The notes below the pieces were generated by a model. The model saw only the letters and a list, made by a program, of their open reading frames with translations. It was not told the DNA's origin and did no database searches. Both the position numbers and the translations under genes were made by a program. From a virus: a stretch of DNA of 64,000 nt. The stretch spans positions 155,476 through 219,475 of IMG/VR virus record IMGVR_UViG_3300042540_001822. One strand, written 5' to 3'. Below, one piece after another: positions 1 to 64,000 of the stretch. Each line of letters begins with the position of its first letter. Position 1 is the stretch's first letter.

Positions 1-173
1 CTTATTTTTTTCTTTGAATTTATAATTTCAACTGCCATATAGGATGAACTTCTTCCCTTCCATGACCCAACTTCGACAAAATGAGATCCATCTACAAAAT
101 GTGAAACCATTTGAGAATAAAAATCCGGATATGTAAACCAGTTTTCTCCTAGATTTTGATAAAAATGATCCAT
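1..173 (-). CDS. Class I SAM-dependent methyltransferase, N-terminal part (runs off the window)
   Basis: Reading the minus strand from an ATG at 173 gives 57 codons with no stop before the window edge. The translation contains FVEVGSWKGRSSSYMAVEI (about residues 34-52), which fits the first beta strand and glycine-rich SAM loop of Rossmann methyltransferases of the Methyltransf_24 type. The start lies 2 nt after the stop of the phosphoesterase gene, so the two look co-transcribed. It resembles the other methyltransferases of the sugar island (14981, 9850). The substrate cannot be judged from this fragment. Confidence 0.7.
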   Translation of the reverse strand, partial: MDHFYQNLGENWFTYPDFYSQMVSHFVDGSHFVEVGSWKGRSSSYMAVEIINSKKKI

Positions 174-175
174 TG

Positions 176-1711
176 TTATACGTTGGCCATTAAGGTGACT
201 TTCAAACCTTTTGAAGGATGAATAAGATAACCGTGTAATGCCCGTGTAGATCCTTCATATCCATGGTTGTGGTGCCATCGATCTGATCCAGAAAGACTAG
301 GCATTTGAAATACCTTTACTCCCTTATAATCTTTTACCATTTCGTGGTGGAGGTGTCCAGTAAAAAAGCTTCTGTGTTTAGTTCTGGCCCAAGCTTCTTG
401 CGCTTCGTTGGCCATAAGATAAGGAAGTTCTTGGAGTTTGGTTCCGTCTCCGTGTGTGAAGCCCAGCAGATTCTCCCCGTACTCAAAATACTGTCTGAAT
501 TTGTGGCACCGAATAACATTCACGTCCGAGCAGTTCCGATAATATGCACCCAGATATTGTAAGAGCACGTGTGAAAGTTTGAAATCGTGATTACCTGCGG
601 TCAGAAGAATTTCAACAGGAGCTATCTGTCTTAGTGTGTCAATAAATTCAACCATGAGCTGCTGACCTTCCACCATAATTTGGATGAATGTTCCGTCACA
701 ATCTTGAGGAGTACCTTTGGTGGTAGTACCACCTAAAGTATCAACATGGAAAAAATCAGATCCTACTGGAACTACAATTTTTTCCACATTGTAATGAACC
801 ACATCAGCTAAAATTTCTGCAGTCTTTGTCATTAACAGATCTTTCGCCATTTGCCTGCTATATGCTTCTCTGACTTCCCCAGACCAAGAATATTTTCCGT
901 AGTGAAGATCGAAGGGAGAAATTACCAAAGAATGAGGATCTCCATCGGGCAATTTCAATTTGGGTACCTCATACTGGGCAAAAACCTGGGAAAGTTTTTC
1001 AACTAAAGGGTTAATGATCAGTCCTCTAAATGCCCACCAATTGCTGGCCGCTTCTTTAATCATTTTTTCCTCTTCCCTAGTATATTTTTGAAAGAAAGAA
1101 AATTTTCTTTTTTGTAAAGCATCCGCCACCATTTCCTCCTCTTCTCTCATGAACATTTCCTCGTCGGTGAAAGGCTCAGAATCGTGGGTCCATCCCAGAA
1201 TTGTCTTCAAAGCGACAAAGATGTTTCGAGGGATTTCAAAATTGCGGCAAATTTCGTTGATTGTCTCGGGTGATCCTGTTAAAGCAGAATATCTGCTTTT
1301 CATATCACGGATGATTGTACCTGTAAATTTGTAAGCTTTATTTTTGATGTAGACTATGTATAGATCTTTGGTCTCGTCATAGTAATAATCCGTGCTGTGT
1401 TTGTACTTTTTAAAAGCAGATCTAGCAGCAGATTCTTCCTCCTGGATCATTTGGTCCAAATCTTCATCGGTCACCTCCTCAGTTTTAAATTTTTCCTGGA
1501 TGTGTTCCGTCACTTCCGATTCAGAATCAGGTTCGGCCAAACGGGAAGAAATTGCTCGACGAAACGAATCCAATTGGGAAGAGCCTAAAGTTATGTTCTT
1601 GTCCTCGACAATTTTTTTTGCAATCTCCGTTTTGCTGAGACCAGATTGGTGCAACTGTCTAATTTCTTCTTCATACTTTAAAACTAAATCTCTAAGGGAA
1701 AATGAACTCAT
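176..1711 (-). CDS. Calcineurin-like metallophosphoesterase with N-terminal helix-turn-helix-like region
   Basis: A 511-residue protein. The C-terminal half carries the metallophosphoesterase signature in order: DLHYGK (about 268), VGSDFFH (about 315), GNHDFK (about 371-376) and GHLHHE (about 451). These are the metal ligands of the binuclear-metal phosphoesterase fold. The N-terminal part (LHQSGLSKTEIAKKI, about 20-34) resembles a resolvase-type helix-turn-helix, followed by a long acidic helical region. Family knowledge supports hydrolysis of a phosphodiester or phosphomonoester; the substrate is unknown and could be nucleic acid given the HTH-like start. The ATG at 1711 has no in-frame rival nearby. 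Confidence 0.8.
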   Translation of the reverse strand: MSSFSLRDLVLKYEEEIRQLHQSGLSKTEIAKKIVEDKNITLGSSQLDSFRRAISSRLAEPDSESEVTEHIQEKFKTEEVTDEDLDQMIQEEESAARSAFKKYKHSTDYYYDETKDLYIVYIKNKAYKFTGTIIRDMKSRYSALTGSPETINEICRNFEIPRNIFVALKTILGWTHDSEPFTDEEMFMREEEEMVADALQKRKFSFFQKYTREEEKMIKEAASNWWAFRGLIINPLVEKLSQVFAQYEVPKLKLPDGDPHSLVISPFDLHYGKYSWSGEVREAYSRQMAKDLLMTKTAEILADVVHYNVEKIVVPVGSDFFHVDTLGGTTTKGTPQDCDGTFIQIMVEGQQLMVEFIDTLRQIAPVEILLTAGNHDFKLSHVLLQYLGAYYRNCSDVNVIRCHKFRQYFEYGENLLGFTHGDGTKLQELPYLMANEAQEAWARTKHRSFFTGHLHHEMVKDYKGVKVFQMPSLSGSDRWHHNHGYEGSTRALHGYLIHPSKGLKVTLMANV

Positions 1712-1794
1712 ATTGGGTTTGAATTTTATACCGAAACGGATTTTGCTATATACTTTAGAAGTGTTGAAAAATTTCGAATTCTAAAAAATTAATT

Positions 1795-2055
1795 TTAAGA
1801 TTCTAAATTTTTTTGTTCTACGGATTTTACAATCGATTCGATAAGGAGGTCTTTTTCTAATTTCGAAAAGAAATCAGTTACGTATTTACATTTCTCATAT
1901 TCTTCCGTCGATTCGTAATAAATCAACAAGGAAGTTTTAATGACATCTCTTCTTTGTATAAGATGAGGATGCATTAATGCACGAGATCCCATTTTCTCCA
2001 TTCTTTGGAGAGCGCTCTCATAAATATTCCGATCCAGTTTTGGTTCGTTTTGCAA
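1795..2055 (-). CDS. Small protein with UVR-like EEYEKC helix motif
   Basis: An 86-residue, probably all-helical protein of unknown function. Near the C-terminus it has TEEYEKCKYVTDFF, one of five copies in this window of an aromatic-x-x-Cys motif (see 2065, 2514, 25994, 32448) that looks like the UVR helical hairpin of UvrB/UvrC. The reading frame opens with TTG at 2055, because an in-frame TAA lies just upstream; an internal ATG at 2001 is the alternative start. It sits 9 nt downstream of the related gene at 2065. Confidence 0.55.
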   Translation of the reverse strand: MQNEPKLDRNIYESALQRMEKMGSRALMHPHLIQRRDVIKTSLLIYYESTEEYEKCKYVTDFFSKLEKDLLIESIVKSVEQKNLES

Positions 2056-2064
2056 TTTATTTTT

Positions 2065-2268
2065 TTATTTTGAGTTGTTTCTCGGATCTTTTTTTTTGGT
2101 TAAAATCCTGTATAATTCTTCACACTTTTCATATTCTTCAAAAGATTCCAAAATTTTTAAACAAGATTCACTTTGTGTCCAAAGAGAACTTCTTTCTCCA
2201 TATTTTACCAGCTCCGAGTAAATTTGAAGTGCCCAATTAAGATCTTCGATTGATTTGGGGTTAGACAT
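2065..2268 (-). CDS. Small protein with UVR-like EEYEKC helix motif
   Basis: A 67-residue protein. FEEYEKCEELYRIL (about 44-57) matches the motif of the neighbouring genes at 1795 and 2514, so these look like diverged tandem paralogs. It is highly charged with no signal peptide or membrane segment. The ATG at 2268 follows a GAATATATAA element by about 20 nt. Function unknown; the motif suggests protein-protein contact. Confidence 0.6.
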   Translation of the reverse strand: MSNPKSIEDLNWALQIYSELVKYGERSSLWTQSESCLKILESFEEYEKCEELYRILTKKKDPRNNSK

Positions 2269-2288
2269 AAGTGAATCTGTAAATTCAC

Positions 2289-2298
2289 TTATATATTC
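2289..2298 (-). promoter_or_regulatory. GAATATATAA variant of the phage promoter element
   Basis: On the minus strand this reads GAATATATAA, about 20 nt upstream of the ATG of the gene at 2065. It is a one-base-longer variant of the GATATATA element found before many genes here. Confidence 0.4.
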
Positions 2299-2313
2299 AT
2301 AACAACAGATAAA

Positions 2314-2538
2314 TCAGTTTAAAAATTGAAAAGAATCAGCAGGTTTTTGGAATGGTAAACCAAATTCCCCAGGTGCGTTATATTCAACCTGTAGAAGAGA
2401 TTCATTTTGTTTGTTTTTATATACGTTCAAAACCTTGACAGTTTTTTTTGTAGAAGATTCTCTCAGTATATCTCCTTTTTCTACTCTCATTCCATGTACG
2501 TATGTAGAGCTGGCTAATTTGTAGTCTTTAAGTTCCAT
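2314..2538 (-). CDS. Hypothetical beta-rich protein
   Basis: A 74-residue protein when started at the ATG at 2538. An upstream ATG at 2577 would give 87 residues but lies deeper inside the preceding gene, so the inner start, preceded by an A-rich stretch, is preferred. The sequence alternates hydrophobic and polar residues (VHGMRVEKGDIL, TVKVLNVYKN, LLQVEYN), as in a small beta barrel. It ends in PADSFQFLN, weakly like the aromatic terminal motif discussed in the findings. Function not recognised. Confidence 0.5.
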   Translation of the reverse strand: MELKDYKLASSTYVHGMRVEKGDILRESSTKKTVKVLNVYKNKQNESLLQVEYNAPGEFGLPFQKPADSFQFLN

Positions 2539-2822
2539 TTTTTTAATTTTTGTATTTGTTTTTTTACTTCTGCACAAATTTCATACCGTTCCAATTCTTC
2601 ACACCAAAGAAGAAAATTTTTGAGAAAAAGATCAAAATTTTGTCTTTCGATGATAATGGAATACCCTTCTCCACCGACCTCTTGATCGTCTATTTGAAAA
2701 ATGATTGTGTAATCCTGTTTTTTTGTGATGGCTTTTGAAACCTGTGCATAGATGATGGACCAGAATTTATCCTTCTCCTCGAAAGAAAGATCGTCACTGA
2801 ACGAAAAATTTGAGTTTTTCAC
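2514..2822 (-). CDS. Small protein with UVR-like ERYEIC helix motif
   Basis: A 102-residue protein with a central beta-like stretch (DYTIIFQIDD) and a helical C-terminus containing LERYEICAEVKKQIQKL (about 78-94). This is the clearest UVR-like copy in the window, because UVR motifs read roughly F-E-x-A-A-x-L/I-R-D-x-I. The start codon is GTG at 2822. Its 3' end overlaps the next gene by 25 nt. Function unknown. Confidence 0.55.
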   Translation of the reverse strand: MKNSNFSFSDDLSFEEKDKFWSIIYAQVSKAITKKQDYTIIFQIDDQEVGGEGYSIIIERQNFDLFLKNFLLWCEELERYEICAEVKKQIQKLKKWNLKTTN

Positions 2823-2832
2823 TATTCAAATT

Positions 2833-3894
2833 TTATTTCGGGAGAATTGAATTTATAACACCAGAAAGATAATTGGTGATTTTATAAGGATCTGCATTTG
2901 AACCTGGCCTCCTGTCTTCTAGATATCCTTTCCATGTTTGAGAGGTAGACAATGGAATTCTAATAGAAGCACCTCTGTCGCTAACTCCCCAGCTGAATTT
3001 ATCAATGCTTTGGGTCTCATGCTTGCCTGTCAATCTCATTCGATTGTCAGAGCCGTAAAGAGAAATGGCGGTTTCGTGAGTTTTACCCAATTCCTCACAA
3101 ATTTGTTCGAAGTATTCTTTGCCTCCAGATTCTCTCATTTCGAAGGTTGAGAAATTGGTGTGCATGCCAGAGCCATTCCAGTCCTCATGCTCGCCCATGG
3201 GCTTTGGATGAAAATCAACTTTTATTTTATATGACTCTGCAATTCGAACCAGAAGAAATCTTGAAATCCATAGGTCGTCTGCCGCTGCCTTTTCTCCTTG
3301 ACCAAAAATTTGGTATTCCCATTGGCCTAACATTACTTCTGCATTAGTTCCAGTGATGTTGATTCCACAAGACAAACAAGCTTCTAGATGTTGTTCCGAA
3401 ATTTCTCTTCCTGCAGAATATGGGTGTCCAATTGAACAATAATATTTACCTTGTTCTTCCGGTACACGGAAATTTTCGAATCCTACAGGAAGAGTTTTGT
3501 CTTTATTAAACCATCGAAGAACATATTCTTGTTCGAAGCCGAACCAAGTGTTGAAATCCTCATCGTTTATTTTAGCTCTAAAATTCGAGGTGTGTGGGGA
3601 ATAATCTGAATTTAAAACTTCACATAACACAATGAATGAAAATCCACCTTTGAGAGGGTCCGCATACATTTTCACGGGTTTTAAAATACAATCTGAAAGT
3701 TTTCCATCCGCTTGTCTAGTAGAACTACCGTCAAAATTCCATTCTGGTATTTTCGAAAAGTGATTTCTTGCCCAGTGCATCGGAGAAAATGAACTTTCCC
3801 CTTCAAAGGGAACATCCAACACTTTAATTTTCGATCTTAGATTCGGCTCTGGTTCATATCCATCCAACCAGACATATTCCAATTTTATTTTCAT
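2833..3894 (-). CDS. glnA: Glutamine synthetase, GSII-like
   Basis: A 353-residue, apparently complete enzyme that would make glutamine from glutamate, ammonia and ATP in the host cytoplasm. Visible family motifs: WNFDGSST (52-59, beta-grasp end), GFEQEYVL (119-126, metal-binding glutamates), GTNAEVMLGQWEYQ (182-195), GSGMHTN (241-247, containing the ATP-site histidine), NRMRLTGKHET (284-294), DRGASIRIP (306-314) and DRRPGSNADPY (327-337). Length and motif wording fit the shorter eukaryotic-like GSII rather than the 470-residue GSI. No key residue appears lost. Glutamine synthetase is rare in phages. It lies between small unknown genes, so context does not explain it; a role in nitrogen supply for nucleotide synthesis is inference. 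Confidence 0.93.
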   Translation of the reverse strand: MKIKLEYVWLDGYEPEPNLRSKIKVLDVPFEGESSFSPMHWARNHFSKIPEWNFDGSSTRQADGKLSDCILKPVKMYADPLKGGFSFIVLCEVLNSDYSPHTSNFRAKINDEDFNTWFGFEQEYVLRWFNKDKTLPVGFENFRVPEEQGKYYCSIGHPYSAGREISEQHLEACLSCGINITGTNAEVMLGQWEYQIFGQGEKAAADDLWISRFLLVRIAESYKIKVDFHPKPMGEHEDWNGSGMHTNFSTFEMRESGGKEYFEQICEELGKTHETAISLYGSDNRMRLTGKHETQSIDKFSWGVSDRGASIRIPLSTSQTWKGYLEDRRPGSNADPYKITNYLSGVINSILPK

Positions 3895-3962
3895 ATGGGA
3901 ATTTTAATTTTGATGTTGTTTATACATCAAATTTTAAAAAAATTTCCAATACAGAAATGAAA

Positions 3963-4139
3963 TTATTTAGATTGAAATCCAGTAAATGTTTTCTTGAAAT
4001 CTTCGAATCCCATCAACTTTCCTACAGTTGAATGTTTCAAACCTAAGGAACCTTGCTTTGTTCCAAAAATCTTTTGGTCGTACCACTTAATGAAATTATC
4101 TGGCGTGGTGTATTTTGCTTGTGGGGTAACTGTTTTCAT
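3963..4139 (-). CDS. Small hypothetical protein
   Basis: A 58-codon frame from the ATG at 4139 to the TAA at 3963-3965, 3 nt downstream of the membrane-anchored protein gene. The product is basic and ends KLMGFEDFKKTFTGFQSK; the GFEDF piece resembles the aromatic F-x-x-F motif seen at the ends of many proteins here. The small gap and lack of competing frames support it. Function unknown. Confidence 0.6.
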   Translation of the reverse strand: MKTVTPQAKYTTPDNFIKWYDQKIFGTKQGSLGLKHSTVGKLMGFEDFKKTFTGFQSK

Positions 4140-4142
4140 AAT

Positions 4143-4538
4143 TTAGGGGGTTTCCGATAGGAAAAATATTTTTGCCAGAATTCCAACCAGGGATGTAAAG
4201 AAAATCCAAAGAGCCTTGTTGACTCCAGATTTCCACTTTACTAAATCAGAGTGTTCTAAAACCATCTTTTGGTAGGCAGCATCCTCTCTTTCTTGCTTTC
4301 TTTCGAATTCTGCACGAAATCTGGTATTTTCGTTTACTTTTACGATAACACCATCGTCTGGATCTAACAATTTGCGTTTAATGTCTGATAACTCTCTTTT
4401 CATTTCGGCTTGAGAGTTTTTAAGATCCTCCATAGCCATCTGAATAATTCTAAGATCGCTAGAAGGAATTCCTCTCATGTTAGAAAGTTCTTCGTGAAGA
4501 ATTGCACGGATAGTTTCGGCGAGTGGGGTAGGTTCCAT
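4143..4538 (-). CDS. Coiled-coil protein with C-terminal membrane anchor
   Basis: A 131-residue protein: a helical N-terminus, a long charged coiled-coil region (about 25-105) and one hydrophobic segment, ALWIFFTSLVGILAKIFFL (about 110-128). This layout resembles XhlA-type haemolysin/holin accessory proteins and other small phage membrane proteins, but no sequence motif settles it. The ATG at 4538 lies 8 nt after a GATATATA element inside an inverted repeat. Confidence 0.65.
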   Translation of the reverse strand: MEPTPLAETIRAILHEELSNMRGIPSSDLRIIQMAMEDLKNSQAEMKRELSDIKRKLLDPDDGVIVKVNENTRFRAEFERKQEREDAAYQKMVLEHSDLVKWKSGVNKALWIFFTSLVGILAKIFFLSETP

Positions 4539-4546
4539 GGTTGGAT

Positions 4547-4554
4547 TATATATC
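4547..4554 (-). promoter_or_regulatory. GATATATA promoter element within an inverted repeat
   Basis: The minus strand reads GATATATA 8 nt upstream of the ATG at 4538. The element sits inside TTGGAT-N5-ATCCAA (4541-4557), so the promoter core may also be an operator. Confidence 0.5.
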
Positions 4555-4573
4555 CAACATAAACCTGAAATTT

Positions 4574-4777
4574 TTAGGAATTAGATTCCCAGCATACACT
4601 TGTTTCGGAGGCAATAATGAAAGAATCCACAGTTTCTGGATCGGTATCTATCACGAACATCCCATAATATTCACCGTTTAAAATTTTCGATTCAATTATA
4701 AGAGATTCGTGCATATTAATTAGGGTGCAAACTTCCAAATGTGATTTTGCACTTTTTGTTTTAATTGTTGTTATCAT
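4574..4777 (-). CDS. Hypothetical protein
   Basis: A 67-residue protein of unknown function with a beta-rich middle (LIIESKILNGEYYGMFVIDTD). Its ATG overlaps the stop of the preceding gene in an ATGA arrangement (4774-4777), which indicates translational coupling. Confidence 0.6.
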   Translation of the reverse strand: MITTIKTKSAKSHLEVCTLINMHESLIIESKILNGEYYGMFVIDTDPETVDSFIIASETSVCWESNS

Positions 4778-5049
4778 GATTCATCAATCTTTAAAATTAT
4801 ATTGTTGACTCTTGGAGAATCTACTATGAAAAATTTGCTTTTATCAACTTCTTCAATTATAAATTCTGTGGGATTTATACTTCCTCTCAACCAATATTTG
4901 GTTTTTCCAATTTTGAATTCGGTATCCAAATGATCTGGGGTTAACTTTGAAAGTCTTATCCATTTGCTTTGATTTCTGATAAACTGGGTTCGATAGTATT
5001 CCAACAAAGAATCCGTTGGTTTTTTTATTTCTCTAAAAATTTGGGCCAT
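4774..5049 (-). CDS. Hypothetical protein
   Basis: Taken from the ATG at 5049 (91 residues, starting MAQIFREIKKPTD). The open frame extends to 5244, but that part overlaps the end of the glycosyltransferase-like gene in another frame and is probably not translated. An AAGGA-like stretch lies about 12 nt upstream of the chosen ATG. The product is basic with alternating beta-like segments. Function not recognised. Confidence 0.55.
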   Translation of the reverse strand: MAQIFREIKKPTDSLLEYYRTQFIRNQSKWIRLSKLTPDHLDTEFKIGKTKYWLRGSINPTEFIIEEVDKSKFFIVDSPRVNNIILKIDES

Positions 5050-5120
5050 TAATTTGTTTTTTCCTTGAGTTATACAACCAATTGGAAAAATAATTTCCCC
5101 GGTTGAATTTGAATTTTTAC

Positions 5121-5864
5121 TTACGATTGTTGTGGTGTTTGCATTTGTAATCTCAAACTTGTTAGATCGTCCATAATAGGACCAAGAATGAAAAATTCCT
5201 TTGACTCTTTTCCCATCTCGCAAACTCCAGGTTGGCAGTACCAATAAATGTTATAGTGAAAATGATTGTGATCCCCCGAAGACATTCTCTTCGATCCATT
5301 GACCTCGTTGGTCCAAGGATCCTCTCCATCGACCAGATGTTTTAAAAGATAATTTCTATCCCAAATGGTGGCATTGTGGGAGTGTAAATAATTTTCTCCA
5401 TCCGAGTACTTTAGAATTTGTTTTTTGTTTATTTCAAATGGGGTTGGCTCCAATTTATAGGATTCATAGTAGTGCAATTTGGTGTGGATTTTGATTGAGT
5501 TTGCATTGTGTAACTCAACAAAAGAAACCAATTCTTCTAAAACTTCATCCCCGGGATATGAAAAAGGCCACATATCTTCTTGGATGTAAATTACCCACTT
5601 AGAAGGAATACGTTCTAATGCCAATCTCATCCTGGTAGAAAAACCATTTTTGTCTGTCAACCCTGTTAAAATTGGTGTAATACCGGGATTCACGGTATAT
5701 GGAAGATTACGACAAGACAAATTGATGTCATGTACATTTTTTTCCTCTGAAGCCCAATAGACCGGTACCTTTTCAAAATTCCAATTGAAGTCAAGACCAT
5801 AAAGCATACCAAACCAATATTGTTGGTATGAATCACAGGTGTGAACGAGCAAAGAAAGATCCAT
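5121..5864 (-). CDS. Glycosyltransferase-like protein
   Basis: A 247-residue protein. WVIYIQEDMWPFSYPGDEVLEEL (about 89-111) fits a GT-A type acidic sugar-nucleotide/metal site (here EDM), and the N-terminal LSLLVHTCDSYQQYW looks like the first strand of that fold. This resembles phage and giant-virus glycosyltransferases of unknown specificity. It is 1 nt from the next gene and opens the surface-sugar island together with 5866 and 6969. Assignment is by fold-like pattern, not by a unique motif. Confidence 0.6.
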   Translation of the reverse strand: MDLSLLVHTCDSYQQYWFGMLYGLDFNWNFEKVPVYWASEEKNVHDINLSCRNLPYTVNPGITPILTGLTDKNGFSTRMRLALERIPSKWVIYIQEDMWPFSYPGDEVLEELVSFVELHNANSIKIHTKLHYYESYKLEPTPFEINKKQILKYSDGENYLHSHNATIWDRNYLLKHLVDGEDPWTNEVNGSKRMSSGDHNHFHYNIYWYCQPGVCEMGKESKEFFILGPIMDDLTSLRLQMQTPQQS

Positions 5865-5865
5865 T

Positions 5866-6849
5866 TTAAAAATTTTGGAAATAATTCGATTTTTGAAGCT
5901 TTTCTAGATAATCTGTAATTTTAGAACACTCTGATTCTCTCTTTTCCCCGTGTAAAACTTTGATCGATCTTTTTTCTTCCGGAATTTTATAAAAGCATAA
6001 AGAAGGATCTGGATTTTCCTCGGTCATCCACGATGAAAATCCAGGTTGACCCTGTTCATAAAAATGTACGGTTGTCTCTAAACCATCTCTTAAATTAATG
6101 TAACACAAAGGCAAACCCTCGTTCGTTTTTTTCCAGGACAAAACATTGTAAATGGTTTCCTCGTGATAGGCAGCATAATAATTCAAATCTAAATTGAGTT
6201 TTGGTAACATAAAACAAAGCTCACGCCACATTTTCACAAAAGATAAACAATCTGGTGTGGCTAATATCACGTTAGTTGTTCTGTAGGTACCCCTCGAATC
6301 TGGAAACATCTGTAGAAATTGCATTAAAGGCCATTCTAAAGTTTTTGTGTGATCTGCCATGGGCCAACATCCTTCAAATGGATTACCTCTTTCTTTTCCA
6401 GATTCAATCATAATCATGTACTGATGTATGCCTTCTGAACAGAGAGGATAGTTCTTAACAAGCGGAATCCAATCGAACAACTCGTCAACAATAGGAGTTC
6501 CTAAACAATCTGAATCTAGATAGCAAACCTCTTCGACACCAGACTCCAAAGCTTTTTCGATGGCAACAGTTTTGGCACAAAGGATTTGATAAATTCTTGG
6601 GCTTTTTCTTTCGATATAAAAATTTCCATCTGATTGTGTTCCAAAATCTTCAGGTCTCAAAGAATCGATAGGTAAATCAATATGAATTAGATGAACTTCC
6701 GTAATATCTTCGAAAGGATTGACGTTTTCCCGACAATTTATTCCATAAATTAGAATAGGAATGTCGGAAAATTTACGAATAGATAAAGCCAGATTTCTAG
6801 CGACCTGAAAATAATTTTCAGTCACATGGGTAATGTATGCTCTTTTCAT
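5866..6849 (-). CDS. Glycosyltransferase-like protein (GT-A fold with DSD motif)
   Basis: A 327-residue protein when started at the ATG at 6849 (MKRAYITHVTENY); an ATG 12 nt further upstream exists but lies inside the preceding 38-codon gene. EEVCYLDSDCLGTPIVDELF contains the D-x-D metal/sugar-nucleotide motif, with an upstream strand-helix pattern (FQVARNLALSIRKFSDIPILIYG) typical of GT8-like enzymes. A late HGEKRESE resembles the H-x-G loop of GT8. It is translationally coupled to the small upstream gene. It probably transfers a sugar onto a cell-surface or virion glycan; the acceptor is unknown. Confidence 0.65.
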   Translation of the reverse strand: MKRAYITHVTENYFQVARNLALSIRKFSDIPILIYGINCRENVNPFEDITEVHLIHIDLPIDSLRPEDFGTQSDGNFYIERKSPRIYQILCAKTVAIEKALESGVEEVCYLDSDCLGTPIVDELFDWIPLVKNYPLCSEGIHQYMIMIESGKERGNPFEGCWPMADHTKTLEWPLMQFLQMFPDSRGTYRTTNVILATPDCLSFVKMWRELCFMLPKLNLDLNYYAAYHEETIYNVLSWKKTNEGLPLCYINLRDGLETTVHFYEQGQPGFSSWMTEENPDPSLCFYKIPEEKRSIKVLHGEKRESECSKITDYLEKLQKSNYFQNF

Positions 6850-6962
6850 AAGAACTCCCATCCTCCACCTGGAAATTTTTCTTCTTGGACTAAAACATTA
6901 AAATTTTTTAGTTGTTCATTAAAATAACAAATGTAATTAATGTACAGGTCTTGTAGTTTCAT
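6846..6962 (-). CDS. Very small hypothetical protein (38 aa)
   Basis: The frame runs from the ATG at 6962 to a TGA that overlaps the ATG of the glycosyltransferase (ATGA at 6846-6849). In-frame TAA codons sit immediately upstream of this ATG. The product, MKLQDLYINYICYFNEQLKN..., ends with a glycine-rich FPGGGWEFL. The ATGA coupling and tight packing (6 nt from the preceding gene) argue that it is translated. Function unknown. Confidence 0.5.
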   Translation of the reverse strand: MKLQDLYINYICYFNEQLKNFNVLVQEEKFPGGGWEFL

Positions 6963-6968
6963 GGGTTA

Positions 6969-7700
6969 TTAATTAATTGATTTTATTTGATCAATGTTTC
7001 TTTTAGTATATCCTTCTTCTGGGACATTTACCAAAATCTTATTGATAAAAACCGACCTAAGGCTATTGCTTACCATATACTCACGAACACGCTCCCATAA
7101 ATCACAATCACTTGGTGATACATTTCCAGTTTCCTCGTAAACATCCCGAAATAAAAGGGGTATTTTCACAAAATTCATGCAAACTGTTTGTGTTAATAAA
7201 CGTGTGCAATGAGGGTAAATTTCGTGATAATCCTTGTCGCTCGGCAAACTATATAAAGGAAATTCCTGTCCATTTGTGAAATATCCTTTGGCAAAAACAA
7301 AGTCAGCCCCCGTTATCTTGATGCACCGATTAACTTCCTCTAAATAAGTTGGATAGTAAAAATCATCATGGTTCTGCAAACATATAAAACTATGACCATC
7401 TCTCTTTGCCAACTCAATACCAGTATTTATTGCATTTGCTCCGCCCGAACTCCAAAGCTTATCTCCATCTTCATATTTATCCCTCTCCTTGGCGTGAGGT
7501 AAATTTACAGCTTTGATTCTATGGTCGTAACTCTTGGCGATCTGGCCGAATTGTTCTTGGTCTGAGTATTTGTCACCAATCATGTAAACTTCAAAATCTT
7601 GGTGAGATTGAGCATAAATACTATCCAAAAGCCTGCGAATGTAAAATTCGCTTAGGCCATCGGGGCGTTGGTAAGTCGGAAATACTATTGGGAATGTCAT
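6969..7700 (-). CDS. Family 2-like glycosyltransferase
   Basis: Taken from the ATG at 7700 (243 residues), because the longer frame overlaps the PhyH gene. The N-terminus FPIVFPTYQRPDGLSEFYIRRLLDSIYAQSH is the nucleotide-binding start of GT2 enzymes, followed by FEVYMIGDKYSD. ICLQNHDDFYYPTYLEEV carries the acidic N-H-D-D site in place of the common D-A-D-D. It probably extends a surface glycan using host nucleotide sugars. It sits in the operon-like sugar island. Confidence 0.75.
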   Translation of the reverse strand: MTFPIVFPTYQRPDGLSEFYIRRLLDSIYAQSHQDFEVYMIGDKYSDQEQFGQIAKSYDHRIKAVNLPHAKERDKYEDGDKLWSSGGANAINTGIELAKRDGHSFICLQNHDDFYYPTYLEEVNRCIKITGADFVFAKGYFTNGQEFPLYSLPSDKDYHEIYPHCTRLLTQTVCMNFVKIPLLFRDVYEETGNVSPSDCDLWERVREYMVSNSLRSVFINKILVNVPEEGYTKRNIDQIKSIN

Positions 7701-7743
7701 ATCTTTATTTTTTAATAATCCGGAATCTAATGTTTGTTTCACA

Positions 7744-8529
7744 TTAATCTTGATTTTTTTTATAAAAACGTTTATTTTCTGGTTGATACCATTCATCTAA
7801 TGAAGCTGGGACTCTTGAATGGTAACCTAAAAATTGTTGCATTTCATAAGTAAACGAATTCATTCTTTCATATCCTAAAGCTCTAGGATAATCTAATAAT
7901 TGTTTCATAAATGATTTACTTATAGTAAAAGGAATAGCTCTTCTATTATTCTGGGTTTTATTAGGAGCTGAAGAATGCCACACATTAGAATTGAATATTA
8001 ATATATCTCCTCTTTTTCCTGTTGCTTGGTGGGCATTGTTAAAAAACTCTTCATCGGTTGGTTTTCTTTCTTCTAAATGGGAACCGGTAAGAAGATAAGT
8101 CCCGCCATTCTCAATAGTAAAATCATCTATCATAATTAAACAATTAAGCATTATAGGAAATTCTCCAGAATAAAATCTTAGATCACGATGTACTATGGAT
8201 GAAAAATTAGGTTGGTTAGGTAAATTATTTAAAGCACTAAATGAATTTAAAATACATTTACTATGGAAAAAATTATCTTGTAATGATTGAATAAACCCAT
8301 TTTTAAGTAAAGTTTGTAAAAATTCTATAAATACCGGACTACTTAATAAAACATGAAGGGCAACCCCCATTGAATTAATATCATTATTATTATATAATTG
8401 AATATTTCTATGTTCTAAAAATGCTTTATCTATTTCACTAGATAGTATATCTAACCATTTTTTAGTTATTTGATTACGAACAATTACATAACCTTTTTCT
8501 TTTAATTCTTGGGATTGCTGTATTATCAT
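7744..8529 (-). CDS. Phytanoyl-CoA dioxygenase (PhyH) family Fe(II)/2-oxoglutarate oxygenase
   Basis: A 261-residue protein with the PhyH facial triad: H-R-D at 114-116 (SIVHRDLRFY), the distal histidine in NVWHSSAPN (about 185) and an arginine for 2-oxoglutarate at about 196-197 (NNRRAI). GTYLLTGSH (143-151) is the usual turn before the distal strand. Family members hydroxylate small molecules, lipids or sugars. The 4-nt overlap with the NeuD-like gene suggests joint action on an amino sugar or its acyl group (inference). The gene is much more AT-rich than its neighbours, consistent with recent acquisition. Confidence 0.85.
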   Translation of the reverse strand: MIIQQSQELKEKGYVIVRNQITKKWLDILSSEIDKAFLEHRNIQLYNNNDINSMGVALHVLLSSPVFIEFLQTLLKNGFIQSLQDNFFHSKCILNSFSALNNLPNQPNFSSIVHRDLRFYSGEFPIMLNCLIMIDDFTIENGGTYLLTGSHLEERKPTDEEFFNNAHQATGKRGDILIFNSNVWHSSAPNKTQNNRRAIPFTISKSFMKQLLDYPRALGYERMNSFTYEMQQFLGYHSRVPASLDEWYQPENKRFYKKNQD

Positions 8530-9191
8530 TTTAAAAATTTTTCTCCTTCAACTCTATTTTTAATTATTTTAGCAGGGTTGCCGTATGCTAGTACATTTGA
8601 TGGGATAGATTTAGTAACTAAACTACCTGAGCCTATTACTGTGTTTTCTCCTATTTCTAATCTATCCATTATAGTTACCCCTAATGTAATAGCCGAAAAT
8701 TTTCCAATTTTAACATATCCCCCTGTTAAGGATCCCGCAGATATACTAGCAAAATCTTCTATTTCATTATCATGTTCTACTTGTGCCCCTGTAGCAAAAA
8801 AAGTAAAATTACCTATTTTAGCTTTAGGATTAAAAATACATCCAGCCATTGCTACAATCCCTATTCCTAATTCAGTAGTATTTCCTATAATAACTGAGGG
8901 GTGAATAGCATTCACAAATTTAAAATTAGGTATTAATTCATGTATTTGATTATAAACATAATACCTACTCCAATTATCTCCTATAGAAATTACTCCCCCA
9001 TATATGTCATTTTGATTAATAATTTCTTTCAAATTTTCTTGACGACCTAAAATAGAATAACCAAATCTTTTACTTCCTATCTCATGGATTGAGTCAACAA
9101 TACCAATAATATTATATTTTTTTTCTTTTTCAATAATATCTATAGTATAATGAGCTTGGTTACCTCCTCCTATTAAAATTATATTTTTCAC
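8526..9191 (-). CDS. NeuD/PglD-like sugar O- or N-acetyltransferase (left-handed beta helix)
   Basis: A 221-residue protein with an N-terminal Rossmann-like segment (IILIGGGNQAHYTIDIIE, 4-21) and C-terminal hexapeptide repeats (VIIGNTTELGIGIVAMAGCIF, KIGNFTFFATGAQ, SISAGSLTGGYVKIGKFS). This is the architecture of sialic-acid or bacillosamine acetyltransferases NeuD/PglD. The histidine in VEHDNEIEDF matches the usual catalytic histidine. Start codon is GTG at 9191, overlapping the upstream stop. Strongly AT-rich like PhyH, so the two probably moved together. Confidence 0.85.
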   Translation of the reverse strand: MKNIILIGGGNQAHYTIDIIEKEKKYNIIGIVDSIHEIGSKRFGYSILGRQENLKEIINQNDIYGGVISIGDNWSRYYVYNQIHELIPNFKFVNAIHPSVIIGNTTELGIGIVAMAGCIFNPKAKIGNFTFFATGAQVEHDNEIEDFASISAGSLTGGYVKIGKFSAITLGVTIMDRLEIGENTVIGSGSLVTKSIPSNVLAYGNPAKIIKNRVEGEKFLK

Positions 9192-9814
9192 TTTGTATAA
9201 ATTTTAAATTTAGATAAGTTGGGGTATGGAAGCTCCAAATCAGCGTTATGCTTTTTGCTACCATCGGTGTTGTAAAATTGATTCATTAACAACAAGCCCC
9301 TCGTTGCAAGTTCGGGCATCATATAGAAATTCCATCCGAGCATATCAAAATGATCATCGTGATAACTGCACTCTCTCCTACCGCTATACCTTGCTCTTTT
9401 AAACCACAAATAAGCCTGATGATCATCGGTAAGTATTGCTCCTCCCTTGGATAACTTAAAATGCTTGTACGGACCTGTAAACGATATGCACATATGGGTA
9501 TTGGGAAGATACATATCAGCCGTAAACCTTAAAGCACTATCCCAAACCCGGCTCGGTTTGAGTTGGTATGCGCCCTTCAATGTCGTTCCTTCAACTTCTT
9601 CAAAATCCACCCTTGCCCCTGCGTGGATGATTTCGCAAGGCACGGATGGGTATGTTCGTTCCGGGATAGTAATTGTTGTGCCTCCAACTTTCTCGTACAT
9701 CAATGCTAAAAACAGTCCATTGGATTGGTTGTCTAAGCACACTGCATAAGGAGCGCCGGTGTAGTCCGCAAGGCGTTTTTCAAATTCGTTGGTAATGTCA
9801 TAAACAGTTTTCAT
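9188..9814 (-). CDS. Short DegT/DnrJ/EryC1-type aminotransferase-like protein
   Basis: A 208-residue protein resembling only the N-terminal, PLP-binding half of DegT-family sugar aminotransferases, which usually have 370-400 residues. Aligned features: an N-terminal FEKRLADYTGAPYAVCLDN, a DSALRF acid (D92) in the PLP-ring position, and SFTGPYKHFKLSKGGAI, where K117 or K120 would be the PLP lysine. The usual C-terminal domain is absent. It is also distinctly GC-richer than the genes on either side. It may be a natural minimal form, a decayed gene or a partner of the full-length enzyme at 10911. Confidence 0.65.
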   Translation of the reverse strand: MKTVYDITNEFEKRLADYTGAPYAVCLDNQSNGLFLALMYEKVGGTTITIPERTYPSVPCEIIHAGARVDFEEVEGTTLKGAYQLKPSRVWDSALRFTADMYLPNTHMCISFTGPYKHFKLSKGGAILTDDHQAYLWFKRARYSGRRECSYHDDHFDMLGWNFYMMPELATRGLLLMNQFYNTDGSKKHNADLELPYPNLSKFKIYTK

Positions 9815-9849
9815 CCAGATAATTTTTTTTCTTCTTGGTGAATAAAATT

Positions 9850-10491
9850 TTAAATTTTGATTTTTTTTAAATAACCATTAGGGTTGAAAGTAACATTGTA
9901 ACCATAAAAATCACACCATTTTCTATCTATTTCGAATTGTGGATTTTGGGGCAAAAATTCTCCTATTGCTCTAAGAGGACCTCCGTCATAGTTTTTTTCG
10001 ATGCCCATCCAATTCACAGTTCCATCTTCAACGATCATATAGGAATCTTCGCTGATTAAATCTTTGAATTTATTCATCACAGACAAAACATCGTTATATT
10101 TGTGTGACCCGTCTTCAATCAACATAATTTTTTCAAATGAGGATGCATAATCCAAGTTGTATTCTTGATAACCTCCCAAGAATCTCTGAATTCTTGGATG
10201 TCGATTAATCAAACCCCTCTTTTCTTCGGAATTTGATAAAAAAGTTTCATCCTGAATATCCACAGTATGAACCATACCTTTACCTATATTATTTAAAATA
10301 TCACCCAAATACAGGCAGGATCCTCCATAATTAGTCCCTATCTCTATTATCAAATCGGGTTTTATTTCATTAATTATCATTTGATACATTACGTAATCAA
10401 ATGGGGATTTTTCAGTTATGATTCCTCTATATAAAGTTTTTAGATGTCCATCCATGATACCATCTAAATTTAAGTTGTATGAATTGTTCAT
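9850..10491 (-). CDS. CmcI-like (cephalosporin hydroxylase family) SAM-dependent methyltransferase
   Basis: A 213-residue protein. The segment KSPFDYVMYQMIINEIKPDL then IIEIGTNYGGSCLYLGDIL is the hallmark of the CmcI/rhamnosyl O-methyltransferase family, with the SAM-binding G-T-N-Y-G-G loop (about 52-57). IMLIEDGSHKYNDVL and YMIVEDGTVNWMG supply the acidic metal-site residues. Members methylate hydroxyls of sugars or small molecules. Within the island it may cap or decorate the surface glycan. Confidence 0.8.
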   Translation of the reverse strand: MNNSYNLNLDGIMDGHLKTLYRGIITEKSPFDYVMYQMIINEIKPDLIIEIGTNYGGSCLYLGDILNNIGKGMVHTVDIQDETFLSNSEEKRGLINRHPRIQRFLGGYQEYNLDYASSFEKIMLIEDGSHKYNDVLSVMNKFKDLISEDSYMIVEDGTVNWMGIEKNYDGGPLRAIGEFLPQNPQFEIDRKWCDFYGYNVTFNPNGYLKKIKI

Positions 10492-10500
10492 TTTTTTATT

Positions 10501-10905
10501 TTAAAGATCCACTCTCATAGTATTGCACTCCCTGAAAAATCCACATCTTTCATAGAAATTTATTCTCTCATCAAAACAGGATAGAATAACCTTATAACAT
10601 CCAAGATATCTTGCTTTTTCCAATGCTTTTTGAACTAATAAATAACCAATTTTATTACCTCTAAATTTTTCTTTTACTGCTACATCCTCAATATACCCAG
10701 CTATTCCCCCGTTCCTTATTAATTTTTTTTGAATATGAAGGGTAATTGTTCCTATAATTTCTTCCCCTTCAACCGCTACAAAGTTATGATTGTTAAGCAT
10801 CCACTGGTCTAAATTGTGAATTTCAATTTCTGTAATCCACCATGTTTCACTAAGGACTTTCAATAAACCTAGTTCATCTCCTTTTTGAAATTCTCGAATA
10901 ATCAT
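10501..10905 (-). CDS. GNAT family N-acetyltransferase, GNA1-like
   Basis: A 134-residue GNAT protein. IAGYIEDVAVKEKFRGNKIGYLLVQKAL (about 68-95) has the acetyl-CoA pyrophosphate loop R-G-N-K-I-G, and LGCYKVILSCFDERINFYERCGF closely follows the wording of glucosamine-6-phosphate N-acetyltransferases (GNA1). It may acetylate an amino sugar made with the DegT aminotransferase 5 nt upstream. Substrate identity is inference. Confidence 0.8.
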   Translation of the reverse strand: MIIREFQKGDELGLLKVLSETWWITEIEIHNLDQWMLNNHNFVAVEGEEIIGTITLHIQKKLIRNGGIAGYIEDVAVKEKFRGNKIGYLLVQKALEKARYLGCYKVILSCFDERINFYERCGFFRECNTMRVDL

Positions 10906-10910
10906 GATAT

Positions 10911-12071
10911 TTATTTTTGAGATTCTAAAACTCGATCAATTACAAATTCAATTTCTTCGTCTCTTAAATAAAGATGCAAAGGAAGACTGATGATTTTTTC
11001 GCTTGAAATTAAAGAATTGGGGTTTAGCCCAAATTGAGATTTATACATCTCATAATTAGTATTGTCTCTATAATGAACCCCGGGATAGATTCCGTTCATA
11101 TTCAAGTATTCCATAGTTTTATTTCTTTCCTCTACAATTATTTGGTACAAATGTCTGGAAGAGATTTCCGTATAAGGAGAAACTTTAACTGATTTAATGC
11201 CAGATGATTCAAAAGCAGTTTCATAAATTTTGCAGATCTCCCTCCTTCTTTCATTATCTTCTTCCAAATATTTGAGACCTACCAAAGCCATAGAAGCCAT
11301 CATAGAATTTCCATGGTATTTAAATCCGACATCTACCAGATCATATTCCCATTTATAACTCCCTTTATCATGGGATCTCTGGTAAGTGTCTTTTGAAATT
11401 CCAAGCCAAGATAATTTTCTAGCTAAAGCGTCGTAATCCTCGTTTTTAAAACAGATCATTCCTGAATCAGCGGTAGGGAGGTTTTTAACAGCCTGAAAAC
11501 TAAAAATGGAAACATCAGCATCTAAACCAACATGGTCTTTCGAGTATCCAACCCCAATCTCTGTTTTGTTTTTGACCCAGGTTCCGGCCATATGTGCGGC
11601 GTCTAAAATAATTTTTAGGCCTTTTTTTTTGCAAAGTTTTACTATTTCATCAAACCTACCGGCATTACCACCAATACCAACAAATAAAACAGCTTTGGTT
11701 TTTTTAGTAATTTTTGATTCAACTGACTTAGGATCTAAGCAAAGAAATTCATCCACGTCCGCAAAAATTGGTTTCAACCTTTCGTACAAAATCGCATGAT
11801 TCGAAGAAACGAAAGTTAGAGGAGACGTGATAACCTCATCTCCATCTTTCCATTTATTTGCATCTTTCAAAATTTTCAAGGCAAGATGTAAACCTGATGT
11901 GTTAGAATTTATAAAATGCGAATGGTTGAATCCAGTGTACTTTTTCCATTCTTCTTCAATCTGCTGAGTTTTAAAACCTAAACCAGTCCAGCCCATTTCC
12001 ATACATTCCTCCATTATTTCGAAAATTTCGGAAGTTCTAAATTTAGGTTTAAATAATTGAATATTTTTCAC
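10911..12071 (-). CDS. DegT/DnrJ/EryC1/StrS family nucleotide-sugar aminotransferase
   Basis: A full-length 386-residue PLP enzyme. FRTSEIFEIMEECMEMGWTGLG is the family N-terminus; SNTSGLHLAL (56-65) binds the phosphate; LDAAHMAG holds the PLP-ring aspartate (D157); SFQAVKNLPTADSGM holds the PLP lysine (K196). Family members transaminate keto-sugars to give amino sugars of surface polysaccharides. The start is GTG at 12071, overlapping the upstream stop. With the GNAT and NeuD-like genes it would yield an N-acylated amino sugar, but no nucleotide-sugar dehydratase is seen in the window, so the keto-sugar would come from the host. Confidence 0.9.
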   Translation of the reverse strand: MKNIQLFKPKFRTSEIFEIMEECMEMGWTGLGFKTQQIEEEWKKYTGFNHSHFINSNTSGLHLALKILKDANKWKDGDEVITSPLTFVSSNHAILYERLKPIFADVDEFLCLDPKSVESKITKKTKAVLFVGIGGNAGRFDEIVKLCKKKGLKIILDAAHMAGTWVKNKTEIGVGYSKDHVGLDADVSIFSFQAVKNLPTADSGMICFKNEDYDALARKLSWLGISKDTYQRSHDKGSYKWEYDLVDVGFKYHGNSMMASMALVGLKYLEEDNERRREICKIYETAFESSGIKSVKVSPYTEISSRHLYQIIVEERNKTMEYLNMNGIYPGVHYRDNTNYEMYKSQFGLNPNSLISSEKIISLPLHLYLRDEEIEFVIDRVLESQK

Positions 12072-13174
12072 AACAAATAATAATTTTTTACTAGAGCATA
12101 CTTAGACAAGTTTTCTCTTTTAATTTTTATAGAATCTGTGAATTGACATGTTTCATCTCCTATATTCTGTAATTTTTTTGTAAAAACTACAGAATCCCCA
12201 TCTACAAACAAATCATTCAATTTTTCTTTGTACCAAGTTCCTTTTCTCAAAATAATTTCTCGTTTATAAAATAATTCGCCATTTTCATTTTCAATCTGAA
12301 TTTCGAATTTTATTTCTTCCCCGAAAAAACCGTAGTCTACTTCCAAAAGCAATGAACATTCACTAAGATCTTCTTTCCAAAATATCGAAGAAGTTGTTTG
12401 GGAATGTAAAGAACTAGGTCCTGGTTGTATAACTGAACTTTTTAAGTTCCAATTCCCAATTCCAAAAAAATTATCTAATTCTTCATAATTGCAAATTAAA
12501 TTGTCGTCTTGAACAAAAAGTTGTAAAATTACATCTTCACCAGAGCAATTAGGAAAATGTTTTTGATAAACTGAATTATCAGAAAAATCTATATTTGGAA
12601 TTCTGTTTATTAAAATTTCATCAACGCTGAATCCGAAAAAGAATCCAGAAAACCAACTGCTAAAATTTGGGCTATTTCTAATAAAGAAATTCCTTTTTTT
12701 TCCTAGGTCATTAAAAACCTGATTAAATTTTTCTAGGATATTATCTGGGCATTTAAAATCACCTACAAAATAAAAAGAAAAATCATAACCTTTAGAATGA
12801 ACAAATTTTATAGAGTTAAAAAATTGGGACATAATAGCAACAGACCAACCAGTGATTACTACATAATCTCTAAACATCTCGTTTCCAATAGTCATAAATT
12901 TCATATAAATTGGATTCGATATACCTTGTAAATTGTAATTTAAAATGTCGGAATCAAGGAAATGGTAATTGTTTTTCTTTTCAAAAATAAAATAAGTCGA
13001 GTTTTCAATTATTTCTGGAGTACACGGGTGATGGCTGGTAAGTAAAACATCTATGTTATTTAATTTGAATTTTTTTAAGTTCTCTAATAGAATTTTCTGT
13101 TCATCTTCTGTTTGAGGATAAGCATCAATAATAACACAAAATTTTTTTTCTGTGTAATTTTTTTTGGAGTCCAT
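12068..13174 (-). CDS. Glycosyltransferase-like protein, paralogue of 18983
   Basis: A 368-residue protein. The first 75 residues (VIIDAYPQTEDEQKILLENL, LLTSHHPCTPEIIENSTYFIFEKKNN) match in pattern the protein at 18983 ([34 protein letters not shown]): a SHxPxPxEI loop and a Y-hydrophobic-Y/F-E/D segment. This N-terminal pattern recurs in viral proteins with a GT-A-like fold. The C-terminal third (about 240-368) is beta-rich and could bind carbohydrate. Specificity unknown. Confidence 0.5.
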   Translation of the reverse strand: MDSKKNYTEKKFCVIIDAYPQTEDEQKILLENLKKFKLNNIDVLLTSHHPCTPEIIENSTYFIFEKKNNYHFLDSDILNYNLQGISNPIYMKFMTIGNEMFRDYVVITGWSVAIMSQFFNSIKFVHSKGYDFSFYFVGDFKCPDNILEKFNQVFNDLGKKRNFFIRNSPNFSSWFSGFFFGFSVDEILINRIPNIDFSDNSVYQKHFPNCSGEDVILQLFVQDDNLICNYEELDNFFGIGNWNLKSSVIQPGPSSLHSQTTSSIFWKEDLSECSLLLEVDYGFFGEEIKFEIQIENENGELFYKREIILRKGTWYKEKLNDLFVDGDSVVFTKKLQNIGDETCQFTDSIKIKRENLSKYALVKNYYLL

Positions 13175-13208
13175 TCTTTAAAAAATATTTAATTTTTCTT
13201 CCAAATTA

Positions 13209-14123
13209 TCAATTTTTCCAAGCCCATATCATGTTTCCAGTGTGGTGTGTTTGGAATCCATTTTCTGAAAAGATAAGCAACAATTGATCCGGAGGATGAA
13301 TATGATATTCTAAAACTATCTTTGGTATAGACTTTAAAAATTCAGAGCTTAAGTAAGGCAAAATTTCCCATTCACATCCTTCACAGTCGATTTTCAAAAA
13401 ATCTATTTTTACTCCAGATTCTCTAGCCCATTCTTCCAGAACAACTCCTTGGCAAGAAACACTTTCATCAGTATGATCAAACGAAAAAGAAACTGAATTC
13501 AAAACACTAAAGTCATGTATGTTTAATCTTAAATCTTTTTTTTCAGACCACACGGCTGAATTGTTAACATGAATTGGTAAATCCCCAAAATTTGTTTGTA
13601 TAAAGTTTGATAATTTGGGATCTGGTTCAAAAGAGTGAACTTTAGAAGCACCTTGTGTAATTGAAAAATAAGTGAATAAACCAATATTAGCCCCAATATC
13701 AACAACAACATCTCCAGGTTCTACTTTACAACGATCGTGGTTATATTCACCGTTAAGAAAAATCTCCCAAAGTACCAATCCGGTTGATAAGTCTTTTTTT
13801 GAAAGATTACTCCCTATATTTTTCAACTTGTTTTTTTGGTCTAAATTTCTTACATCATGTTGAAAAACATCCGAGTAATCACAAACTTGAAGTAGGATTT
13901 CTTCAGTTTTAGAATCTTCCACTACAAAAGTCATTAATTTTGTAATTCTACCGTCATAAGATGCCCAGTAGGAACATTTTGGAAGGACTTTCATTGTTTC
14001 CCCCCTGAAAATTAAACTAGTATATGAATCAATGAACTTAATTACAATTTCTTTTTCTTCATCAAAATGACTTGTAAAATCTATTCCGTTTCTATCTGGT
14101 AAAATGTGATTCAATGAGATCAT
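13209..14123 (-). CDS. FkbM family SAM-dependent methyltransferase
   Basis: A 304-residue protein with an N-terminal extension of about 125 residues and then the FkbM methyltransferase core: VEPGDVVVDIGANIGLFTYFS (SAM loop), VHSFEPDP (motif II) and IDFLKIDCEGCEWEIL (the conserved D-x-E-G). FkbM enzymes O-methylate sugars or polyketides. It resembles the shorter FkbM protein at 17474. It lies in the sugar island, so glycan methylation is likely. Confidence 0.87.
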   Translation of the reverse strand: MISLNHILPDRNGIDFTSHFDEEKEIVIKFIDSYTSLIFRGETMKVLPKCSYWASYDGRITKLMTFVVEDSKTEEILLQVCDYSDVFQHDVRNLDQKNKLKNIGSNLSKKDLSTGLVLWEIFLNGEYNHDRCKVEPGDVVVDIGANIGLFTYFSITQGASKVHSFEPDPKLSNFIQTNFGDLPIHVNNSAVWSEKKDLRLNIHDFSVLNSVSFSFDHTDESVSCQGVVLEEWARESGVKIDFLKIDCEGCEWEILPYLSSEFLKSIPKIVLEYHIHPPDQLLLIFSENGFQTHHTGNMIWAWKN

Positions 14124-14129
14124 AATTTA

Positions 14130-14906
14130 TTATTTGTTGTTTTGTTTAAGAACTTCTTTTTCTTTATTGAAGCAATGTAAAGAAGTGATGTGCATGGTAA
14201 AAAGTCCAGGTTTTACATTTTCCCAAGATTCGGGACTTCTCTCTTTCAATTTTTCTAGAACCCAAAAAACTTTGCGGCAAGCCATGTAAATATCGTCCCT
14301 GAAATGGCGGAGGTAGTCGCAAGACCTTATGTAATACACGATGTGTAAATAATCTGCTCTTCTCATAAAATGATAACCGATTGTACAAGGAACTCGTTCA
14401 CCGTGAACAGAACCAGTGTCTTCAGGGAACCACAAAGGAAGAAATGCCTGCCTTGTAAAAGGTTCTCTTTGTAGCAAATCGATCACATCCCCAAAGTCAC
14501 CATAATGGTACCTGATACCAAACATGGTAGATTTGGGTTCTTCCGATGCAAATTTAGGCCAGAGCCTTTCGGGATAAGTGTGAGAAAATTTCTCCTCGAT
14601 TTTAAACTGGGCGTTCTTCTTTTGGTTGAAAGGCCACCATTCGTTCGAAGGTGGTGGATTTAAAGGTTGGCCCCCTATTCTTTCTTCAAAATGATCGTCC
14701 GCCCAGGGAAGATTAGGTCTGACCTCCTCGCGTAGCTCCTGAAGTGTACCTGGCACAAACATAGAGAAAGATGTATTTAAAGTTTCCCACATGTCGTCGG
14801 GAGAAGTTATACCCTGCCATCTCTCGGTCTGTACAACATATCCATAGTCGATCAATTTTTCCTTAGCCCACTTGATGGCTTGTGAGGGCTTTTGAAATGT
14901 TTTCAA
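14130..14906 (-). CDS. Thymidylate synthase / dCMP hydroxymethylase superfamily-like protein
   Basis: A 258-residue protein. TRQAFLPLWFPEDT, then GERVPCTIGYHFMRRADYLHIVYYIRSCDYLRHFRDDI (about 175-212) follows the thymidylate synthase catalytic core: an Arg-containing strand, the nucleophile in PC(T/H), a long Q/H-F strand and an R-S-x-D nucleotide-binding motif. The length is close to T4 dCMP hydroxymethylase. It could make a modified pyrimidine for phage DNA or supply dTMP. The start appears to be TTG at 14906, since no ATG precedes the conserved region; this is uncertain. Its location among glycan genes is odd. Confidence 0.6.
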   Translation of the reverse strand: MKTFQKPSQAIKWAKEKLIDYGYVVQTERWQGITSPDDMWETLNTSFSMFVPGTLQELREEVRPNLPWADDHFEERIGGQPLNPPPSNEWWPFNQKKNAQFKIEEKFSHTYPERLWPKFASEEPKSTMFGIRYHYGDFGDVIDLLQREPFTRQAFLPLWFPEDTGSVHGERVPCTIGYHFMRRADYLHIVYYIRSCDYLRHFRDDIYMACRKVFWVLEKLKERSPESWENVKPGLFTMHITSLHCFNKEKEVLKQNNK

Positions 14907-14980
14907 TTGAAATAAATTTTGAAAATTATACAGATCAGAAACTATAAGTTTCTGTTTGATTTTATTTTATCTCAAAAATT

Positions 14981-15613
14981 TTATTGGTTCAACCAAAAAA
15001 ATAATTCTTCATTACCAATCAAATTTAAATCCCTAACTCTATTTTTTTGAAAAACTTTATATTCGAAATATGGGTTGTCAAAGGGAACGAGCTCTTGTCT
15101 TCCTCTTTTAATAAGACCAACTCCCTCATCGATATTAAGAGTACAAATATTTAAGTCAGATCTAGTTGCCTTTAATTTATAAATCGTTTTCCAAACCGTT
15201 CCGTTCCATGGCTGTCCCCAATTATCCTCAACTAATCTGGTATAATTTTCTTCATACATAAATGGGTCACAATCATGCAAAACAATAACACCATTTTCTG
15301 ATAAGTGATTCAAAGAATTCAATATGTCTTTTTCCACCTGATAAGAAAGATGTAATCCATCAATAAAAATTAGGTCCCACTTATAATCAGGAGGTAAATC
15401 CAACAAATTATTTTCTAGCCTAATAAAGAATTCATCCGATGTGTATTGGTATTTAACTGGATTTTCCTGGTACTCTAAACCTGGATCTACCCCGGATTTT
15501 TCTGGACATTGAATTAAATCGAAACAATCCCACGGGAATCTAACTCCTATTTCTAAATAGGTATTAAAATTTTTTGTTTGAATGATTTGGTTGATTACTT
15601 CAGATCTGTGCAT
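14981..15613 (-). CDS. Class I SAM-dependent methyltransferase (Methyltransf_24 type)
   Basis: A 210-residue protein from the ATG at 15613; a TTG 21 nt upstream is less likely. NTYLEIGVRFPWDCF is the SAM-binding start, WDLIFIDGLHLSYQVEKDIL is the characteristic ID-G-x-H motif of this family, and GVIVLHDCDPF is the next acidic strand. Family members modify small molecules or sugars. It is the third type of methyltransferase in the island. Confidence 0.8.
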   Translation of the reverse strand: MHRSEVINQIIQTKNFNTYLEIGVRFPWDCFDLIQCPEKSGVDPGLEYQENPVKYQYTSDEFFIRLENNLLDLPPDYKWDLIFIDGLHLSYQVEKDILNSLNHLSENGVIVLHDCDPFMYEENYTRLVEDNWGQPWNGTVWKTIYKLKATRSDLNICTLNIDEGVGLIKRGRQELVPFDNPYFEYKVFQKNRVRDLNLIGNEELFFWLNQ

Positions 15614-15697
15614 GAATATAAACTTGTTTACCAATTGTACTGAATTGATAATTAAAGTTTCTTGGATACAAAAAATAGCAGGATTTAATCCTATAAA

Positions 15698-16108
15698 TTA
15701 TCTATTCTTACTGCTCATTTTCCGGTACAACTTGTATTCTGGTGTTTCCTCAATGGAATCTAATTCGAATCTCTGGAAATTTCCGAACCTCATAGGTCCA
15801 TTTAAATTAAACCTTTTGTGTGGTTCGACTGAATCCTCGTAAAATTGACAAATTTGCTCGTGATATTCGGAATCTTTTTCAATAAAATATTCTTCTGGGT
15901 TGTGATAGTAGTCAAAAAGATACTCTGCCCATTCGGAGGGATTCTTTCCTCCTCCAAATTGTTCGACAAATTTTTCCATTTGGATTTCTTCATCCGTCAT
16001 GCTTATACCCAAATTTTGGAAACCTGAAATCAAATCATCTAGATCTGACCCAATATCATTATTTTCATTCAAAATTGAGAACACCCAAAAGGATTTTAAA
16101 TTATTCAT
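15698..16108 (-). CDS. Hypothetical acidic protein
   Basis: A 136-residue acidic protein rich in aromatic residues (EWAEYLFDYYHNPEEYF), with no membrane segment or known motif. A GATATATA element lies 8 nt upstream of its ATG. Function not recognised. Confidence 0.6.
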   Translation of the reverse strand: MNNLKSFWVFSILNENNDIGSDLDDLISGFQNLGISMTDEEIQMEKFVEQFGGGKNPSEWAEYLFDYYHNPEEYFIEKDSEYHEQICQFYEDSVEPHKRFNLNGPMRFGNFQRFELDSIEETPEYKLYRKMSSKNR

Positions 16109-16115
16109 GATAAAT

Positions 16116-16123
16116 TATATATC
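16116..16123 (-). promoter_or_regulatory. GATATATA promoter element
   Basis: Minus-strand GATATATA 8 nt before the ATG at 16108. Together with the terminator just upstream it starts a new transcription unit that may include the sugar genes below it. Confidence 0.5.
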
Positions 16124-16138
16124 CATTTTTTTGCCCAC

Positions 16139-16169
16139 AAAAAACCCGACCTGAATTGGGTCGGGTTTT
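16139..16169 (-). terminator. Rho-independent terminator after the lipoprotein gene
   Basis: CCCGACC and GGTCGGG form a 7-bp GC-rich stem with a 7-nt loop. On the minus strand it is followed by six Ts. It lies 15 nt after the lipoprotein stop codon. The flanking A and T runs could make it work in both directions. Confidence 0.85.
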
Positions 16170-16183
16170 AAGCTTGTCCGGAA

Positions 16184-16342
16184 TTACTGAACTGCCGTGG
16201 TTGAATCTACAGAGGTAGTGTCCGCAGATTCAACTACTGTAGAATCCACTGTTGTCTCCTCGGAAGGAGCAGTTTCTTCTGTTGGTGTAGCACATGAGCT
16301 CAGAATCAAAGCTGAGACAAGCAAGAAAAACAAATTTTTCAT
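16184..16342 (-). CDS. Small predicted lipoprotein
   Basis: A 52-residue protein from the ATG at 16342 to the TAA at 16184. It has a short basic start, a hydrophobic core (LFFLLVSALIL) and a lipobox LSSC with the lipidated cysteine at 17, then a tail of mostly Thr, Ser, Glu, Asp and Val (TTVDSTVVESADTTS). The SSC lipobox fits Bacteroidota lipoproteins. It has its own promoter-like element and its own terminator, so it is a single-gene unit. Small phage lipoproteins often act in superinfection exclusion or host-surface change; that role here is inference. Confidence 0.75.
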   Translation of the reverse strand: MKNLFFLLVSALILSSCATPTEETAPSEETTVDSTVVESADTTSVDSTTAVQ

Positions 16343-16365
16343 TTTTTTGGTTTTGAATTTTAAAT

Positions 16366-16374
16366 TATATATTC
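16366..16374 (-). promoter_or_regulatory. GAATATATA variant promoter element
   Basis: Minus-strand GAATATATAA about 24 nt upstream of the lipoprotein ATG. Confidence 0.4.
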
Positions 16375-16412
16375 ATTTCGAAGAATGTTTCAATGAATTC
16401 AATATTTTTTAT

Positions 16413-16658
16413 TCAAATAGAAGAAGATCCATATTCCATTTCGAGGTAAGACATCTCTATTTCTGCTTTTTTCTGGTCATATCCAAATTCATTCTGAATT
16501 AAATTTACACCATATTGTCTCCATTCCAAAAGCGTTTCCCCCTTCAAAGGAAAATTCAAATTCCAATAGGGATCTTTATTTAAAACTTCTTGTTTCAGAT
16601 CAAGATAAATTCTGTGTCTCTCTTTTAGAGCGGCAAAAATTTTGTTTTTGTTTTTCAT
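16413..16658 (-). CDS. Hypothetical protein
   Basis: An 81-residue, largely helical, charged protein with several aromatics (DPYWNLNFPL, EWRQYGVNLI). No motif recognised. It lies 16 nt downstream of the glycosyltransferase at 16675. Confidence 0.55.
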   Translation of the reverse strand: MKNKNKIFAALKERHRIYLDLKQEVLNKDPYWNLNFPLKGETLLEWRQYGVNLIQNEFGYDQKKAEIEMSYLEMEYGSSSI

Positions 16659-16674
16659 TTAATTTTTGATTTTA

Positions 16675-17463
16675 TTAAAATTTTGAGGATTCGAGATATT
16701 GTCTTTTTCTTTCATTCAGTGTTTTTCTTCCTTCCGATAACCAATTTTCCTGTGCGTTTGAATTTTCATCTTTAGTTTCTGATGGATAAGTTAATGAATT
16801 AGGATGAACACGATAAACATAACTGGGATATTGAAGATATTCAATTTTTCCTCTTAGAGAAAGCTCAAAGTTCATCGGCCAGTCGGAATAAGGAAATTCT
16901 TCCATATATTTTTGAAATAAATCAGGATAATTCACAAAAAATCTAGAAGATGAAGTAACACAGTTGTGTTGATTAGCAATAAAATCCGAAGAAGTATATT
17001 CCTCTTTTTGTAAGTGTTCAGGAGGCCCAAAAAAATAATTTCCTGTTCTTAGAGGTTCGAATTTTTTTTCATTCTCGTTGTATATTATGTAAGCCGTGAA
17101 ACACATTGATAAATCTTTATTATTTTCCATAATTTCATACTGATTTTGGAGTTTGTTCGGATCTATCCAATAGTCATCAGCATCTAAATAAGCTATGTAA
17201 TCACCGGTTGCCTGTTCAAGTAAAAATTTTGTATTTTGTATTTCTCCGGAATTAGATCTAGAAAAATAGCGAAACGAAAATTTATGTCCTGGAAGTATAT
17301 TTTTAAAGTACTCTAAAACTTCTAAACTTTGATCCGTAGATCCATCATCCGAAACCAGAATTTCTACGGGGAAAGAAGTTTGTTGACATAAAACGGAAAA
17401 TAAACAGGTGTCCAAAAATCTACCATAATTATAATTAGGTATAATGACCGTTACTTTTTTCAT
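16675..17463 (-). CDS. Family 2 glycosyltransferase
   Basis: A 262-residue protein with classical GT2 motifs: VTVIIPNYNYGRFLDTCLFSVL (4-25), ILVSDDGSTDQS (35-46, nucleotide binding) and DYIAYLDADDYWI (about 88-100, the D-x-D-D metal site). Family knowledge: an inverting transferase using a nucleotide sugar. No membrane segment, so it is probably cytoplasmic. Part of the sugar island. Confidence 0.93.
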   Translation of the reverse strand: MKKVTVIIPNYNYGRFLDTCLFSVLCQQTSFPVEILVSDDGSTDQSLEVLEYFKNILPGHKFSFRYFSRSNSGEIQNTKFLLEQATGDYIAYLDADDYWIDPNKLQNQYEIMENNKDLSMCFTAYIIYNENEKKFEPLRTGNYFFGPPEHLQKEEYTSSDFIANQHNCVTSSSRFFVNYPDLFQKYMEEFPYSDWPMNFELSLRGKIEYLQYPSYVYRVHPNSLTYPSETKDENSNAQENWLSEGRKTLNERKRQYLESSKF

Positions 17464-17473
17464 TTTTAAAAAA

Positions 17474-18154
17474 TTATTGATTTACAAAATAAAACATTGT
17501 TTGATGTTCCCCGTTATTATTTACATCCCAATAAAAAGAATGTCTAACTTTTCCTGGAATAAAAAAAGTTTCATTAAGAATAGGATCGTGTGTTTCTACT
17601 GCTATTTTATTTATTTTATTTAAAATTGATTCATCCAAGTTTTGGAATAAATCATATTCTCCACCTTCAATGTCACACTTCAAAAAGTCAATTTTTTCCA
17701 AATTGAAAATTTTGAAAACATCCTCCATTTGCAAATAAAGGGGGTTGTGTTTTGGTGACCATAAGTGTGTTGGATGTAGGGATTTTCCCAAAACAGAAGC
17801 ATTCAAATATTTTACATTGTTGTGTTCTTTTGTATTTTCTATAAGACAAGAAAAAACTTCATAACCTCCATCTATAGCTATTATTTCTTTACATTTTTTT
17901 GCTGCCAAGTGAGTAAAGAAACCAACATTTGCCCCCAAATCAACCACCACATCTTCTGGATTAAGTTTGCAATCCCACATTTCATAAATGCAATTAGTTT
18001 CAGAGAATTCCCAGCCATAAATTTCCTTGAAGAGAAATTCATAACCAAAAAAAGAATTGGAACTTAAAACAAAATCAAGATTTTGATTCCAATAATGGTT
18101 ATTCTTGTCTGAAAAAAGTTTCCAATTTTTTCCTGTCATTTTATTTATATTCAT
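17474..18154 (-). CDS. FkbM family SAM-dependent methyltransferase
   Basis: A 226-residue protein: LNPEDVVVDLGANVGFFTHLA (SAM loop), EIIAIDGGYEVFSC and IDFLKCDIEGGEYDLF (FkbM D-I-E-G-G-E motif). A probable sugar O-methyltransferase. It is directly adjacent to the cupin gene (no gap) and 10 nt from the glycosyltransferase, suggesting one operon. Confidence 0.87.
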   Translation of the reverse strand: MNINKMTGKNWKLFSDKNNHYWNQNLDFVLSSNSFFGYEFLFKEIYGWEFSETNCIYEMWDCKLNPEDVVVDLGANVGFFTHLAAKKCKEIIAIDGGYEVFSCLIENTKEHNNVKYLNASVLGKSLHPTHLWSPKHNPLYLQMEDVFKIFNLEKIDFLKCDIEGGEYDLFQNLDESILNKINKIAVETHDPILNETFFIPGKVRHSFYWDVNNNGEHQTMFYFVNQ

Positions 18155-18580
18155 TTATTTTTGGCTATCACCTTTCGAAACCCGATAAGAATCTGACTCA
18201 ATGTGGTGAGTTGAAACTTCAAAGATTATACCCTCTGTTATTGCTTCCAGTTGATGTGGTGTTCCTGGCTTTTGTCTCACACAGTCACCTTTTTTTAAGG
18301 TTGTCTCAACTACATCTGCATTCCTGGTGTCGATGAATCTATAAATGAAAGTTCCTTCCTGAACATACCACGTTTCATCCTTAATCAAATGGTAGTGCAT
18401 AGAAAATTTGGCTCCGGCTTTGAAGCAAAGAAGTTTCCCACAATACAATTCGTTGTTTTCGAAAACAATCTCTTGCCCCCACCCTTTTGGTATATTACAA
18501 CTGGGGCATTCCAAAGCATTGTAAATATGTGAAAGGTTGATTTCAATCATTTCAATTGGAGGATTTGGCAAATAGGACAT
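18155..18580 (-). CDS. Cupin-domain protein (mannose-6-phosphate isomerase-like)
   Basis: A 141-residue single-cupin protein. GWGQEIVFENNELYCGKLLCF leads into cupin motif 1 (FSMHYHLIKDETWYVQEG, with the H-x-H...E metal ligands); motif 2 is RQKPGTPHQLEA. The wording matches type II mannose-6-phosphate isomerase or sugar epimerase-like cupins. It fits preparation of a nucleotide-sugar precursor in this island. Confidence 0.85.
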   Translation of the reverse strand: MSYLPNPPIEMIEINLSHIYNALECPSCNIPKGWGQEIVFENNELYCGKLLCFKAGAKFSMHYHLIKDETWYVQEGTFIYRFIDTRNADVVETTLKKGDCVRQKPGTPHQLEAITEGIIFEVSTHHIESDSYRVSKGDSQK

Positions 18581-18588
18581 TTTAATTC

Positions 18589-18596
18589 GATATATA
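18589..18596 (+). promoter_or_regulatory. GATATATA promoter element, plus strand
   Basis: GATATATA on the plus strand, 64 nt upstream of the plus-strand gene at 18661. A second candidate nearer the gene is TATATTTG (18636-18643), which matches the Bacteroidota -7 consensus TAnnTTTG, with a TTTG at 18608-18611. Confidence 0.4.
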
Positions 18597-18660
18597 ATTT
18601 TATGGAATTTGAATAAAAGTTTTCGAATTTTGGTTTATATTTGTAAATAATTAATTAATA

Positions 18661-18867
18661 ATGGAAATTGATAAAATAATCAATTCGATCAAAAATCACC
18701 TGCTGAGCATCGAGCTTTCATCTGATGGGGAAGATAAAAAAAATCATTTGATTGTAATTAAGCAGGAAGTTGAAAACTTATCTGTGGAATATCAAAAATT
18801 AAAAGAAACACACGATACAATCATTTCTCAGTTGAAACAGGAAATTTCTAGATTGAATAGGCTTTGA
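18661..18867 (+). CDS. Small coiled-coil protein, plus strand
   Basis: A 68-residue protein with heptad-like hydrophobics from about 8 to 66 (IINSIKNHLLSIEL, LKETHDTIISQLKQEISRL). It is one of only three plus-strand genes in the window and has its own promoter candidates. Its 3' end converges on the tRNA gene. Function unknown; it may be a small regulator acting through coiled-coil pairing. Confidence 0.65.
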   Translation: MEIDKIINSIKNHLLSIELSSDGEDKKNHLIVIKQEVENLSVEYQKLKETHDTIISQLKQEISRLNRL

Positions 18868-18889
18868 TTTCAATTATTTAAAATTTTTG

Positions 18890-18974
18890 CGGAGAGGGAG
18901 GGATTCGAACCCCCGGATCCTTGCGGATCGGCTGTTTTCAAGACAGCTCTCGTAAACCACTTGAGTACCTCTCC
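18890..18974 (-). tRNA. tRNA-Ser (anticodon UGA)
   Basis: An 85-nt class II tRNA on the minus strand. The acceptor stem GGAGAGG pairs with CCTCTCC, followed by discriminator G. The anticodon stem GCTGT/ACAGC encloses loop CTTGAAA with anticodon TGA, a long variable arm follows (CGATCCGCAAGGATCCG), and the T loop is TTCGAAT. No CCA is encoded. It reads UCA serine codons, which are common in this AT-rich genome. It is the only tRNA in the window. Confidence 0.95.
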
Positions 18975-18982
18975 AATTTTTA

Positions 18983-19915
18983 TCAAACGAAAAATTCTAA
19001 CAAACCTCTTTGGTTGTATTTGACCTTATTTTCTTCATTCAAAACAAATTTTTTTGTAAGGATAAATTCTTTATCTTGTATTTTAACTTCTGTTAATTCT
19101 TCAGAAGGATAATACCAATACGTTCCAGGGTATAGATCAAAACTTTTACCATTCACTTCACACTGTAAACCATAATCTTTATTGTTCATAATATACAAAT
19201 AATAGCCTTGATCAGAAGGAATAGTTTCACAGATTATTTCAATCCCGGAAATTCTATTAATATAACTGTTTTCGAAACCTTGAATAGAATTAAATCCATC
19301 ACACGATTTTATCAAAAATAATTCCTCTTCTGGATAAAAAAAATTATAAAAATCATCTTCTAAATATCCACTTAAATTTTTGATGTCTGGACTTTCTTTA
19401 GTAATTGGAAATCTAAAATTCCTAACGAAAAAATCAATATTTCCACCAAACAATAAAGTATGATAGCCATAACTTGATTCAGTTGGATATTTGTGAAAAA
19501 TCAATTTTTTATTTTCTTTCAACATCTCTGAAAGATGTAAATCAAATGTTTGTAAATCAATATCACCAATTAGATTGTCACACTCAGTGAAAAAAAAGTT
19601 GACAAATCCCAAACGTTGACCTAGTGAAATTCCATTGATCATATTTCTTAAAATAGCGATAGAGTGACCTGGATTTGAGATAGAAACTCTAAATTGGGAG
19701 TTAGCGAACCAAAACCAAGATGTAGATTCTAACATGATGTTTTCCGAATCATAAACACAATAATCAACCATTTTTTGAATTTCTTCTGGTATTGGGAGGT
19801 GTGAGCACACCATCAATTTGTAATTTGTTTTTTTCAATCTGGTCAAACAATCTTTTAAAATATCCAAATGATATTGACTAGAGTGATAAGAATTGACAAT
19901 AATTATCTTTTCCAT
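18983..19915 (-). CDS. Glycosyltransferase-like protein, paralogue of 12068
   Basis: A 310-residue protein. The N-terminus ([40 protein letters not shown]) shares the SHLPIPEEI loop with the protein at 12068, and [15 protein letters not shown] has an acidic site like the D-x-D of GT-A folds. The C-terminal 80 residues are beta-rich. The sequence suggests a viral-type glycosyltransferase, but no definitive catalytic signature was seen. Confidence 0.5.
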
Positions 19916-19917
19916 AA

Positions 19918-19933
19918 AAAGGCGTAGTTCTGC
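19918..19933. repeat. 16-bp inverted repeat, left arm
   Basis: AAAGGCGTAGTTCTGC. Its exact reverse complement lies at 20352-20367. The two arms enclose the membrane coiled-coil gene at 19938-20330. In the minus-strand RNA this arm ends in U5 and directly precedes the ATG of the next gene. Confidence 0.8.
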
Positions 19934-19937
19934 GATT

Positions 19938-20330
19938 TTATCCCTCTGTCTGGGAATTTTTTTTGTTTGAAATATCGTTGAACCTCATTTGGCTCAACTC
20001 GTAATTTGCGTTGACCTGAGCCCAGAGTTTATCACATCTGGAATCCAATTGTTTCTGTAATGATTCAAATAGTTCTTTTTCAGCTCTTATTCTCGAGTCT
20101 TCTCGTTTGCCGATTTCATCTGTAACTTCATCGATTCTACTGTGGATGTAAGAATCATCAGAATGTAGGTTTCCCCTTGTAATTTCAATCTCTTTCCAAA
20201 CCGATTCAATGCGGTCAGAGATTTTGTTTGTGATTTTTCGGTCTAAATCCGAATTCATCTTAAACACGCCCACCACAGTGACCAAGACCACCACGGTAAG
20301 CGCACCTAAAAGAAAATAAAGTGTTTCCAT
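19938..20330 (-). CDS. Single-pass membrane protein with coiled coil
   Basis: A 130-residue protein: one N-terminal transmembrane segment (YFLLGALTVVVLVTVVGVF, about 4-22), then a charged helical region to the end (heptads around DRKITNKISDRIESVWKEI and KELFESLQKQL). The layout suggests a membrane-anchored coiled coil facing the cytoplasm. The gene is bracketed by a perfect 16-bp inverted repeat. Function unknown; a spanin, lysis or exclusion role is only a guess. Confidence 0.7.
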   Translation of the reverse strand: METLYFLLGALTVVVLVTVVGVFKMNSDLDRKITNKISDRIESVWKEIEITRGNLHSDDSYIHSRIDEVTDEIGKREDSRIRAEKELFESLQKQLDSRCDKLWAQVNANYELSQMRFNDISNKKNSQTEG

Positions 20331-20351
20331 AATTTTTAAATTTTTTTTGAA

Positions 20352-20367
20352 GCAGAACTACGCCTTT
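20352..20367. repeat. 16-bp inverted repeat, right arm
   Basis: GCAGAACTACGCCTTT, the exact reverse complement of 19918-19933, lying between the tmRNA terminator and the membrane coiled-coil gene. Confidence 0.8.
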
Positions 20368-20400
20368 GGGATTTGTATATGAAATTCCACAAAAGTTTCC

Positions 20401-20431
20401 AAAAAAAAAAGTTTGTCCGAAGACAAACTTT
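20401..20431 (-). terminator. Rho-independent terminator of the tmRNA
   Basis: AAAGTTTGTC and GACAAACTTT form a 10-bp stem closed by a UUCG tetraloop on the minus strand, followed by a long T run. It begins 5 nt after the tmRNA 3' end. Confidence 0.93.
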
Positions 20432-20435
20432 GTTG

Positions 20436-20872
20436 TGGAGCTGGGCGGATTCGAACCGCCGTCCTGTTAGGTAGATCTTGGAAACTCATTCACAGGCTTA
20501 GTCTATTTTTATAAACAGACAAATCTTTACCTCCTAGTTTTTGACTGTGATAGGAGATAATCCACAGCGTCTTCCCTTACAGCGATCTGAAGGGTATTGG
20601 GCCGGAGCCCGCAGGGTTACTGAGGGTCGACGAATTTTGTGGTACTATTAACCCTTTTTCCCACAATTGTGACTTTCTGTTCCTGGGCGTCACCTCCCGG
20701 TGTTTAGGCTGCCAAGGCAACTTCAACCGACTCCACTGAACCTAGTCCAGCAAGAGCAAAAAATGGATTTTCGCCATTTGAAAAGTACTTAGGATATTTA
20801 GGTGCTTCCAAAGCTAGCACCGCCTGCATCATGTCAAAGAACTTGTTCCTCCAGTCGATTCCTGTCAGCCCC
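20436..20872 (-). ncRNA. ssrA: Transfer-messenger RNA (tmRNA) with long tag
   Basis: A 437-nt RNA. The 5' end GGGGCTG pairs with CAGCTCC near the 3' end to form the tRNA-like acceptor, with T arm GGCGGTTCGAATCCGCC and discriminator A; no CCA is encoded. Within the mRNA-like part, the frame from GGC GAA AAT reads GENPFFALAGLGSVESVEVALAA before TAA. The start GEN...ALA resembles Bacteroidota tags (GENNYALAA), but the tag continues 14 residues beyond the first ALA and ends ALAA. Pseudoknot-like GC stems follow. It would rescue stalled ribosomes and tag products for ClpP-type proteases; clpP lies about 440 nt upstream. Confidence 0.95.
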
Positions 20873-20883
20873 GAAGTTGTGTT

Positions 20884-20892
20884 TATATATGT
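20884..20892 (-). promoter_or_regulatory. Possible tmRNA promoter
   Basis: Minus-strand ACATATATAAAC ends about 10 nt upstream of the mature tmRNA 5' end. It resembles the GATATATA element but has C in place of G, so it is a weak match. Confidence 0.3.
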
Positions 20893-20907
20893 ACGAAAAA
20901 AAAAGTT

Positions 20908-21300
20908 TCATAATTTGACCTCAAATCTTTTCGCCATAGCATCTAACTTGTCAGAAGGAACTCCGTGAACATTTTCACCCATGTGTCGGTTTTCTACGAT
21001 CGCGGTGGAAACCAGATAACCGAATTTTTCGGCCATTTGAAAATAAGGTTCCATTTCCCATTCCTGTGTAAATGTATTTGATACGATAATTAAAGGGTGG
21101 TCCAAAAACATCCAATCTTTAACCATTGTTTGGCACCACTCGTGAGCCTGCTTTAATTTGTCACCTTGGAATTTATATTCTCCATCTACCATGAAAAATT
21201 GGTCAGCTTCAACGTGAAAAACCCCATAACCTCCTAACCTTTTGGCCAAAGTTGATTTACCAGATCCGGGCAAACCCCGGAGTAAAAGAAGTGTATTCAT
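20908..21300 (-). CDS. P-loop kinase (AAA_33 / polynucleotide kinase-like)
   Basis: A 130-residue protein with Walker A GLPGSGKST (9-17) and VEADQFF (31-37), the acceptor-side aspartate region of Pnkp/AAA_33 kinases. The pattern HEWCQTMVKDWM then LIIVSNTFTQEWEM is typical of this small family, which includes polynucleotide 5'-kinase domains. Without a phosphatase domain it may phosphorylate nucleic acid ends or a small molecule. It sits between clpP and tmRNA. Confidence 0.75.
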   Translation of the reverse strand: MNTLLLLRGLPGSGKSTLAKRLGGYGVFHVEADQFFMVDGEYKFQGDKLKQAHEWCQTMVKDWMFLDHPLIIVSNTFTQEWEMEPYFQMAEKFGYLVSTAIVENRHMGENVHGVPSDKLDAMAKRFEVKL

Positions 21301-21313
21301 GATTTAAATTTGT

Positions 21314-21988
21314 TTAATTGGTTTTCTTTGTGATTACCCCATCGATGATTCCATAGGCCTTGGCTTCCTCGGCATCGAGCCAAAAATCACGGGTTGCGTC
21401 CTCCTGAACCTTTGCCGGATCCTTACCACAAAAATCACCAAGTAGTTCAAATAGGATTTTATTCACCTTTTCCCATTCTTGAAAGTCAATTTTTGCGTCC
21501 TGGATGTTTCCTTCGAAGCCTCCAGAAGATTGGTGCAACATCACCTTAGAGAAGCGAAGAGAAAATCTTTTTCCCTTGGTCCCAGCACCTAATAGCACAG
21601 ATCCCATAGAAGCTGCCATGCCCGTGTTGATTGTGGAGATGTCAGATTTAATGTACTGCATGACATCCACCATTGAAAGTCCAGATTTAACCGATCCCCC
21701 TGGTGAATCGATGTGCATTGTGATGTCCCTTTCATCAACGGAATCTAAAAACATCAGCTGTGCCTGAACTACTGTCGACATGGAATCACGGACCGGACCT
21801 GCCACCCATAAAATTCTGTCCATCATGAGTCTTGAAAAAATGTCCAATTGTGTCACCCGAAGTTCTCTTTCTTCTAGAATGTAGGGGGTTAGTGAGCTTT
21901 GAACTTGTTTTTCATAGTAGTCCAAAGTGGAGGAACTAATTCCTTGAGATAGGGAGAATTTTTGAAATTCCGAAAAAAGTTTTGACAT
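21314..21988 (-). CDS. clpP: ClpP-like serine protease
   Basis: A 224-residue ClpP-family peptidase. HIDSPGGSV (92-100) is the oxyanion strand, NTGMAASMGS holds the nucleophile S127, VMLHQSSGG holds H152, and TRDFWLDAEEAKAYGIID holds the acid D201. The N-terminal 40 residues are an extension. No signal peptide. Phage ClpP may form rings with a host Clp ATPase, act as a prohead protease, or degrade tmRNA-tagged proteins; the closeness of the phage tmRNA supports the last idea but does not prove it. Confidence 0.92.
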   Translation of the reverse strand: MSKLFSEFQKFSLSQGISSSTLDYYEKQVQSSLTPYILEERELRVTQLDIFSRLMMDRILWVAGPVRDSMSTVVQAQLMFLDSVDERDITMHIDSPGGSVKSGLSMVDVMQYIKSDISTINTGMAASMGSVLLGAGTKGKRFSLRFSKVMLHQSSGGFEGNIQDAKIDFQEWEKVNKILFELLGDFCGKDPAKVQEDATRDFWLDAEEAKAYGIIDGVITKKTN

Positions 21989-22069
21989 GGTTTTAATTTA
22001 AAATGTAAAATTTTCTAACCCAAATATACGAACAAGAGAACTTAAAATTCCCTTACTTGTGATAATTAA

Positions 22070-22177
22070 TTAACCTTTGATGATTCCTTTTAAAAAGGTT
22101 TCTTTAGCAATACACTCATCCTCAAATTCGTTCAAAAGCATGAACATGAAACCAAACAAAAATATGGCCCAAAACAT
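22070..22177 (-). CDS. Very small hydrophobic protein (35 aa)
   Basis: Frame from the ATG at 22177 to the TAA at 22070-22072. MFWAIFLFGFMFMLL forms one membrane segment followed by an acidic then basic tail. It starts 10 nt after the upstream stop codon. Could be a small membrane regulator; coding status is moderately supported by spacing only. Confidence 0.45.
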   Translation of the reverse strand: MFWAIFLFGFMFMLLNEFEDECIAKETFLKGIIKG

Positions 22178-22187
22178 GCTATGAAAT

Positions 22188-22499
22188 TTAAATCAAAGAG
22201 GTGTTTACTGTTCTATTTGCAACCCCGGCTATTCCTGGAAAAGAAGAAAAAACGTTGGTCATATCTTTAATCGTCGTGTCCCAAGGAGAATGGCTTTCGT
22301 TAAATCTGACCATAGGATAAAATACTGGTGATTCGTAATTTCCACCCCGGATTGGCATTTTGCACCTGACTGGCGGGTGACTAACCGCCTGTAAATAAAA
22401 AACTGCAGATCCATCTGGAGTAAATCGAATTTCGGACACCTCAATGTCACTTCTCTCTTTTCCAGTGAGAAAATTTTTTAACTCGTCTCTGAAGTTCAT
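22188..22499 (-). CDS. Hypothetical protein
   Basis: A 103-residue protein with a beta-rich centre (VSEIRFTPDGSAVFYLQAV) and KMPIRGGNYESPVFYPMVRF. Its ATG overlaps the thioredoxin stop (ATGA at 22496-22499), implying coupling. No known motif. Confidence 0.6.
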   Translation of the reverse strand: MNFRDELKNFLTGKERSDIEVSEIRFTPDGSAVFYLQAVSHPPVRCKMPIRGGNYESPVFYPMVRFNESHSPWDTTIKDMTNVFSSFPGIAGVANRTVNTSLI

Positions 22500-22780
22500 A
22501 ATTCTGAAGTGTGTTTTTGAATGAGATCCTGATAAAAACCTTCGGGTTTCAAACCTTTAACGTTTTCTAAAACTGAATTTTCTTTCATAAATAAAACCGT
22601 AGGCAAAGATCTAATTCCAAATTCCGCTGTTCTTTCCTTATTTTCATCAACGTTAATTTTCACAATTTCAACGTTTGGATTTTTTGATTTTAAATTTTCT
22701 AAAATTGGATTAAGCATACGGCAGGGTCCACACCATTCGGCATAAAAATCTAAAATTGTAAGTGGAGTAGGGTTTGACAT
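22496..22780 (-). CDS. trxA: Thioredoxin
   Basis: A 94-residue thioredoxin with the active site WCGPC (16-20) and the cis-proline loop in SLPTVLF. It is slightly shorter than the usual 105 residues. It can supply electrons to the phage-encoded class I ribonucleotide reductase (nrdA/nrdB at 42959-46424), though it is located far from it. Coupled to the downstream unknown gene. Confidence 0.93.
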   Translation of the reverse strand: MSNPTPLTILDFYAEWCGPCRMLNPILENLKSKNPNVEIVKINVDENKERTAEFGIRSLPTVLFMKENSVLENVKGLKPEGFYQDLIQKHTSEL

Positions 22781-22825
22781 AAAAGTTTTTAAAATATTAG
22801 ATAAAATAGAAAAAATTGTTTCTTT

Positions 22826-23146
22826 TCAATAAACAATAGTTTGTGTCATATCTGGATTTGTTCTGTAAATTACCTCGGGACCAGGTGACATGATAACTGA
22901 AAGTTCATCTGACAGTGTTTGCAAACTTTGGATAAAATTTTGAACGTCGTCTTTTTTGGAAGCGGGAAAATTAAAATGAGTCATAACATCATTAGTCAGG
23001 GACTCAATAGAATCATCAAATTGCCCGGCATCATGAAAATCCATGTCCTTTTCATATTTTGAAACGAAGTCTTTGATTTCGTCCTGTTCTACCTGTGACA
23101 AAGAAAGATTCGACACAAAATCATCAAATTCTAGAATTCTTTTCAT
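22826..23146 (-). CDS. Hypothetical protein with N-terminal capsid-targeting-like motif
   Basis: A 106-residue helical acidic protein. It starts MKRILEFDDFVSNLSLS, the F-x-x-F pattern shared by many proteins here and similar in shape to the T4 internal-protein leader (MKTYQEFIAE). No other domain recognised. Possibly an internal head protein. Confidence 0.6.
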   Translation of the reverse strand: MKRILEFDDFVSNLSLSQVEQDEIKDFVSKYEKDMDFHDAGQFDDSIESLTNDVMTHFNFPASKKDDVQNFIQSLQTLSDELSVIMSPGPEVIYRTNPDMTQTIVY

Positions 23147-23161
23147 ATGACAAATTTTTTT

Positions 23162-23169
23162 GATATATA
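23162..23169 (+). promoter_or_regulatory. GATATATA promoter element, plus strand
   Basis: GATATATATATATTATAA begins at 23162 on the plus strand and ends about 15 nt before the ATG of the gene at 23195. Confidence 0.5.
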
Positions 23170-23194
23170 TATATTATAACCAAATAAATACAAA

Positions 23195-23641
23195 ATGGAA
23201 AAACATGATAAGGATAAAGATTTCTTGATCCAAGATTCGACAGAAGAATTTGAAACAACTGATTTGGATTCAAATGATGAATTCACCCTTGAAGAGGAGG
23301 ATTTTGACGAAGAGCCAGCAGAAGATATCGTAATTCAACCCCAAGAAGATAAAGACGAGGATGAAGATGATGATGATGAGGAAGATGATGACGAAGATCA
23401 GAAATCATCTGACACCGAAGATGAAATTTCCATGCAATATTACATGGATGATGAACCAGGAAAACCGGAGTTTAAAAAATCTAATAAAGAAGAAGATGAT
23501 GGGGAAGATGATGAGGATGATGAAGATGAATATATTTCTTTAAGTCACTCAGGGGAAGAACACAAAACCCCACAGAAATCCTCAAAAGGAACAAAGATAC
23601 TTTCATTTGAAGATTTTGTAGATGGTCTGGACGAGGATTAA
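23195..23641 (+). CDS. Very acidic Asp/Glu-rich protein, plus strand
   Basis: A 148-residue protein dominated by Asp and Glu, with near-unbroken acidic runs at about 50-72 and 95-115. The C-terminus KILSFEDFVDGLDED has the F-x-x-F motif found at the start of other proteins. Such acidic proteins can mimic DNA or act as head scaffold/core components (T4 gp67-like in composition); both are inference. Its stop overlaps the stop of the convergent gene at 23638. Confidence 0.7.
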   Translation: MEKHDKDKDFLIQDSTEEFETTDLDSNDEFTLEEEDFDEEPAEDIVIQPQEDKDEDEDDDDEEDDDEDQKSSDTEDEISMQYYMDDEPGKPEFKKSNKEEDDGEDDEDDEDEYISLSHSGEEHKTPQKSSKGTKILSFEDFVDGLDED

Positions 23642-23820
23642 TCCTCTGAAGTAGTACTTCTTCCAAGATCTCTACGGATCAGTTTTCTGACATAGTGAGA
23701 AATAGAAACTGGGGGATCACCTTTAGTTAAAGCTTGTTTCGAGATTTTTTTCCCAAGTTCTTCTAGATCTTCGCTAGAAAGCAACACTTGGATTTTTTCG
23801 GATTTTTCTTCTTTTGCCAT
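23638..23820 (-). CDS. Small ribbon-helix-helix-like protein
   Basis: A 60-residue protein: a beta-like strand (KIQVLLSSEDLEEL), a helix and SISHYVRKLIRRDLG, similar in layout to CopG/Arc-type ribbon-helix-helix DNA binders. It overlaps the 3' end of the convergent acidic gene by 4 nt. It may be a transcription regulator; the assignment is tentative. Confidence 0.5.
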   Translation of the reverse strand: MAKEEKSEKIQVLLSSEDLEELGKKISKQALTKGDPPVSISHYVRKLIRRDLGRSTTSED

Positions 23821-23833
23821 GATTGATTTTTTT

Positions 23834-25306
23834 TTAAATTGATTCGAATTTTATACCTCCATGAGGCATTCCTTTTGTTTTAAGTGGTCTGTAACCTTTC
23901 ATTTCGTCTGTAACTACGAATGCCTTATGAGGATTAACCATTACCCCCATTCTTTTCATTAAACCTCTATTTGCCAAAAAAGGAGTGCTTTTTTGAATTC
24001 TGTCAGTAGGTGCAACCTTAACATCGGAAATTTTAACTCCATTGAGCATCAAATCCAATGATATAATAGGTCTTTTTTCTTTTTCCCTTCCAATTTCAGT
24101 GTTTGTGTAACCTATAATTTCATCTGCGAAAGTATTTTCACCTATTTTCCAATATAGAACTCCATTTTTTTCCTCCAATTCATCAGCGTGAATCGAAGAG
24201 GCTGAAGATCCATTACCAGTGTCAAATTTTGCCACCATTTTACCAATTCTGGGAATATCTAAAGTTTCTAAATAGCCAACCTCCATTTTGCTATAGCTCC
24301 AATTATTCTTGTCTATAACATAGTCAATAACATCTCCAACAATAGGTCTTCCAATTGCCTGAGAAATACCTTCTGTTCCAGGAGAAGAATTGACCTCCAA
24401 AATGTAGGGTTTACCCGATTCAGCATCAATCATGATGTCTACTCCACACCAGTGGCTTCCGACTGCATTAGCGGCTTCACAAGCGAGAGCTGCTGTTTCT
24501 TCGTCGATATCATAGGATGAAACCTGCCCTCCCAAAGAGTAATTAGTTCTAAAGTCTTTTTCAACAGCTTCTCTTTTCATGGAACCGAGAATGGTGTAAT
24601 TTCCTTTTTTTGAAATAAGTGGATCGAATCTTTTAACGATTACCTGAATTCTAAGATCAAAATTAGAATTAATCTTTTCTTGTATCAAAATTTCCTTTTC
24701 CGGGTCTAGCTTTGCTATGGTCTGATAAACCGACTTTAAAGAAGCATAAGAATCAACAATCGAAACTCCAATTCCCTGGGTCCCAGACAGTAATTTCATA
24801 ACGACAGGAAATTTACCTCCAATCTGCTCCAAAGCGGAATCTAGATTGTCTTCCCCGTTGACTAATGCGTATCTAGGAACGGGTAAACCCTCACCCTCCA
24901 AAATCCGGGAGGTAAGAAATTTGCTTTCACAAATCTCAATTGATTCTAAAGAGTTAACGCAAAAATATCTAGATGCCTCCAAATCTCTCATGATTTGTTT
25001 GGTGTAGGAGTTGGTAATAACTCCTCTCCGAGGAATAATTGCAGTTTTATCTGGTTTAATTAGAATTTCTTTGCCATCTTTTTTTCCTTCACGAACCATG
25101 TGTCCGTTGTAAATTTTTTCCAACGTTATGTTGTTTATGTCCACCACGTTGCAGACGATTCCCCGATTTTCACACTCGGCCATAAAAGATTTAGAGGTAG
25201 GGCTGGGTTTGGCGGTACCGGACAGGATAAGAATTTCTACCCCATCTGAGGACTCGGATTCATTCAAGAAGGTTGAAAAATTAACAACAGAAGGAGCAAA
25301 GGACAT
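23834..25306 (-). CDS. RimK-type ATP-grasp ligase fused to a retropepsin-like domain
   Basis: About 490 residues from the ATG at 25306. An upstream GTG at 25339 lies inside a promoter element, so the inner start is chosen. The N-terminus FSTFLNESESS carries the F-x-x-F/LNE motif. The ATP-grasp domain follows: KFPVVMKLLSGTQGIGVSIVD, EILIQEKI, HWCGVDIMIDAESGKPYILEVNSSPG. The C-terminal 140 residues have AKFDTGNGSSASSIHADE, the D-T-G aspartic-protease motif of the RimK-associated retropepsin-like family (PF05618 type). RimK enzymes add glutamate or other amino acids to proteins or peptides. Fusion of ligase and candidate peptidase suggests add-and-trim modification of a target. Confidence 0.85.
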   Translation of the reverse strand: MSFAPSVVNFSTFLNESESSDGVEILILSGTAKPSPTSKSFMAECENRGIVCNVVDINNITLEKIYNGHMVREGKKDGKEILIKPDKTAIIPRRGVITNSYTKQIMRDLEASRYFCVNSLESIEICESKFLTSRILEGEGLPVPRYALVNGEDNLDSALEQIGGKFPVVMKLLSGTQGIGVSIVDSYASLKSVYQTIAKLDPEKEILIQEKINSNFDLRIQVIVKRFDPLISKKGNYTILGSMKREAVEKDFRTNYSLGGQVSSYDIDEETAALACEAANAVGSHWCGVDIMIDAESGKPYILEVNSSPGTEGISQAIGRPIVGDVIDYVIDKNNWSYSKMEVGYLETLDIPRIGKMVAKFDTGNGSSASSIHADELEEKNGVLYWKIGENTFADEIIGYTNTEIGREKEKRPIISLDLMLNGVKISDVKVAPTDRIQKSTPFLANRGLMKRMGVMVNPHKAFVVTDEMKGYRPLKTKGMPHGGIKFESI

Positions 25307-25329
25307 GAAAGTGGGAAGAAATTTTTCCT

Positions 25330-25337
25330 TATATATC
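25330..25337 (-). promoter_or_regulatory. GATATATA promoter element containing an upstream stop codon
   Basis: Minus-strand TGATATATAAGG; the TGA is the stop codon of the gene at 25336. It lies 24 nt before the chosen ATG of the RimK-type gene. Confidence 0.55.
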
Positions 25338-25965
25338 ACTTTTTTTCAACAAACTCTGTAAAATAATGTTGATCTGTCTCGAAATTTGTTTTATTTTCTA
25401 CCGAATAAACATTCATATCAATTTTGTAACCAGGATTTTTTTCTATCCTCTTAAATGTCCACGCATTATCCATCCAAATTATTCTATTATTTGGATAGAT
25501 GAAATAATTTCCATTGTCCATCTTGAAAACGTGTCCACATTTGTGTTCTGGTGTTTCTGAAAAATTGGTATCTAATAAGGATCTATTTTCAAAAGACCAA
25601 TCAAGAGTAAAAAGGTAAATCCCCTGTCTTTTTAAACCCGAAATTGAAATTAAATCTGCTCTTAATCCGCTCATTCTTGCCCTCACCTGAACATCGATGT
25701 ACGAGCTAAAGCAATCCCAATAAATATGCTCGCTTAAAGGCAATAATTCAGCATCCTTTTTCCAACAAAAAGCGTTAATGGGTCTTCTTGTCCAATTGAC
25801 CCCATTTTCCAAAAAAGCTTCAAATAATGGAACTCTTTTTTCAATCGAAGCAACCGAATGAACATCTGCTAAGGTAAAATCACCGTGTCCTTTTTCGTGG
25901 TTAAATAAAAATTCATTTCTGATGAAACAGGTCAGAGTTGGGATGTTGTGATTTAGATAGGGCAT
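25336..25965 (-). CDS. Hypothetical protein
   Basis: A 209-residue soluble protein of unknown function. Notable stretches: MPYLNHNIPTLTCFIRNEFLFNHE at the start, RRPINAFCWKKD, HIYWDCFSSYIDVQV and RARMSGLRADLI. The mix of aromatic strands suggests a compact beta or alpha/beta fold. Its stop codon is part of the promoter for the next gene. I do not recognise the family. Confidence 0.65.
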   Translation of the reverse strand: MPYLNHNIPTLTCFIRNEFLFNHEKGHGDFTLADVHSVASIEKRVPLFEAFLENGVNWTRRPINAFCWKKDAELLPLSEHIYWDCFSSYIDVQVRARMSGLRADLISISGLKRQGIYLFTLDWSFENRSLLDTNFSETPEHKCGHVFKMDNGNYFIYPNNRIIWMDNAWTFKRIEKNPGYKIDMNVYSVENKTNFETDQHYFTEFVEKK

Positions 25966-25993
25966 TTTTTGGAATTAAAATCGATTTTCGAAT

Positions 25994-26257
25994 TTAAATA
26001 TCAAGCAAATATTGGATTTCTACTGCATTCTTGATTTTAAGAAGTTCTGCACACTGTGTGTAATTTTCTTCTAACAACAAAAAATCGATTATTTCCTGAA
26101 CTCTCTCGCACTTAAATCCGGAGGTAAAGGTGGGGTCAGAAATAAATTCAAATTTGTATTTCAAAATTTGGTTGGCATTTTCAAACATGAATTGCCTGTA
26201 ATCTTCAAATTCTTGGTCAATCTCGTCCAGAAGTGGGGTTGTCGTTTCTTTTTTCAT
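25994..26257 (-). CDS. Small protein with UVR-like ENYTQC motif
   Basis: An 87-residue acidic helical protein. EENYTQCAELLKIKNAVEIQ (about 64-83) is a copy of the aromatic-x-x-Cys motif also seen at 1795, 2065, 2514 and 32448. It overlaps the next upstream gene by 41 nt. Function unknown. Confidence 0.55.
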   Translation of the reverse strand: MKKETTTPLLDEIDQEFEDYRQFMFENANQILKYKFEFISDPTFTSGFKCERVQEIIDFLLLEENYTQCAELLKIKNAVEIQYLLDI

Positions 26258-26417
26258 TTTGAATTAATTGTTTCATATAAGACATAGATTCTTCGGGTCC
26301 AGTCAAAGCGTCGGGCTTGTGCCAATACAGTTTCATGAATCTTTGGTCATCTGCCATTCTTTCCCTAATAAGAATTAGTTCCTCTACAGAAGGTAAAGTG
26401 CGTCGGTGGAATCCCAT
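26217..26417 (-). CDS. Hypothetical protein
   Basis: A 66-residue basic helical protein (SVEELILIRERMADDQRFMKLYW). It begins 1 nt after the DNA polymerase C-terminal gene ends and overlaps the following gene by 41 nt. No family recognised. Confidence 0.5.
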   Translation of the reverse strand: MGFHRRTLPSVEELILIRERMADDQRFMKLYWHKPDALTGPEESMSYMKQLIQNEKRNDNPTSGRD

Positions 26418-26418
26418 T

Positions 26419-27573
26419 TTAAAAAAGAGTATTAATCATGAAAAGGTTGGGAGAAATCGGGTGGTGACCCATTACTTCTATGAAGCGGTTGATTGGATCT
26501 AAAATTGTTTTGGTGAACTGTTGGTCTAAATCCACCGGAGGAGCATACTCGTAAGGGTAATTTCCTTGAGAATAGGCAAAAACATTGTTTTCCTGTGGAT
26601 TATTGGTTTTAACAAAGTAAAATCTAACTTTTTCTCCGCTTCCTAACAGGGGATATTTGTCCTTGTACTTCGAGTTGTTTAGTATGTAATTATGATAGCC
26701 AGAAGCTCTGACGTGAATAGGGGTAGCCTTGGCAAATTCGAAACCTGTGGTGTCGTTTAAAATGAACTTCTCGTAGTTGTTAACCGAAATAGCCAAGGCG
26801 ATCCGTTCTGGTTCCTGGGCTTTAAAATCTTTCTTGATTGATTTTAACTCTGTAACGAACTCCCTAATGTTGAAAGACCTACCTTTCGTTAAAATAAACT
26901 TAGTTAAGTACATTAGCTTCTCACGAACAAAGGCAGGTGTGCCTCCTTTTATCATCTCAACTCCAGTGGTTTTGATGTTGCTTAGAGGTTCGAACTCCAC
27001 ACCATCTGAGTAAACTGTGTTCGTAACATATTTTTTCTTGCCAAGAAAGATGGCATTAATCGACAAGGTCTCAAGTTCGAAATCCTGATAGTTTTCCGTG
27101 TTCCATTTTTTGGCGTAAATCTCAAAGCACTTTTTAAGATAACCTTTTAATCTAAATTCATTGATTTTTAAAATCAATTCCTTTGGATCTCCTTGCCAGT
27201 TACAAGACGCCACGACTTCCTGAAATGTTACATAATTGGAGTCAGTATCACCATAGATAGTTAAGGGCCGGTGTACCTTCTTGACATCGGTGACTCCTAG
27301 TTTTTCATGAAGATCGACATCATCGTGCCAGAAATCGTGAAAGTATCTATGAATAATTTTTTCTGAATACTTGATTAAATCCTGTCCCTGAAGAGTAACT
27401 GCTTCTGCAACGTCTGTATTAAAGCAAGCAAAGAAATTATTTCCTACCGCTCCATAGATGGAGTTCATCGTTAACTTTACGGCTTGTTCCTCGTTCTTGA
27501 GCTCATTCTTTAGGGAGGTGAGCTCTTCTATTTTTAATTTTAGTTCTTTCGCATTTAGATTATGTGGTTCCAT
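26419..27573 (-). CDS. Family B DNA polymerase, C-terminal half (motifs B and C)
   Basis: 384 residues from the ATG at 27573; a TTG 12 nt upstream is the alternative. Motif B KLTMNSIYGAVG (33-44) and motif C YGDTDSNYV (107-115, catalytic D109 and D111) identify the fingers and palm of a family B polymerase. The exonuclease domain and motif A are missing here and are encoded at 47009-48412. The first 30 residues are a charged helix (ELKLKIEELTSLKNELKNEE) that could pair with the helix ending the other half. The gene lies 18 nt after the clamp-like gene, as expected for a replisome unit. Confidence 0.93.
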   Translation of the reverse strand: MEPHNLNAKELKLKIEELTSLKNELKNEEQAVKLTMNSIYGAVGNNFFACFNTDVAEAVTLQGQDLIKYSEKIIHRYFHDFWHDDVDLHEKLGVTDVKKVHRPLTIYGDTDSNYVTFQEVVASCNWQGDPKELILKINEFRLKGYLKKCFEIYAKKWNTENYQDFELETLSINAIFLGKKKYVTNTVYSDGVEFEPLSNIKTTGVEMIKGGTPAFVREKLMYLTKFILTKGRSFNIREFVTELKSIKKDFKAQEPERIALAISVNNYEKFILNDTTGFEFAKATPIHVRASGYHNYILNNSKYKDKYPLLGSGEKVRFYFVKTNNPQENNVFAYSQGNYPYEYAPPVDLDQQFTKTILDPINRFIEVMGHHPISPNLFMINTLF

Positions 27574-27591
27574 TCTTGTTCCCAATCTAAT

Positions 27592-28353
27592 TTATTTCTC
27601 GATGATTCCAATCGCAGTGGAAGTTTTTGTCTGCTCTGAACAGAAAACGATGCGATTATCGTGAACATAACAGTGGGATGATTCAGAGTCTACATAATTC
27701 AAATGCGATTTGTAAATTGAGGAATCCATTTTACCTGACCCCTTGATTTCTGAAGTTCCAATGTTTAATTTAAAGTCAAAAGAATCTCCGGTTACCCTAA
27801 CGTTGTCTTTTTCAATTCGGAAAACAAGAAGTTCCTCTGCGTTGGACTCCATGCCACACAAAGAAGATAAAGAAGAAAAATCGGAAGAATACAATTTGAA
27901 GTTTGCTTCTGAATCTTCTTTCGAATGAACCATTTCTCCAATTGAATCCTCGACATAAGACAGCAAAGAAAGATCTGCACACTTAATCTTAATTTTCAGC
28001 GAGTTTGAAATGACATTGAGTTCGGTAGCCACACAAGATCCATCCAATTTAGAAATCTCAAGATTCAAAAAGATTTCTTCTTCTGCACGGTAGTACCTGA
28101 AGCAGTCTATCAATCTAACGACATCGATCAAACCAATTTTAATTCTTTCGCACTTCAATTTTGCGAATCCTTCGAGTGGTTCGAAAATTTGATCTACTGG
28201 AATCGATGCAAATTTCATAACAGATTTATCTGGTGTGTGAATTTTGCAAAAAAGTTCAGTTTCATTCAATTCCAATAGAACGCTTCGATCTACAACCTTT
28301 AATTTCTTCAGAAATGCGATTAAGTTGGTGGTACTTAAAACCCTAATTTTCAT
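27592..28353 (-). CDS. Sliding clamp-like protein (gp45/PCNA-type)
   Basis: A 253-residue protein of clamp-like size and strand-helix texture (IRVLSTTNLIAFLKKL, IKIGLIDVVRLIDCFRYY, VFRIEKDNVRVTG). The C-terminal YVHDNRIVFCSEQTKTSTAIGII resembles the last strands of T4 gp45 and PCNA. It is directly upstream of the polymerase C-terminal half, which supports the call. No single invariant motif exists for this family, so confidence is moderate. Confidence 0.6.
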   Translation of the reverse strand: MKIRVLSTTNLIAFLKKLKVVDRSVLLELNETELFCKIHTPDKSVMKFASIPVDQIFEPLEGFAKLKCERIKIGLIDVVRLIDCFRYYRAEEEIFLNLEISKLDGSCVATELNVISNSLKIKIKCADLSLLSYVEDSIGEMVHSKEDSEANFKLYSSDFSSLSSLCGMESNAEELLVFRIEKDNVRVTGDSFDFKLNIGTSEIKGSGKMDSSIYKSHLNYVDSESSHCYVHDNRIVFCSEQTKTSTAIGIIEK

Positions 28354-28417
28354 GTGTTTAAATTTTTATGTTTATTGTATGTCGGGCCCGAGATTTGTTT
28401 TCGTCTTTGCCCAAAAT

Positions 28418-29803
28418 TTATTCTTCTTCTTGTTCTTCGGTTGGTGTTTCTTCTTCTACCTCGAAAATTTGAATGTCGGAATCCAAATTTCTGACGGAAG
28501 GTTGTGAAGAGGTAACAAGTAAGGTGGCAGAAGTCTTTTTAACCGGAATCACCTCGAGAAGTTTTACGACCTTTTCTTGTGCTTTAATAGCCACCTGTGT
28601 TGTCTTTATTTGTTGTTTGATGGATTTAATTTCCTCTTGAATTTCAACAATGTGATTGGTAGAAAGCTTTACTAGTTGAATCGATGAAAGACGTCCAGAG
28701 ATGGATTTATTAAACTGGGTCAGGAATTCCAAAATCTCTTCGTTTTTCCTTTTGCTTCCGCTCATGTAAATTAAAAATTTCAATTTTGCCTCCAGAAATT
28801 CCATTTCGTTGGTCAAATCCTGAACATCCCGATTTAATCTTTTAAGTTTAACATATTCAAGATGAGATTTGAATTCTTCGAGATAGGACTTTACAGAATC
28901 AAACTGCCTGACCCCTCCATCTTTGATAAAAACAATGTCCTCCTTAACCAAAATTTGAGTTAGCTTTTTTACTGTCTGTGTTAAAGATGTAAACTCGGCA
29001 GAGGTGCTTTTATAAAACCAAAGGGTAATGTCACACTTGCTTTGTGAGTTATTGTTTAACTTGTAGTCGACGCCCAGATTTTCCAATTTTCTGACAATTT
29101 TTTCCATAAAGGAATCAAATCTCATCACTGGGGGAAGATCAAAAATACGTATGGATTTTTTTTGTTGGTTAGCCTCAAACCCGCTCTCCAATAACCACAC
29201 ATTTTCGTGATCTTCGTATTTGTAAATTTTACCGGAGAAATCTTTAAAGTAGGGCTTTAATACCTTGTTCTTTCCCTGTAAAAATTCAACAATGTCCTCA
29301 AGCTTACGTGGCAAGATATTGGTTCGATATCCTACTGCTATGCCAATGATATGGGTTAGCAATCCGATGGGTATTTCCACGTTAAGCCAGTCGTGGCCTC
29401 CCTCTTCGTTCTGCTCATTCAAATCGGAATGCCGAGTAATGATATCTTTCACACCACGGTTTATTCTCACCGAAGTGTATCTTGGAGCGGATGGATTTGG
29501 ATTGACCGGTGATCCAAAAAATCCATCTCCTTCTAAAATGGAGAAGGAACATCCAAAGGGTCTGGCCAATTTTGAAATAGCTCCGGCCAAAGAAGAATCT
29601 CCGTGGTGATATAAACCAGTTCTGATGACCTCTCCAACTAAACCAATTGTTTTGTGAAAAGTAGACGGACTATTTTCTAAAATAATTCTTTGAACTGGGG
29701 TTAGAGAATCGTAGAAATTTGGAATACCTCTGGACTGAAGAACATAAAGAGCATAATCCCTATATTGGGTATTAATTTGGTCTGTAATCGAAATAAAGTT
29801 CAA
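28418..29803 (-). CDS. Type II DNA topoisomerase, A/medium subunit (gp52-like)
   Basis: A 461-residue GyrA/ParC-type subunit. SRGIPNFYDSLTPVQRIIL is the start of the winged-helix region, YHHGDSSLAGAISKLARPFG is the conserved lead-in, and SAPRYTSVRIN holds the catalytic tyrosine (Y109). GLLTHIIGIAVGYRTNILP matches the tower region. The long gyrase C-terminal DNA-wrapping domain is absent, as in T4 gp52. The start codon is TTG at 29803, since an in-frame TGA lies just upstream. It works with the large subunit at 34053. Confidence 0.92.
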   Translation of the reverse strand: MNFISITDQINTQYRDYALYVLQSRGIPNFYDSLTPVQRIILENSPSTFHKTIGLVGEVIRTGLYHHGDSSLAGAISKLARPFGCSFSILEGDGFFGSPVNPNPSAPRYTSVRINRGVKDIITRHSDLNEQNEEGGHDWLNVEIPIGLLTHIIGIAVGYRTNILPRKLEDIVEFLQGKNKVLKPYFKDFSGKIYKYEDHENVWLLESGFEANQQKKSIRIFDLPPVMRFDSFMEKIVRKLENLGVDYKLNNNSQSKCDITLWFYKSTSAEFTSLTQTVKKLTQILVKEDIVFIKDGGVRQFDSVKSYLEEFKSHLEYVKLKRLNRDVQDLTNEMEFLEAKLKFLIYMSGSKRKNEEILEFLTQFNKSISGRLSSIQLVKLSTNHIVEIQEEIKSIKQQIKTTQVAIKAQEKVVKLLEVIPVKKTSATLLVTSSQPSVRNLDSDIQIFEVEEETPTEEQEEE

Positions 29804-29902
29804 TTTTCAAATTTTTAATTATAGCAACAAGAAAAGCTCAATGTTTCTCATTTTAAAATTTAAACGAGTAAACAAAAGATGTGATTTGAAATTAGTGAAT
29901 GG

Positions 29903-31042
29903 TTAAGAGGTAGACTTATCGCCCTCGCCTTTAATTGCAGAAGCCAGAACAGGAGCTGGAACATCGTCCATTTCTACCAAAACAAAGTCAATTTGATTCT
30001 GGTTTTCCTTCCTCATTTCTTGAAGAACTTTTTGTAAATCGGTTGCATTTTTGAAAACGATACATCCAGCTGAATACCAACCTATTTCTTCTGTGGTGCC
30101 TGTTTTATTTCCTCTGTGAATGTTGATTCCATAATTTCCAGTTTCCGCATTTCCAGGAGAAAAGGTGGTGAACTTGGCCTTATTCACATCATCGACAATT
30201 GGGAATCTTTCTACCTTTACAGGTCCAGCCTGTACCAAAGCATCATAATCATTATGTTTACCAATTTTGTAAGGATATACCCCTGGCCGTAAAATTGCCA
30301 ATCCATCTGGATTAAGAGCTTCTTTGCTTTTGGCGAACCAATAATTTCTCAATTTAGAAATTAGAAAACTAGCACCTGGAACCGTGGTTCCTTGCATGAT
30401 GGACAAAGATTTTTCATTTTCTGGACTCATCAAAATCAAAGCATCAATAAATCTATTGGGATAATTCTTTTTAACCGAAAGGTAATTTCTAAGACCAACC
30501 AGGTTATATTTTTTAAAGTTCATTTCCCTGGCCAAACCTTTTTTTTCTAAAATGTATTTTAATCCTTCCCAAGACAAATCTTTAACGTCGTCAAATTTGT
30601 AATCTCCAGATTTTAATTCTTTGAAAATTTCTTTTGTTTCAGCCTCATCTGCAGTGGAAACCCCGGCAGAATTTAAAGCCTCAATGTCTTTTTCGGTTGT
30701 ATCTTTAGAATTAGAAGATTGATCACCGGATGTCCAATCCTGAGGGAGAATCCCCTTTTTTTTCAAAGCATCGAGTAATTCTTTATTTTCGTCCTTATGG
30801 AATTCCCCGGCAATTTTTTTGCCAATTTCGGTTCCATAAAAAAGGTCTGCAACGGAGATCGAGCTTTTACCCAGAGAGGTTGATTTGGACGTACTAGAAC
30901 TATCCTCAGATGAAGATTTTGTTTCTTTTGTTGCTTGTTTTAAAATAGATTCACTGGAATCTTCCTGAATTTTGGTGTAGCTATTAGAATTCAGAATAAC
31001 GAAAAATTCAGAAAATTTCAAAATGTTTTGTGACACAGACAA
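29903..31042 (-). CDS. Protein with L,D-transpeptidase-like HRG...SAGC site
   Basis: A 379-residue protein. The C-terminal part contains YGINIHRGNKTGTTEEIGWYSAGCIVF, in which H-x-G and S-x-G-C are spaced as in YkuD-type L,D-transpeptidases; the cysteine would be the nucleophile. The first residues, ILKFSEFFVILNSNS, show the F-x-x-F motif, and the middle is a Ser/Lys/Glu-rich linker. It may cut or cross-link host peptidoglycan, perhaps as a virion or injected enzyme. The start is TTG at 31042 or a nearby GTG, because an in-frame TAA precedes it. Confidence 0.6.
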   Translation of the reverse strand: MSVSQNILKFSEFFVILNSNSYTKIQEDSSESILKQATKETKSSSEDSSSTSKSTSLGKSSISVADLFYGTEIGKKIAGEFHKDENKELLDALKKKGILPQDWTSGDQSSNSKDTTEKDIEALNSAGVSTADEAETKEIFKELKSGDYKFDDVKDLSWEGLKYILEKKGLAREMNFKKYNLVGLRNYLSVKKNYPNRFIDALILMSPENEKSLSIMQGTTVPGASFLISKLRNYWFAKSKEALNPDGLAILRPGVYPYKIGKHNDYDALVQAGPVKVERFPIVDDVNKAKFTTFSPGNAETGNYGINIHRGNKTGTTEEIGWYSAGCIVFKNATDLQKVLQEMRKENQNQIDFVLVEMDDVPAPVLASAIKGEGDKSTS

Positions 31043-31051
31043 GAATTTTTT

Positions 31052-31405
31052 TTAGATTTCTCCATCTGTATATATCTTTCCTGGACTATTTTTTATTAGA
31101 TAAACAATTAGGGTATTAATAATGACACTTGCCCCGCTAATCCAAAATCCAGAAAAAAGTATTGTTAGAATTTGGTAAAAATACCCATCATATTCCAATA
31201 AAAACATGAAAGGATTAACCATCTGATTGGCGGAAATCAGCAAACCAAATAAGATTCCCACCCAAAAGCCAGAACACTGCATACAGGTCAATAATTTTCC
31301 CAAAGTTGGGTACATTACCTGCAAATAAATTCTGAGAGGATCAAATATGGAACCATTGACTAAAATACTGGTGATGGCCCAACCTAAAAAACTAAATTCA
31401 ATCAT
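31052..31405 (-). CDS. Membrane protein, DUF1360-like
   Basis: A 117-residue protein with three or four hydrophobic segments. LLTCMQCSGFWVGILFGLLIS has the C-x-x-C-S-G-F-W-V-G signature seen in DUF1360 membrane proteins of phages and bacteria. Its ATG overlaps the DnaJ stop (ATGA at 31402-31405). Function unknown. Confidence 0.7.
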   Translation of the reverse strand: MIEFSFLGWAITSILVNGSIFDPLRIYLQVMYPTLGKLLTCMQCSGFWVGILFGLLISANQMVNPFMFLLEYDGYFYQILTILFSGFWISGASVIINTLIVYLIKNSPGKIYTDGEI

Positions 31406-32439
31406 GACGGAAAGATTTTCTTGTAAGTAGACAAGAAATCCCTTTGTGTTTCATTTAATTCTTTAGGAATTCTTAATTTTAATCTGATTAATATGTCTCC
31501 TCTGAAATCAGAGTTAAATTCAGGAATTCCCTTTCCTGCTAACCGGAGAATCTTTCCTGGATCTGATCCAGGAGGTATTGAAATTTTATATTCTCCGTCT
31601 GGAATTTCTAAATTTGGAATTTTAACCTCTGCACCCATACAGGCATCATAAAAATCAACATCCATATCACAATACAAATTCAGGGAATCACGTTTGTAAA
31701 AATGATGTTGAATATCCTCTACAGACACAATTAAGTCTCCAGGATCACATGGGGATTTTTCAAAATCTCCACCTCCGTCGATCTTGAAATTTATACCCGT
31801 AACTGAACCTTTAGGAACCGTAATGTCTACCTGTGTTGTCTGTCTTATGGTTCCAGAACCAGAACAAGAATGGCAAGGTGTTTTGGCAGTTTCTCCAAAT
31901 CCACCACAGGAAAAACACGTTCCATCCACAGCCATTTGACCAAACCCTGTATTTACAATTTTTCTATTTACTCCTGTTCCATTACACTGAACACAAAAAA
32001 CGACCTCAGCATTATGTGCTCCTGTCCCTTTGCACGGTTCACAAGGAAATCTTTTGAATAGTGTTACCTTTTTCTGTGCTCCCTTTAGTACATCCGCTAG
32101 ATTAATTTGCAATCTGGCGTTTATATTTTTCCCCTTTCGAATTTGTGTTTTATGTTGATGCCAGGAGTTTGCTGAATTGAAATTATTAAAAAAATCTGCA
32201 AATGGACTTCCCCAGTTTGCTTGATTAGGTCCGCTCCACTTCGGAGAATCATATGCTTTCTTTTTTGAAGGATCCCCTAAAGTTTCGTAGGCTTCGTTTA
32301 TTTGTTTAAATTTTGCCTCTGCAGAGGTGTCTCCTGGATTTTTATCTGGATGATATTTTAAGGCCAATCTCCTGTAACTTTTTTTTATTGCATCAGAAGA
32401 CGCTTCTCTTCCAACTTCTAAAATTTGATAAAAGTCCAT
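31402..32439 (-). CDS. dnaJ: DnaJ co-chaperone (type I, with zinc-finger repeats)
   Basis: A 345-residue complete DnaJ. The J domain has HPD at 30-32, then a short Gly/Phe-type linker, then four zinc-binding repeats CEPCKGTG, CVQCNGTG, CFSCGGFG and CHSCSGSG, and the two substrate-binding beta domains (GDLIVSVEDIQHHFYKRD, AGKGIPEFNSDFRGDILI). It would recruit host DnaK for folding of phage proteins. Full-length type I DnaJ is uncommon in phages. No DnaK is present in this window. Confidence 0.95.
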   Translation of the reverse strand: MDFYQILEVGREASSDAIKKSYRRLALKYHPDKNPGDTSAEAKFKQINEAYETLGDPSKKKAYDSPKWSGPNQANWGSPFADFFNNFNSANSWHQHKTQIRKGKNINARLQINLADVLKGAQKKVTLFKRFPCEPCKGTGAHNAEVVFCVQCNGTGVNRKIVNTGFGQMAVDGTCFSCGGFGETAKTPCHSCSGSGTIRQTTQVDITVPKGSVTGINFKIDGGGDFEKSPCDPGDLIVSVEDIQHHFYKRDSLNLYCDMDVDFYDACMGAEVKIPNLEIPDGEYKISIPPGSDPGKILRLAGKGIPEFNSDFRGDILIRLKLRIPKELNETQRDFLSTYKKIFPS

Positions 32440-32447
32440 TTGGGATT

Positions 32448-32795
32448 TTAAAATGTGGATTTAAGCCATGATCTAAGTTGATCGATCTTGGTTTTTTTCT
32501 TTTTAGGAAGGGATTTCCATTTTTGAATCAGAGACTCTTTGAGGAGAAGTATTTCACCGCATATTTCATAGTTTTCTACCCCTTCCCAATAGCCCAACAT
32601 TAAATTTGTAAATTTTTCGATTTGAGATTCATCTGAAAAAATATGAAGGAATTCTTCTGATTGTTCTCGAAGGGACTCCAAATACAAATCATGAACCGCC
32701 CGATCAATGTTTGCCTTTAAAACCGAAAATTGAGGATGACTTTCAAAAGAGGTTCCCCATCCTGTAAAAGAAGAGTCTTTGTTTGGGTTTGACAT
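32448..32795 (-). CDS. Small protein with UVR-like ENYEIC motif
   Basis: A 115-residue protein whose C-terminal half contains MLGYWEGVENYEICGEILLLKESLIQKWKSL, a UVR-like helical hairpin candidate matching the motif at 2514. Its start touches the stop of the upstream gene (TAATG-type overlap). It may act as a protein-interaction module; function unknown. Confidence 0.55.
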   Translation of the reverse strand: MSNPNKDSSFTGWGTSFESHPQFSVLKANIDRAVHDLYLESLREQSEEFLHIFSDESQIEKFTNLMLGYWEGVENYEICGEILLLKESLIQKWKSLPKKKKTKIDQLRSWLKSTF

Positions 32796-33055
32796 TATTG
32801 TATATTCTCTAAAAGTTGAAACAAATGTTTGTAAATTTCCGGATTTAATAAATCCTGAGTTGATAAATTCAATTTCTGCATTTCCTGCAGAGTACGATCT
32901 AATCCGAAATTTTCTTCCAAAACTGCAAGTTTAATTTGGGATTCAATCTCTGTATCAGGTTTATAACGAATTTTTTTTGAATCTAATCCTAAAATTTGAT
33001 TTTCAAAATTCCGGAAAGATTGAATATCTTCAGAAGTGATTTTCGTGTTTTTCAT
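32795..33055 (-). CDS. Hypothetical helical protein
   Basis: 86 residues from the ATG at 33055 (MKNTKITSEDIQSFRNFENQ); a further in-frame start exists at 33085 but is less well placed. Charged and helical throughout, with no known motif. Coupled to the UVR-like gene at 32448. Confidence 0.55.
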   Translation of the reverse strand: MKNTKITSEDIQSFRNFENQILGLDSKKIRYKPDTEIESQIKLAVLEENFGLDRTLQEMQKLNLSTQDLLNPEIYKHLFQLLENIQ

Positions 33056-33122
33056 GGTGTTCAAAATTATATTCAAATTGAACAAATAAATTTCGGATCA
33101 ATGAAAATTTGTACATTTATTT

Positions 33123-34043
33123 TTAAACATCAAAATCTTTCAGATATTTCAATAAAGCCTTTTCCTTCATTTTTACCTCGAATTCAATTGAAAAATCGTA
33201 ACCGTAATTTTTTACCTTCTCATAAATCCAATCTGAGTGTGCAAGATCCTTTGTTGAAGAATCTTCCCATTGTTTTTTCGAATCTGAATAGTGAACAATT
33301 GGACTGATTTCTTTTGGCCAGGTTTTGATACAAAGGTCAAGTGCTTCTTGTTCCGATAGATCAGATGGATTACACTTATGATGTAAATAATCATAGGTCA
33401 AGGGAACTCCAATTTTTTTGAAAACAAGTTCGTACAATTCAGAAGGAGTGAATCCCGATTTTTTGTCGTCATTTTCTACAACCAAACGTTTTTTAACTGA
33501 TTCGGGTAACATCTGAAAATTTTCACAAAATCTAGATGCAGCTTCTTCCTTAGTGGGTTGGGAAGTGTAAACATGAACGTTGATCGGATAAAAGTGTGTT
33601 TGGTCCAATCCCATGAGATCCATGATTTCTGCGTGCTGTCTTAAATCTTTTACTGCCTTGATCACAACATCTTCCCTCTGTGATGCTAGAACGGAATAAG
33701 GCGATGGATGAAATGTAATTCTTTGATCTCCTGCTTTGGCAATAGATCCAGCCTCTGCCAAAACAGTTTTTATTTCCTCGAAGTGTGGAAGATCATGAAA
33801 TTCATATTCGCTGTACCAAGGGAAAATATCAGATGACATTCTATACATCCGGATTCCCATTTCATTGTTCCATGAAATAATCTTAACCAAATCTAAGCAG
33901 TTCAAAAGTGCCGTTTCGGAAGCGAAGGAAATTCCTTTTTCTTCAAAAGTTTTTTTGACCATAGACCGATTGGTGGTAATTCTATTTAATCCTTTACCTT
34001 CACCCAAAGTAAGGTTTATACAACAATATCCAAATCTGTGCAT
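33123..34043 (-). CDS. uvsE: UV DNA damage endonuclease (UvsE/UVDE)
   Basis: A 306-residue UVDE-family TIM-barrel nuclease. RFGYCCINLTLGE (3-15) is the family start; ISWNNEMGIRMYRMSSDIFPW, RITFHPSPYSVLAS, INVHVY, VVENDDKKSG and LTYDYLHHKCNP are the metal-ligand strands rich in His, Asp and Glu. It nicks 5' to UV photoproducts. It lies 9 nt from the topoisomerase large subunit gene. Several phages carry this enzyme to repair their own DNA. Confidence 0.95.
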   Translation of the reverse strand: MHRFGYCCINLTLGEGKGLNRITTNRSMVKKTFEEKGISFASETALLNCLDLVKIISWNNEMGIRMYRMSSDIFPWYSEYEFHDLPHFEEIKTVLAEAGSIAKAGDQRITFHPSPYSVLASQREDVVIKAVKDLRQHAEIMDLMGLDQTHFYPINVHVYTSQPTKEEAASRFCENFQMLPESVKKRLVVENDDKKSGFTPSELYELVFKKIGVPLTYDYLHHKCNPSDLSEQEALDLCIKTWPKEISPIVHYSDSKKQWEDSSTKDLAHSDWIYEKVKNYGYDFSIEFEVKMKEKALLKYLKDFDV

Positions 34044-34052
34044 AATGTAAAT

Positions 34053-35837
34053 CTATGACTTTTTTGACAACCAAATCTTTCTTAATTCGGAAGAATTTCC
34101 AAAAGCCATCTCTAGCATTTGTCCTGATTTTTTATCCCGTACTATGGTAACAACTCTTTTGTTTTTCATGACATAATCCCAATCATCCAAAGACAAAGAT
34201 CCCAATCCCTTAAGATATCTGACATTTGCCAGTTTTTTTCGTGCTGTCGCGGTTTTAAATTCTGTTAGGGAGTAAAAATATTCCTTCGATTTGTCCCCGG
34301 TCGTGACCAATGGGGTATCCAAAAAATTCAACATTTTCTTGTCTATAATCCAGGGAAACCAATTGTAAAATAAAGAAATCAGAAGTGAGGTGATGTGAGA
34401 TCCATCTGGATCCTGGTCGGTGGCAATCACAATTTTTTCATAAGGACATTCGCCCTGGGAATTTTCTGGATCTAAATTTAAAATCTGCATCAATTCCAAA
34501 ATTTCACGATTATCAGAAAGATCCGATAAATTTCTGGCGTTTTTAATTTTTCCCTTCAAAGCATATACTCCATCTCTAGATGGATTTCTTTTTTGCAAAA
34601 TCGAGCCCATGGCTGAAAGACCCTCCACTATAAATAAATTTTCTGCTATTCTTGAGGTTGGAGGAAAATATTTGTGTGAAAATTTAACATTGACATTTTT
34701 CTTTTCTTTTCTAATTTTCTTTAAAGCTGCGTCTTTCTTTCTTCTTTCGACTTTTTCCTTGATGGTTTTGAAAAGTGGTGTGGTATAAAACTTTCGGAGA
34801 GATCCCTCAAAAGATTCCAAAATAATTTTTTCTACCTCTTCTCTTTTTGTCACAAATCTAGTTTTATTTTGATCACCAAATTTAACTAAGGAAGGAGGTA
34901 AATTCAAAATAAAACAGAAGTCATAAAAGTGATGGGCAAGAGAATCTTCTAAGACGTCGGCGATCTGGTCCATGATGATTTTCTGGTGAATTCCTGAACA
35001 CATGGCACTGTTTACAAAAGATACAGACCCAGATTCCCCCTCCTTCTCCCAAAATAAAATTTCACCCAATTGGGTTTTGAACGACATTTGTTGAAGAGAA
35101 GAAGTAGAAATTTGATGGATATCTGATTTCCAAACAAATTCTAGCTGAATATTTTTCGTGTGGGCTTCAGATTCTAAAACTCTTTTTTTCAGGATTAATA
35201 GAGAAATTAAAATATCCTTATTCCATTTACAGTGTTCGAATATTTCATGTAAAGGAATAAATGTAACTGAAGTCCCAAGATTTTGAGTTGTTCTTTTTTG
35301 AATTTTAGGTTTGGTCGATTTGAAGTTAACCCATTGTTGTGAATAAACTTCTTTGGAATTGGTCGAAACGATTGAGAATTCGGATGATAATGCGTTAACC
35401 AAACTAACCCCCATTCCATTGGTTCCTATGAGTGTGTCCGATAATCCATCATTGTCAAAGTTGCTTCCCGCTCTCAACATAGAAACTGCCGTTTCAATGT
35501 TACTTACTCCACTTTTCTCGTTAATTTTAGAACCATCTACAAATCCTTCTCCCGTATCTGCTATTGTGATCTTATTTGTTGAGGGTTCCACTTCAATACG
35601 AATCAATTTCATTGGTTTCTTCATTCTTTTGGCTTCATCTACACAGTTAGAAAAAACCTCATCGAAGAGCTTATACATACCCACAGATATGTGCCTGGGG
35701 ACCAATGAAATTTTGTCTTTATCGACCTTTGGAATGGATTCTTCCGTTATCTTGACAGATCCTACATAAATGGTGGGCCTTTTGAGAATGTGCTCAAAGT
35801 CGCTGAGAACCTGGATTTTCTTTTTAGATTGGGTCAT
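34053..35837 (-). CDS. Type II DNA topoisomerase, ATPase/large subunit (GyrB/ParE-like)
   Basis: A 594-residue subunit. The GHKL ATPase is at the N-terminus: VFSNCVDEAKRM, ITIADTGEGF and LIGTNGMGVSLVNALS. The Toprim domain follows, with FIVEGLSAMGSIL (about 403) and IATDQDPDGSHITSLLISLFYNWFP (about 470-495). T4 splits this activity between gp39 and gp60; here it is one gene. It partners with the A subunit at 28418 to relax or decatenate phage DNA. Confidence 0.95.
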   Translation of the reverse strand: MTQSKKKIQVLSDFEHILKRPTIYVGSVKITEESIPKVDKDKISLVPRHISVGMYKLFDEVFSNCVDEAKRMKKPMKLIRIEVEPSTNKITIADTGEGFVDGSKINEKSGVSNIETAVSMLRAGSNFDNDGLSDTLIGTNGMGVSLVNALSSEFSIVSTNSKEVYSQQWVNFKSTKPKIQKRTTQNLGTSVTFIPLHEIFEHCKWNKDILISLLILKKRVLESEAHTKNIQLEFVWKSDIHQISTSSLQQMSFKTQLGEILFWEKEGESGSVSFVNSAMCSGIHQKIIMDQIADVLEDSLAHHFYDFCFILNLPPSLVKFGDQNKTRFVTKREEVEKIILESFEGSLRKFYTTPLFKTIKEKVERRKKDAALKKIRKEKKNVNVKFSHKYFPPTSRIAENLFIVEGLSAMGSILQKRNPSRDGVYALKGKIKNARNLSDLSDNREILELMQILNLDPENSQGECPYEKIVIATDQDPDGSHITSLLISLFYNWFPWIIDKKMLNFLDTPLVTTGDKSKEYFYSLTEFKTATARKKLANVRYLKGLGSLSLDDWDYVMKNKRVVTIVRDKKSGQMLEMAFGNSSELRKIWLSKKS

Positions 35838-35918
35838 ATAAATTTAAAAGGGAATTGCAGCAAATATACGGTTTTATACAAACCAGCACCCTAATTATTT
35901 CGTATTTGTTTTAGTAAA

Positions 35919-36473
35919 TTAGGAATTAGAAGGTTTGTAAAAAATTTCTTCCACCTTCATAGGGGCAATTGGTGCTTCAAAACCTTTCTTTTCTAAAGAG
36001 GCTGGAGTCCCTATAATATACTCTTTGGATCCGATTTTTTCAATCCTCTTTACAATAAATTCAGAATCAAAAAAGATGGTTCTTTGGTTGCCGAATCTAT
36101 CGATGTCAAAATCAAAATCTTTTGAATTTGGATCGATTTCTTTTCCTGTTTTTGCCTTGTAGGCCAAAGCAACTCTTTGTCTTTCTTTTTGAATTATATC
36201 TTGTATGTACTGTGGTGTACCCTTTCCCTGTGTCGGGACATCTGCTACGACAGTTATCTTTTTAATTTCTCCAGATTTTTGAAGTTCCAATAATTTTTGT
36301 AAGGTAGAAATAACCTCTGAATATTTGATGTTCTGATCAGGAGACGCTTTTACATCCGCCATAAACTTTACCTCATTGTAAACCGGAATAACCGAATAGG
36401 AACTTTGAGGTTCTTTTCTGACTTCCATAATTGGTTTTTTGGAGAAGTTTTCAAACAATTGTAAATGCTTCAT
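35919..36473 (-). CDS. Hypothetical protein with N-terminal capsid-targeting-like motif
   Basis: A 184-residue protein. It begins MKHLQLFENFSKKPIMEV, with the F-x-x-F pattern and an I-M-E that fits the I/L-x-E prohead-protease pattern. The rest is mixed alpha/beta (KYSEVISTLQKLLELQ, IKKITVVADVP). Function unknown. It is preceded by a GAATATATAA element that contains the stop codon of the upstream gene. Confidence 0.6.
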   Translation of the reverse strand: MKHLQLFENFSKKPIMEVRKEPQSSYSVIPVYNEVKFMADVKASPDQNIKYSEVISTLQKLLELQKSGEIKKITVVADVPTQGKGTPQYIQDIIQKERQRVALAYKAKTGKEIDPNSKDFDFDIDRFGNQRTIFFDSEFIVKRIEKIGSKEYIIGTPASLEKKGFEAPIAPMKVEEIFYKPSNS

Positions 36474-36496
36474 GAATAGAAAATTATTTTATACAT

Positions 36497-37369
36497 TTAT
36501 ATATTCTTAAAAATCTTAGTTTCGAAAAAACCTGTAAACAACCCGAACTGATCTTCATATTCTTTAGGAATTTTAATTTTAGATTTCAGATCATCTGGCA
36601 TGTGTTTCCACGCCTGTGACAGAAGGAGAACTATCTTCCCGGGATTCCTTCGGAGTTCCAAGTTCAACGAGTCCGGTTGGAGATATGGCAGGGTTAGGAT
36701 TAGTTTCTGTGCATTTTCTGATCCTTTTTCCAGAACTTCCAGCCATCCCTTCATGTTCCATTTACCCTTGATTAATTCAAATTCATCACAAAAAAATCGA
36801 CCATTTATTTCTTGTGGTGCTCCTTCCAAGGATTGGAGTTCGTTGCGGGAACAATTAAAAACTCCACCAACTTTCTTTGGTGCTCCTTTCAAGGACTGTA
36901 ATTGGTTTTGTGAACAATTAAAACCCATGCCAACTTCCTTCGGTGCTCCTTTTAATGATTGGAGTTCATTGAGCGAACAATTAAAACTCCCTCCAACTTT
37001 TTGTGGTGATCCTTCAAGTGATCGTAGTCCGTTGTTGCGAAAATAAAAATTACCACTAACTTCCTTTGGTGCTCCTTCCAGAGATCGGAGTTTGTTGCCG
37101 AAACAAGTAAAATTCCCAGTGACACTTCCAAATTTAATTAATCCCATAAAACTTTTTATTCCCTTTGGAGGATCATACAAGTTTTTAGAAATTTTAGATC
37201 CATAACAACGGAAATCCCCCCGAATGTCTACCAAACCTGTTGATGGATTTACTCTCCAGGTTCCTTTTGTGTTACGATTCAGGAAAATCCCATTATATCG
37301 ATCAAAACCCACAGGAATCCATTTTTGATTTATGGATTCGTAGATCCTAAATGGAATCAGATGTCTCAT
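36497..37369 (-). CDS. Leucine-rich-repeat-like protein (GAP-x-x-V-G repeats)
   Basis: A 290-residue protein with about six repeats of 21 residues of the form F-x-C-x-x-N-x-L-x-S-L-x-G-A-P-x-x-V-x-G (for example FNCSQNQLQSLKGAPKKVGG). The start MRHLIPFRIYES carries the F-x-x-Y/I-Y-E leader. The C-terminal 90 residues (KGWLEVLEKGSENAQKLILTL) are shared with the tandem paralogue at 37384. Repeats of this type are found in large phages and may mediate protein binding. Its end overlaps a promoter-like element. Confidence 0.8.
   Translation of the reverse strand: MRHLIPFRIYESINQKWIPVGFDRYNGIFLNRNTKGTWRVNPSTGLVDIRGDFRCYGSKISKNLYDPPKGIKSFMGLIKFGSVTGNFTCFGNKLRSLEGAPKEVSGNFYFRNNGLRSLEGSPQKVGGSFNCSLNELQSLKGAPKEVGMGFNCSQNQLQSLKGAPKKVGGVFNCSRNELQSLEGAPQEINGRFFCDEFELIKGKWNMKGWLEVLEKGSENAQKLILTLPYLQPDSLNLELRRNPGKIVLLLSQAWKHMPDDLKSKIKIPKEYEDQFGLFTGFFETKIFKNI
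36498..36506 (-). promoter_or_regulatory. GAATATATAA variant element containing an upstream stop codon
   Basis: Minus-strand GAATATATAA; the final TAA is the stop codon of the leucine-rich-repeat gene at 36497. It lies about 25 nt before the ATG at 36473. Confidence 0.4.
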
Positions 37370-37373
37370 GTTT

Positions 37374-37381
37374 TATATATC
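37374..37381 (-). promoter_or_regulatory. GATATATA promoter element
   Basis: Minus-strand AAAGGATATATAAAAC, immediately after the stop codon of the gene at 37384 and 4 nt before the ATG at 37369. Confidence 0.5.
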
Positions 37382-37383
37382 CT

Positions 37384-38334
37384 TTAAAACAAACCCAGCT
37401 CGTCAAATCCGGAAAACAGTTCGAAATCATCTTCATATCCTTTAGGAATCTTAATTGCAGATTGCATGTCCTTTGGCATGTGATTCCATGCAGTGGCCAA
37501 TAGATGAACTGTTTTCCCCGGATCACGTTGGAGTTCCTGGTTCCACCAGTCCGGTCCTAGCCATGGGAGGGTGAGAATCAATTTTTGGGCTGATGGTGTT
37601 CCTGTGTTCAGAACCTCGACCCATCCTTCCATGTTCCATTTGCCTGAATCTAATTGGAATTCGTCACACCGAAAACTCCTACCCACCGTCTGAGGTGCTC
37701 CTTCGAGGGAGGTCAGTTGGTTGCCGCCACAGTAGAATCCCCGGCCCAATTCCTGAGGTGCTCCGACCAGAGATTGGAGTTGGTTGACGTCACACCGAAA
37801 ATCCCCATTTACCGTCTGAGGTGCTCCTTCCAGGGATTGGAGTTGGTTGTCGATACACCAAAAATCCCCATCTACCGTCTGAGGTGCTCCTTCCAGGGAT
37901 TGGAGTTTGTTGTGGGAACACCGAAAATCCCCATTTACCGTCTGAGGTGCTCCTTCCAGGGATTGGAGTTGGTTGTCGATACACCAAAAATCCCCATCTA
38001 CCGTCTGAGGTGCTCCTTCCAGGGATTGGAGTTTGTTGTGGGAACAATCAAAAAACCCCCCCACCGTCTGGGGTGCTCCTGCCAGGGAGGTCAGCCGGTT
38101 GGAGCCACAGGAGAAATTCCCACTCACATGTCCGAACGAGATGCCCGGGAAAGACTCCAGTCTTTTGGCACTACAGTCAAAATCACCCTGAACGTCCACC
38201 AAACCTGTTGTTGGATTAACAGACCAGGTTCCAGTTGTGTATTTGTTTAAGAATTTCTCCTGCTTCTTGGTGAGACTTGAAGGAAGAAGAACCACTTTAG
38301 CTTCGAAAAGTACAAACGGTTGGATGTGTTTCAT
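37384..38334 (-). CDS. Leucine-rich-repeat-like protein, tandem paralogue of 36497
   Basis: 316 residues from the ATG at 38334 (MKHIQPFVLFEAKV); an upstream TTG lies inside a promoter element and is rejected. It contains about eight 21-residue repeats (F-x-C-x-x-N-Q-L-Q-S-L-E-G-A-P-Q-T-V-x-G) and the same C-terminal block as its neighbour. Two 126-bp coding units are repeated almost exactly, so the array has expanded recently. The start bears the F-x-x-F leader motif. A ligand- or host-protein-binding role is possible. Confidence 0.8.
   Translation of the reverse strand: MKHIQPFVLFEAKVVLLPSSLTKKQEKFLNKYTTGTWSVNPTTGLVDVQGDFDCSAKRLESFPGISFGHVSGNFSCGSNRLTSLAGAPQTVGGFFDCSHNKLQSLEGAPQTVDGDFWCIDNQLQSLEGAPQTVNGDFRCSHNKLQSLEGAPQTVDGDFWCIDNQLQSLEGAPQTVNGDFRCDVNQLQSLVGAPQELGRGFYCGGNQLTSLEGAPQTVGRSFRCDEFQLDSGKWNMEGWVEVLNTGTPSAQKLILTLPWLGPDWWNQELQRDPGKTVHLLATAWNHMPKDMQSAIKIPKGYEDDFELFSGFDELGLF
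37797..38046. repeat. Two tandem 126-bp direct repeats inside the LRR gene
   Basis: Unit 1 starts at 37797 and unit 2 at 37923. Each encodes two 21-residue repeats with alternating N-Q-L and N-K-L versions. By eye the copies match over the full unit, including silent positions, unlike the more diverged outer repeats. Confidence 0.85.
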
Positions 38335-38339
38335 CCAAT

Positions 38340-38347
38340 TATATATC
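38340..38347 (-). promoter_or_regulatory. GATATATA promoter element containing an upstream stop codon
   Basis: Minus-strand TTTTGATATATAATTGG, where TGA is the stop codon of the cupin at 38346. It lies 5 nt before the ATG at 38334. Confidence 0.55.
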
Positions 38348-38612
38348 AAAATTTTTGAATTACAACATTCAATTTAGTTTTCCCTTTCAAAAGTCTATGC
38401 CATTTTCCGGCTGGGATGAAAAATTCTCCTATGGCTGGAACCGGTAAAACATCGTCTTCTTGGTACATCCAATCACTTTCACCCAAAAAAATCACGACCC
38501 TATCTTCGGTGTCTTGATGCCACTTTAGTTCCTCACTTTCGGTTGATGGATCAAAAGTCCTTTTGTATGTTCCTTCAGAAATTTTCTCTTCTGTAAACGG
38601 GAGTGATTTCAC
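38346..38612 (-). CDS. Small cupin-fold protein
   Basis: An 88-residue protein: LKWHQDTEDRVVIFLGESDWMYQ and EFFIPAGKWHRLLKGKTKLNVVI form the two cupin motifs, with a histidine in each (KWHQ, KWHR). Family knowledge: single-domain cupins are often sugar- or metal-binding. The GTG start at 38612 overlaps the upstream stop. Substrate unknown. Confidence 0.75.
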   Translation of the reverse strand: MKSLPFTEEKISEGTYKRTFDPSTESEELKWHQDTEDRVVIFLGESDWMYQEDDVLPVPAIGEFFIPAGKWHRLLKGKTKLNVVIQKF

Positions 38613-39199
38613 CAGGGACTACTAGATTTAATTCCCAAAAGTTTTCGGTACCGTGCAACATTACAAGACCAATATCTAGGTTTCCATTTCGGCCCTGGAT
38701 TATCGCAATTATGCCTGGCTCTGAATGATTTCGATCTTTTAGGATCATCATTTCTTACCCTCATTCCGGGTTGGCCAAATCTAACCAAAACGACTTTTCC
38801 TGATTCATTCTTTGTATAGACCCCAAATTTTCTAGGACCTCCTGAAGTTCTGAAAGGTCGATTGAGATTTACCTTTCTTCCTTTATATTCTGCCTCGTAA
38901 AGGTCCTCCTCCAGAAAAGGAACGTCAAGCCAAACCTCTACTCCTTCGAAGAAATCTCTTCGGCCTAAATCTGACTGAAGAAAAAATAAATCATCTTCAC
39001 CGAAGTCTAACACATTATTTTCCCAAAGCTCTCTGGCTTCATTAATCATTTGAAACCACGATTCTGAACCAATTCTAAAAACACTTTCAGAAAGAGAAAG
39101 ATTGTTTTTCAAATGATAATCGAATTTTTCGAAATCGTATATGTTTCGGTTGTGGATTTCGTTGAATTCTCCCCACAATTCAAGGTTTAAGATTTGCAT
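38609..39199 (-). CDS. Conserved phage-type protein with KSFRARH...YWSC motif
   Basis: A 196-residue protein. The C-terminal third, VLVRFGQPGMRVRNDDPKRS then KSFRARHNCDNPGPKWKPRYWSC, has a wording I associate with a small domain common in T4-like and other large phages (F-G-x-P-x-M...D-P-x-R-x-K-S-F-R-x-R-H-x-C...Y-W-S-C). The Cys and His suggest metal binding. Function unknown; some relatives occur in head-associated genes. The ATG lies 4 nt after a GATATATA element. Confidence 0.65.
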   Translation of the reverse strand: MQILNLELWGEFNEIHNRNIYDFEKFDYHLKNNLSLSESVFRIGSESWFQMINEARELWENNVLDFGEDDLFFLQSDLGRRDFFEGVEVWLDVPFLEEDLYEAEYKGRKVNLNRPFRTSGGPRKFGVYTKNESGKVVLVRFGQPGMRVRNDDPKRSKSFRARHNCDNPGPKWKPRYWSCNVARYRKLLGIKSSSPW

Positions 39200-39203
39200 A
39201 TTC

Positions 39204-39211
39204 TATATATC
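39204..39211 (-). promoter_or_regulatory. GATATATA promoter element
   Basis: Minus-strand GATGATATATAGAAT directly before the ATG at 39199. Confidence 0.5.
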
Positions 39212-39238
39212 ATCCTTGTGCTAAAAACAATCCCTGTG

Positions 39239-39661
39239 TTAGAAGTTTTTTTTTCCTTCTGGATTGTAGTACATGAAACGATGTACCTTCGAATCATCTT
39301 CCCAAGTGTAATGAACCATGATACCGCCATCGCTTAAATATTTATTATTCCCTAAATTGTGGTGGGTTTCGATTATTCTTAATAACATAGCTCTTGCTAT
39401 ATCATCAGATTTAGTAAACTGCGAACACATTTCATTTTTGAGAGACCCGTATCTAAAAAAATACATGGCCATCAAATCAAAATCTGGGTGAATCGTATAA
39501 AGAGTCCAAAACTCTTCAAGATTTTGTCTTTTCCATTCAGTAGTTCCAAACTCCAGTCGATTTCTTTCTTTTATTTCTGTTGGAGTAAATGAAACCATTG
39601 GTTTTTGAGCAAATAAAGTTGAGCTAAATAGCACACTTAAAAGAATAATTAGTTTTCTCAT
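39239..39661 (-). CDS. Exported protein with signal peptide
   Basis: A 140-residue protein with a Sec signal peptide, MRKLIILLSVLFSSTLFA, and likely cleavage before Gln19 (FA-Q), a typical Bacteroidota signal peptidase I site. The mature part is soluble, with aromatic-rich HYTWEDDSKVHRFMYY near the end. It may act in the host periplasm or at the surface. Family not recognised. Confidence 0.7.
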   Translation of the reverse strand: MRKLIILLSVLFSSTLFAQKPMVSFTPTEIKERNRLEFGTTEWKRQNLEEFWTLYTIHPDFDLMAMYFFRYGSLKNEMCSQFTKSDDIARAMLLRIIETHHNLGNNKYLSDGGIMVHYTWEDDSKVHRFMYYNPEGKKNF

Positions 39662-39668
39662 CGTTTTT

Positions 39669-40067
39669 TTATAATTTTATTTTTTCTGTGATGCGGGTTT
39701 TCGCCCTTTCTGAAATTGGTATAGGATTTCCTTCTTCATCTATTCTAACAAATTTAATGTTTGTTCGAAGAATAACTTTCTGCTCTCCTGTGTAAACATT
39801 GTGTGCTCTTGCCTCCATGTAAATTGTAACTGATGTTGTACCAATCTCAGCTGGGTTTCCATAAATTTTCAGAAGCTGCCCTTCCTTGGCTGGTCTCTCA
39901 AAGAAACATTTGTCGATGGAGACTGTTACCATTCTAGGAGTGTCGCAAAGCTGCATGGCATATCCAGCAGCAGCCGCATCTATCCACTTCAAAAGCTGAC
40001 CTCCGAACAAATTTCCATGAAAGCCCAGGTCTGACTTTTTAACAGGATACATAGAAAGAACTTCCAT
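39669..40067 (-). CDS. Acyl-CoA thioesterase, hot-dog fold (YciA-like)
   Basis: A 132-residue hot-dog protein. FHGNLFGGQLLKWIDAAAAGYAMQLC (16-41) is the conserved N-x-F-G-G-x-x-L-x-W-I-D-x-A-A motif of acyl-CoA hydrolases such as YciA/BFIT, with the catalytic aspartate in WID. VSIDKCFFERPAKEGQLL and TTSVTIYMEARA are the following strands. The enzyme would release fatty acids from acyl-CoA in the cytoplasm. Unusual in a phage; a role in lipid metabolism during infection is inference. Confidence 0.85.
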   Translation of the reverse strand: MEVLSMYPVKKSDLGFHGNLFGGQLLKWIDAAAAGYAMQLCDTPRMVTVSIDKCFFERPAKEGQLLKIYGNPAEIGTTSVTIYMEARAHNVYTGEQKVILRTNIKFVRIDEEGNPIPISERAKTRITEKIKL

Positions 40068-40074
40068 TTTTCAG

Positions 40075-41313
40075 TTATTTAACAGGATCTGGCTGATTTT
40101 GTGATTTCAATTTCATAGTCGCAGCCTTTTTAAAGTTTTCCAAATTCCGGTAGATTCTTTCTTTTTCTCCTGGATTGAGCAATTCAAAAAAAGGCATTTC
40201 TGTAACTTTCTTCATTTTTTCGTAGGACATCTCTGGATTTCCCGTGTGGTAAGCAGCCAAAGAAAATTCGTCCAACAATCTCCATTGCCAAATTTCGGGT
40301 TCTACAAATAAGATGTCTCCGGTTCCTGGATTTTTCATCGCCATCGTACCATAAGTAAAAGATAACACAAATCTATTTTGTTCTCTTAATTTTCTCATAC
40401 AGTGAAACACCGCTTCCAGCCTCTCTGGTCGGAATTCCCAAGCTTTAGAATAGGCCTGAATAACTTCGTCTGGATGTCTACCAAGTTTTTCTTTTAATCT
40501 CCCTATCATGTACAAAGAGTAATAAACCTCTTCTGGCCAGCCTCCAGCATTCACCCTCTTTTCATAGGCCTGTAAAGCCTTGAGATTTTGATTTGAATCA
40601 CGATAACTTTGGGCGAGATAAAACATGTACCTGGTATTGTTTGGGTCCTCCGCCAAGGCTTTCTCCAAAATTTCTGCGTCCTTCGAATACTTCTCTTCTA
40701 AAGATGAAGCCCTTTTTAACGGGGAGATGTTGGCGTTCACCAAACATCTATCGTTAGGAATCTGTGCCTGATATAAAGGTTGCTTTCCTGGTAAATCTAA
40801 ATATTCATGAAGAACGCCTTTGTAAACCCAATTTTGGTCAGACTTCACAATTTGAGCTCTAAAGTATTGTAAAGAATTCAATTTATATTGAATCTGAAAG
40901 CAGTCTACGCCATCTGGCAAATCGGAGAAAGGATTTGTTCCAGGATTCAGATTTTCAAACAAATCATCGGCATCAATAATCCATCTATAATCACATTTTC
41001 CGTAGGATAATTCTAAACTTTCTGTACGATTGACTTCGAAGTTAACCCAAGGTCTTTCGTGTAGTTCACCCGGGATGTTTAATTCTTCCATGGTACTCCG
41101 GATCTCCTCAATGGTGTTGTCCTTTGAACCAGTATCACAGATTACCCAGTAGGAAATAAAAGGAGCAACCCTCTGTAAACATTTTCTAATTGTGTCCCCT
41201 TCATCTTTAACGATCATAACCAAACAGAATGTGAACTTTTGTTTGGGGGATAAACTTGTGGAAGGTGATGGAGATTTTTTGATCTGTGGTTTATTCTTTG
41301 TGGATTTAGACAT
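40075..41313 (-). CDS. Family 2 glycosyltransferase with TPR-like region
   Basis: A 412-residue protein. FCLVMIVKDEGDTIRKCLQRV, WVICDTGSKDNT and YRWIIDADDLFENL are GT2 motifs (the last is the D-A-D-D metal site). The C-terminal half has helix pairs like tetratricopeptide repeats (NNTRYMFYLAQSYRDSNQNLKALQAYEKRV). SunS-like enzymes have this plan. The target may be a protein or glycan. It starts after a Lys/Ser/Pro-rich tail of about 25 residues. Confidence 0.85.
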   Translation of the reverse strand: MSKSTKNKPQIKKSPSPSTSLSPKQKFTFCLVMIVKDEGDTIRKCLQRVAPFISYWVICDTGSKDNTIEEIRSTMEELNIPGELHERPWVNFEVNRTESLELSYGKCDYRWIIDADDLFENLNPGTNPFSDLPDGVDCFQIQYKLNSLQYFRAQIVKSDQNWVYKGVLHEYLDLPGKQPLYQAQIPNDRCLVNANISPLKRASSLEEKYSKDAEILEKALAEDPNNTRYMFYLAQSYRDSNQNLKALQAYEKRVNAGGWPEEVYYSLYMIGRLKEKLGRHPDEVIQAYSKAWEFRPERLEAVFHCMRKLREQNRFVLSFTYGTMAMKNPGTGDILFVEPEIWQWRLLDEFSLAAYHTGNPEMSYEKMKKVTEMPFFELLNPGEKERIYRNLENFKKAATMKLKSQNQPDPVK

Positions 41314-41353
41314 AAAAAAACTTTCTTTTTATATCTAATTTTTAGAAAAAATT

Positions 41354-42034
41354 TCAGATTTTCTGAATTTCTAAAATTTTATCCAACGTGTAACCCAGCA
41401 AACTGGATTTTGTGAAGTTTGCCCGAATACGGATTGGGTTTGATTTTGATGCTGAAATCAATTCTAGATCTAACACAGCTGAACTAAATTCCGTTTCTAT
41501 ATCAGGGGTGAATTCAAAGGTTGATTTTTTCAAAGTCCTGCCATTCCAAATTAACAAACTTAAATTTTCCAATTTTGAATCCAAAATTTTCACAATTTGA
41601 TTTGGAGTCAGAATTTCCAATTTAATGCCAAGGTAACCTGTAGGACTTGGTGCATAAATGGAAAACAAAGAATATCCAACACCTTCTAAAAGTCCAGGAA
41701 TAGTGTCATTCTTGATCGTGAACAAAGGAAAAGATCCGGAGTGGACGTGCTGTTTGAATTTTATTCCATTTTCAACGAAGAATTCAATTAGATTTTTGGC
41801 CAAGGATGAATCAGAAAACTTCCGACGAAATTTGACATGTAAAGTTGGATTAGGTCCGGCTGCCAATTTTGAGGGCTTAAGCTCTACTCCGGTCTGGCAG
41901 AAGTAATTTTCGAGTTGTATTCCTATTTTACCAATCTGGCTATGATGAGACATTTCAACTTTATTTTTGAAATGAATTTCTTTTTCAAAGTTTTCTACAA
42001 ACCCCGTAAGTAAATCTACCGTGTATTTTGACAT
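41354..42034 (-). CDS. Hypothetical protein
   Basis: A 226-residue protein of mixed alpha/beta character with no recognised motif (LHVKFRRKFSDSS, FKQHVHSGSFPLF, PTGYLGIKLEIL). It lies between the glycosyltransferase and adenylate kinase genes. Could be structural or regulatory; function unknown. Confidence 0.6.
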   Translation of the reverse strand: MSKYTVDLLTGFVENFEKEIHFKNKVEMSHHSQIGKIGIQLENYFCQTGVELKPSKLAAGPNPTLHVKFRRKFSDSSLAKNLIEFFVENGIKFKQHVHSGSFPLFTIKNDTIPGLLEGVGYSLFSIYAPSPTGYLGIKLEILTPNQIVKILDSKLENLSLLIWNGRTLKKSTFEFTPDIETEFSSAVLDLELISASKSNPIRIRANFTKSSLLGYTLDKILEIQKI

Positions 42035-42067
42035 AAATTTGAAGTCACTTTGACCTGTAGGGTTTCT

Positions 42068-42730
42068 TTATTGTGTATTAGAATCAGTTTTGGGTTTATC
42101 CGATTTACTTTTCCGTAGGTCTAACTGGTTCACAATTTTTTTGTACAGTCTATCTATCCCCACTCCAGAATCAAACTTTTTAAGCTTTCTGCTTTTTTGG
42201 TACAGTTCGATAAGAGGAGCAGTTTTTTCGGTGTACGTTTGAAATCTTTTTTTAATCACTTCTGGATCTTTATCATCTTCTCTATTTTCTTTTTCTGCTC
42301 TAGATAAAATCCTTTCTGTAGCGGTCTTTTCATCCAAATCCAAATAGATCGTATGACTTAAACCCAATCCCATTTTTCCGAGCAAAGAGTCTAACATTCC
42401 AGCCTGCTTTACAGTTCTAGGAAAACCATCAAAAATAATACCCATTCCAGGATCCAATTTTTTAAGTTCTTTTCTGAGCATCGATACCATCGTTTTATCA
42501 TCGATGTATTCCCCCTTGGCAATCTTTGCTTTCAATTCTGGTTCCTTCGAATTACGAATCAGATCTCCTGTAGAAATGTGATTGTAACCCTCTTTATCAG
42601 CGAGTCTTTTTGAGAAGGTCCCCTTCCCAGATCCAGGAGGACCCATGATAACTAAGATCTTTCCCTGAAAATCAGGAAGTTCTCTTTCTTGAAGATGAAT
42701 GAATTCGTCAAATTTCTTAACTGTGCTCAT
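42068..42730 (-). CDS. adk: Adenylate kinase with N-terminal capsid-targeting-like leader
   Basis: 220 residues from the ATG at 42730 (MSTVKKFDEFIHLQERELPDF); the longer frame would overlap the preceding gene deeply. The leader has KFDEFIHLQE, an F-x-x-F motif followed by an L-x-E site. The kinase core follows: ILVIMGPPGSGKGTFSKRLA (P-loop 30-38), HISTGDLIR, IIFDGFPRTVKQ and the short-lid RAEKENREDDKDPEVIKKRF. It interconverts AMP, ADP and ATP. Carrying a leader on a housekeeping enzyme hints that it is packaged; this is inference. Confidence 0.9.
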   Translation of the reverse strand: MSTVKKFDEFIHLQERELPDFQGKILVIMGPPGSGKGTFSKRLADKEGYNHISTGDLIRNSKEPELKAKIAKGEYIDDKTMVSMLRKELKKLDPGMGIIFDGFPRTVKQAGMLDSLLGKMGLGLSHTIYLDLDEKTATERILSRAEKENREDDKDPEVIKKRFQTYTEKTAPLIELYQKSRKLKKFDSGVGIDRLYKKIVNQLDLRKSKSDKPKTDSNTQ

Positions 42731-42935
42731 ATTTGATAATTGTATTTTGGATTGGAAATTTAAAGATTGGGACTCTTTTACCGTCTTGAGTCTCTTGAAA
42801 AACCTCATAAGAATTGTAATGGGCCTGAGAAAGTTGAATGGTCATGATTTCCTTGTATATTCCTCTTATATGAGGATTTTCAGATTCGATTTGAAGGGTG
42901 TGTTTTTTGGTGTTAAAGATTAAAATATTTGTCAT
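42717..42935 (-). CDS. Hypothetical protein
   Basis: 72 residues from the ATG at 42935 (MTNILIFNTKKHTLQIESE); an earlier start would overlap nrdA. Beta-rich, without a known motif. It overlaps the adk start by 14 nt. Confidence 0.55.
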   Translation of the reverse strand: MTNILIFNTKKHTLQIESENPHIRGIYKEIMTIQLSQAHYNSYEVFQETQDGKRVPIFKFPIQNTIIKYEHS

Positions 42936-42958
42936 GGTTTTTTTGTTAGGATTGAAAA

Positions 42959-45424
42959 TTAAGATCCACAGGCGATACAATCATCAGGATTATCCAAACT
43001 ACAACTTAAATCTTCTAAAGTTTGGTTGGCTAGAACTTGTAATTCTTCATTTGGGGTTTCCAAAGGTTTTTTGAAAACTTTGGGCTCTTCTTTTTTGGGT
43101 GTTACCTGATATCTAGAAACATCAATTCCTAATCCTGTCATGGCATCTACAGCCGACTTGGTACGTAAATAGTACATGCCGGTTTTCAAACCCAATTTCC
43201 AAGAATGGAAATGAGCGGCAGTTAGTTTGGCGGCGTTGACTCCTTCGATGAAAAGGTTGAGGGATTGGGATTGACAAATGAATCTACCTCTTTCTGCCGA
43301 CATCTCAATCAGATCTTTCTGCTTGATTTCCCAAACTGTTTTGTAAACCTCCTTGATGTCATCCGGAATGTTTGGAATGTTTTGAACGGATCCTTTGTGA
43401 ATGATAATCAAATTTTTAACATCTTCATTCCAAAGTCCTAGATTAATCAAATCTTTTACCAGATATTTATTGATTATGATAAATTCTCCGCTCAGGGTCC
43501 TTCTGGTATAAATGTTAGAGGTAAAGGGTTCAAAAGCTTCATTATTGCCCATGATTTGAGCTGTGCTCGCGGTTGGCATCGGTGCTAAAAGCAAAGAATT
43601 TCTGGCTCCATGTTTAATAACATCTTTTCTTAATTTGTCCCAATTCCATCTGCCAGAGAGTTCAGAGTCGGATACGTCCCAAAGGTTGAATTGGAATTTT
43701 CCTTGACTCAAGGGAGATCCTGGAAAACTTTCATAGTGTCCTTCTTTCTTAGCCAAATCGACAGAAGCTGTCATGGAGGCGAAATAAATTGTTTCAAAAA
43801 TTTCAGAGTTGATCTTTCTTGCTTCAGGAGAAGTAAAGGGTATTCCCATAATGGCAAAAAGGTCTGCTAGCCCTTGAATTCCGATACCGATTGGTCTGTG
43901 TCTAAAGTTGGAATTTTTAGTTTCTGGGGTTGGATAAAAATTGACATCAATTACTTTATTTAAATTCAGTGTAGTTTGATAGGCCACATTGTAAAGCATG
44001 TCATGATCCACATCACATTTTTTTCTTACAATTTTAGATGTTCTGGCATCTGTAGATTTTAGGAACTTATTCACCGCTATGGAAGCCAAATTGCAAACTG
44101 CAGTTTCGTCTTTACTGCTAAATTCTATAATTTCTGTACACAAATTAGAAGATTTGATTGTTCCTAAATTTTGTTGGTTTGATTTTCTATTGGCAGCATC
44201 TTTAAACAAAATGTAAGGGGTTCCGGTTTCAATTTGTGAATCCAAAATCTTGCCCCACAGATCCCGGGCCTTGATTGTTTTTCTGGCCTTCCCTGCCTGT
44301 TCTGCCTCCAAATAAGAAGCGTTGAATTCCTCACCAAATTTTTCATGAAGATTGGGAACTTCCGACGGGGAAAACAAAGACCAAGTAGAATCTTCATTAA
44401 CTCTCTCCATAAACAAATCTGGTATCCACAAAGCCAAAAACAAATCTCTGGCTCTTCTTTCTTCTTTGCCTGTGTTCTTTCTTAATTCCAAAAAATCTTC
44501 GACATCGGAATGCCAGGGTTCCAAGTAGATGGCAAAGCTTCCTTTTCTCTTTCCACCTCCTTGGTCCACATACCTAGCAGTTTCGTTATAAACCCTAAGC
44601 ATGGGAATGATCCCGTTTGATTTGCCATTTGTTCCTCTGATGTAAGAATCCGTTGCCCTAACATTATGAATCGCTAAACCAATTCCTCCGGCATGCTGAG
44701 AAATCAAGGCAACGTCAGAGAGAGTTTTATAAATTCCGGGAATGGAATCTTCTGACATGGTTAACAAAAAGCAGGAAGACAACTGGGGCTTCCTAGTTCC
44801 AGCATTGAAAAGGGTTGGGGTTGCATGAGTCATCATGTGATTGGAAAGCAACTCATATGTCTTGATCGTGTTCTTGATGTCATTACCCCAGATTCCTACC
44901 GCCACTCTCATGTACATGTGTTGAGGTGTTTCTGCCGGTTTATCAAGCATCTTAAGAAGATAACTTTTCTCAAGAGTTTTAAATCCAAAATATTCGAAGT
45001 TAAAATCTCTGTCATGAATGACAGCGGAATCTAGTGTGTCTTTGTGTTCCATCACCACACGATAGGTTTCTTCTGAAATTAGACCCGATTCCAATCCGGT
45101 CTCAGGGTCCACATATGAGAATAGATCCTGAATCGTTTCTGAGAATTTCTTCTTGGTTGTTTTGTGCAATCTAGAAACTGCTATTCTGGAAGCCAAAATG
45201 GAGTAATCTGGATGCCTGGGAATAAGTGAAGCTGCAGTTTCTGCAGCTAAATTGTCAAGCTCCCAGGTTGAAATTCCATCATAGATTCCTGCAATAACTT
45301 TTTGTGCTATTTCCATGGTATCAACGAATTCTGAGTTCAACCCATAGGTTACCTTTCGAATTCGATTTGAAATTTTATCGAATCTGACCGCTTCTCTTGA
45401 ACCGTCTCTTTTGTGTACAAACAT
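42959..45424 (-). CDS. nrdA: Ribonucleoside-diphosphate reductase, class I alpha subunit
   Basis: An 821-residue complete class Ia large subunit. An ATP-cone is at the N-terminus ([21 protein letters not shown]), then [18 protein letters not shown] with an active-site cysteine, [11 protein letters not shown] with the catalytic N-x-C-x-E triad, [21 protein letters not shown], and the C-terminal redox pair C816/C819 (DDCIACGS). It reduces all four NDPs to dNDPs. nrdB lies 16 nt upstream. Electrons would come from the phage thioredoxin at 22496 or from the host. Confidence 0.97.
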
Positions 45425-45440
45425 TTTTTATGAATTTTTT

Positions 45441-46424
45441 TTAAAAATCTACATCTAAATCGAAAGCATCGGATGAACCATTTAGAACTCCCGCCTTCTG
45501 ATACTCTGCCACTCTTTTCTCAAAGAAGTTTGTTTTCCCCTGTAAAGAAATATTCGTCATAAAGTCGAATGGATTTTCGGATCCATACACTTTTGAACAT
45601 TCCAAAGAAACCAAAAGTCTATCTGCTACAAATTCCAAATATTGACTCATCAGATCAGAGTTCATGCCAATAAGTCTAACAGGCAAAGATTCCAAAATGA
45701 ATTCTTTCTCGATCTCCAAGGCACTGACAATAATTTCTTTGATTTTTTCTTCCGATACCTTGTTCGCCAGATATTTGTTATGAAGAAGAACTGCAAAATC
45801 GCAGTGCATTCCTTCGTCACGAGAAATGAGTTCGTTTGAAAATGAAAGGCCTGGCATTAGCCCTCTTTTCTTCAACCAGAAGATTGAACAGAAAGAACCA
45901 GAAAAGAAAATTCCCTCAACTGCTGCAAAGGCAATTAATCTTTCCTGAAAGTTAGGAGATGAAATCCATTTCAAAGCCCAATCTGCTTTTTTCTTCACAG
46001 CAGGAATAGTTTCAATGGCGTGAAATAAACGGTGTTTTTCCTGGGGATCAGAAATATAGGTATCAATCAACAAAGAATACGTTTCCGAGTGAATGTTTTC
46101 CATCATGATTTGAAACCCGTAGAAAAATTTTGCTTCAGTGTATTGAACTTCTCTGACAAAATTTTCTGCCAAATTTTCATTTACAATTCCATCCGATGCA
46201 GCAAAGAAAGCCAGAACGTGTTTGATGAAGTGTTTTTCATCTTCATTAAGCTTGTTTCTCCAGTGATCTAAATCGGAAGAAAGATCAATTTCCTCTGCGG
46301 TCCAAATGCATGCCATTTGATTTTTATACTGAGACCAAAGTTCGTCGTGTTGAATTGGGAAAATAACGAATCGATCTGGATTTTCTTGTAGGATCGGTTC
46401 TGGTAGCGAATATTCTTCCATCAT
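45441..46424 (-). CDS. nrdB: Ribonucleoside-diphosphate reductase, class I beta subunit
   Basis: 327 residues from the first of two adjacent ATGs at 46424 ([12 protein letters not shown]); the frame runs further upstream but would overlap the dUTPase gene. Di-iron ligands and radical site are visible: [37 protein letters not shown] (E-x-x-H) and [17 protein letters not shown], then [14 protein letters not shown] (E-x-x-H). It generates the tyrosyl radical for NrdA. In an operon with the dUTPase upstream and nrdA downstream. Confidence 0.96.
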
Positions 46425-46459
46425 AGGGTTTCTATTTATTTTTATGTTTTTAGTAAGAT

Positions 46460-46927
46460 TTAATAATTGTTTGCCTGCCTTCTGCGATTTTCCTCGTTTT
46501 TGGACATGTACATGTTGTACATTTCCTCTGCAGTCATACCGATCGAAACTGCATAATTCATGAAGAAATGAAGTATATCCACAATTTCGAATTTGCATTC
46601 TCTTTGGTCAGAATCGGACAAATCTGAAAATTTAATTTCGGAATAGGTGGCATATTTTTGCTTCCATTTTTTCCAAACTGCATTTCCGTGTCCGTCCTTG
46701 ATTCCGCCCAAAGCATCTGTGGCTTCGTGGATTTCATCAATTATGGAGTGGCTATTCATGTGCCAAAAATCCATTACATCTCTAAGTGTCATGTTTGAAA
46801 AGTCATAACCATAAACTGTAGCCTGTGTGGATGCCTGTAAATTTAAAATGTCTCCAAGTGTGTCTTTAGATTCTGCGTACAAATTTTTGATTTCTAGATT
46901 AGAACATTGATTGTCAGTGTTTGCCAT
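46460..46927 (-). CDS. Dimeric dUTPase / MazG-like NTP pyrophosphohydrolase
   Basis: A 155-residue all-alpha protein. [22 protein letters not shown] supplies the first E-x-x-E/D metal site and [21 protein letters not shown] the second (E-x-x-D), as in dUTPase_2 and MazG folds; the tail [17 protein letters not shown] is typical of dUTPase_2. It would hydrolyse dUTP to dUMP, feeding dTMP synthesis and keeping U out of DNA. It directly precedes nrdB, forming a nucleotide-supply operon. A GATATATA element starts the unit. Confidence 0.85.
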
Positions 46928-46961
46928 ATAATTTGTTTTTAGATTGCGGTTTGGTTTGACT

Positions 46962-46969
46962 TATATATC
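46962..46969 (-). promoter_or_regulatory. GATATATA promoter element
   Basis: Minus-strand GGTGATATATAAGTC, 34 nt before the ATG at 46927, preceded by a GC-rich hairpin at 46971-46991. Confidence 0.5.
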
Positions 46970-46970
46970 A

Positions 46971-46991
46971 CCCCCTGGCAAAAAACCAGGA
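46971..46991 (-). terminator. Hairpin between polymerase N-half and dUTPase genes
   Basis: CTCCTGG and CCAGGGG form a 7-bp stem around a T-rich loop, just upstream of the promoter element. No T run follows on the minus strand, so it may be a weak terminator or an RNA-processing or 5'-end stability structure. A second hairpin, ATGTCC/GGACAT (47000-47018), spans the polymerase stop codon. Confidence 0.4.
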
Positions 46992-47008
46992 GGAGAAGTA
47001 TGTCCTTA

Positions 47009-48412
47009 TTAGGACATTTTTTTCAATTGTTTCTCCAACTGGTCGATTTCTATTTGGAGTTTTAACATTTTATCCTTGGCCATTCTTCTTTTGGCGTAAA
47101 GGTCTTTAATTATCGACTTCAAAATTGGATCTTCGTCGTCTCCTCCGAACACAGCTCCAGAGGAAGTTTTAATCCAACTTTCTTTTATGTCCAATAAATT
47201 TTTGCCTTTGTAAACTTCAGGAGAGATTCCCCACTGCACAATGGCGTTGGGATATAGAGAAGCAAAGTCATAACATGCTACCCATTCGTGCAAACCAACA
47301 ATTGGATCTTTGACATATGCACCGGCAAATTTGACGTGATTTTCATCCTTTCTGGTTTGGACAAAGACCTGCTTTCGTTCGAGAAATTTTCTCATCATCA
47401 TTACCTCGGTAGACCACACTGGGGAAAGAGCCCTATTGATTTCAACACCGTTTAAATTTGCTATCTTAAAGAAGGTCAGCATTGTCTTCAACTTCTTGTC
47501 GATATAATGAACCAGTGCACAGTCAATGGCGTTGTAAAAAATGAATTTACTGAAATCTGATTGGTAAAGAGTCCGTAGTGTTCCCTCGTAATGAATTTTC
47601 TTTAATCCGGTTGCTTTTTCTGCCACATAATCCAAACGATTACTTTCCTTAATTTTGATTACCCTGTCCCACTTCTTGTAAATTTCAAGATAGTCGATCA
47701 TGAGGATGTGGGCTGGAAGTTGATTTTGTCCAATAAAATAACCACTCGGAGACATGATTTTTGGATCTATTCCAAGCCTTTTGGCTCTATTAATAAGATA
47801 AGGCCAGTCGTATCCAAACCAGTTCCAACCTGTGATCACCGACATCTTAGATGCTATATCCTTGAAGAAGGTGTAAAGCATGTCATACTCAGACTCGAAC
47901 TTTTTGTACTTGAAGTCCCAGGTGTCTCCTTTTTCTTGTAAATACTCGTTGACCTGTTGGTGAATCAATCCCTGTTGTTCGGCATCCAAATCGTCCAGCC
48001 CCAGGACGATCAACTTGCATTTATCTGTGGCTATTCCTATGGACAAAATTTTATTTTTTGCCTTCTCAGTATCCAATGAATCTTTCATCTCGTCGGTCAT
48101 CTCGACCTCGATGTCCACGAAGAATTTTTTTGGGGTTTGAAATTCCCAAAGTGGTTTAGTCAGTTCTGGATCCGCCTCTTCGAGCAATTGTAAAATTCGA
48201 TATTTGTCGTATTTTGTGTTTTTATATTTCTTAATTGAAGATCCCTCCCAATTTTTCCAAACTTTATCCCGATCCCTATCGCTGTGTGAACAAATCTGCC
48301 AGACGAATCTTTCCTCTGGTGGAATCGGGACGTTAACAAATGTAATGTTTCCTTCCGGAGAAAAAGTCGAAATTTTGAGTTCTTCTCCGTTATTTTCAAT
48401 ATCTACTATCAT
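47009..48412 (-). CDS. Family B DNA polymerase, N-terminal half (exonuclease and motif A)
   Basis: 467 residues from the ATG at 48412 (MIVDIENNGEELKIS); an upstream in-frame start would run into the divergent gene at 48443. Exo I is FFVDIEVEM (D100, E102), Exo II VITGWNWFGYDWPYL (about 196), Exo III FYNAIDCALVHYI (about 294), and palm motif A CYDFASLYPNAIVQWG (about 383). It ends at a charged helix (KMLKLQIEIDQLEKQLKKM) before motif B. Motifs B and C are at 26419-27573. Both halves are intact and apparently functional, so together they would form one polymerase. Confidence 0.95.
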   Translation of the reverse strand: MIVDIENNGEELKISTFSPEGNITFVNVPIPPEERFVWQICSHSDRDRDKVWKNWEGSSIKKYKNTKYDKYRILQLLEEADPELTKPLWEFQTPKKFFVDIEVEMTDEMKDSLDTEKAKNKILSIGIATDKCKLIVLGLDDLDAEQQGLIHQQVNEYLQEKGDTWDFKYKKFESEYDMLYTFFKDIASKMSVITGWNWFGYDWPYLINRAKRLGIDPKIMSPSGYFIGQNQLPAHILMIDYLEIYKKWDRVIKIKESNRLDYVAEKATGLKKIHYEGTLRTLYQSDFSKFIFYNAIDCALVHYIDKKLKTMLTFFKIANLNGVEINRALSPVWSTEVMMMRKFLERKQVFVQTRKDENHVKFAGAYVKDPIVGLHEWVACYDFASLYPNAIVQWGISPEVYKGKNLLDIKESWIKTSSGAVFGGDDEDPILKSIIKDLYAKRRMAKDKMLKLQIEIDQLEKQLKKMS

Positions 48413-48429
48413 AAATGAAATCCTGAATG

Positions 48430-48437
48430 GATATATA
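48430..48437 (+). promoter_or_regulatory. GATATATA promoter element, plus strand
   Basis: Plus-strand GGATATATACAC, 5 nt before the ATG of the plus-strand gene at 48443. It lies in the 30-nt gap of a divergent gene pair. Confidence 0.55.
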
Positions 48438-48442
48438 CACTT

Positions 48443-48769
48443 ATGTTGGACAATCTTAAAAGTTTCGGAAATTTTGTAACTGAAAACTGGAGCGCATTTG
48501 CTCCGGGAAGCGTAGCTGTGCCTGGAGAATGGTACAAGGACAATGTTAATTCCAGAAATTATCGTCCTGCCTACACCCAAATGCCTAGAGTTGTAGACGA
48601 TCTTTACAACACTACGGATTTATATTCTTATTTAGACGAGTTAGCAGAAGAAGAAGAATTTCAAAAAATGCTTACCAAAGATCACAAGAATTCCAAGAAG
48701 ATTTTAAAGTACGTGAAACAAAGAATTCACGAGACACTTTCAGGCAAGGCCAAAACAGAGTCTAAGTAG
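48443..48769 (+). CDS. Hypothetical protein with N-terminal capsid-targeting-like motif, plus strand
   Basis: A 108-residue protein starting MLDNLKSFGNFVTENWSAF: F-x-x-F then V-T-E, similar to T4 internal-protein leaders. The middle is proline/tyrosine-rich and the rest helical and charged. It is divergent from the polymerase N-half and has its own GATATATA element, consistent with late expression. Its 3' end overlaps the convergent glycosylase gene by 43 nt. Confidence 0.65.
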   Translation: MLDNLKSFGNFVTENWSAFAPGSVAVPGEWYKDNVNSRNYRPAYTQMPRVVDDLYNTTDLYSYLDELAEEEEFQKMLTKDHKNSKKILKYVKQRIHETLSGKAKTESK

Positions 48770-49128
48770 GCCTGAAGCTTTTTGTCTGTTACCTGGATGT
48801 GAATATTTTTCTCCACAAAAATTTTCCAGGAATCTGAGGCATATCTTCCAACTCCAGGTAATTCTAAAACAGAATCGAACCCGGAATTCCACTTTTTGCT
48901 AAGATCCACTATTCTTTGACTTTTAACTGAGGAAAACCCAGTACTTCGAATAATAGTAGCTATTTGTTCGGGTTGAGTATTTGAGGCAGTCGAAGGATCA
49001 GGAATCAATTCAAAGAGTGGCAACAAAACTTTTCTGACCTGTTGGTTGGTTGTTTGATTCAATAGAATGCAACAAACCAGCATCTTCCAAGGATCTTCCA
49101 AATAGTCTTCTTGAATAAGTCTTTCCAT
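48727..49128 (-). CDS. HhH-GPD DNA glycosylase, MBD4-like
   Basis: A 133-residue protein matching the catalytic domain of MBD4-type glycosylases: YLEDPWKMLVCCILLNQTTNQQVRKVL (8-34), the helix-hairpin-helix ELPGVGRYASDSWKIFV and VTDKKLQAYLDSV with the likely catalytic aspartate. No iron-sulphur cluster loop is present. Family members remove T or U mispaired with G. It may guard against deaminated bases, working with the phage dUTPase. It overlaps the convergent gene at 48443 by 43 nt. Confidence 0.85.
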   Translation of the reverse strand: MERLIQEDYLEDPWKMLVCCILLNQTTNQQVRKVLLPLFELIPDPSTASNTQPEQIATIIRSTGFSSVKSQRIVDLSKKWNSGFDSVLELPGVGRYASDSWKIFVEKNIHIQVTDKKLQAYLDSVLALPESVS

Positions 49129-49140
49129 AAAACAAAAATA

Positions 49141-49172
49141 AAAAAGCCCGTTCGAATTAGAACGAGCTTTTT
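49141..49172 (-). terminator. Rho-independent terminator after hsp20
   Basis: AAAAAGC-CGTTC and GAACG-GCTTTTT (one C/A mismatch) form a long stem around GAATTA, followed on the minus strand by a T run. The symmetry makes it likely to act in both directions. It lies just after the Hsp20 stop and before the glycosylase gene. Confidence 0.85.
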
Positions 49173-49196
49173 CAAAAATTGCCAGAATTTTTTAAC

Positions 49197-49553
49197 TTAC
49201 AGAATTGTGATTTTCTTGGAGATAGCCTGCTTTTTCTTCGGGATTCTTATAGAGAGAATGCCGTTTTCTAATTTGGCTTCCATTTTAGACCCATCAACGG
49301 TCTCTGGCAACTTGTATTTTTTTGAAAATCCATTGGACCATTTGTTGGTGTTGGATTTTGCTTCCACTAGAAGCACATTGTCTGTTACCTCCAATGAAAT
49401 TTCGGATTGAGAAAATCCAGGAACTTTGAATTCAGCATCCAAAGAATTTTCTTGTTCGTTGACACGGTAATCTACGGGGTCAACTAAACCTAGATCATTG
49501 GATAGAATTCTATCCATCATTTCTAGGGGGTGATAAAACCGATATTTGTTCAT
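49197..49553 (-). CDS. Small heat shock protein Hsp20 (alpha-crystallin)
   Basis: A 118-residue protein with the alpha-crystallin domain: PVDYRVNEQENSLDAEFKVPGFSQSEISLEVTDNVL and the diagnostic AKLENGILSIRIPKK near the end. The C-terminal I-x-I (KITIL) can bind neighbouring subunits. It prevents aggregation of unfolded proteins; Hsp20 genes also occur in T4-like cyanophages. Single-gene unit ended by a strong terminator. Confidence 0.93.
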   Translation of the reverse strand: MNKYRFYHPLEMMDRILSNDLGLVDPVDYRVNEQENSLDAEFKVPGFSQSEISLEVTDNVLLVEAKSNTNKWSNGFSKKYKLPETVDGSKMEAKLENGILSIRIPKKKQAISKKITIL

Positions 49554-49670
49554 AAATGTTAATTTTTTTTAACATTCAAGAATCAAATTTTGTTCCGAAC
49601 TAAAATTATAACGGATTAACCGACAAATTGTCTTAAAAAAAATAATTAACAGGAAATTTTGTCGAAAAAA

Positions 49671-50132
49671 TTATTTCTCCTGCAATTTTTTCATTGTTTT
49701 CACAAAATCAGAAAAATTCTGAATAGTTTTAGACCTTGTTTTTTTTCCTTTTTTGTCCTTTTGTGCTGATGGAGTTCCAACTGTCAGAGAGGTAAACTTA
49801 TCTCCAGATCCTTGTTTAGAAGCATCGTAAAAATTTGCATTTGTTCCTGGACCTGTTGGTGGTGTCACCGGTCCCATACCAGGGGTAGAATTTAAACTCG
49901 CCATTCCGCCTTCACTTTCTTCCATCTTGAATTTTGGATAACCACATTTTTGCATGTAATTTTCAACCTGCCAATTTTCTGTACAATATGAATTTTCCAC
50001 CATCCATTCACACAGAGATTCTAAAATTTCTTCGGCAGAATTTTTTTCGGATTCATAATAAGGAAGATCGTCACAACAGCATAAACAAACTACTGTGTGT
50101 CCTTGTGTGGTATTACCTGTTGGGAAAAACAT
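49671..50132 (-). CDS. Hypothetical protein with Cys-rich start and C-terminal F-x-x-F motif
   Basis: A 153-residue protein. N-terminal TVVCLCCCDDLPYYE is cysteine-rich; the middle is a Gly/Pro/Thr linker (TPGMGPVTPPTGPGTNANF); the C-terminus KTIQNFSDFVKTMKKLQEK has the F-x-x-F pattern found at protein starts elsewhere. The linker resembles virion-associated proteins. Function unknown. The 117 nt upstream of the Hsp20 gene contain only an AT-rich TGTTAA/TTAACA palindrome. Confidence 0.6.
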   Translation of the reverse strand: MFFPTGNTTQGHTVVCLCCCDDLPYYESEKNSAEEILESLCEWMVENSYCTENWQVENYMQKCGYPKFKMEESEGGMASLNSTPGMGPVTPPTGPGTNANFYDASKQGSGDKFTSLTVGTPSAQKDKKGKKTRSKTIQNFSDFVKTMKKLQEK

Positions 50133-50146
50133 AATTTCAATTTTTT

Positions 50147-50383
50147 TTAAAGTACTTCTACAACATCTTTTGCAAATATTCTAATGATTCTTCCTTCTTG
50201 ATTGTTGGTTATATAACCGATTAAAGAACCATTTACGTCTCTTATTGGACTAGTTACATTCAAAATTGAACCGGTAGAATGCCTTATGGTTCTACCTGTA
50301 AGAGGATCTGGTTCTGAGTTTAAACTAGATTCACTCATTTGTGTTATTTGTTCATGGTTAGCTTGTCCACATCCGCAACTCAT
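50147..50383 (-). CDS. Hypothetical protein
   Basis: A 78-residue protein starting MSCGCGQANHE, with a C-terminal beta-rich segment (DVNGSLIGYITNNQEGRIIRIF). The Cys pair may bind metal. The ATG follows a GATATATAAATA element by about 20 nt. Function unknown. Confidence 0.6.
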   Translation of the reverse strand: MSCGCGQANHEQITQMSESSLNSEPDPLTGRTIRHSTGSILNVTSPIRDVNGSLIGYITNNQEGRIIRIFAKDVVEVL

Positions 50384-50404
50384 AATATTTGGGTTTAATT
50401 TATT

Positions 50405-50412
50405 TATATATC
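50405..50412 (-). promoter_or_regulatory. GATATATA promoter element overlapping an upstream stop codon
   Basis: Minus-strand AGATAGATATATAAATA; the TAG stop of the gene at 50412 supplies the G of the element. It serves the gene at 50147. Confidence 0.55.
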
Positions 50413-50828
50413 TATCTGTAATCGTTTCTCAATTCTTTTCTTCTCAAATAATTGAAGAGATATTGTAAAGCCCTGTTATAATCCTTCAAAGTTTTAAAAG
50501 GTCTAGGAAATCTACGGATGTCGTTTCCTCCCCCTTGCGGGATTTCGTGAGATTTTTCTGGATTGTACCTTCTGACAATTCCACTTGGATGAACCGTGTA
50601 AAAAACATCTCCGTGACCTCTTTCTCTTTGTTTGTTTTTTGTTCTAACAAATTTCAAGGTATTATTTAATTCCTGCTGATGTGAATGATCCTCTTCAAAT
50701 CCTAAATCTATGATATTTCTATATGCTCCAGATTTTCTGATGTCATCCAAAGAAATATCCCTCCTGGTATCGGCTTTGTATTCTAACCTAGGATCATATT
50801 TTTTAAATTCCAACAGGTGATAGAGCAT
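50412..50828 (-). CDS. Hypothetical basic protein
   Basis: A 138-residue basic protein. It starts MLYHLLEFKKYDPRLEY (a leader-like aromatic start) and ends KTLKDYNRALQYLFNYLRRKELRNDYR. The middle has GHGDVFYTVHPSGIVRRY. It is possibly nucleic-acid associated because of its charge, but no domain is recognised. Confidence 0.6.
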   Translation of the reverse strand: MLYHLLEFKKYDPRLEYKADTRRDISLDDIRKSGAYRNIIDLGFEEDHSHQQELNNTLKFVRTKNKQRERGHGDVFYTVHPSGIVRRYNPEKSHEIPQGGGNDIRRFPRPFKTLKDYNRALQYLFNYLRRKELRNDYR

Positions 50829-50831
50829 CGA

Positions 50832-51524
50832 TTAAGATTTTTTACTCGAAATATAATCACGGTAATCTGCCAAATGTGTCATTTTCTTTTTTCCTTTTGG
50901 CTTGGTTACCTCTGGATTCAAATGTGGAACGATAGGTTTAATACCACCTCCTACGTTCAAACCCGGAGTAAAAGTTGGCATTTTCTTCGAACCAATGATG
51001 GGAGAAGTTGCACCAGATACCGGAATCCCTTTCTCATCCAGTGATTCTGATTCTTCAACTTTTCCCGTCAACATTTCAATATCTTCTATTGATAAACCAT
51101 AATCATCGTTAAAATCTGTGAAGTAAACATGTCCATTCACATTTTGTCCAACTTCAGTTACTGTTAAAACGTCACCCTCTTGAAGATCTTCAAAACCTTT
51201 AGCAGGAGAATACCACTCGGGATAAGTTACATTCATAATTCGAATTTTATCGCCTGGTTTGTAATATTGGGTCTTCGATTTTGTTGAGTCTTCCTCGACT
51301 GCTTGATAATCGTCGTACTCGAAAGTTTCTTTTACGTAGTGTGGGAGTTTTCTGGTTTTGGTTGAAGCATACTTCTCCAACTCCTTGTTGGTCATCTCTC
51401 CATCGGCAATAGCCTTGATTTCTTTCCTATACTTTGAATCGATGTCTTTTAATTTAAGTTGACCCGACCTTAAAGCCCAAGCCTGGCCCATGAGAGATTG
51501 TTGTGCTTTTGAAACTGCTGGCAT
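50832..51524 (-). CDS. DUF3008-like protein with C-terminal motif
   Basis: 230 residues from the ATG at 51524 (MPAVSKAQQSLMGQAWALRSG); a further ATG 12 nt upstream overlaps the preceding gene. The first 55 residues match the DUF3008 pattern (P-A-V-S-K-A-Q-Q...KYAST), a small conserved phage/bacterial domain. The middle holds an SH3-like beta segment (YKPGDKIRIMNVTYPEWY, GDVLTVTEVG). The C-terminus THLADYRDYISSKKS resembles the aromatic terminal motif. Likely virion-associated. Confidence 0.7.
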   Translation of the reverse strand: MPAVSKAQQSLMGQAWALRSGQLKLKDIDSKYRKEIKAIADGEMTNKELEKYASTKTRKLPHYVKETFEYDDYQAVEEDSTKSKTQYYKPGDKIRIMNVTYPEWYSPAKGFEDLQEGDVLTVTEVGQNVNGHVYFTDFNDDYGLSIEDIEMLTGKVEESESLDEKGIPVSGATSPIIGSKKMPTFTPGLNVGGGIKPIVPHLNPEVTKPKGKKKMTHLADYRDYISSKKS

Positions 51525-51528
51525 TTTA

Positions 51529-52128
51529 TTATTCAATTTTTTTTAGTTTTATGTAGTAATTAGGATCTTCAAATAGATGATCCATGGCTATTTCTCTTGC
51601 CTTTTGTGGAGAATCTGTGTGTTCCATCTCAACAAAAACACCATCAACCAACTGTCTGGTTAGGTAATCTACAACTCCTGGTAAATTGTGACCAATTGTT
51701 TCGGTGTGTTTTTTCGCTAAATCTAAAATTGTGAGTTTATCCCCTACTCCACCTTTAAGAATTTCACTGGATGTATTATTTTCTTTTAGATAAAGATTTT
51801 TCATTTTCTTTTTCATCTCCGAAGGTGTCATAGGCTTAGCGTTCAAGCCCCAATTGGCATTCGGATTGATGATTTTAGAAGATTTCTTTTTCCATTCGGG
51901 AAAAGTCCAAAGCCACTTGTTGTATGCCTTTCCCACAATTTCGAATCCCTTGTCTCCCGGTTGGATAGCGATTGGTGATTGTGGAGGCATATAAGAACTC
52001 GTCTCTGCCTCATTACTTTGTTTGAAAGCCTTGTCGACCAACTTAAAACCACTATCTCCGTCAGGAATTTTCTTGGCAGATTTGGGTGGTTTGTAGCTTG
52101 AGGTCAGAGACGGGTTCTTTTTTTTCAT
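51529..52128 (-). CDS. DUF5661-like protein
   Basis: A 199-residue protein. The C-terminal 85 residues (KGGVGDKLTILDLAKKHTETIG then FVEMEHTDSPQKAREIAMDHLFEDPNYYIKL) match a domain often found in large phages and annotated as DUF5661: V-E-M-E-H-T-x-x-P-x-x-A-x-x-I-A-x-D-H-L-x-E-D-P-x-Y-Y. The N-terminal part has two similar SYKPP/SYMPP segments. Function unknown, often near structural genes. Confidence 0.75.
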   Translation of the reverse strand: MKKKNPSLTSSYKPPKSAKKIPDGDSGFKLVDKAFKQSNEAETSSYMPPQSPIAIQPGDKGFEIVGKAYNKWLWTFPEWKKKSSKIINPNANWGLNAKPMTPSEMKKKMKNLYLKENNTSSEILKGGVGDKLTILDLAKKHTETIGHNLPGVVDYLTRQLVDGVFVEMEHTDSPQKAREIAMDHLFEDPNYYIKLKKIE

Positions 52129-52142
52129 TCCATGTTATTATG

Positions 52143-52349
52143 TTAGGCAATCACTGCTTCCACTTTTGATTTTGAAATTTGAATAGTTTCAAAAAATCCA
52201 GAAACCCCTTCAAGGTGTGAAGCAACTTTGTGTTCAACCTCGAGCACGGATTCTGCTTCGACCAAAAATTCTCCTTTGGACATAACAGGGTCACCATTTT
52301 TCTTGGTTTCACCAGATTCGAATTGTACTCTTGCGATGTAGTATGGCAT
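52143..52349 (-). CDS. DUF4494-like protein
   Basis: A 68-residue protein. YYIARVQFESGETKKNGDPV then KGEFLVEAESVLEVEHKVASHL and FFETIQISKSKVEAVI follow the pattern of DUF4494, a domain I know chiefly from Bacteroidota and their phages. This supports the host assignment. The match is by pattern and could be wrong. Confidence 0.6.
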   Translation of the reverse strand: MPYYIARVQFESGETKKNGDPVMSKGEFLVEAESVLEVEHKVASHLEGVSGFFETIQISKSKVEAVIA

Positions 52350-52423
52350 AAAAATTTATTTAGATGTCTTTTTTACTTCTCTTCTACTTTTTGTTTCCAC
52401 CGAGTAATCCGAATCTTTTGTTC

Positions 52424-52431
52424 TATATATC
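52424..52431 (-). promoter_or_regulatory. GATATATA promoter element
   Basis: Minus-strand AAAGATATATAGAAC, 74 nt upstream of the ATG at 52349 and downstream of the Hc1 terminator. Confidence 0.5.
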
Positions 52432-52453
52432 TTTTTTCCAAAACACAAAGCAC

Positions 52454-52483
52454 AAAAAAAGGCAACTCTTGGAGTTGCCTTTC
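52454..52483 (-). terminator. Rho-independent terminator after the histone H1-like gene
   Basis: GGCAACTC and GAGTTGCC form an 8-bp stem (11 bp with flanking A-T pairs) with a 3-nt loop, followed by a seven-to-eight T run on the minus strand. Confidence 0.92.
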
Positions 52484-52500
52484 TGGGTAGTAGAAAGAAA

Positions 52501-52677
52501 TTAGGCTTTGTTTTTTTCCTCTTGGATTTCAAGCCTAAGCTGCTGAGCGAGTTTTTTCAGTTCTTGCAAAGACTGTCTAACACGTGTGCCAGCAGACATG
52601 TTGCCTTTTTCTGAAAATTTCACCATATCAGTTTCAACTGTTTCTACCAAAGATTTGATTGCTTCAAATGTTTGCAT
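52501..52677 (-). CDS. Histone H1-like (Hc1 family) nucleoid protein
   Basis: A 58-residue protein from the ATG at 52677 to the TAA at 52501. Its pattern M-x-x-F-x-x-I-K-x-L-V-E-x-V-E-x-D...F-S-E-K-G-N-x-x-A-G-T-R-V-R-x-S-L-Q-E-L-K-K-L-A-Q-x-L-R closely follows the histone H1-like Hc1 proteins common in Bacteroidota. Cellular homologues bind and compact DNA. It is a single-gene unit with a strong terminator, suggesting high expression. A role in packaging or shaping phage or host DNA is inference. Confidence 0.85.
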   Translation of the reverse strand: MQTFEAIKSLVETVETDMVKFSEKGNMSAGTRVRQSLQELKKLAQQLRLEIQEEKNKA

Positions 52678-52760
52678 GATAATTGGTTTTTTGTTTTATT
52701 TTAGATCCAAAATTCTAAAAAGTTCCCATTTTTGGATCTTTAAGTTCGATTTTTTTTAAT

Positions 52761-53294
52761 TTATCTGTTCCACAAATAAATCTTTTTGGAAGATCCATCT
52801 TGCATGTGCCAATCTTCTCCCAAAGCGAAAGAAAGCAATGATTTAGAATATGCTCCATAGTTCTTGATGTCCAAATTCAAATTCATCTCATCAACCATTC
52901 TAATGATTTTTGGATTTTTCTCCAAATAGCTGGAAATACACTTTCCGATTTGTTCGAACAATCTAGAAAGTTCACCACCGGATAGTTTAAAAGAAACTTT
53001 GTTTTTTTCTGGCAAACTTCCTTTATTAATCGCAATATCTTCTATGACTTCTGTTCCAATTTTGTTGATGTTCAAAACAGCGTATGAATTTTTGGGACCA
53101 TCCATAGACTCATATTGTGAATACTTTCCTATCATCAAACAGAATCCTTCGGGATCTTCTTTTTCTCTTTCCAATTGGAAAAAGTAATAATAAACATCAC
53201 CTTCTTTTTTAAGTAAAAATGGCATTGTTCCGAAGCCATCGGCCTCGTTCAACGTGTTTGACAGAAAATCTGTATAATTAAATAAATTTTTCAC
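52761..53294 (-). CDS. Hypothetical protein with capsid-targeting-like leader
   Basis: A 177-residue protein with GTG start at 53294. The leader reads KNLFNYTDFLSNTLNEADGFG, with F-x-x-Y-x-x-F followed by LNE-A, a very good match to the T4 prohead-protease pattern (L/I-x-E before A/G/S). The rest is mixed alpha/beta. Function of the mature part unknown. The 83 nt downstream of it hold no gene. Confidence 0.65.
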   Translation of the reverse strand: MKNLFNYTDFLSNTLNEADGFGTMPFLLKKEGDVYYYFFQLEREKEDPEGFCLMIGKYSQYESMDGPKNSYAVLNINKIGTEVIEDIAINKGSLPEKNKVSFKLSGGELSRLFEQIGKCISSYLEKNPKIIRMVDEMNLNLDIKNYGAYSKSLLSFALGEDWHMQDGSSKKIYLWNR

Positions 53295-53311
53295 AGTGAA
53301 TCTTTTTTGTG

Positions 53312-53319
53312 TATATATC
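53312..53319 (-). promoter_or_regulatory. GATATATA promoter element overlapping an upstream stop codon
   Basis: Minus-strand AATTAGATATATACAC; the TAG stop of the ligase-NMNAT gene provides the G. It precedes the GTG at 53294 by 17 nt. Confidence 0.55.
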
Positions 53320-55232
53320 TAATTTTTCTTCAAGTCTGACACCAAACCAGAATACAAATTAAGTACCGACTTTGGCAGCATCTTTTTCAAGGATGCATAA
53401 TCTTCTTCTTCCAATTTAGATCTTACCTCTGTGGCAGAGGTGCTTCTAGGCGTTTCAACCAATTTAAAGTCTTCCGGCAATTTATCGAACAACTCCGTTT
53501 TTTTAATGTAATCCATCTGCTTGTCATAATCGTCTTGTCGATCTTCACCAGCTCCGACGAGATGTGGCTCGAATCCCATCTCCACCAATTTGTTCACTGC
53601 AGATCCCAACAGACCCCGTGGAACGATCATGTAGTCCTTTAAAACATCTCCGTGTTCTTTTACCACAGCATCCATATACTGCTTTATTGTTGTTTCCCCA
53701 AATGGAGATTTTCCACTCTTATTGTGTCCAGGATAAACAACAACCACAAAAGAAGGTAATTTATTTTCCTCGTGTAACTTTTTGGCCATCTTTAAATGTC
53801 CCAAATGAAAAGGTTGAAAACGCCCCATGATGACATTGATCTTTTTGTCTTCTTCCTTTTCAACCAATGGTTCTTCTTCATCAGAAGATTGCTGGTCTAT
53901 ACTTTCTAATTTAGAAATAAAATCATCGAAAGAAAGTAAAGGATTTTCGTTCTTTTCTGTATCCTCGCTTTCTTCCAACACATATTTCACATTAGGCTTT
54001 GAATCTTTTTGAAAATCCAAAAAGCTAACAAATTCGGATTCATTGACTTCTTTTTCTGGACGTTCGATATGATCTTTAATTTCTTGGATTAGCAAATTCA
54101 GCTGGGCCAGAGTTCCAGATGTGACTATTCCAGAAGCACGGGTTTTTAGTTTTCTGAAAGAATTTAACAGAAGTTTGTACAGTGACTCGAAGGCTTCGTC
54201 TTCTTCAACAAATTTTGCCACTCTACGATCCCTGACCAAATCCCTATTTAATCTGAATTCTGGCTTTTTTAGATATTCTGGTTCTTCAAAATCTGCTCCT
54301 CTGTATTTCTCGGCATTTTCCTCCAAAAATTTAGCAAACACGTCAGAAATAAATGAAATATACCTTTCGTCTTCTCCTTCTCCTTCTACCTCAAAAGAAT
54401 CTACACCCTGCTGTAGGATAAAATTCATTACGTCTAACAGGGTAATTCCAAGAAAATCAGAAGGCTTTTTATCCCTCTTTTCTTGATATTTTGTTTTGGC
54501 TAAATCAGTGAACAAAGGATCAACCATCTTTGCCAGAACCGTTTCATTCTCTGAATTTGGTTCTCCGAATCTGAATACTACACCTTCTACATCTTTATCT
54601 AGATCATCGTTCAGAGCGCTGGATTTCAATTCTGGATTTAAAACAGAAATGATAAATCTAACAAAACTTTGGGTTTGGAATCTCGAAACTAGCTGCTGAA
54701 ATGGAGTTGCCAAAAATTCGGTCAACTGCTCTTTTTGTGTTTCGTCCAGATAGCCTTGGAAAATAATAGGGCTTCTTTCCACTCCCAATAAATCTGCCCA
54801 CGTGTCCAATTTTTCTTTCTGCTGAATTGTTTTGGCGATCTTTCCTTGTAAATCCATTTTATGGACGAACGAAAGTATCAAGTGATTCTTAGGAATTCTG
54901 TCGTAAACAATTTCAACAGGCTTAGTGTTGGCAAAATATTCCAATCCAAATCTCCAACCTCTTGGAATTTTTTCTAAAATGTCAGGAGGCAAGGATTCAA
55001 TGTACTGAATTGGCTTTTCGTAATACTTCATCAAAGTCCTGTCAACCAATGTGATTGGATTTCTTTGGTCTCTCCTATAAAAATTGAACTTACCAGTTTC
55101 TAAATCCCTCTCAAAAGAAAAGGCAGATCCATCCATCTTTTCATTGATGGTAACAAATTGAGAAAAAAGAGATTGAATGAAATCCGCCCCTTTCTTATTA
55201 TACATATCGTATAGGTGGTTGATACCTGCCAT
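53319..55232 (-). CDS. Nucleic-acid ligase-like domain fused to NMN adenylyltransferase-like domain
   Basis: A 637-residue two-domain protein. The N-terminal part has a nucleotidyltransferase/ligase signature: INEKMDGSAFSF (K32 in K-x-D-G, motif I), WRFGLEYF (motif III-like) and KDVEGVVFRF (motif IV, E-G-V-V). The C-terminal part, from about 465, is a HIGH-type nucleotidyltransferase: VIMGRFQPFHLGHLKMA (about 467-483) and ETPRSTSATEVRSKL (about 590-604), as in NMN adenylyltransferases. Between them lie acidic linkers with VSFLDF and LLSFDDFISKLES, which resemble the packaging leader. RNA/DNA repair joined to NAD synthesis is plausible but inferred. Confidence 0.82.
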   Translation of the reverse strand: MAGINHLYDMYNKKGADFIQSLFSQFVTINEKMDGSAFSFERDLETGKFNFYRRDQRNPITLVDRTLMKYYEKPIQYIESLPPDILEKIPRGWRFGLEYFANTKPVEIVYDRIPKNHLILSFVHKMDLQGKIAKTIQQKEKLDTWADLLGVERSPIIFQGYLDETQKEQLTEFLATPFQQLVSRFQTQSFVRFIISVLNPELKSSALNDDLDKDVEGVVFRFGEPNSENETVLAKMVDPLFTDLAKTKYQEKRDKKPSDFLGITLLDVMNFILQQGVDSFEVEGEGEDERYISFISDVFAKFLEENAEKYRGADFEEPEYLKKPEFRLNRDLVRDRRVAKFVEEDEAFESLYKLLLNSFRKLKTRASGIVTSGTLAQLNLLIQEIKDHIERPEKEVNESEFVSFLDFQKDSKPNVKYVLEESEDTEKNENPLLSFDDFISKLESIDQQSSDEEEPLVEKEEDKKINVIMGRFQPFHLGHLKMAKKLHEENKLPSFVVVVYPGHNKSGKSPFGETTIKQYMDAVVKEHGDVLKDYMIVPRGLLGSAVNKLVEMGFEPHLVGAGEDRQDDYDKQMDYIKKTELFDKLPEDFKLVETPRSTSATEVRSKLEEEDYASLKKMLPKSVLNLYSGLVSDLKKN

Positions 55233-55239
55233 GACTTAT

Positions 55240-55665
55240 TTATTTGTGTGTGAAATCTTTTTTGAATGTGAAGATCCCATATGCTTTTTCCATTTCTTTG
55301 TTCAAATCTTCAACCAGATCCATATGAATGACTTGACTAATTCCTTCTATAATTTTTCTAACAAAAATTTTGGACTTTAACTGTAGAGGGGAATTCCAAG
55401 CCAAAATAAGTTTAGGAAGATAAATTTGAATTCCAGGGGGATCAAAATTTTCGAAATCAATAAGTTCGAAAACCCTTTTTTCCACCGTGTAAACTAACTC
55501 GTTATTCAATAATATTTTTCTGTCTCCGTGTTTTGTTTTTATAATTAAACCGGAAGAACCATTTTCAGTTTTAAATAAAACCAGCTTTCCATCTCTGACA
55601 ACTGCCTGTGGGGAATTACCGTCAAGAAAAAAATCCAAGGCTGTGTATAAGGGATCAAACATCAT
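55240..55665 (-). CDS. Hypothetical protein
   Basis: 141 residues from the ATG pair at 55665 (MMFDPLYTALDFFLDG), which overlaps the preceding gene by 11 nt; the longer frame would overlap much more. Beta-rich first half (AVVRDGKLVLFKTENGSSGLIIKTKHG) and a helical end. Function unknown. It lies between two nucleotidyltransferase genes. Confidence 0.6.
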   Translation of the reverse strand: MMFDPLYTALDFFLDGNSPQAVVRDGKLVLFKTENGSSGLIIKTKHGDRKILLNNELVYTVEKRVFELIDFENFDPPGIQIYLPKLILAWNSPLQLKSKIFVRKIIEGISQVIHMDLVEDLNKEMEKAYGIFTFKKDFTHK

Positions 55666-56593
55666 CGGACAAAGAATTTTGTTTAGTTTGTACCTCTGAA
55701 GGGATTGGCAATTTAGCACGTTCTAAATATCTGGCAAAGTCTTCCACAATATCTAACATTTTATCATTATAAATGTAACTAGGTGAAGTAACTAAAGACC
55801 AGGCATCTTCAAATGTTTTCACTTGATTTGGATCAATCCCTGGACCAAACATAAGTTCTACTGCCTCTTGTGGATCGTTGGTGACAAATTGGACTGTTCC
55901 TTCTATGGTTTGTGGTCTAGAAAGTCTGTTCTTTCTTATTCCACGGTAGGATTTTTTGGATTTAAAAATTCCTTCACTTAATCTCAAAACATAGCCTTCA
56001 TAATCCATGATTTTCCCCTCTTCATCAAGACTTTCTACCTCTTTTAAAGAAGAAAGAATAGCCTGAAAAAGCCAATTCCGATGGGCAGATTTGTACACAG
56101 ATTCGTCAAGACGATAATCCGGAGAGTAATAAATAAATCTTGCCCAATCCATATTGGAAAGAGGAATAAGATCCAACTGAACAATTCCTTGAGATGGATC
56201 TCCTCCGATTGGCCAACCGATTGAAAGTACTCCTAAACCCTTCATGAGCTTCATGTCGGGTTCAAATCCAAGGATTTCAGGCAATTCAGTAGACAATAAC
56301 TGTTCCAAATCCGTCAAGACAGTTTCGGGGCTGGAACCCAATTGATCCATCAGATACTCTTTGGAAATCCCCAAATCGATGTCACCAGAATCGTCCGTTG
56401 GGTTTTTCTTTTTTCCAATGCTTCCGATTAGCAAAAAATCCTCGTCAAAATTACCACCGCCCAAAATAGAAAACAGATTTGATTCTATGTGTTCCAATGT
56501 GGACTGTGCTTCATCCTCCCTTATTCTACGGGAGGTTTTTATGGCGGCCCCGCCTTCATTTAATCTCATAAATTGGTTGAAATTAGCAATCAT
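55655..56593 (-). CDS. Nucleotidyltransferase-fold protein with capsid-targeting-like leader
   Basis: A 312-residue protein. The leader MIANFNQFMRLNEGGAA has F-x-x-F and an LNE-G site. DFLLIGSIGKKKNPTDDSGDIDLGI then IVQLDLIPLSN give the G-S...D-x-D and third acid of the polymerase-beta nucleotidyltransferase superfamily (for example CCA-adding or minimal nucleotidyltransferases). The substrate could be tRNA, protein or a small molecule. Next to the ligase-NMNAT gene, it suggests a nucleotide-transfer group in the virion (inference). Confidence 0.75.
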   Translation of the reverse strand: MIANFNQFMRLNEGGAAIKTSRRIREDEAQSTLEHIESNLFSILGGGNFDEDFLLIGSIGKKKNPTDDSGDIDLGISKEYLMDQLGSSPETVLTDLEQLLSTELPEILGFEPDMKLMKGLGVLSIGWPIGGDPSQGIVQLDLIPLSNMDWARFIYYSPDYRLDESVYKSAHRNWLFQAILSSLKEVESLDEEGKIMDYEGYVLRLSEGIFKSKKSYRGIRKNRLSRPQTIEGTVQFVTNDPQEAVELMFGPGIDPNQVKTFEDAWSLVTSPSYIYNDKMLDIVEDFARYLERAKLPIPSEVQTKQNSLSDDV

Positions 56594-57076
56594 TTAATCT
56601 AAATCAAAATATTTTCTAGAACGTCTTAAATAATCTCGATATTTTCTTTGATCTTCAGTTTTAGGTTTTTCCACATCGAAATCAGAACCGAAAGTTTTTT
56701 TACCAGAATACAAAGATCTTGTGTAAAAATCTTCATAATCTTTTTCTTTGTTTTTTCCACTTTTCTGAATACTTTCTCCCCATCTGCTAAAAACCTCTTC
56801 TTCATCTTTTGATCCCTTTGGAAGTTTACTTCCAATTGCTCCGAAAATTGCCTTACCAGCTTTAGAGATACCAATCCCAGCTGCTCCTAAAAGTCTTCCT
56901 AGAGCTCCTCCTGGATCTTCTGCCATGGCTTTAGCCCAGCTCGAATAACCTCTCCAATTTTCTCCTTCTATTTCAGGAACTCTAGATCTTATTCTTGCCT
57001 CTAGTTCTTCCCACTTTTTTTTTGCAATATTTTCATTCAAAGAATTAAATTCATCAAATTTTAAAACTGAGGACAT
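56594..57076 (-). CDS. Hypothetical protein with capsid-targeting-like leader
   Basis: A 160-residue protein starting MSSVLKFDEFNSLNENIAKK, with F-x-x-F and LNE. A glycine/alanine-rich stretch (LGRLLGAAGIGISKAGKAIFGAIG) could be amphipathic or membrane-active; the rest is highly charged. It directly abuts the nucleotidyltransferase gene (no gap). A packaged or injected protein is possible. Confidence 0.65.
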   Translation of the reverse strand: MSSVLKFDEFNSLNENIAKKKWEELEARIRSRVPEIEGENWRGYSSWAKAMAEDPGGALGRLLGAAGIGISKAGKAIFGAIGSKLPKGSKDEEEVFSRWGESIQKSGKNKEKDYEDFYTRSLYSGKKTFGSDFDVEKPKTEDQRKYRDYLRRSRKYFDLD

Positions 57077-57094
57077 ACCAAATCTTATTTTACC

Positions 57095-57102
57095 TATATA
57101 TC
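57095..57102 (-). promoter_or_regulatory. GATATATA promoter element
   Basis: Minus-strand GGAGATATATAGG, 18 nt before the ATG at 57076 and 9 nt after the UvsW stop codon. Confidence 0.55.
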
Positions 57103-57111
57103 TCCGTGCCG

Positions 57112-58635
57112 TTACAGCTTTACCTTGAAAATTTGGTACTTGAATTTTTCGTTTTTGTAAATTTCAATTCTTGCCTGCCCGTGTTTCATCAAGTAATTTG
57201 TATACCTAGATGAACAAAAATCATCCACAAAATCGATAACATTAACTTTCTCTTTCCCTTCCATCAGCCTCATACCTCTTCCCAAACTTTGTTTGATCAA
57301 AACCTCGCTCTTGTAAGATTCGACCAGAAAAATATTGTGGAGATTGTTGATAGAAATACCAGTAGCAAAAGTTCCAAAGGTCGCTACAAGAATCTTATTG
57401 TCGCCCTCGCCCATTCTAGATTTATACTCTTCCCTTAATTTCTCATCGGTATCCCCATCAACATAAAAAACTTCTTTGGAAGAATCTTGTTCTCTTAATC
57501 TATTCCAGATTTGTTTTCCGTATTCGTCCTTTACAGATTGAAAAAGAACCAAAGAATTTTTAGAAGTTTTAGCAACGAAATCCACGATGTAGGCGATTCT
57601 TTTTTCGCTTTCTACCACCATCTTTCTTTCAATGTTGTAAATTTCCGTACCTTCTAAATTTTGAGAGGTAAATTTCAGCTGGGCTAGTTTGTCCTTGATT
57701 TCTGGATCTAACCAGTCGAGCATGACGACTTTGATAGCCACTGGGGTAGCGTGTTTGTTTTGGAACAAAAAGTCAGGAGAGATTTCTACGATGACCGGAC
57801 CCAAGAATTGCTGGATTGTCAGATGATCTGCTGTTCCCCTCTTGGTAAGAGTTCCAGTTAATCCAAAACGCCACCCGGTCCCCATACATTTTGACATAAT
57901 TTTCTTGATGGACATGGAATTTGTATGGTGTGCCTCATCCACAAAAACAGCGTCTATGCCCTCAAAGAAATCCTGTTCTTGTTTCACCAAAGATTGAAAT
58001 GTTCCGATGATAACGTCACATCCTTCTCTTATCTTGCTGCCCCCGCCTATCTGTTGTATCTTGACCCCAAGTTCTCCAATTCCATAATCCAAAAAGTCGT
58101 CATTTCCCTGAAAAACAAGATTGGTACTTGGAACTATCATCAGAAATTTCCGAATATAATTTCTGGATTTCAGAAAAGCCAAAATCATAAAGGCGATAAG
58201 AGTTTTTCCTGATGAAGTAGCAATCTCCGAAACAGAATAACGATATTTAACAATTTTCCAGGCGGCCTCTATTTGGTAGTCTCTGGGTTTAATTTCTTTG
58301 TCGGCGAAGAATTCATTTACCCAATTTTGGAATTCTTCCAAAGTTAGATCTGAAAGTATTAAAGAATCCAATCCTTCTATCTGAACTTCATATCCAAATT
58401 CCTTTCCTATGCTGAAAATCTCCATCCAAAGACCAACGGGGACTCTCCAAATCAAACCCTTTTTTTCTACGAAACAAACATTACCATCCCAAATTTTTTT
58501 CTTTACCAAAGGGTGGAAGAACCAATTATTTACTTTTTTGGTTAAAGAAATTTCAATCTGTCTTTTCTCCACTTCTGTGACCAGATTGCTCATGATGAGC
58601 CATTGGCGATCTTCGGAGACTGTGAACTTCAACAT
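57112..58635 (-). CDS. uvsW: UvsW-like superfamily 2 helicase
   Basis: A 507-residue helicase with an N-terminal DNA-binding region as in T4 UvsW. IKPRDYQIEAAWKIV (Q-motif-like), EIATSSGKTLIAFMIL (Walker A, about 135-142), FVDEAHH (about 231-237), FGLTGTL (motif III), and VATFGTFATGISINNLHNIFL with KQSLGRGMRLMEGK (motifs V and VI). UvsW remodels branched DNA and moves replication from origin-dependent to recombination-dependent start in T4. The UvsY-like gene lies 12 nt upstream, as neighbours in T4. Confidence 0.93.
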   Translation of the reverse strand: MLKFTVSEDRQWLIMSNLVTEVEKRQIEISLTKKVNNWFFHPLVKKKIWDGNVCFVEKKGLIWRVPVGLWMEIFSIGKEFGYEVQIEGLDSLILSDLTLEEFQNWVNEFFADKEIKPRDYQIEAAWKIVKYRYSVSEIATSSGKTLIAFMILAFLKSRNYIRKFLMIVPSTNLVFQGNDDFLDYGIGELGVKIQQIGGGSKIREGCDVIIGTFQSLVKQEQDFFEGIDAVFVDEAHHTNSMSIKKIMSKCMGTGWRFGLTGTLTKRGTADHLTIQQFLGPVIVEISPDFLFQNKHATPVAIKVVMLDWLDPEIKDKLAQLKFTSQNLEGTEIYNIERKMVVESEKRIAYIVDFVAKTSKNSLVLFQSVKDEYGKQIWNRLREQDSSKEVFYVDGDTDEKLREEYKSRMGEGDNKILVATFGTFATGISINNLHNIFLVESYKSEVLIKQSLGRGMRLMEGKEKVNVIDFVDDFCSSRYTNYLMKHGQARIEIYKNEKFKYQIFKVKL

Positions 58636-58647
58636 CCTTTGATAAAA

Positions 58648-59085
58648 TTATTTGATTGTTCCGCCTCTTAGATATTCTTCTAAAGAAACTCTTTGTTTTA
58701 TACCATATAACATGTGATCAACGGTCTGAACTGTCTGATCCATGAATTTACGGTGGCCTTCTACAAGTTCTATTTTTTGTGTTATCTCGGCTAGATCACC
58801 CTCGATGAGAGTTTTTGTTTCATTGCTTCCATACCTAACATCTTTGTTTTCTTGGTATTCCTTTAATTTTTTTGCTCTTTCCTGTCTCTCTCTTGATGAA
58901 AGCTTAGAGATAATCGAAGCCAGTTTAAAACTGTACTCGATTAAAATTTGTCGAGTGCTAAAAAGTTCGATCTGGGCTTCCGCCACAGTTCTAATGTTCT
59001 TTAAACTCAAAGAAATAACCTGAATTTTCTCTCTCCATTCGGCTCTTTCTGTTTCGAAAACTTTGTGAAAATCTGTCTCTGCCAC
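58648..59085 (-). CDS. UvsY-like recombination mediator (tentative)
   Basis: A 145-residue all-helical protein with GTG start. Its size (T4 UvsY is 137), helical make-up and place next to UvsW fit UvsY, which loads the UvsX recombinase onto gp32-covered ssDNA. Visible stretch: FKLASIISKLSSRERQERAKKLKEYQ then SNETKTLIEGDLAEITQKIELVE. No unique motif, so it rests on size, composition and context. Confidence 0.5.
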   Translation of the reverse strand: MAETDFHKVFETERAEWREKIQVISLSLKNIRTVAEAQIELFSTRQILIEYSFKLASIISKLSSRERQERAKKLKEYQENKDVRYGSNETKTLIEGDLAEITQKIELVEGHRKFMDQTVQTVDHMLYGIKQRVSLEEYLRGGTIK

Positions 59086-59087
59086 TT

Positions 59088-59297
59088 TTAGAATAATTGA
59101 TTTCTGTTGGTTTTTTTCTTTTTATTTAGATCTACTGAGATCGACTTCTTTTGTTTCAATTTTGGTTCTTCGTAGGATGCTAGGTCTTCGATCTTGTCCA
59201 AAGAATTTAGGATCTCAATCTCGTGAAGGGCTATCGGAAATTTGAGCCCATTTTGCTTTTTTGGTGGTTGAATAGGATTGTAATCGTGTAGAAACAT
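59088..59297 (-). CDS. Hypothetical basic protein
   Basis: 69 residues from the ATG at 59297 (MFLHDYNPIQPPKKQN); a TTG 6 nt upstream overlaps the primase stop. Basic C-terminus (KKKKTNRNQLF). Function unknown. It lies between the primase and UvsY-like genes. Confidence 0.55.
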   Translation of the reverse strand: MFLHDYNPIQPPKKQNGLKFPIALHEIEILNSLDKIEDLASYEEPKLKQKKSISVDLNKKKKTNRNQLF

Positions 59298-59299
59298 GC

Positions 59300-60364
59300 T
59301 CAAACCTCCATAAAGTATGTTAAATCTAAAGTTTCTTTGGTAAAATAATCCTCAAATCTTCTGATTTTTAATTTCTTCAAACGAAGATAATTGATCAGAT
59401 CGTTTAAATCCCACTTTTTGTCCAGAGGCAGGTTATGATCCTGTAGAAATTTTTTCCAATTGAAAACCAAATTTCCTTTGGTGAGCATTTCTAAAGATTT
59501 TGTTCTACCTGCTTTGTCCCAATCATACCAAAATCTGATGTCGTCAAATTCAAATGGAAATTTGTTTTCTATAGAACAAAGGCCAACTGAATTTTCCCAG
59601 AACCAAGAATCCATTGGACCTTCAAAAATTGTGATTGTACGATCGAAAGAAATCTGACCAATCCCAAAGACGTGGGATATAGGATCTATCTTGCCACATT
59701 CCATCAAAAATTCTGAGTTGGTCTCTCCCATCATTTTCTCCCAAATTCCACTCAATTTATAAGTGTAATATTTAGAAGCTCTTGTTGATTTTGACATAGA
59801 TCGAACTTGAAGACCAATAATTTCTTGATCTTTTGTAAGATTGAAAAGAAAAAGTCTTTCTTCTGCCGGATCCCAAGCAAATTTCTGATCGGGAACTTGG
59901 TTTCTTCTTTTCAAGTAACCTGCAATGGAAGATTTATCCACATCTTCCAATTTTAAACGTTGTATAAAATCTTTCCTAGGAATAACATATTTTTTAAAGT
60001 CAATTTCAAACAACATAGAAATATCCACATCTCCATAGTGGGTTTTTCTTTTTTCTTTGCTTTCCTTAATGATCTTTAAAATTTCTTTTCTGTCGTCTGA
60101 ATTTAAATCGGATAAAACTTCAAAATCAGTAAAGAAAGCATACCCATCTTTGAAAATACCACAACCACCATTGTAACATTTATAACACAAGGTTGTCAAA
60201 TAAAAGTTCCCTCTTTTTTTTCTTCCAGTAGAGCTATCCCCGCAGTATGGGCAAGAAAAATTAATTCTATTTCCGGCCAGATAAATTTTTTGCCTGGCAG
60301 AATCTCCTGGAAAGGATTTTCTTAAAACAGTTTCGACTAGATTCTCTATTTTGGTAAGTTCCAT
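59300..60364 (-). CDS. DNA primase (DnaG/gp61-like)
   Basis: A 354-residue primase. Zinc-binding cysteines lie at FSCPYCGD (C38, C41) and LCYKCYNGGCG (C60, C63). The Toprim catalytic core follows: TIFEGPMDSWFW (about 246-255, the glutamate) and FWYDWDKAGRTKS (about 276-288, D-x-D). It makes RNA primers for lagging-strand synthesis with a replicative helicase that is not in this window. It follows the gp32 gene and its terminator. Confidence 0.9.
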   Translation of the reverse strand: MELTKIENLVETVLRKSFPGDSARQKIYLAGNRINFSCPYCGDSSTGRKKRGNFYLTTLCYKCYNGGCGIFKDGYAFFTDFEVLSDLNSDDRKEILKIIKESKEKRKTHYGDVDISMLFEIDFKKYVIPRKDFIQRLKLEDVDKSSIAGYLKRRNQVPDQKFAWDPAEERLFLFNLTKDQEIIGLQVRSMSKSTRASKYYTYKLSGIWEKMMGETNSEFLMECGKIDPISHVFGIGQISFDRTITIFEGPMDSWFWENSVGLCSIENKFPFEFDDIRFWYDWDKAGRTKSLEMLTKGNLVFNWKKFLQDHNLPLDKKWDLNDLINYLRLKKLKIRRFEDYFTKETLDLTYFMEV

Positions 60365-60372
60365 GATTTGAC

Positions 60373-60398
60373 AAAAAAGGGGAGGTTTCCCTCCCCTT
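60373..60398 (-). terminator. Rho-independent terminator after the gp32-like gene
   Basis: AAGGGGAGG and CCTCCCCTT form a 9-bp stem with a short loop, followed by six Ts on the minus strand. It lies between the gp32-like stop and the primase start, so primase needs read-through or another promoter. Confidence 0.92.
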
Positions 60399-60422
60399 AT
60401 GATTTTAATTTAATAATAAAAA

Positions 60423-61403
60423 TTAAAGATCTGCGTATAGATCATCCAAAGAAGAAGCAGTTGTGGGTGCTGCCGGTCTCTTTAGACCTGCCTTTGATGC
60501 CTTTTCTGCCGGCTCTTCGTCAGGAACGGAACCTACCCGTGTAGAAACTGCTTCATCGTACAAAGAAGATGATTGAGATGGGGCTTCTGTTTTGTAAGAA
60601 GAAGGTGATGGTTTATTGACACCTCCTAAAATTTCGTTGACCAATCTTCCATCTGGAACTGTATTGCGAATAATAGACATTACTCTTTCGGTCAAATCAT
60701 CATCCCAATCTTTGTAATCAAAGGCCGTGAGATTTTGAGGACCAGACTCCAAATAGGCTGTAATTTCTTTCATGTCCTCTTGGTTTTTCTTCATTTTTCT
60801 TCCTTCAATCTCAATTGGACATTTGTCACCAACAAAAGAACAAAGATCGTAGTTGTTCCATTCCCCTACCTTACGGGATTGGATAGAAAAAAGCTTACCG
60901 CTGAAAAGATCAAATGGGTTGCAAGGATCTCCATATTCGGGTTTGAGCTGTGCTTCCAACATTTCGTTGAGCTTCTTACCAAATTTGAAAATCATAATTT
61001 TTCCTTCCAAATCAGGATTGTTTTTGTCCTGTACAATTTGAATCAAGGAATAATAATCTTCTTTTCGGCTAAATCCTTTGGAAAGCTCTTGATCAGCCGC
61101 CGAATGTGAATTCTTTAATTTCCAGAAGATGTCCTTCAGAATTGATTTTTTTCCAACTGTTGAAGGGCAATCAACCGAAAATTTATCACCAGAAATTGGG
61201 TCGGTCAGATACACGTAGTATTTGTGGATTTTGGATTTTACCGGGTCAGTGATATTCGGAACGAATCTCACCAGTGCCTTGTAAACTCCATCTTTTCCAT
61301 TTTCGGGGTAGGGCTTGTAGAATTCAGATTCCTTACCACCTTTTTCGTTTGTTTTGGTTACAAAATTCTCCAGATCTAAATTGAAGATGTCCAAGTTGCT
61401 CAT
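60423..61403 (-). CDS. gp32-like single-stranded DNA-binding protein
   Basis: A 326-residue protein with gp32 layout. The N-terminal region is followed by the OB-fold core (VYKALVRFVPNI, HKYYVYLTDPISGDKFSVDCPSTVGKKS, DLEGKIMIFKFGKKLNEML, LFSGKLFSIQSRKVGEWNNYD), and a Ser/Pro/Ala linker leads to an acidic end (SSLDDLYADL). The acidic tail recruits other replication proteins in T4. The T4 zinc ligands are not all evident. It coats ssDNA in replication and recombination. Its leader of about 65 nt follows a GATATATA element. Confidence 0.92.
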   Translation of the reverse strand: MSNLDIFNLDLENFVTKTNEKGGKESEFYKPYPENGKDGVYKALVRFVPNITDPVKSKIHKYYVYLTDPISGDKFSVDCPSTVGKKSILKDIFWKLKNSHSAADQELSKGFSRKEDYYSLIQIVQDKNNPDLEGKIMIFKFGKKLNEMLEAQLKPEYGDPCNPFDLFSGKLFSIQSRKVGEWNNYDLCSFVGDKCPIEIEGRKMKKNQEDMKEITAYLESGPQNLTAFDYKDWDDDLTERVMSIIRNTVPDGRLVNEILGGVNKPSPSSYKTEAPSQSSSLYDEAVSTRVGSVPDEEPAEKASKAGLKRPAAPTTASSLDDLYADL

Positions 61404-61469
61404 AATTTTTTAAGTTTTTTTTATTTGTGTGTTTAATTGTGTTCAAAATGAAAAGTTTCCTTTAATTTC

Positions 61470-61937
61470 TTATATATCTTTATTTTTTTGTTCTATTTTG
61501 TATTTATATTGGGCTATGACATCGGAACATATTCCAATACAAGAATCAATTGGATCGTGATGAACTTCGGGCAAAACGGCAATAGAACCCTCAATGGGTT
61601 GTTTTCCTGGATAAACCCAAACAAATCCACGGCTGGTCAAAGTTGCCAAATCGGATTCATGAAAGAAATAGTGCAAATCTGTTTTCATCATTTGAATCAA
61701 AGCCTCCTCATTTTTGATGTGTATCCACAACCTTTTTTCTCTTTCGATCAACCAATCCAAAGTAACTAAATGTTTTCCCTCGTCGTGACCCAAGAAAAAT
61801 TGATTCTCATAGGACCAAAGGTCCACTTCTACATCAAACCCAAGATCCAAAGCTTTGTCGATATAATCTGTCCTATTTTCAAATTCTGGCATCGATCCTG
61901 CCAAATTTCCCCTATGAGAAATAAATTTAAATTTCAT
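61470..61937 (-). CDS. Short glycerophosphodiester phosphodiesterase-like protein
   Basis: A 155-residue protein. FISHRGNLAGSMPEFENRTDYIDKAL and GFDVEVDLWSYENQFFLGHDEG carry the GDPD catalytic set: H8-R9, E20-N21, E37-x-D39 and H51. Family members usually exceed 230 residues, so this is a minimal form with the late barrel shortened. It may act on glycerophosphodiesters or a related phosphodiester. Its stop codon (TAA) is inside the promoter of the gp32-like gene. Confidence 0.75.
   Translation of the reverse strand: MKFKFISHRGNLAGSMPEFENRTDYIDKALDLGFDVEVDLWSYENQFFLGHDEGKHLVTLDWLIEREKRLWIHIKNEEALIQMMKTDLHYFFHESDLATLTSRGFVWVYPGKQPIEGSIAVLPEVHHDPIDSCIGICSDVIAQYKYKIEQKNKDI
61471..61478 (-). promoter_or_regulatory. 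GATATATA promoter element containing an upstream stop codon
   Basis: Minus-strand AAAGATATATAAG; the TAA is the stop codon of the gene at 61470. It lies 67 nt upstream of the gp32-like ATG. Confidence 0.55.
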
Positions 61938-61944
61938 TTTTTGT

Positions 61945-62610
61945 TTATACGGAGTTTAGATCCTGAAATAACTTCAAACAAATCCACGTGGCATCCACAA
62001 GATCGTCTACTGGTTTGTTTACGCTTTTCGCCGGGGTTATCCACTGAGACTGATACATTTGGAGGGTTTTAGTGAGGGTTTCAAAATTTGTTCCTTCCAT
62101 TTTTTGTTCGATCAAAGCATGATACAATTCATCCTTTTTAGCATTTCCCTTCACGGCAAATTTTTTGACAGAGGTTGGGGAGAATACGTGGAAATTTTGA
62201 CTTCCGATTTTTTGGGTAATCTTTGCTCTCAATAAAGCAGTTGCCATAGATATGTCAATAAGAGCGTTTCCGTTGGATGCAAAGCTTAGTCCTTCTATGG
62301 CTATGTGAGTTTTTGGACATTCTATGTGTGGCTCTATCCCAGACCAAAAGAAATCCACCAATTCTAAAAAATAGTCGATCTTTATTCTTTCTTTCGCTGA
62401 GTACTCCTCAGGAAGCTTTTCTTTCGTTAGAAAGGTAAGATTGAAATTTGGTGTTTGTGACAAAACAGAATAAGGCTTGTTAGCAGATTTTAAAAATGAA
62501 TCTTCGCTTCTATCGGATCTTGTTAAACTGCCCCAGAAAAATTTCGAATTAGATAATACACAGTAAGCAGGAGAATTTAGGGAAAAGTCTATCCCTATGA
62601 AAATTGACAT
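61945..62610 (-). CDS. RuvC-like Holliday junction resolvase
   Basis: A 221-residue RNase H-fold nuclease. FIGIDFSLNSPAYCV holds D8, HIAIEGLSFASNGNALIDI holds E106, and KPVDDLVDATWIC holds the C-terminal aspartates (D202, D203, D206). The spacing and G-I-D-x-S start match RuvC-type resolvases of phages. It would resolve recombination junctions before packaging, a task done by endonuclease VII in T4. It starts a unit after a GATATATA element. Confidence 0.85.
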   Translation of the reverse strand: MSIFIGIDFSLNSPAYCVLSNSKFFWGSLTRSDRSEDSFLKSANKPYSVLSQTPNFNLTFLTKEKLPEEYSAKERIKIDYFLELVDFFWSGIEPHIECPKTHIAIEGLSFASNGNALIDISMATALLRAKITQKIGSQNFHVFSPTSVKKFAVKGNAKKDELYHALIEQKMEGTNFETLTKTLQMYQSQWITPAKSVNKPVDDLVDATWICLKLFQDLNSV

Positions 62611-62625
62611 AAATTGAGATTTATG

Positions 62626-62633
62626 TATATATC
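62626..62633 (-). promoter_or_regulatory. GATATATA promoter element overlapping an upstream stop codon
   Basis: Minus-strand GTGTAGATATATACAT; TAG is the stop codon of the collagen-like gene. It is 15 nt before the ATG at 62610. Confidence 0.55.
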
Positions 62634-64000
62634 TACACTATTCTAAATCCTTGAATAAAATTACTAAAATCATCAGTATTTGTAGAAGCTTTCACTGTTG
62701 CAGCATCTCCTGAAGTTTTCTCTGACCTAACCCAAAAATACAAAGTAAGGGGACTAGCTCCTCCAGTTAGAATTAAAGATGAACTAAAACCATTTTGGTA
62801 TTTTGGACTATCTGCAGTAACTTCACTAACCTCGAAAACCCAGACACCGTAAGCTGTATTTATTGCTCCAGTACCGCCGACATTTCCTAAAACAACTTTG
62901 TATCTTTCGACATTATCCGAGTCCACATTTAAATTCACTTGAAAATAAAAGGAAAGGTTCCAGACTTCATTAGCGGCTATTGTAATTGTACCGGATGTAC
63001 TGTTGTAGTCATTTCCAGTATCGTATTTTTCTGAATCTGCTACAAAAGCGTTGGCAGTCGTAAGTGTTCCTGGGTTATTATTTACCACATCATAAGAAGT
63101 TGTTCTTGAAGCACGGAAATAGGTGGATCCTGGGTTAGAGCCAGAAGTTCCTGAGGTTCCACAAGAACAAGAAGTTCCTGATGATCCTGCTGTTCCAGAA
63201 CTTCCAGCACTTCCAGCACTTCCAGAAGTTCCAGAAGTTCCAGAAGTTCCGGGTAAAGAAAAGCTTAATGAAAAAATCTCATCCTCCTTTGCCCCATCGT
63301 CTGCACAAGCTATTTGAAATCCAGTGTATGCATACCAACCATTTTCATCTGAAATTGAGTCTATTCTCCAAATGAAATAAGAACCAGATGTGCAAGACTG
63401 AAAAATCAAAAGGGTCCCAACGGTAAAAGTTCCAAGCAAAGCAGAAAAATCGCTATTGGGGTTATAAGCGAAATCACTAAGAGATAAATTTCTTTCTTCT
63501 GATAAGTCACAAAAGTTATTTGTATTAAAATCAAAATAACCATTACCGGGGTCATTAGGAGCAGATGCATTTTTTTTCCATCTCCACTGGGGAATTGCGC
63601 AACCAGATGTTCCGCTAGATCCAGACGTTCCAGAAGTTCCTGAAGAACCAGAGGTTCCAGAAGAACCAGACGTTCCAGATGATCCTGCAGTTCCAGACGA
63701 TCCTGCGGTTCCAGATGATCCTGCGGTTCCAGATGATCCAGATGTTCCGGAAGAACCAGATGATCCGGAAGAACCAGATGATCCAGAAGAACCGGAAGAT
63801 CCTGAGGATCCACTTGATCCAGAGGAACCGGATGATCCACTCGATCCAGAAGAACCGGAGGTTCCTGATGAACCCGAAGATCCTGATGATCCACTCGATC
63901 CAGAAGAACCAGAAGTTCCCGAAGAACCTGATGACCCCGAGGATCCGCTAGATCCAGATGAACCAGAGGTTCCTGAAGAACCTGATGATCCCGAGGATCC
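62633..64000 (-). CDS. Collagen-like fibre or adhesin, C-terminal part (5' end outside the window)
   Basis: An open frame of 455 codons plus stop that continues past the window edge; a TTG at 63439 could be mistaken for its start, but the frame is unbroken upstream. From the edge: about 133 residues of Gly-Ser-Ser/Gly-Thr-Ser triplets, a short domain (CAIPQWRWKKNASAPNDPGNG to about 63250), a second triplet block with CSC, then a beta-rich C-terminal domain of about 165 residues (YGVWVFEVSEV, LTLYFWVRSEK) like a trimeric C1q/TNF or fibre-tip head. Likely a trimeric tail or head fibre that binds the host surface. Confidence 0.85.
   Translation of the reverse strand, partial: GSSGSSGSSGTSGSSGSSGSSGSSGSSGTSGSSGSSGSSGSSGSSGTSGSSGSSGSSGSSGSSGSSGSSGSSGSSGSSGSSGSSGTSGSSGTAGSSGTAGSSGTAGSSGTSGSSGTSGSSGTSGTSGSSGTSGCAIPQWRWKKNASAPNDPGNGYFDFNTNNFCDLSEERNLSLSDFAYNPNSDFSALLGTFTVGTLLIFQSCTSGSYFIWRIDSISDENGWYAYTGFQIACADDGAKEDEIFSLSFSLPGTSGTSGTSGSAGSAGSSGTAGSSGTSCSCGTSGTSGSNPGSTYFRASRTTSYDVVNNNPGTLTTANAFVADSEKYDTGNDYNSTSGTITIAANEVWNLSFYFQVNLNVDSDNVERYKVVLGNVGGTGAINTAYGVWVFEVSEVTADSPKYQNGFSSSLILTGGASPLTLYFWVRSEKTSGDAATVKASTNTDDFSNFIQGFRIV
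63601..64000. repeat. Triplet-repeat region encoding Gly-x-Ser collagen-like segments
   Basis: Nine-base units encoding Gly-Ser-Ser, Gly-Thr-Ser or Gly-Thr-Ala, with frequent imperfect longer repeats. Likely prone to slippage and length change. A second, shorter block lies at about 63125-63252. The pattern makes misleading open frames on both strands. Confidence 0.85.

Follow-up and report, generated by a model that had tools for sequence, protein, structure and literature searches.

A putative T4-type capsid-targeting leader on enzymes and repeat proteins of uncultured huge phages

The closest described counterpart of the leader reported here is the capsid-targeting signal (CTS) of the internal proteins IPI-III of bacteriophage T4. 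In the T4 record, IPIII reads MKTYQEFIAE/A and the capsid protein gp23 FGSFLTE/A, the slash marking the cut positions established for T4; in the huge-phage sequences given below it marks predicted cuts. Residues 4 and 7 of the T4 CTS are involved in targeting and residues 8 and 10 in processing, and fusions to IPIII or to the CTS package foreign proteins in T4 (PMC9026906). The ADP-ribosyltransferase Alt of T4 is a head-borne enzyme with processed propeptides at both ends (PMC9026906). Numerous processed proteins within the head are also known from the giant phages SPN3US and phiKZ, whose ejection proteins mostly have long propeptides, several of them with more than 100 residues (PMC5694885).

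The leaders described here are about 11-27 residues long, unlike those of SPN3US and phiKZ. They resemble the T4 CTS as short N-terminal sequences with an aromatic-x-x-F, a hydrophobic-x-E shortly after it (here L/I-x-E) and a small residue past the cut, all in the same spacing and order. They also occur in a lineage with a gp21-type protease and a gp23-type capsid protein, here found in relatives, and the capsid pro-region of these relatives has the same predicted cleavage motif. The aromatics, spaced by three in both, are located at residues 4 and 7 in T4 but at 7 and 10, thus shifted by three residues, in the huge-phage leaders. Whereas T4 uses the tag on a handful of genes, and Alt is a single enzyme, huge phages appear to use it on tens to about 100, including many unrelated multi-domain enzymes with one common leader and repeat proteins, and place it at C-termini and in one linker as well. 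We infer, with a probability of roughly 0.8, that the leader is a T4-type capsid-targeting and processing signal, which would direct packaging and cleavage.

The window, i.e., the whole stretch of 64,000 nucleotides that was analyzed, extends from base 155476 to base 219475 of a viral record (G000) with a length of 219,475 bases. A Pfam search of this record gave no S77 or Gp23 match. With no capsid gene detected, the record is therefore probably a fragment of a larger genome, and for this reason the head genes were examined in relatives. Its replication genes are T4-like, judged by eye and by match to LR756500, and include a polymerase in two pieces, topoisomerase, ribonucleotide reductase and primase-, SSB- and UvsW-like proteins. 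Relatives of the ligase-NMNAT came from six uncultured huge-phage records of 462-735 kb and from no other phage record searched. The huge phages LR756500-LR756504 and LR745206 are gene relatives of the record and have the same leader system. Those of these genomes with >634 kb belong to the Mahaphage clade, with Bacteroidetes as predicted hosts (PMC7162821); the passages of this paper considered here do not discuss the leader, and the terms “injected” and “prohead” are absent from its main text. The leader system is unreported in the open papers searched.

The leaders, the C-terminal motifs and the linker motif quoted in the preliminary description are all present in the sequence as given there. 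They are encoded on the minus strand unless stated otherwise. The RimK-type ATP-grasp fusion (gene 23834-25306/25339) starts with MSFAPSVVNFSTFLNE/S (25259-25306); its Pfam RimK match is above the cut-off, and the fused zinc-protease-like domain is weak (below the cut-off). The adenylate kinase (gene 42068-42730) carries MSTVKKFDEFIHLQE/R (42686-42730), for which orthologues have FSDFLIE/R and FDEFLNE/R. Its Pfam ADK match (E 1.5e-35) begins after the leader, as do the Pfam domains of the tagged proteins. For the nucleotidyltransferase-like protein (gene 55655-56593) the leader is MIANFNQFMRLNE/G (56555-56593), with YTQYMELNE/G and FARFSSIFE/G in orthologues, and the adjacent gene 56594-57076 starts with MSSVLKFDEFNSLNE/N (57032-57076), which has the form of the capsid pro-site Y-x-x-Y-H-S-L-N-E/S. 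Gene 52761-53294 shows NYTDFLSNTLNE/A (53244-53294; orthologues YSQFITQLNE/A, FDQFTSPVNE/N and NFADFVGSRIDE/G), gene 48443-48769 on the plus strand MLDNLKSFGNFVTE/N (48443-48484; orthologues SFEDFLLE/Y and KFEGFINE/W), gene 35919-36473 MKHLQLFENFSKKPIME/V (36423-36473; orthologue FESYEGLDE/A) and gene 22826-23146 MKRILEFDDFV (23114-23146; orthologues LEFDDFVSNLSLSE and LEFSEFEDAGLSE). Two repeat proteins start with MRHLIPFRIYE/S (37337-37369; gene 36497-37369, LRR-like by eye, with about 20 paralogues in the record) and MKHIQPFVLFE/A (38302-38334; gene 37384-38334). Many leaders open with MKH, MKY or MKN followed by I or L.

Some of the earlier enzyme assignments have to be adjusted. RimK, adenylate kinase and the NMNAT-like (cytidylyltransferase) domain are above the Pfam cut-offs, and the RNA-ligase domain falls below (E 1.4e-4). 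The call of a nucleotidyltransferase for 55655-56593 finds weak structural matches to the NTase fold. Gene 29903-31042, previously taken for an L,D-transpeptidase-like protein, has no Pfam match; instead, PHROGs place it with endolysins (1.2e-6) and phrog_3000 (1e-20), on which the enzyme class is based because the AlphaFold model is poor (mean pLDDT 31.5). Its leader ILKFSEFF...KIQE/D (30962-31042) recurs as VLNFQDFL...RITE/N in an orthologue from G010; a back-translated pattern search found no relatives in viral contigs. Further leader-bearing proteins of the record are a phage lysozyme and a LysM protein, and in LR756500 true LRR proteins, an ATP-grasp enzyme and a VWA/metallopeptidase-like protein are tagged. 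NrdB (45441-46598) was considered as well, but it matches the pattern only within an N-terminal extension which its relatives do not share and was therefore left out of the count.

Taken most loosely, as [FYLIMVW]xx[FY] within the first 30 residues, the shared F-x-x-F is not clearly above chance (244 vs. 222 ± 9). Two specific forms are commoner across the record than in shuffled proteomes: [FYW]xx[FY][ILVMF]xE in residues 2-25 occurs 12 times (1.7 in shuffles, maximum 6) and the overlapped form F-x-[LIV]-[FY]-E 19 times (0.6, maximum 3), many of the latter matches being paralogues of one repeat-protein family, without which 4 are left. Two position matrices were diluted and discriminated only weakly when each was applied to the genome it had not been built from. 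Because the loose test was unconvincing, a spacing test independent of the motif was used, in which proteins with two aromatics at spacing 1 to 8 within residues 3-17 were compared with shuffles after removal of near-identical N-termini. Over the whole record only the i,i+3 spacing is enriched (84 vs. 43.6 ± 5.3; 84 vs. 46 with z = 7.3 in a repeat run), and the window alone gives 20 vs. 10.7 ± 3.0. LR756500 and LR745206 show raised spacings 4 and 7 too, an effect to be expected given the frequent tyrosine at residue 3.

The aromatic pair peaks at residues 7 and 10, with 27 proteins of the record compared to about 5 at other positions, 37 vs. about 8 in LR756500 and 74 vs. about 12 in LR745206; the exact pair counts are approximate because gene starts for the position and spacing counts came from a simple home-made caller. 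This peak is clear in the same-clade contig G005 (31) and weaker in G010 (13). The same plot gave no 7/10 peak for phiKZ or T4, and T4 shows a slight peak only at residues 3-4, the start of its own CTS aromatics. In LR745206, 128 proteins fit the broad leader pattern, chance matches included.

Downstream of the 7/10 pair glutamate accumulates, at residue 11 in 44% of these proteins in the record and 37% in LR745206 and at residue 13 in 62% of those in LR756500, compared to an overall frequency of 7-8%. An L/I-x-E lies within residues 8-22 in 25 of 36 record proteins, but within residues 40-54 in only 2 of the same 36. In the 7/10-pair proteins of the record, the first hydrophobic-x-E is mostly followed by A, S or N. 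Two dialects can be distinguished. One, F-x-x-F-[LI]-x-E-[ASN], is that of T4; in the other, F-x-[LIV]-[FY]-E-[AS], the cleavage motif overlaps the second aromatic. About a third of the record's leaders lack a clear L/I-x-E in its strict form, which counts against a processing signal.

The RimK-fusion leader [FY]xx[FY][LI]NE/[AS] was found in 26 distinct sequences, N and E being present in 26/26 and followed by A or S; the residue class (F/Y, L/I) is conserved while neighbouring residues change. Including RimK, 14 of 15 N-terminal orthologue comparisons (32-80% identity) retain an aromatic pair followed by hydrophobic-x-E. In a strict column-by-column comparison, the aligned aromatic pairs of the leader (15/18) had no significant conservation advantage over other aromatic pairs within these proteins (20/34; p = 0.12).

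The preliminary description had pointed to the prohead protease and its cleavage sites in the capsid as a check, and the relatives bear the expected likeness out. In all five huge-phage records searched, a gp23 capsid protein occurs together with a match to the S77 protease (the latter above the Pfam cut-off in 1 and below it in 4), and 12 contigs of the clade into which the RimK fusion and the ligase-NMNAT of the record fall carry both above cut-off. The S77 gene adjoins the capsid gene in relatives. Its product keeps the T4 gp21 motif GE[FL][DN]HP in the five huge phages and the 12 contigs and in the five huge phages the SSR motif as well. Capsid proteins of the closest clade contain WLTKYCHYHSLNE/SAGAY, with the predicted pro-site YCHYHSLNE/S, and those of two of the larger phages WMAEYAEFHQINE/NAY and WMSEYAEFHSINE/NAY; YAEFHQINE/N is a further predicted pro-site. 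T4 gp23 is cut farther downstream than the site predicted for the clade's capsid protein. The pattern of the capsid sites in the relatives, aromatic-x-x-aromatic-x-x-L/I-x-E, is that of the leader, as seen for KFDEFNSLNE/N of gene 56594-57076. In G005 and G010, leader genes are located immediately downstream of the capsid gene.

The motif is also found outside N-termini. Gene 49671-50132 ends in NFSDFVKTMKKLQEK (49674-49718), which relatives retain as SFSDFL, DFGTFV or SYKEFV, and gene 50832-51536 in LADYRDYISSKKS (50835-50873), with LKDYRDWIK at this place in relatives. A very acidic protein (gene 23195-23641, plus strand) has ILSFEDFVDGLDED (23597-23638) at its C-terminus, a case known from the sequence only. 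In the ligase-NMNAT (gene 53319-55232), two F-x-x-F motifs (53901-54032) form part of the linker between the RNA-ligase-like and the NMNAT/cytidylyltransferase domains, and their aromatics are retained in relatives at 65% identity. Four huge phages (W02-W05) have shorter ligases without the second domain, which end in LLDFGDFF-like tails. Proteins tagged only at the C-terminus or in a linker are less certain to be cargo.

Gene 49671-50132 additionally contains a segment (49785-49925) that matches the N-terminal arm of the mature gp23 capsid protein in the clade and starts at the predicted LNE/S site of the capsid (blastp against the G010 capsid protein: E 3e-9, 48% over 58 columns). A related arrangement was found in protein 177 of LR745206 (84 residues), which starts with MRYLKPYKKFIENADGSSTSGMGAV and continues with the mature arm of the capsid protein. 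When protein 177 is aligned with the capsid protein, its leader falls exactly on the capsid pro-site; the alignment scores 99.5, compared to at most 45 for shuffled sequences.

The gp23 and S77 genes of the relatives and the motif at the predicted capsid pro-site strongly support the T4-type packaging signal proposed in the preliminary description, and the invariant NE/[A/S] among RimK relatives and the apparent fusion of leader and capsid arm argue further for it. The pattern is best explained by a single signal that is shared by tens to about 100 genes of each genome, marks enzymes as well as repeat proteins and extends from N-termini to C-termini and a linker. Against this reading stand the number of tagged genes, well above the few of T4, the lack of a capsid or protease match in the probably fragmentary record, the more distal cut of gp23 in T4 and the non-significant conservation advantage of the leader pairs. 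With a T4-like tag on dozens of proteins, enzymes included, this giant phage probably ships a large protein cargo inside its particle. The aromatic pair would dock a protein to the prohead core, which would bring it into the head, and the S77 protease would cut past L/I-x-E and free the mature protein there. By analogy with the T4 internal proteins and Alt, the cargo may then exit with the DNA, be injected into the host and act early. A tag at a C-terminus or in the linker of the ligase-NMNAT would serve this purpose from elsewhere in the protein. The principle is already known from T4; novelty lies in its scale and lineage, in the enzymes that bear the tag, in the additional tag positions and in the capsid-arm proteins.

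It is conceivable, if rather unlikely, that the signal loads the prohead but that the majority of the tagged enzymes belong to the core and are cut or lost at maturation and never delivered to the host. The proximity of leader genes to the capsid gene would fit this, as would the T4 core proteins gp22, gp67 and gp68, which end as short fragments (PMC5694885). However, no scaffolding role suggests itself for adenylate kinase, RimK, ligase-NMNAT and lysozyme, all of them catalytic domains, and the enzyme Alt of T4 does reach the host (PMC9026906).

Targeting to a phage-made site other than the head, such as the membrane, a phage nucleus or some replication compartment, seems quite improbable. 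Several tagged proteins are indeed nucleic-acid or nucleotide enzymes, and selective import into a phage nucleus is described for another family, the Chimalliviridae (PMC11087766). Yet the UvsW-, primase-, SSB-, polymerase- and topoisomerase-like proteins recognisable by eye and by match to LR756500 have no leader, whereas cell-wall enzymes do; moreover, the capsid pro-site has the same L/I-x-E/[ASN] sequence, and protein 177 of LR745206 indicates that the leader can stand in for the pro-region before the capsid arm. Selection of the start-proximal sequence for translation or mRNA reasons, spread by duplicated gene starts, might account for the common MKH/MKY/MKN openings with I or L and for families that are true tandem paralogues. 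This is highly improbable, as the signal persists once near-identical N-termini are removed, the same motif occurs at C-termini and in the linker, and it is the residue class that is conserved while neighbours vary.

A second motif accompanies the capsid-targeting leader. [GS]F[ED][ED]LG[ILF] or a C-terminal variant occurs in 35 record proteins, in 20 of them at the C-terminus, and 30 of the 35 also have the leader; repeat protein 37384-38334, for example, terminates in GFDELGLF. In LR756500, 14 proteins end in NADDFGFFDN or similar, 13 of them with the leader. Because paralogy accounts for some of this, the second motif is a lead rather than a result. A role as sliding-clamp-binding tail is disfavoured because polymerase-like proteins, in G000 as in LR756500, have different ends. 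We tentatively put forward a wider picture, which has somewhat less than an even chance of being correct: the heads of the largest known phages may contain a programmable cargo, tens to about 100 different proteins for each genome, with the leader as its address and, in two lineages, GFDELGLF or NADDFGFFDN as a second one. The protease may split the ligase-NMNAT at its tagged linker, and small capsid-arm proteins may join head assembly.

From sequence alone, the leader would allow a prediction of which uncharacterised proteins, numerous in the largest phages, are particle-borne, and the head cargo of uncultured huge phages becomes testable via peptides that start directly past L/I-x-E. It suggests that the largest phages hand over an enzyme kit at the moment of infection.

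A second motif was found to be strongly associated with the leader-bearing proteins. Among the proteins of the whole record that carry GFDELGLF or GFEDLGI, 30 of 35 also carry the leader, and in the window the motif stands, for example, at the C-terminus of the protein encoded at 37384-38349. The huge-phage genome LR756500 (L030-L053) has a C-terminal NADDFGFFDN or NADDFGLI, accompanied by the leader in 13 of 14 such proteins. Paralogy partly accounts for this association.

About 20 repeat proteins, built from differing numbers of LTSLEGAPQTVGGDF-type units, form an array at 76-95 kb and 112-114 kb of the record (L005, L006), and most members carry the leader and the C-terminal motif. Small paralogues starting with MTIAQQIKWDFKTNG occur in several arrays (59-61 kb, 138-140 kb and 149-151 kb of the record). 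Another motif, CW[SN]G[YF]K..G.K..NGK.VPNCV, adjoins leader-like FSNFLAE or FNEFLAE in L006 (record positions 96146-98077) and in the same-clade contig G005 (145753-145887), where a 44-residue protein consists of little besides these two elements.

The DNA polymerase is encoded in two gene pieces (window 26419-27585 and 47009-48580) separated by approximately 20 kb, a split shared by LR756500. A phage tmRNA gene is predicted at window 20435-20872; its tag peptide is long and unusual and ends in GPIPFRSL.

The mature N-terminal arm of the gp23-type capsid protein is copied, behind a cleavage-like site, in small proteins. One such segment is located at window 49785-49925, and two such proteins are encoded in the huge-phage genome LR745206 at 93266-93520 and 554784-555284. 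The capsid pro-region (KKWAPIIE...HYAEMHSINE) is also found at the start of short proteins which lack most of the capsid protein (LR745206 291407-291880; LR756500 252195-252704).
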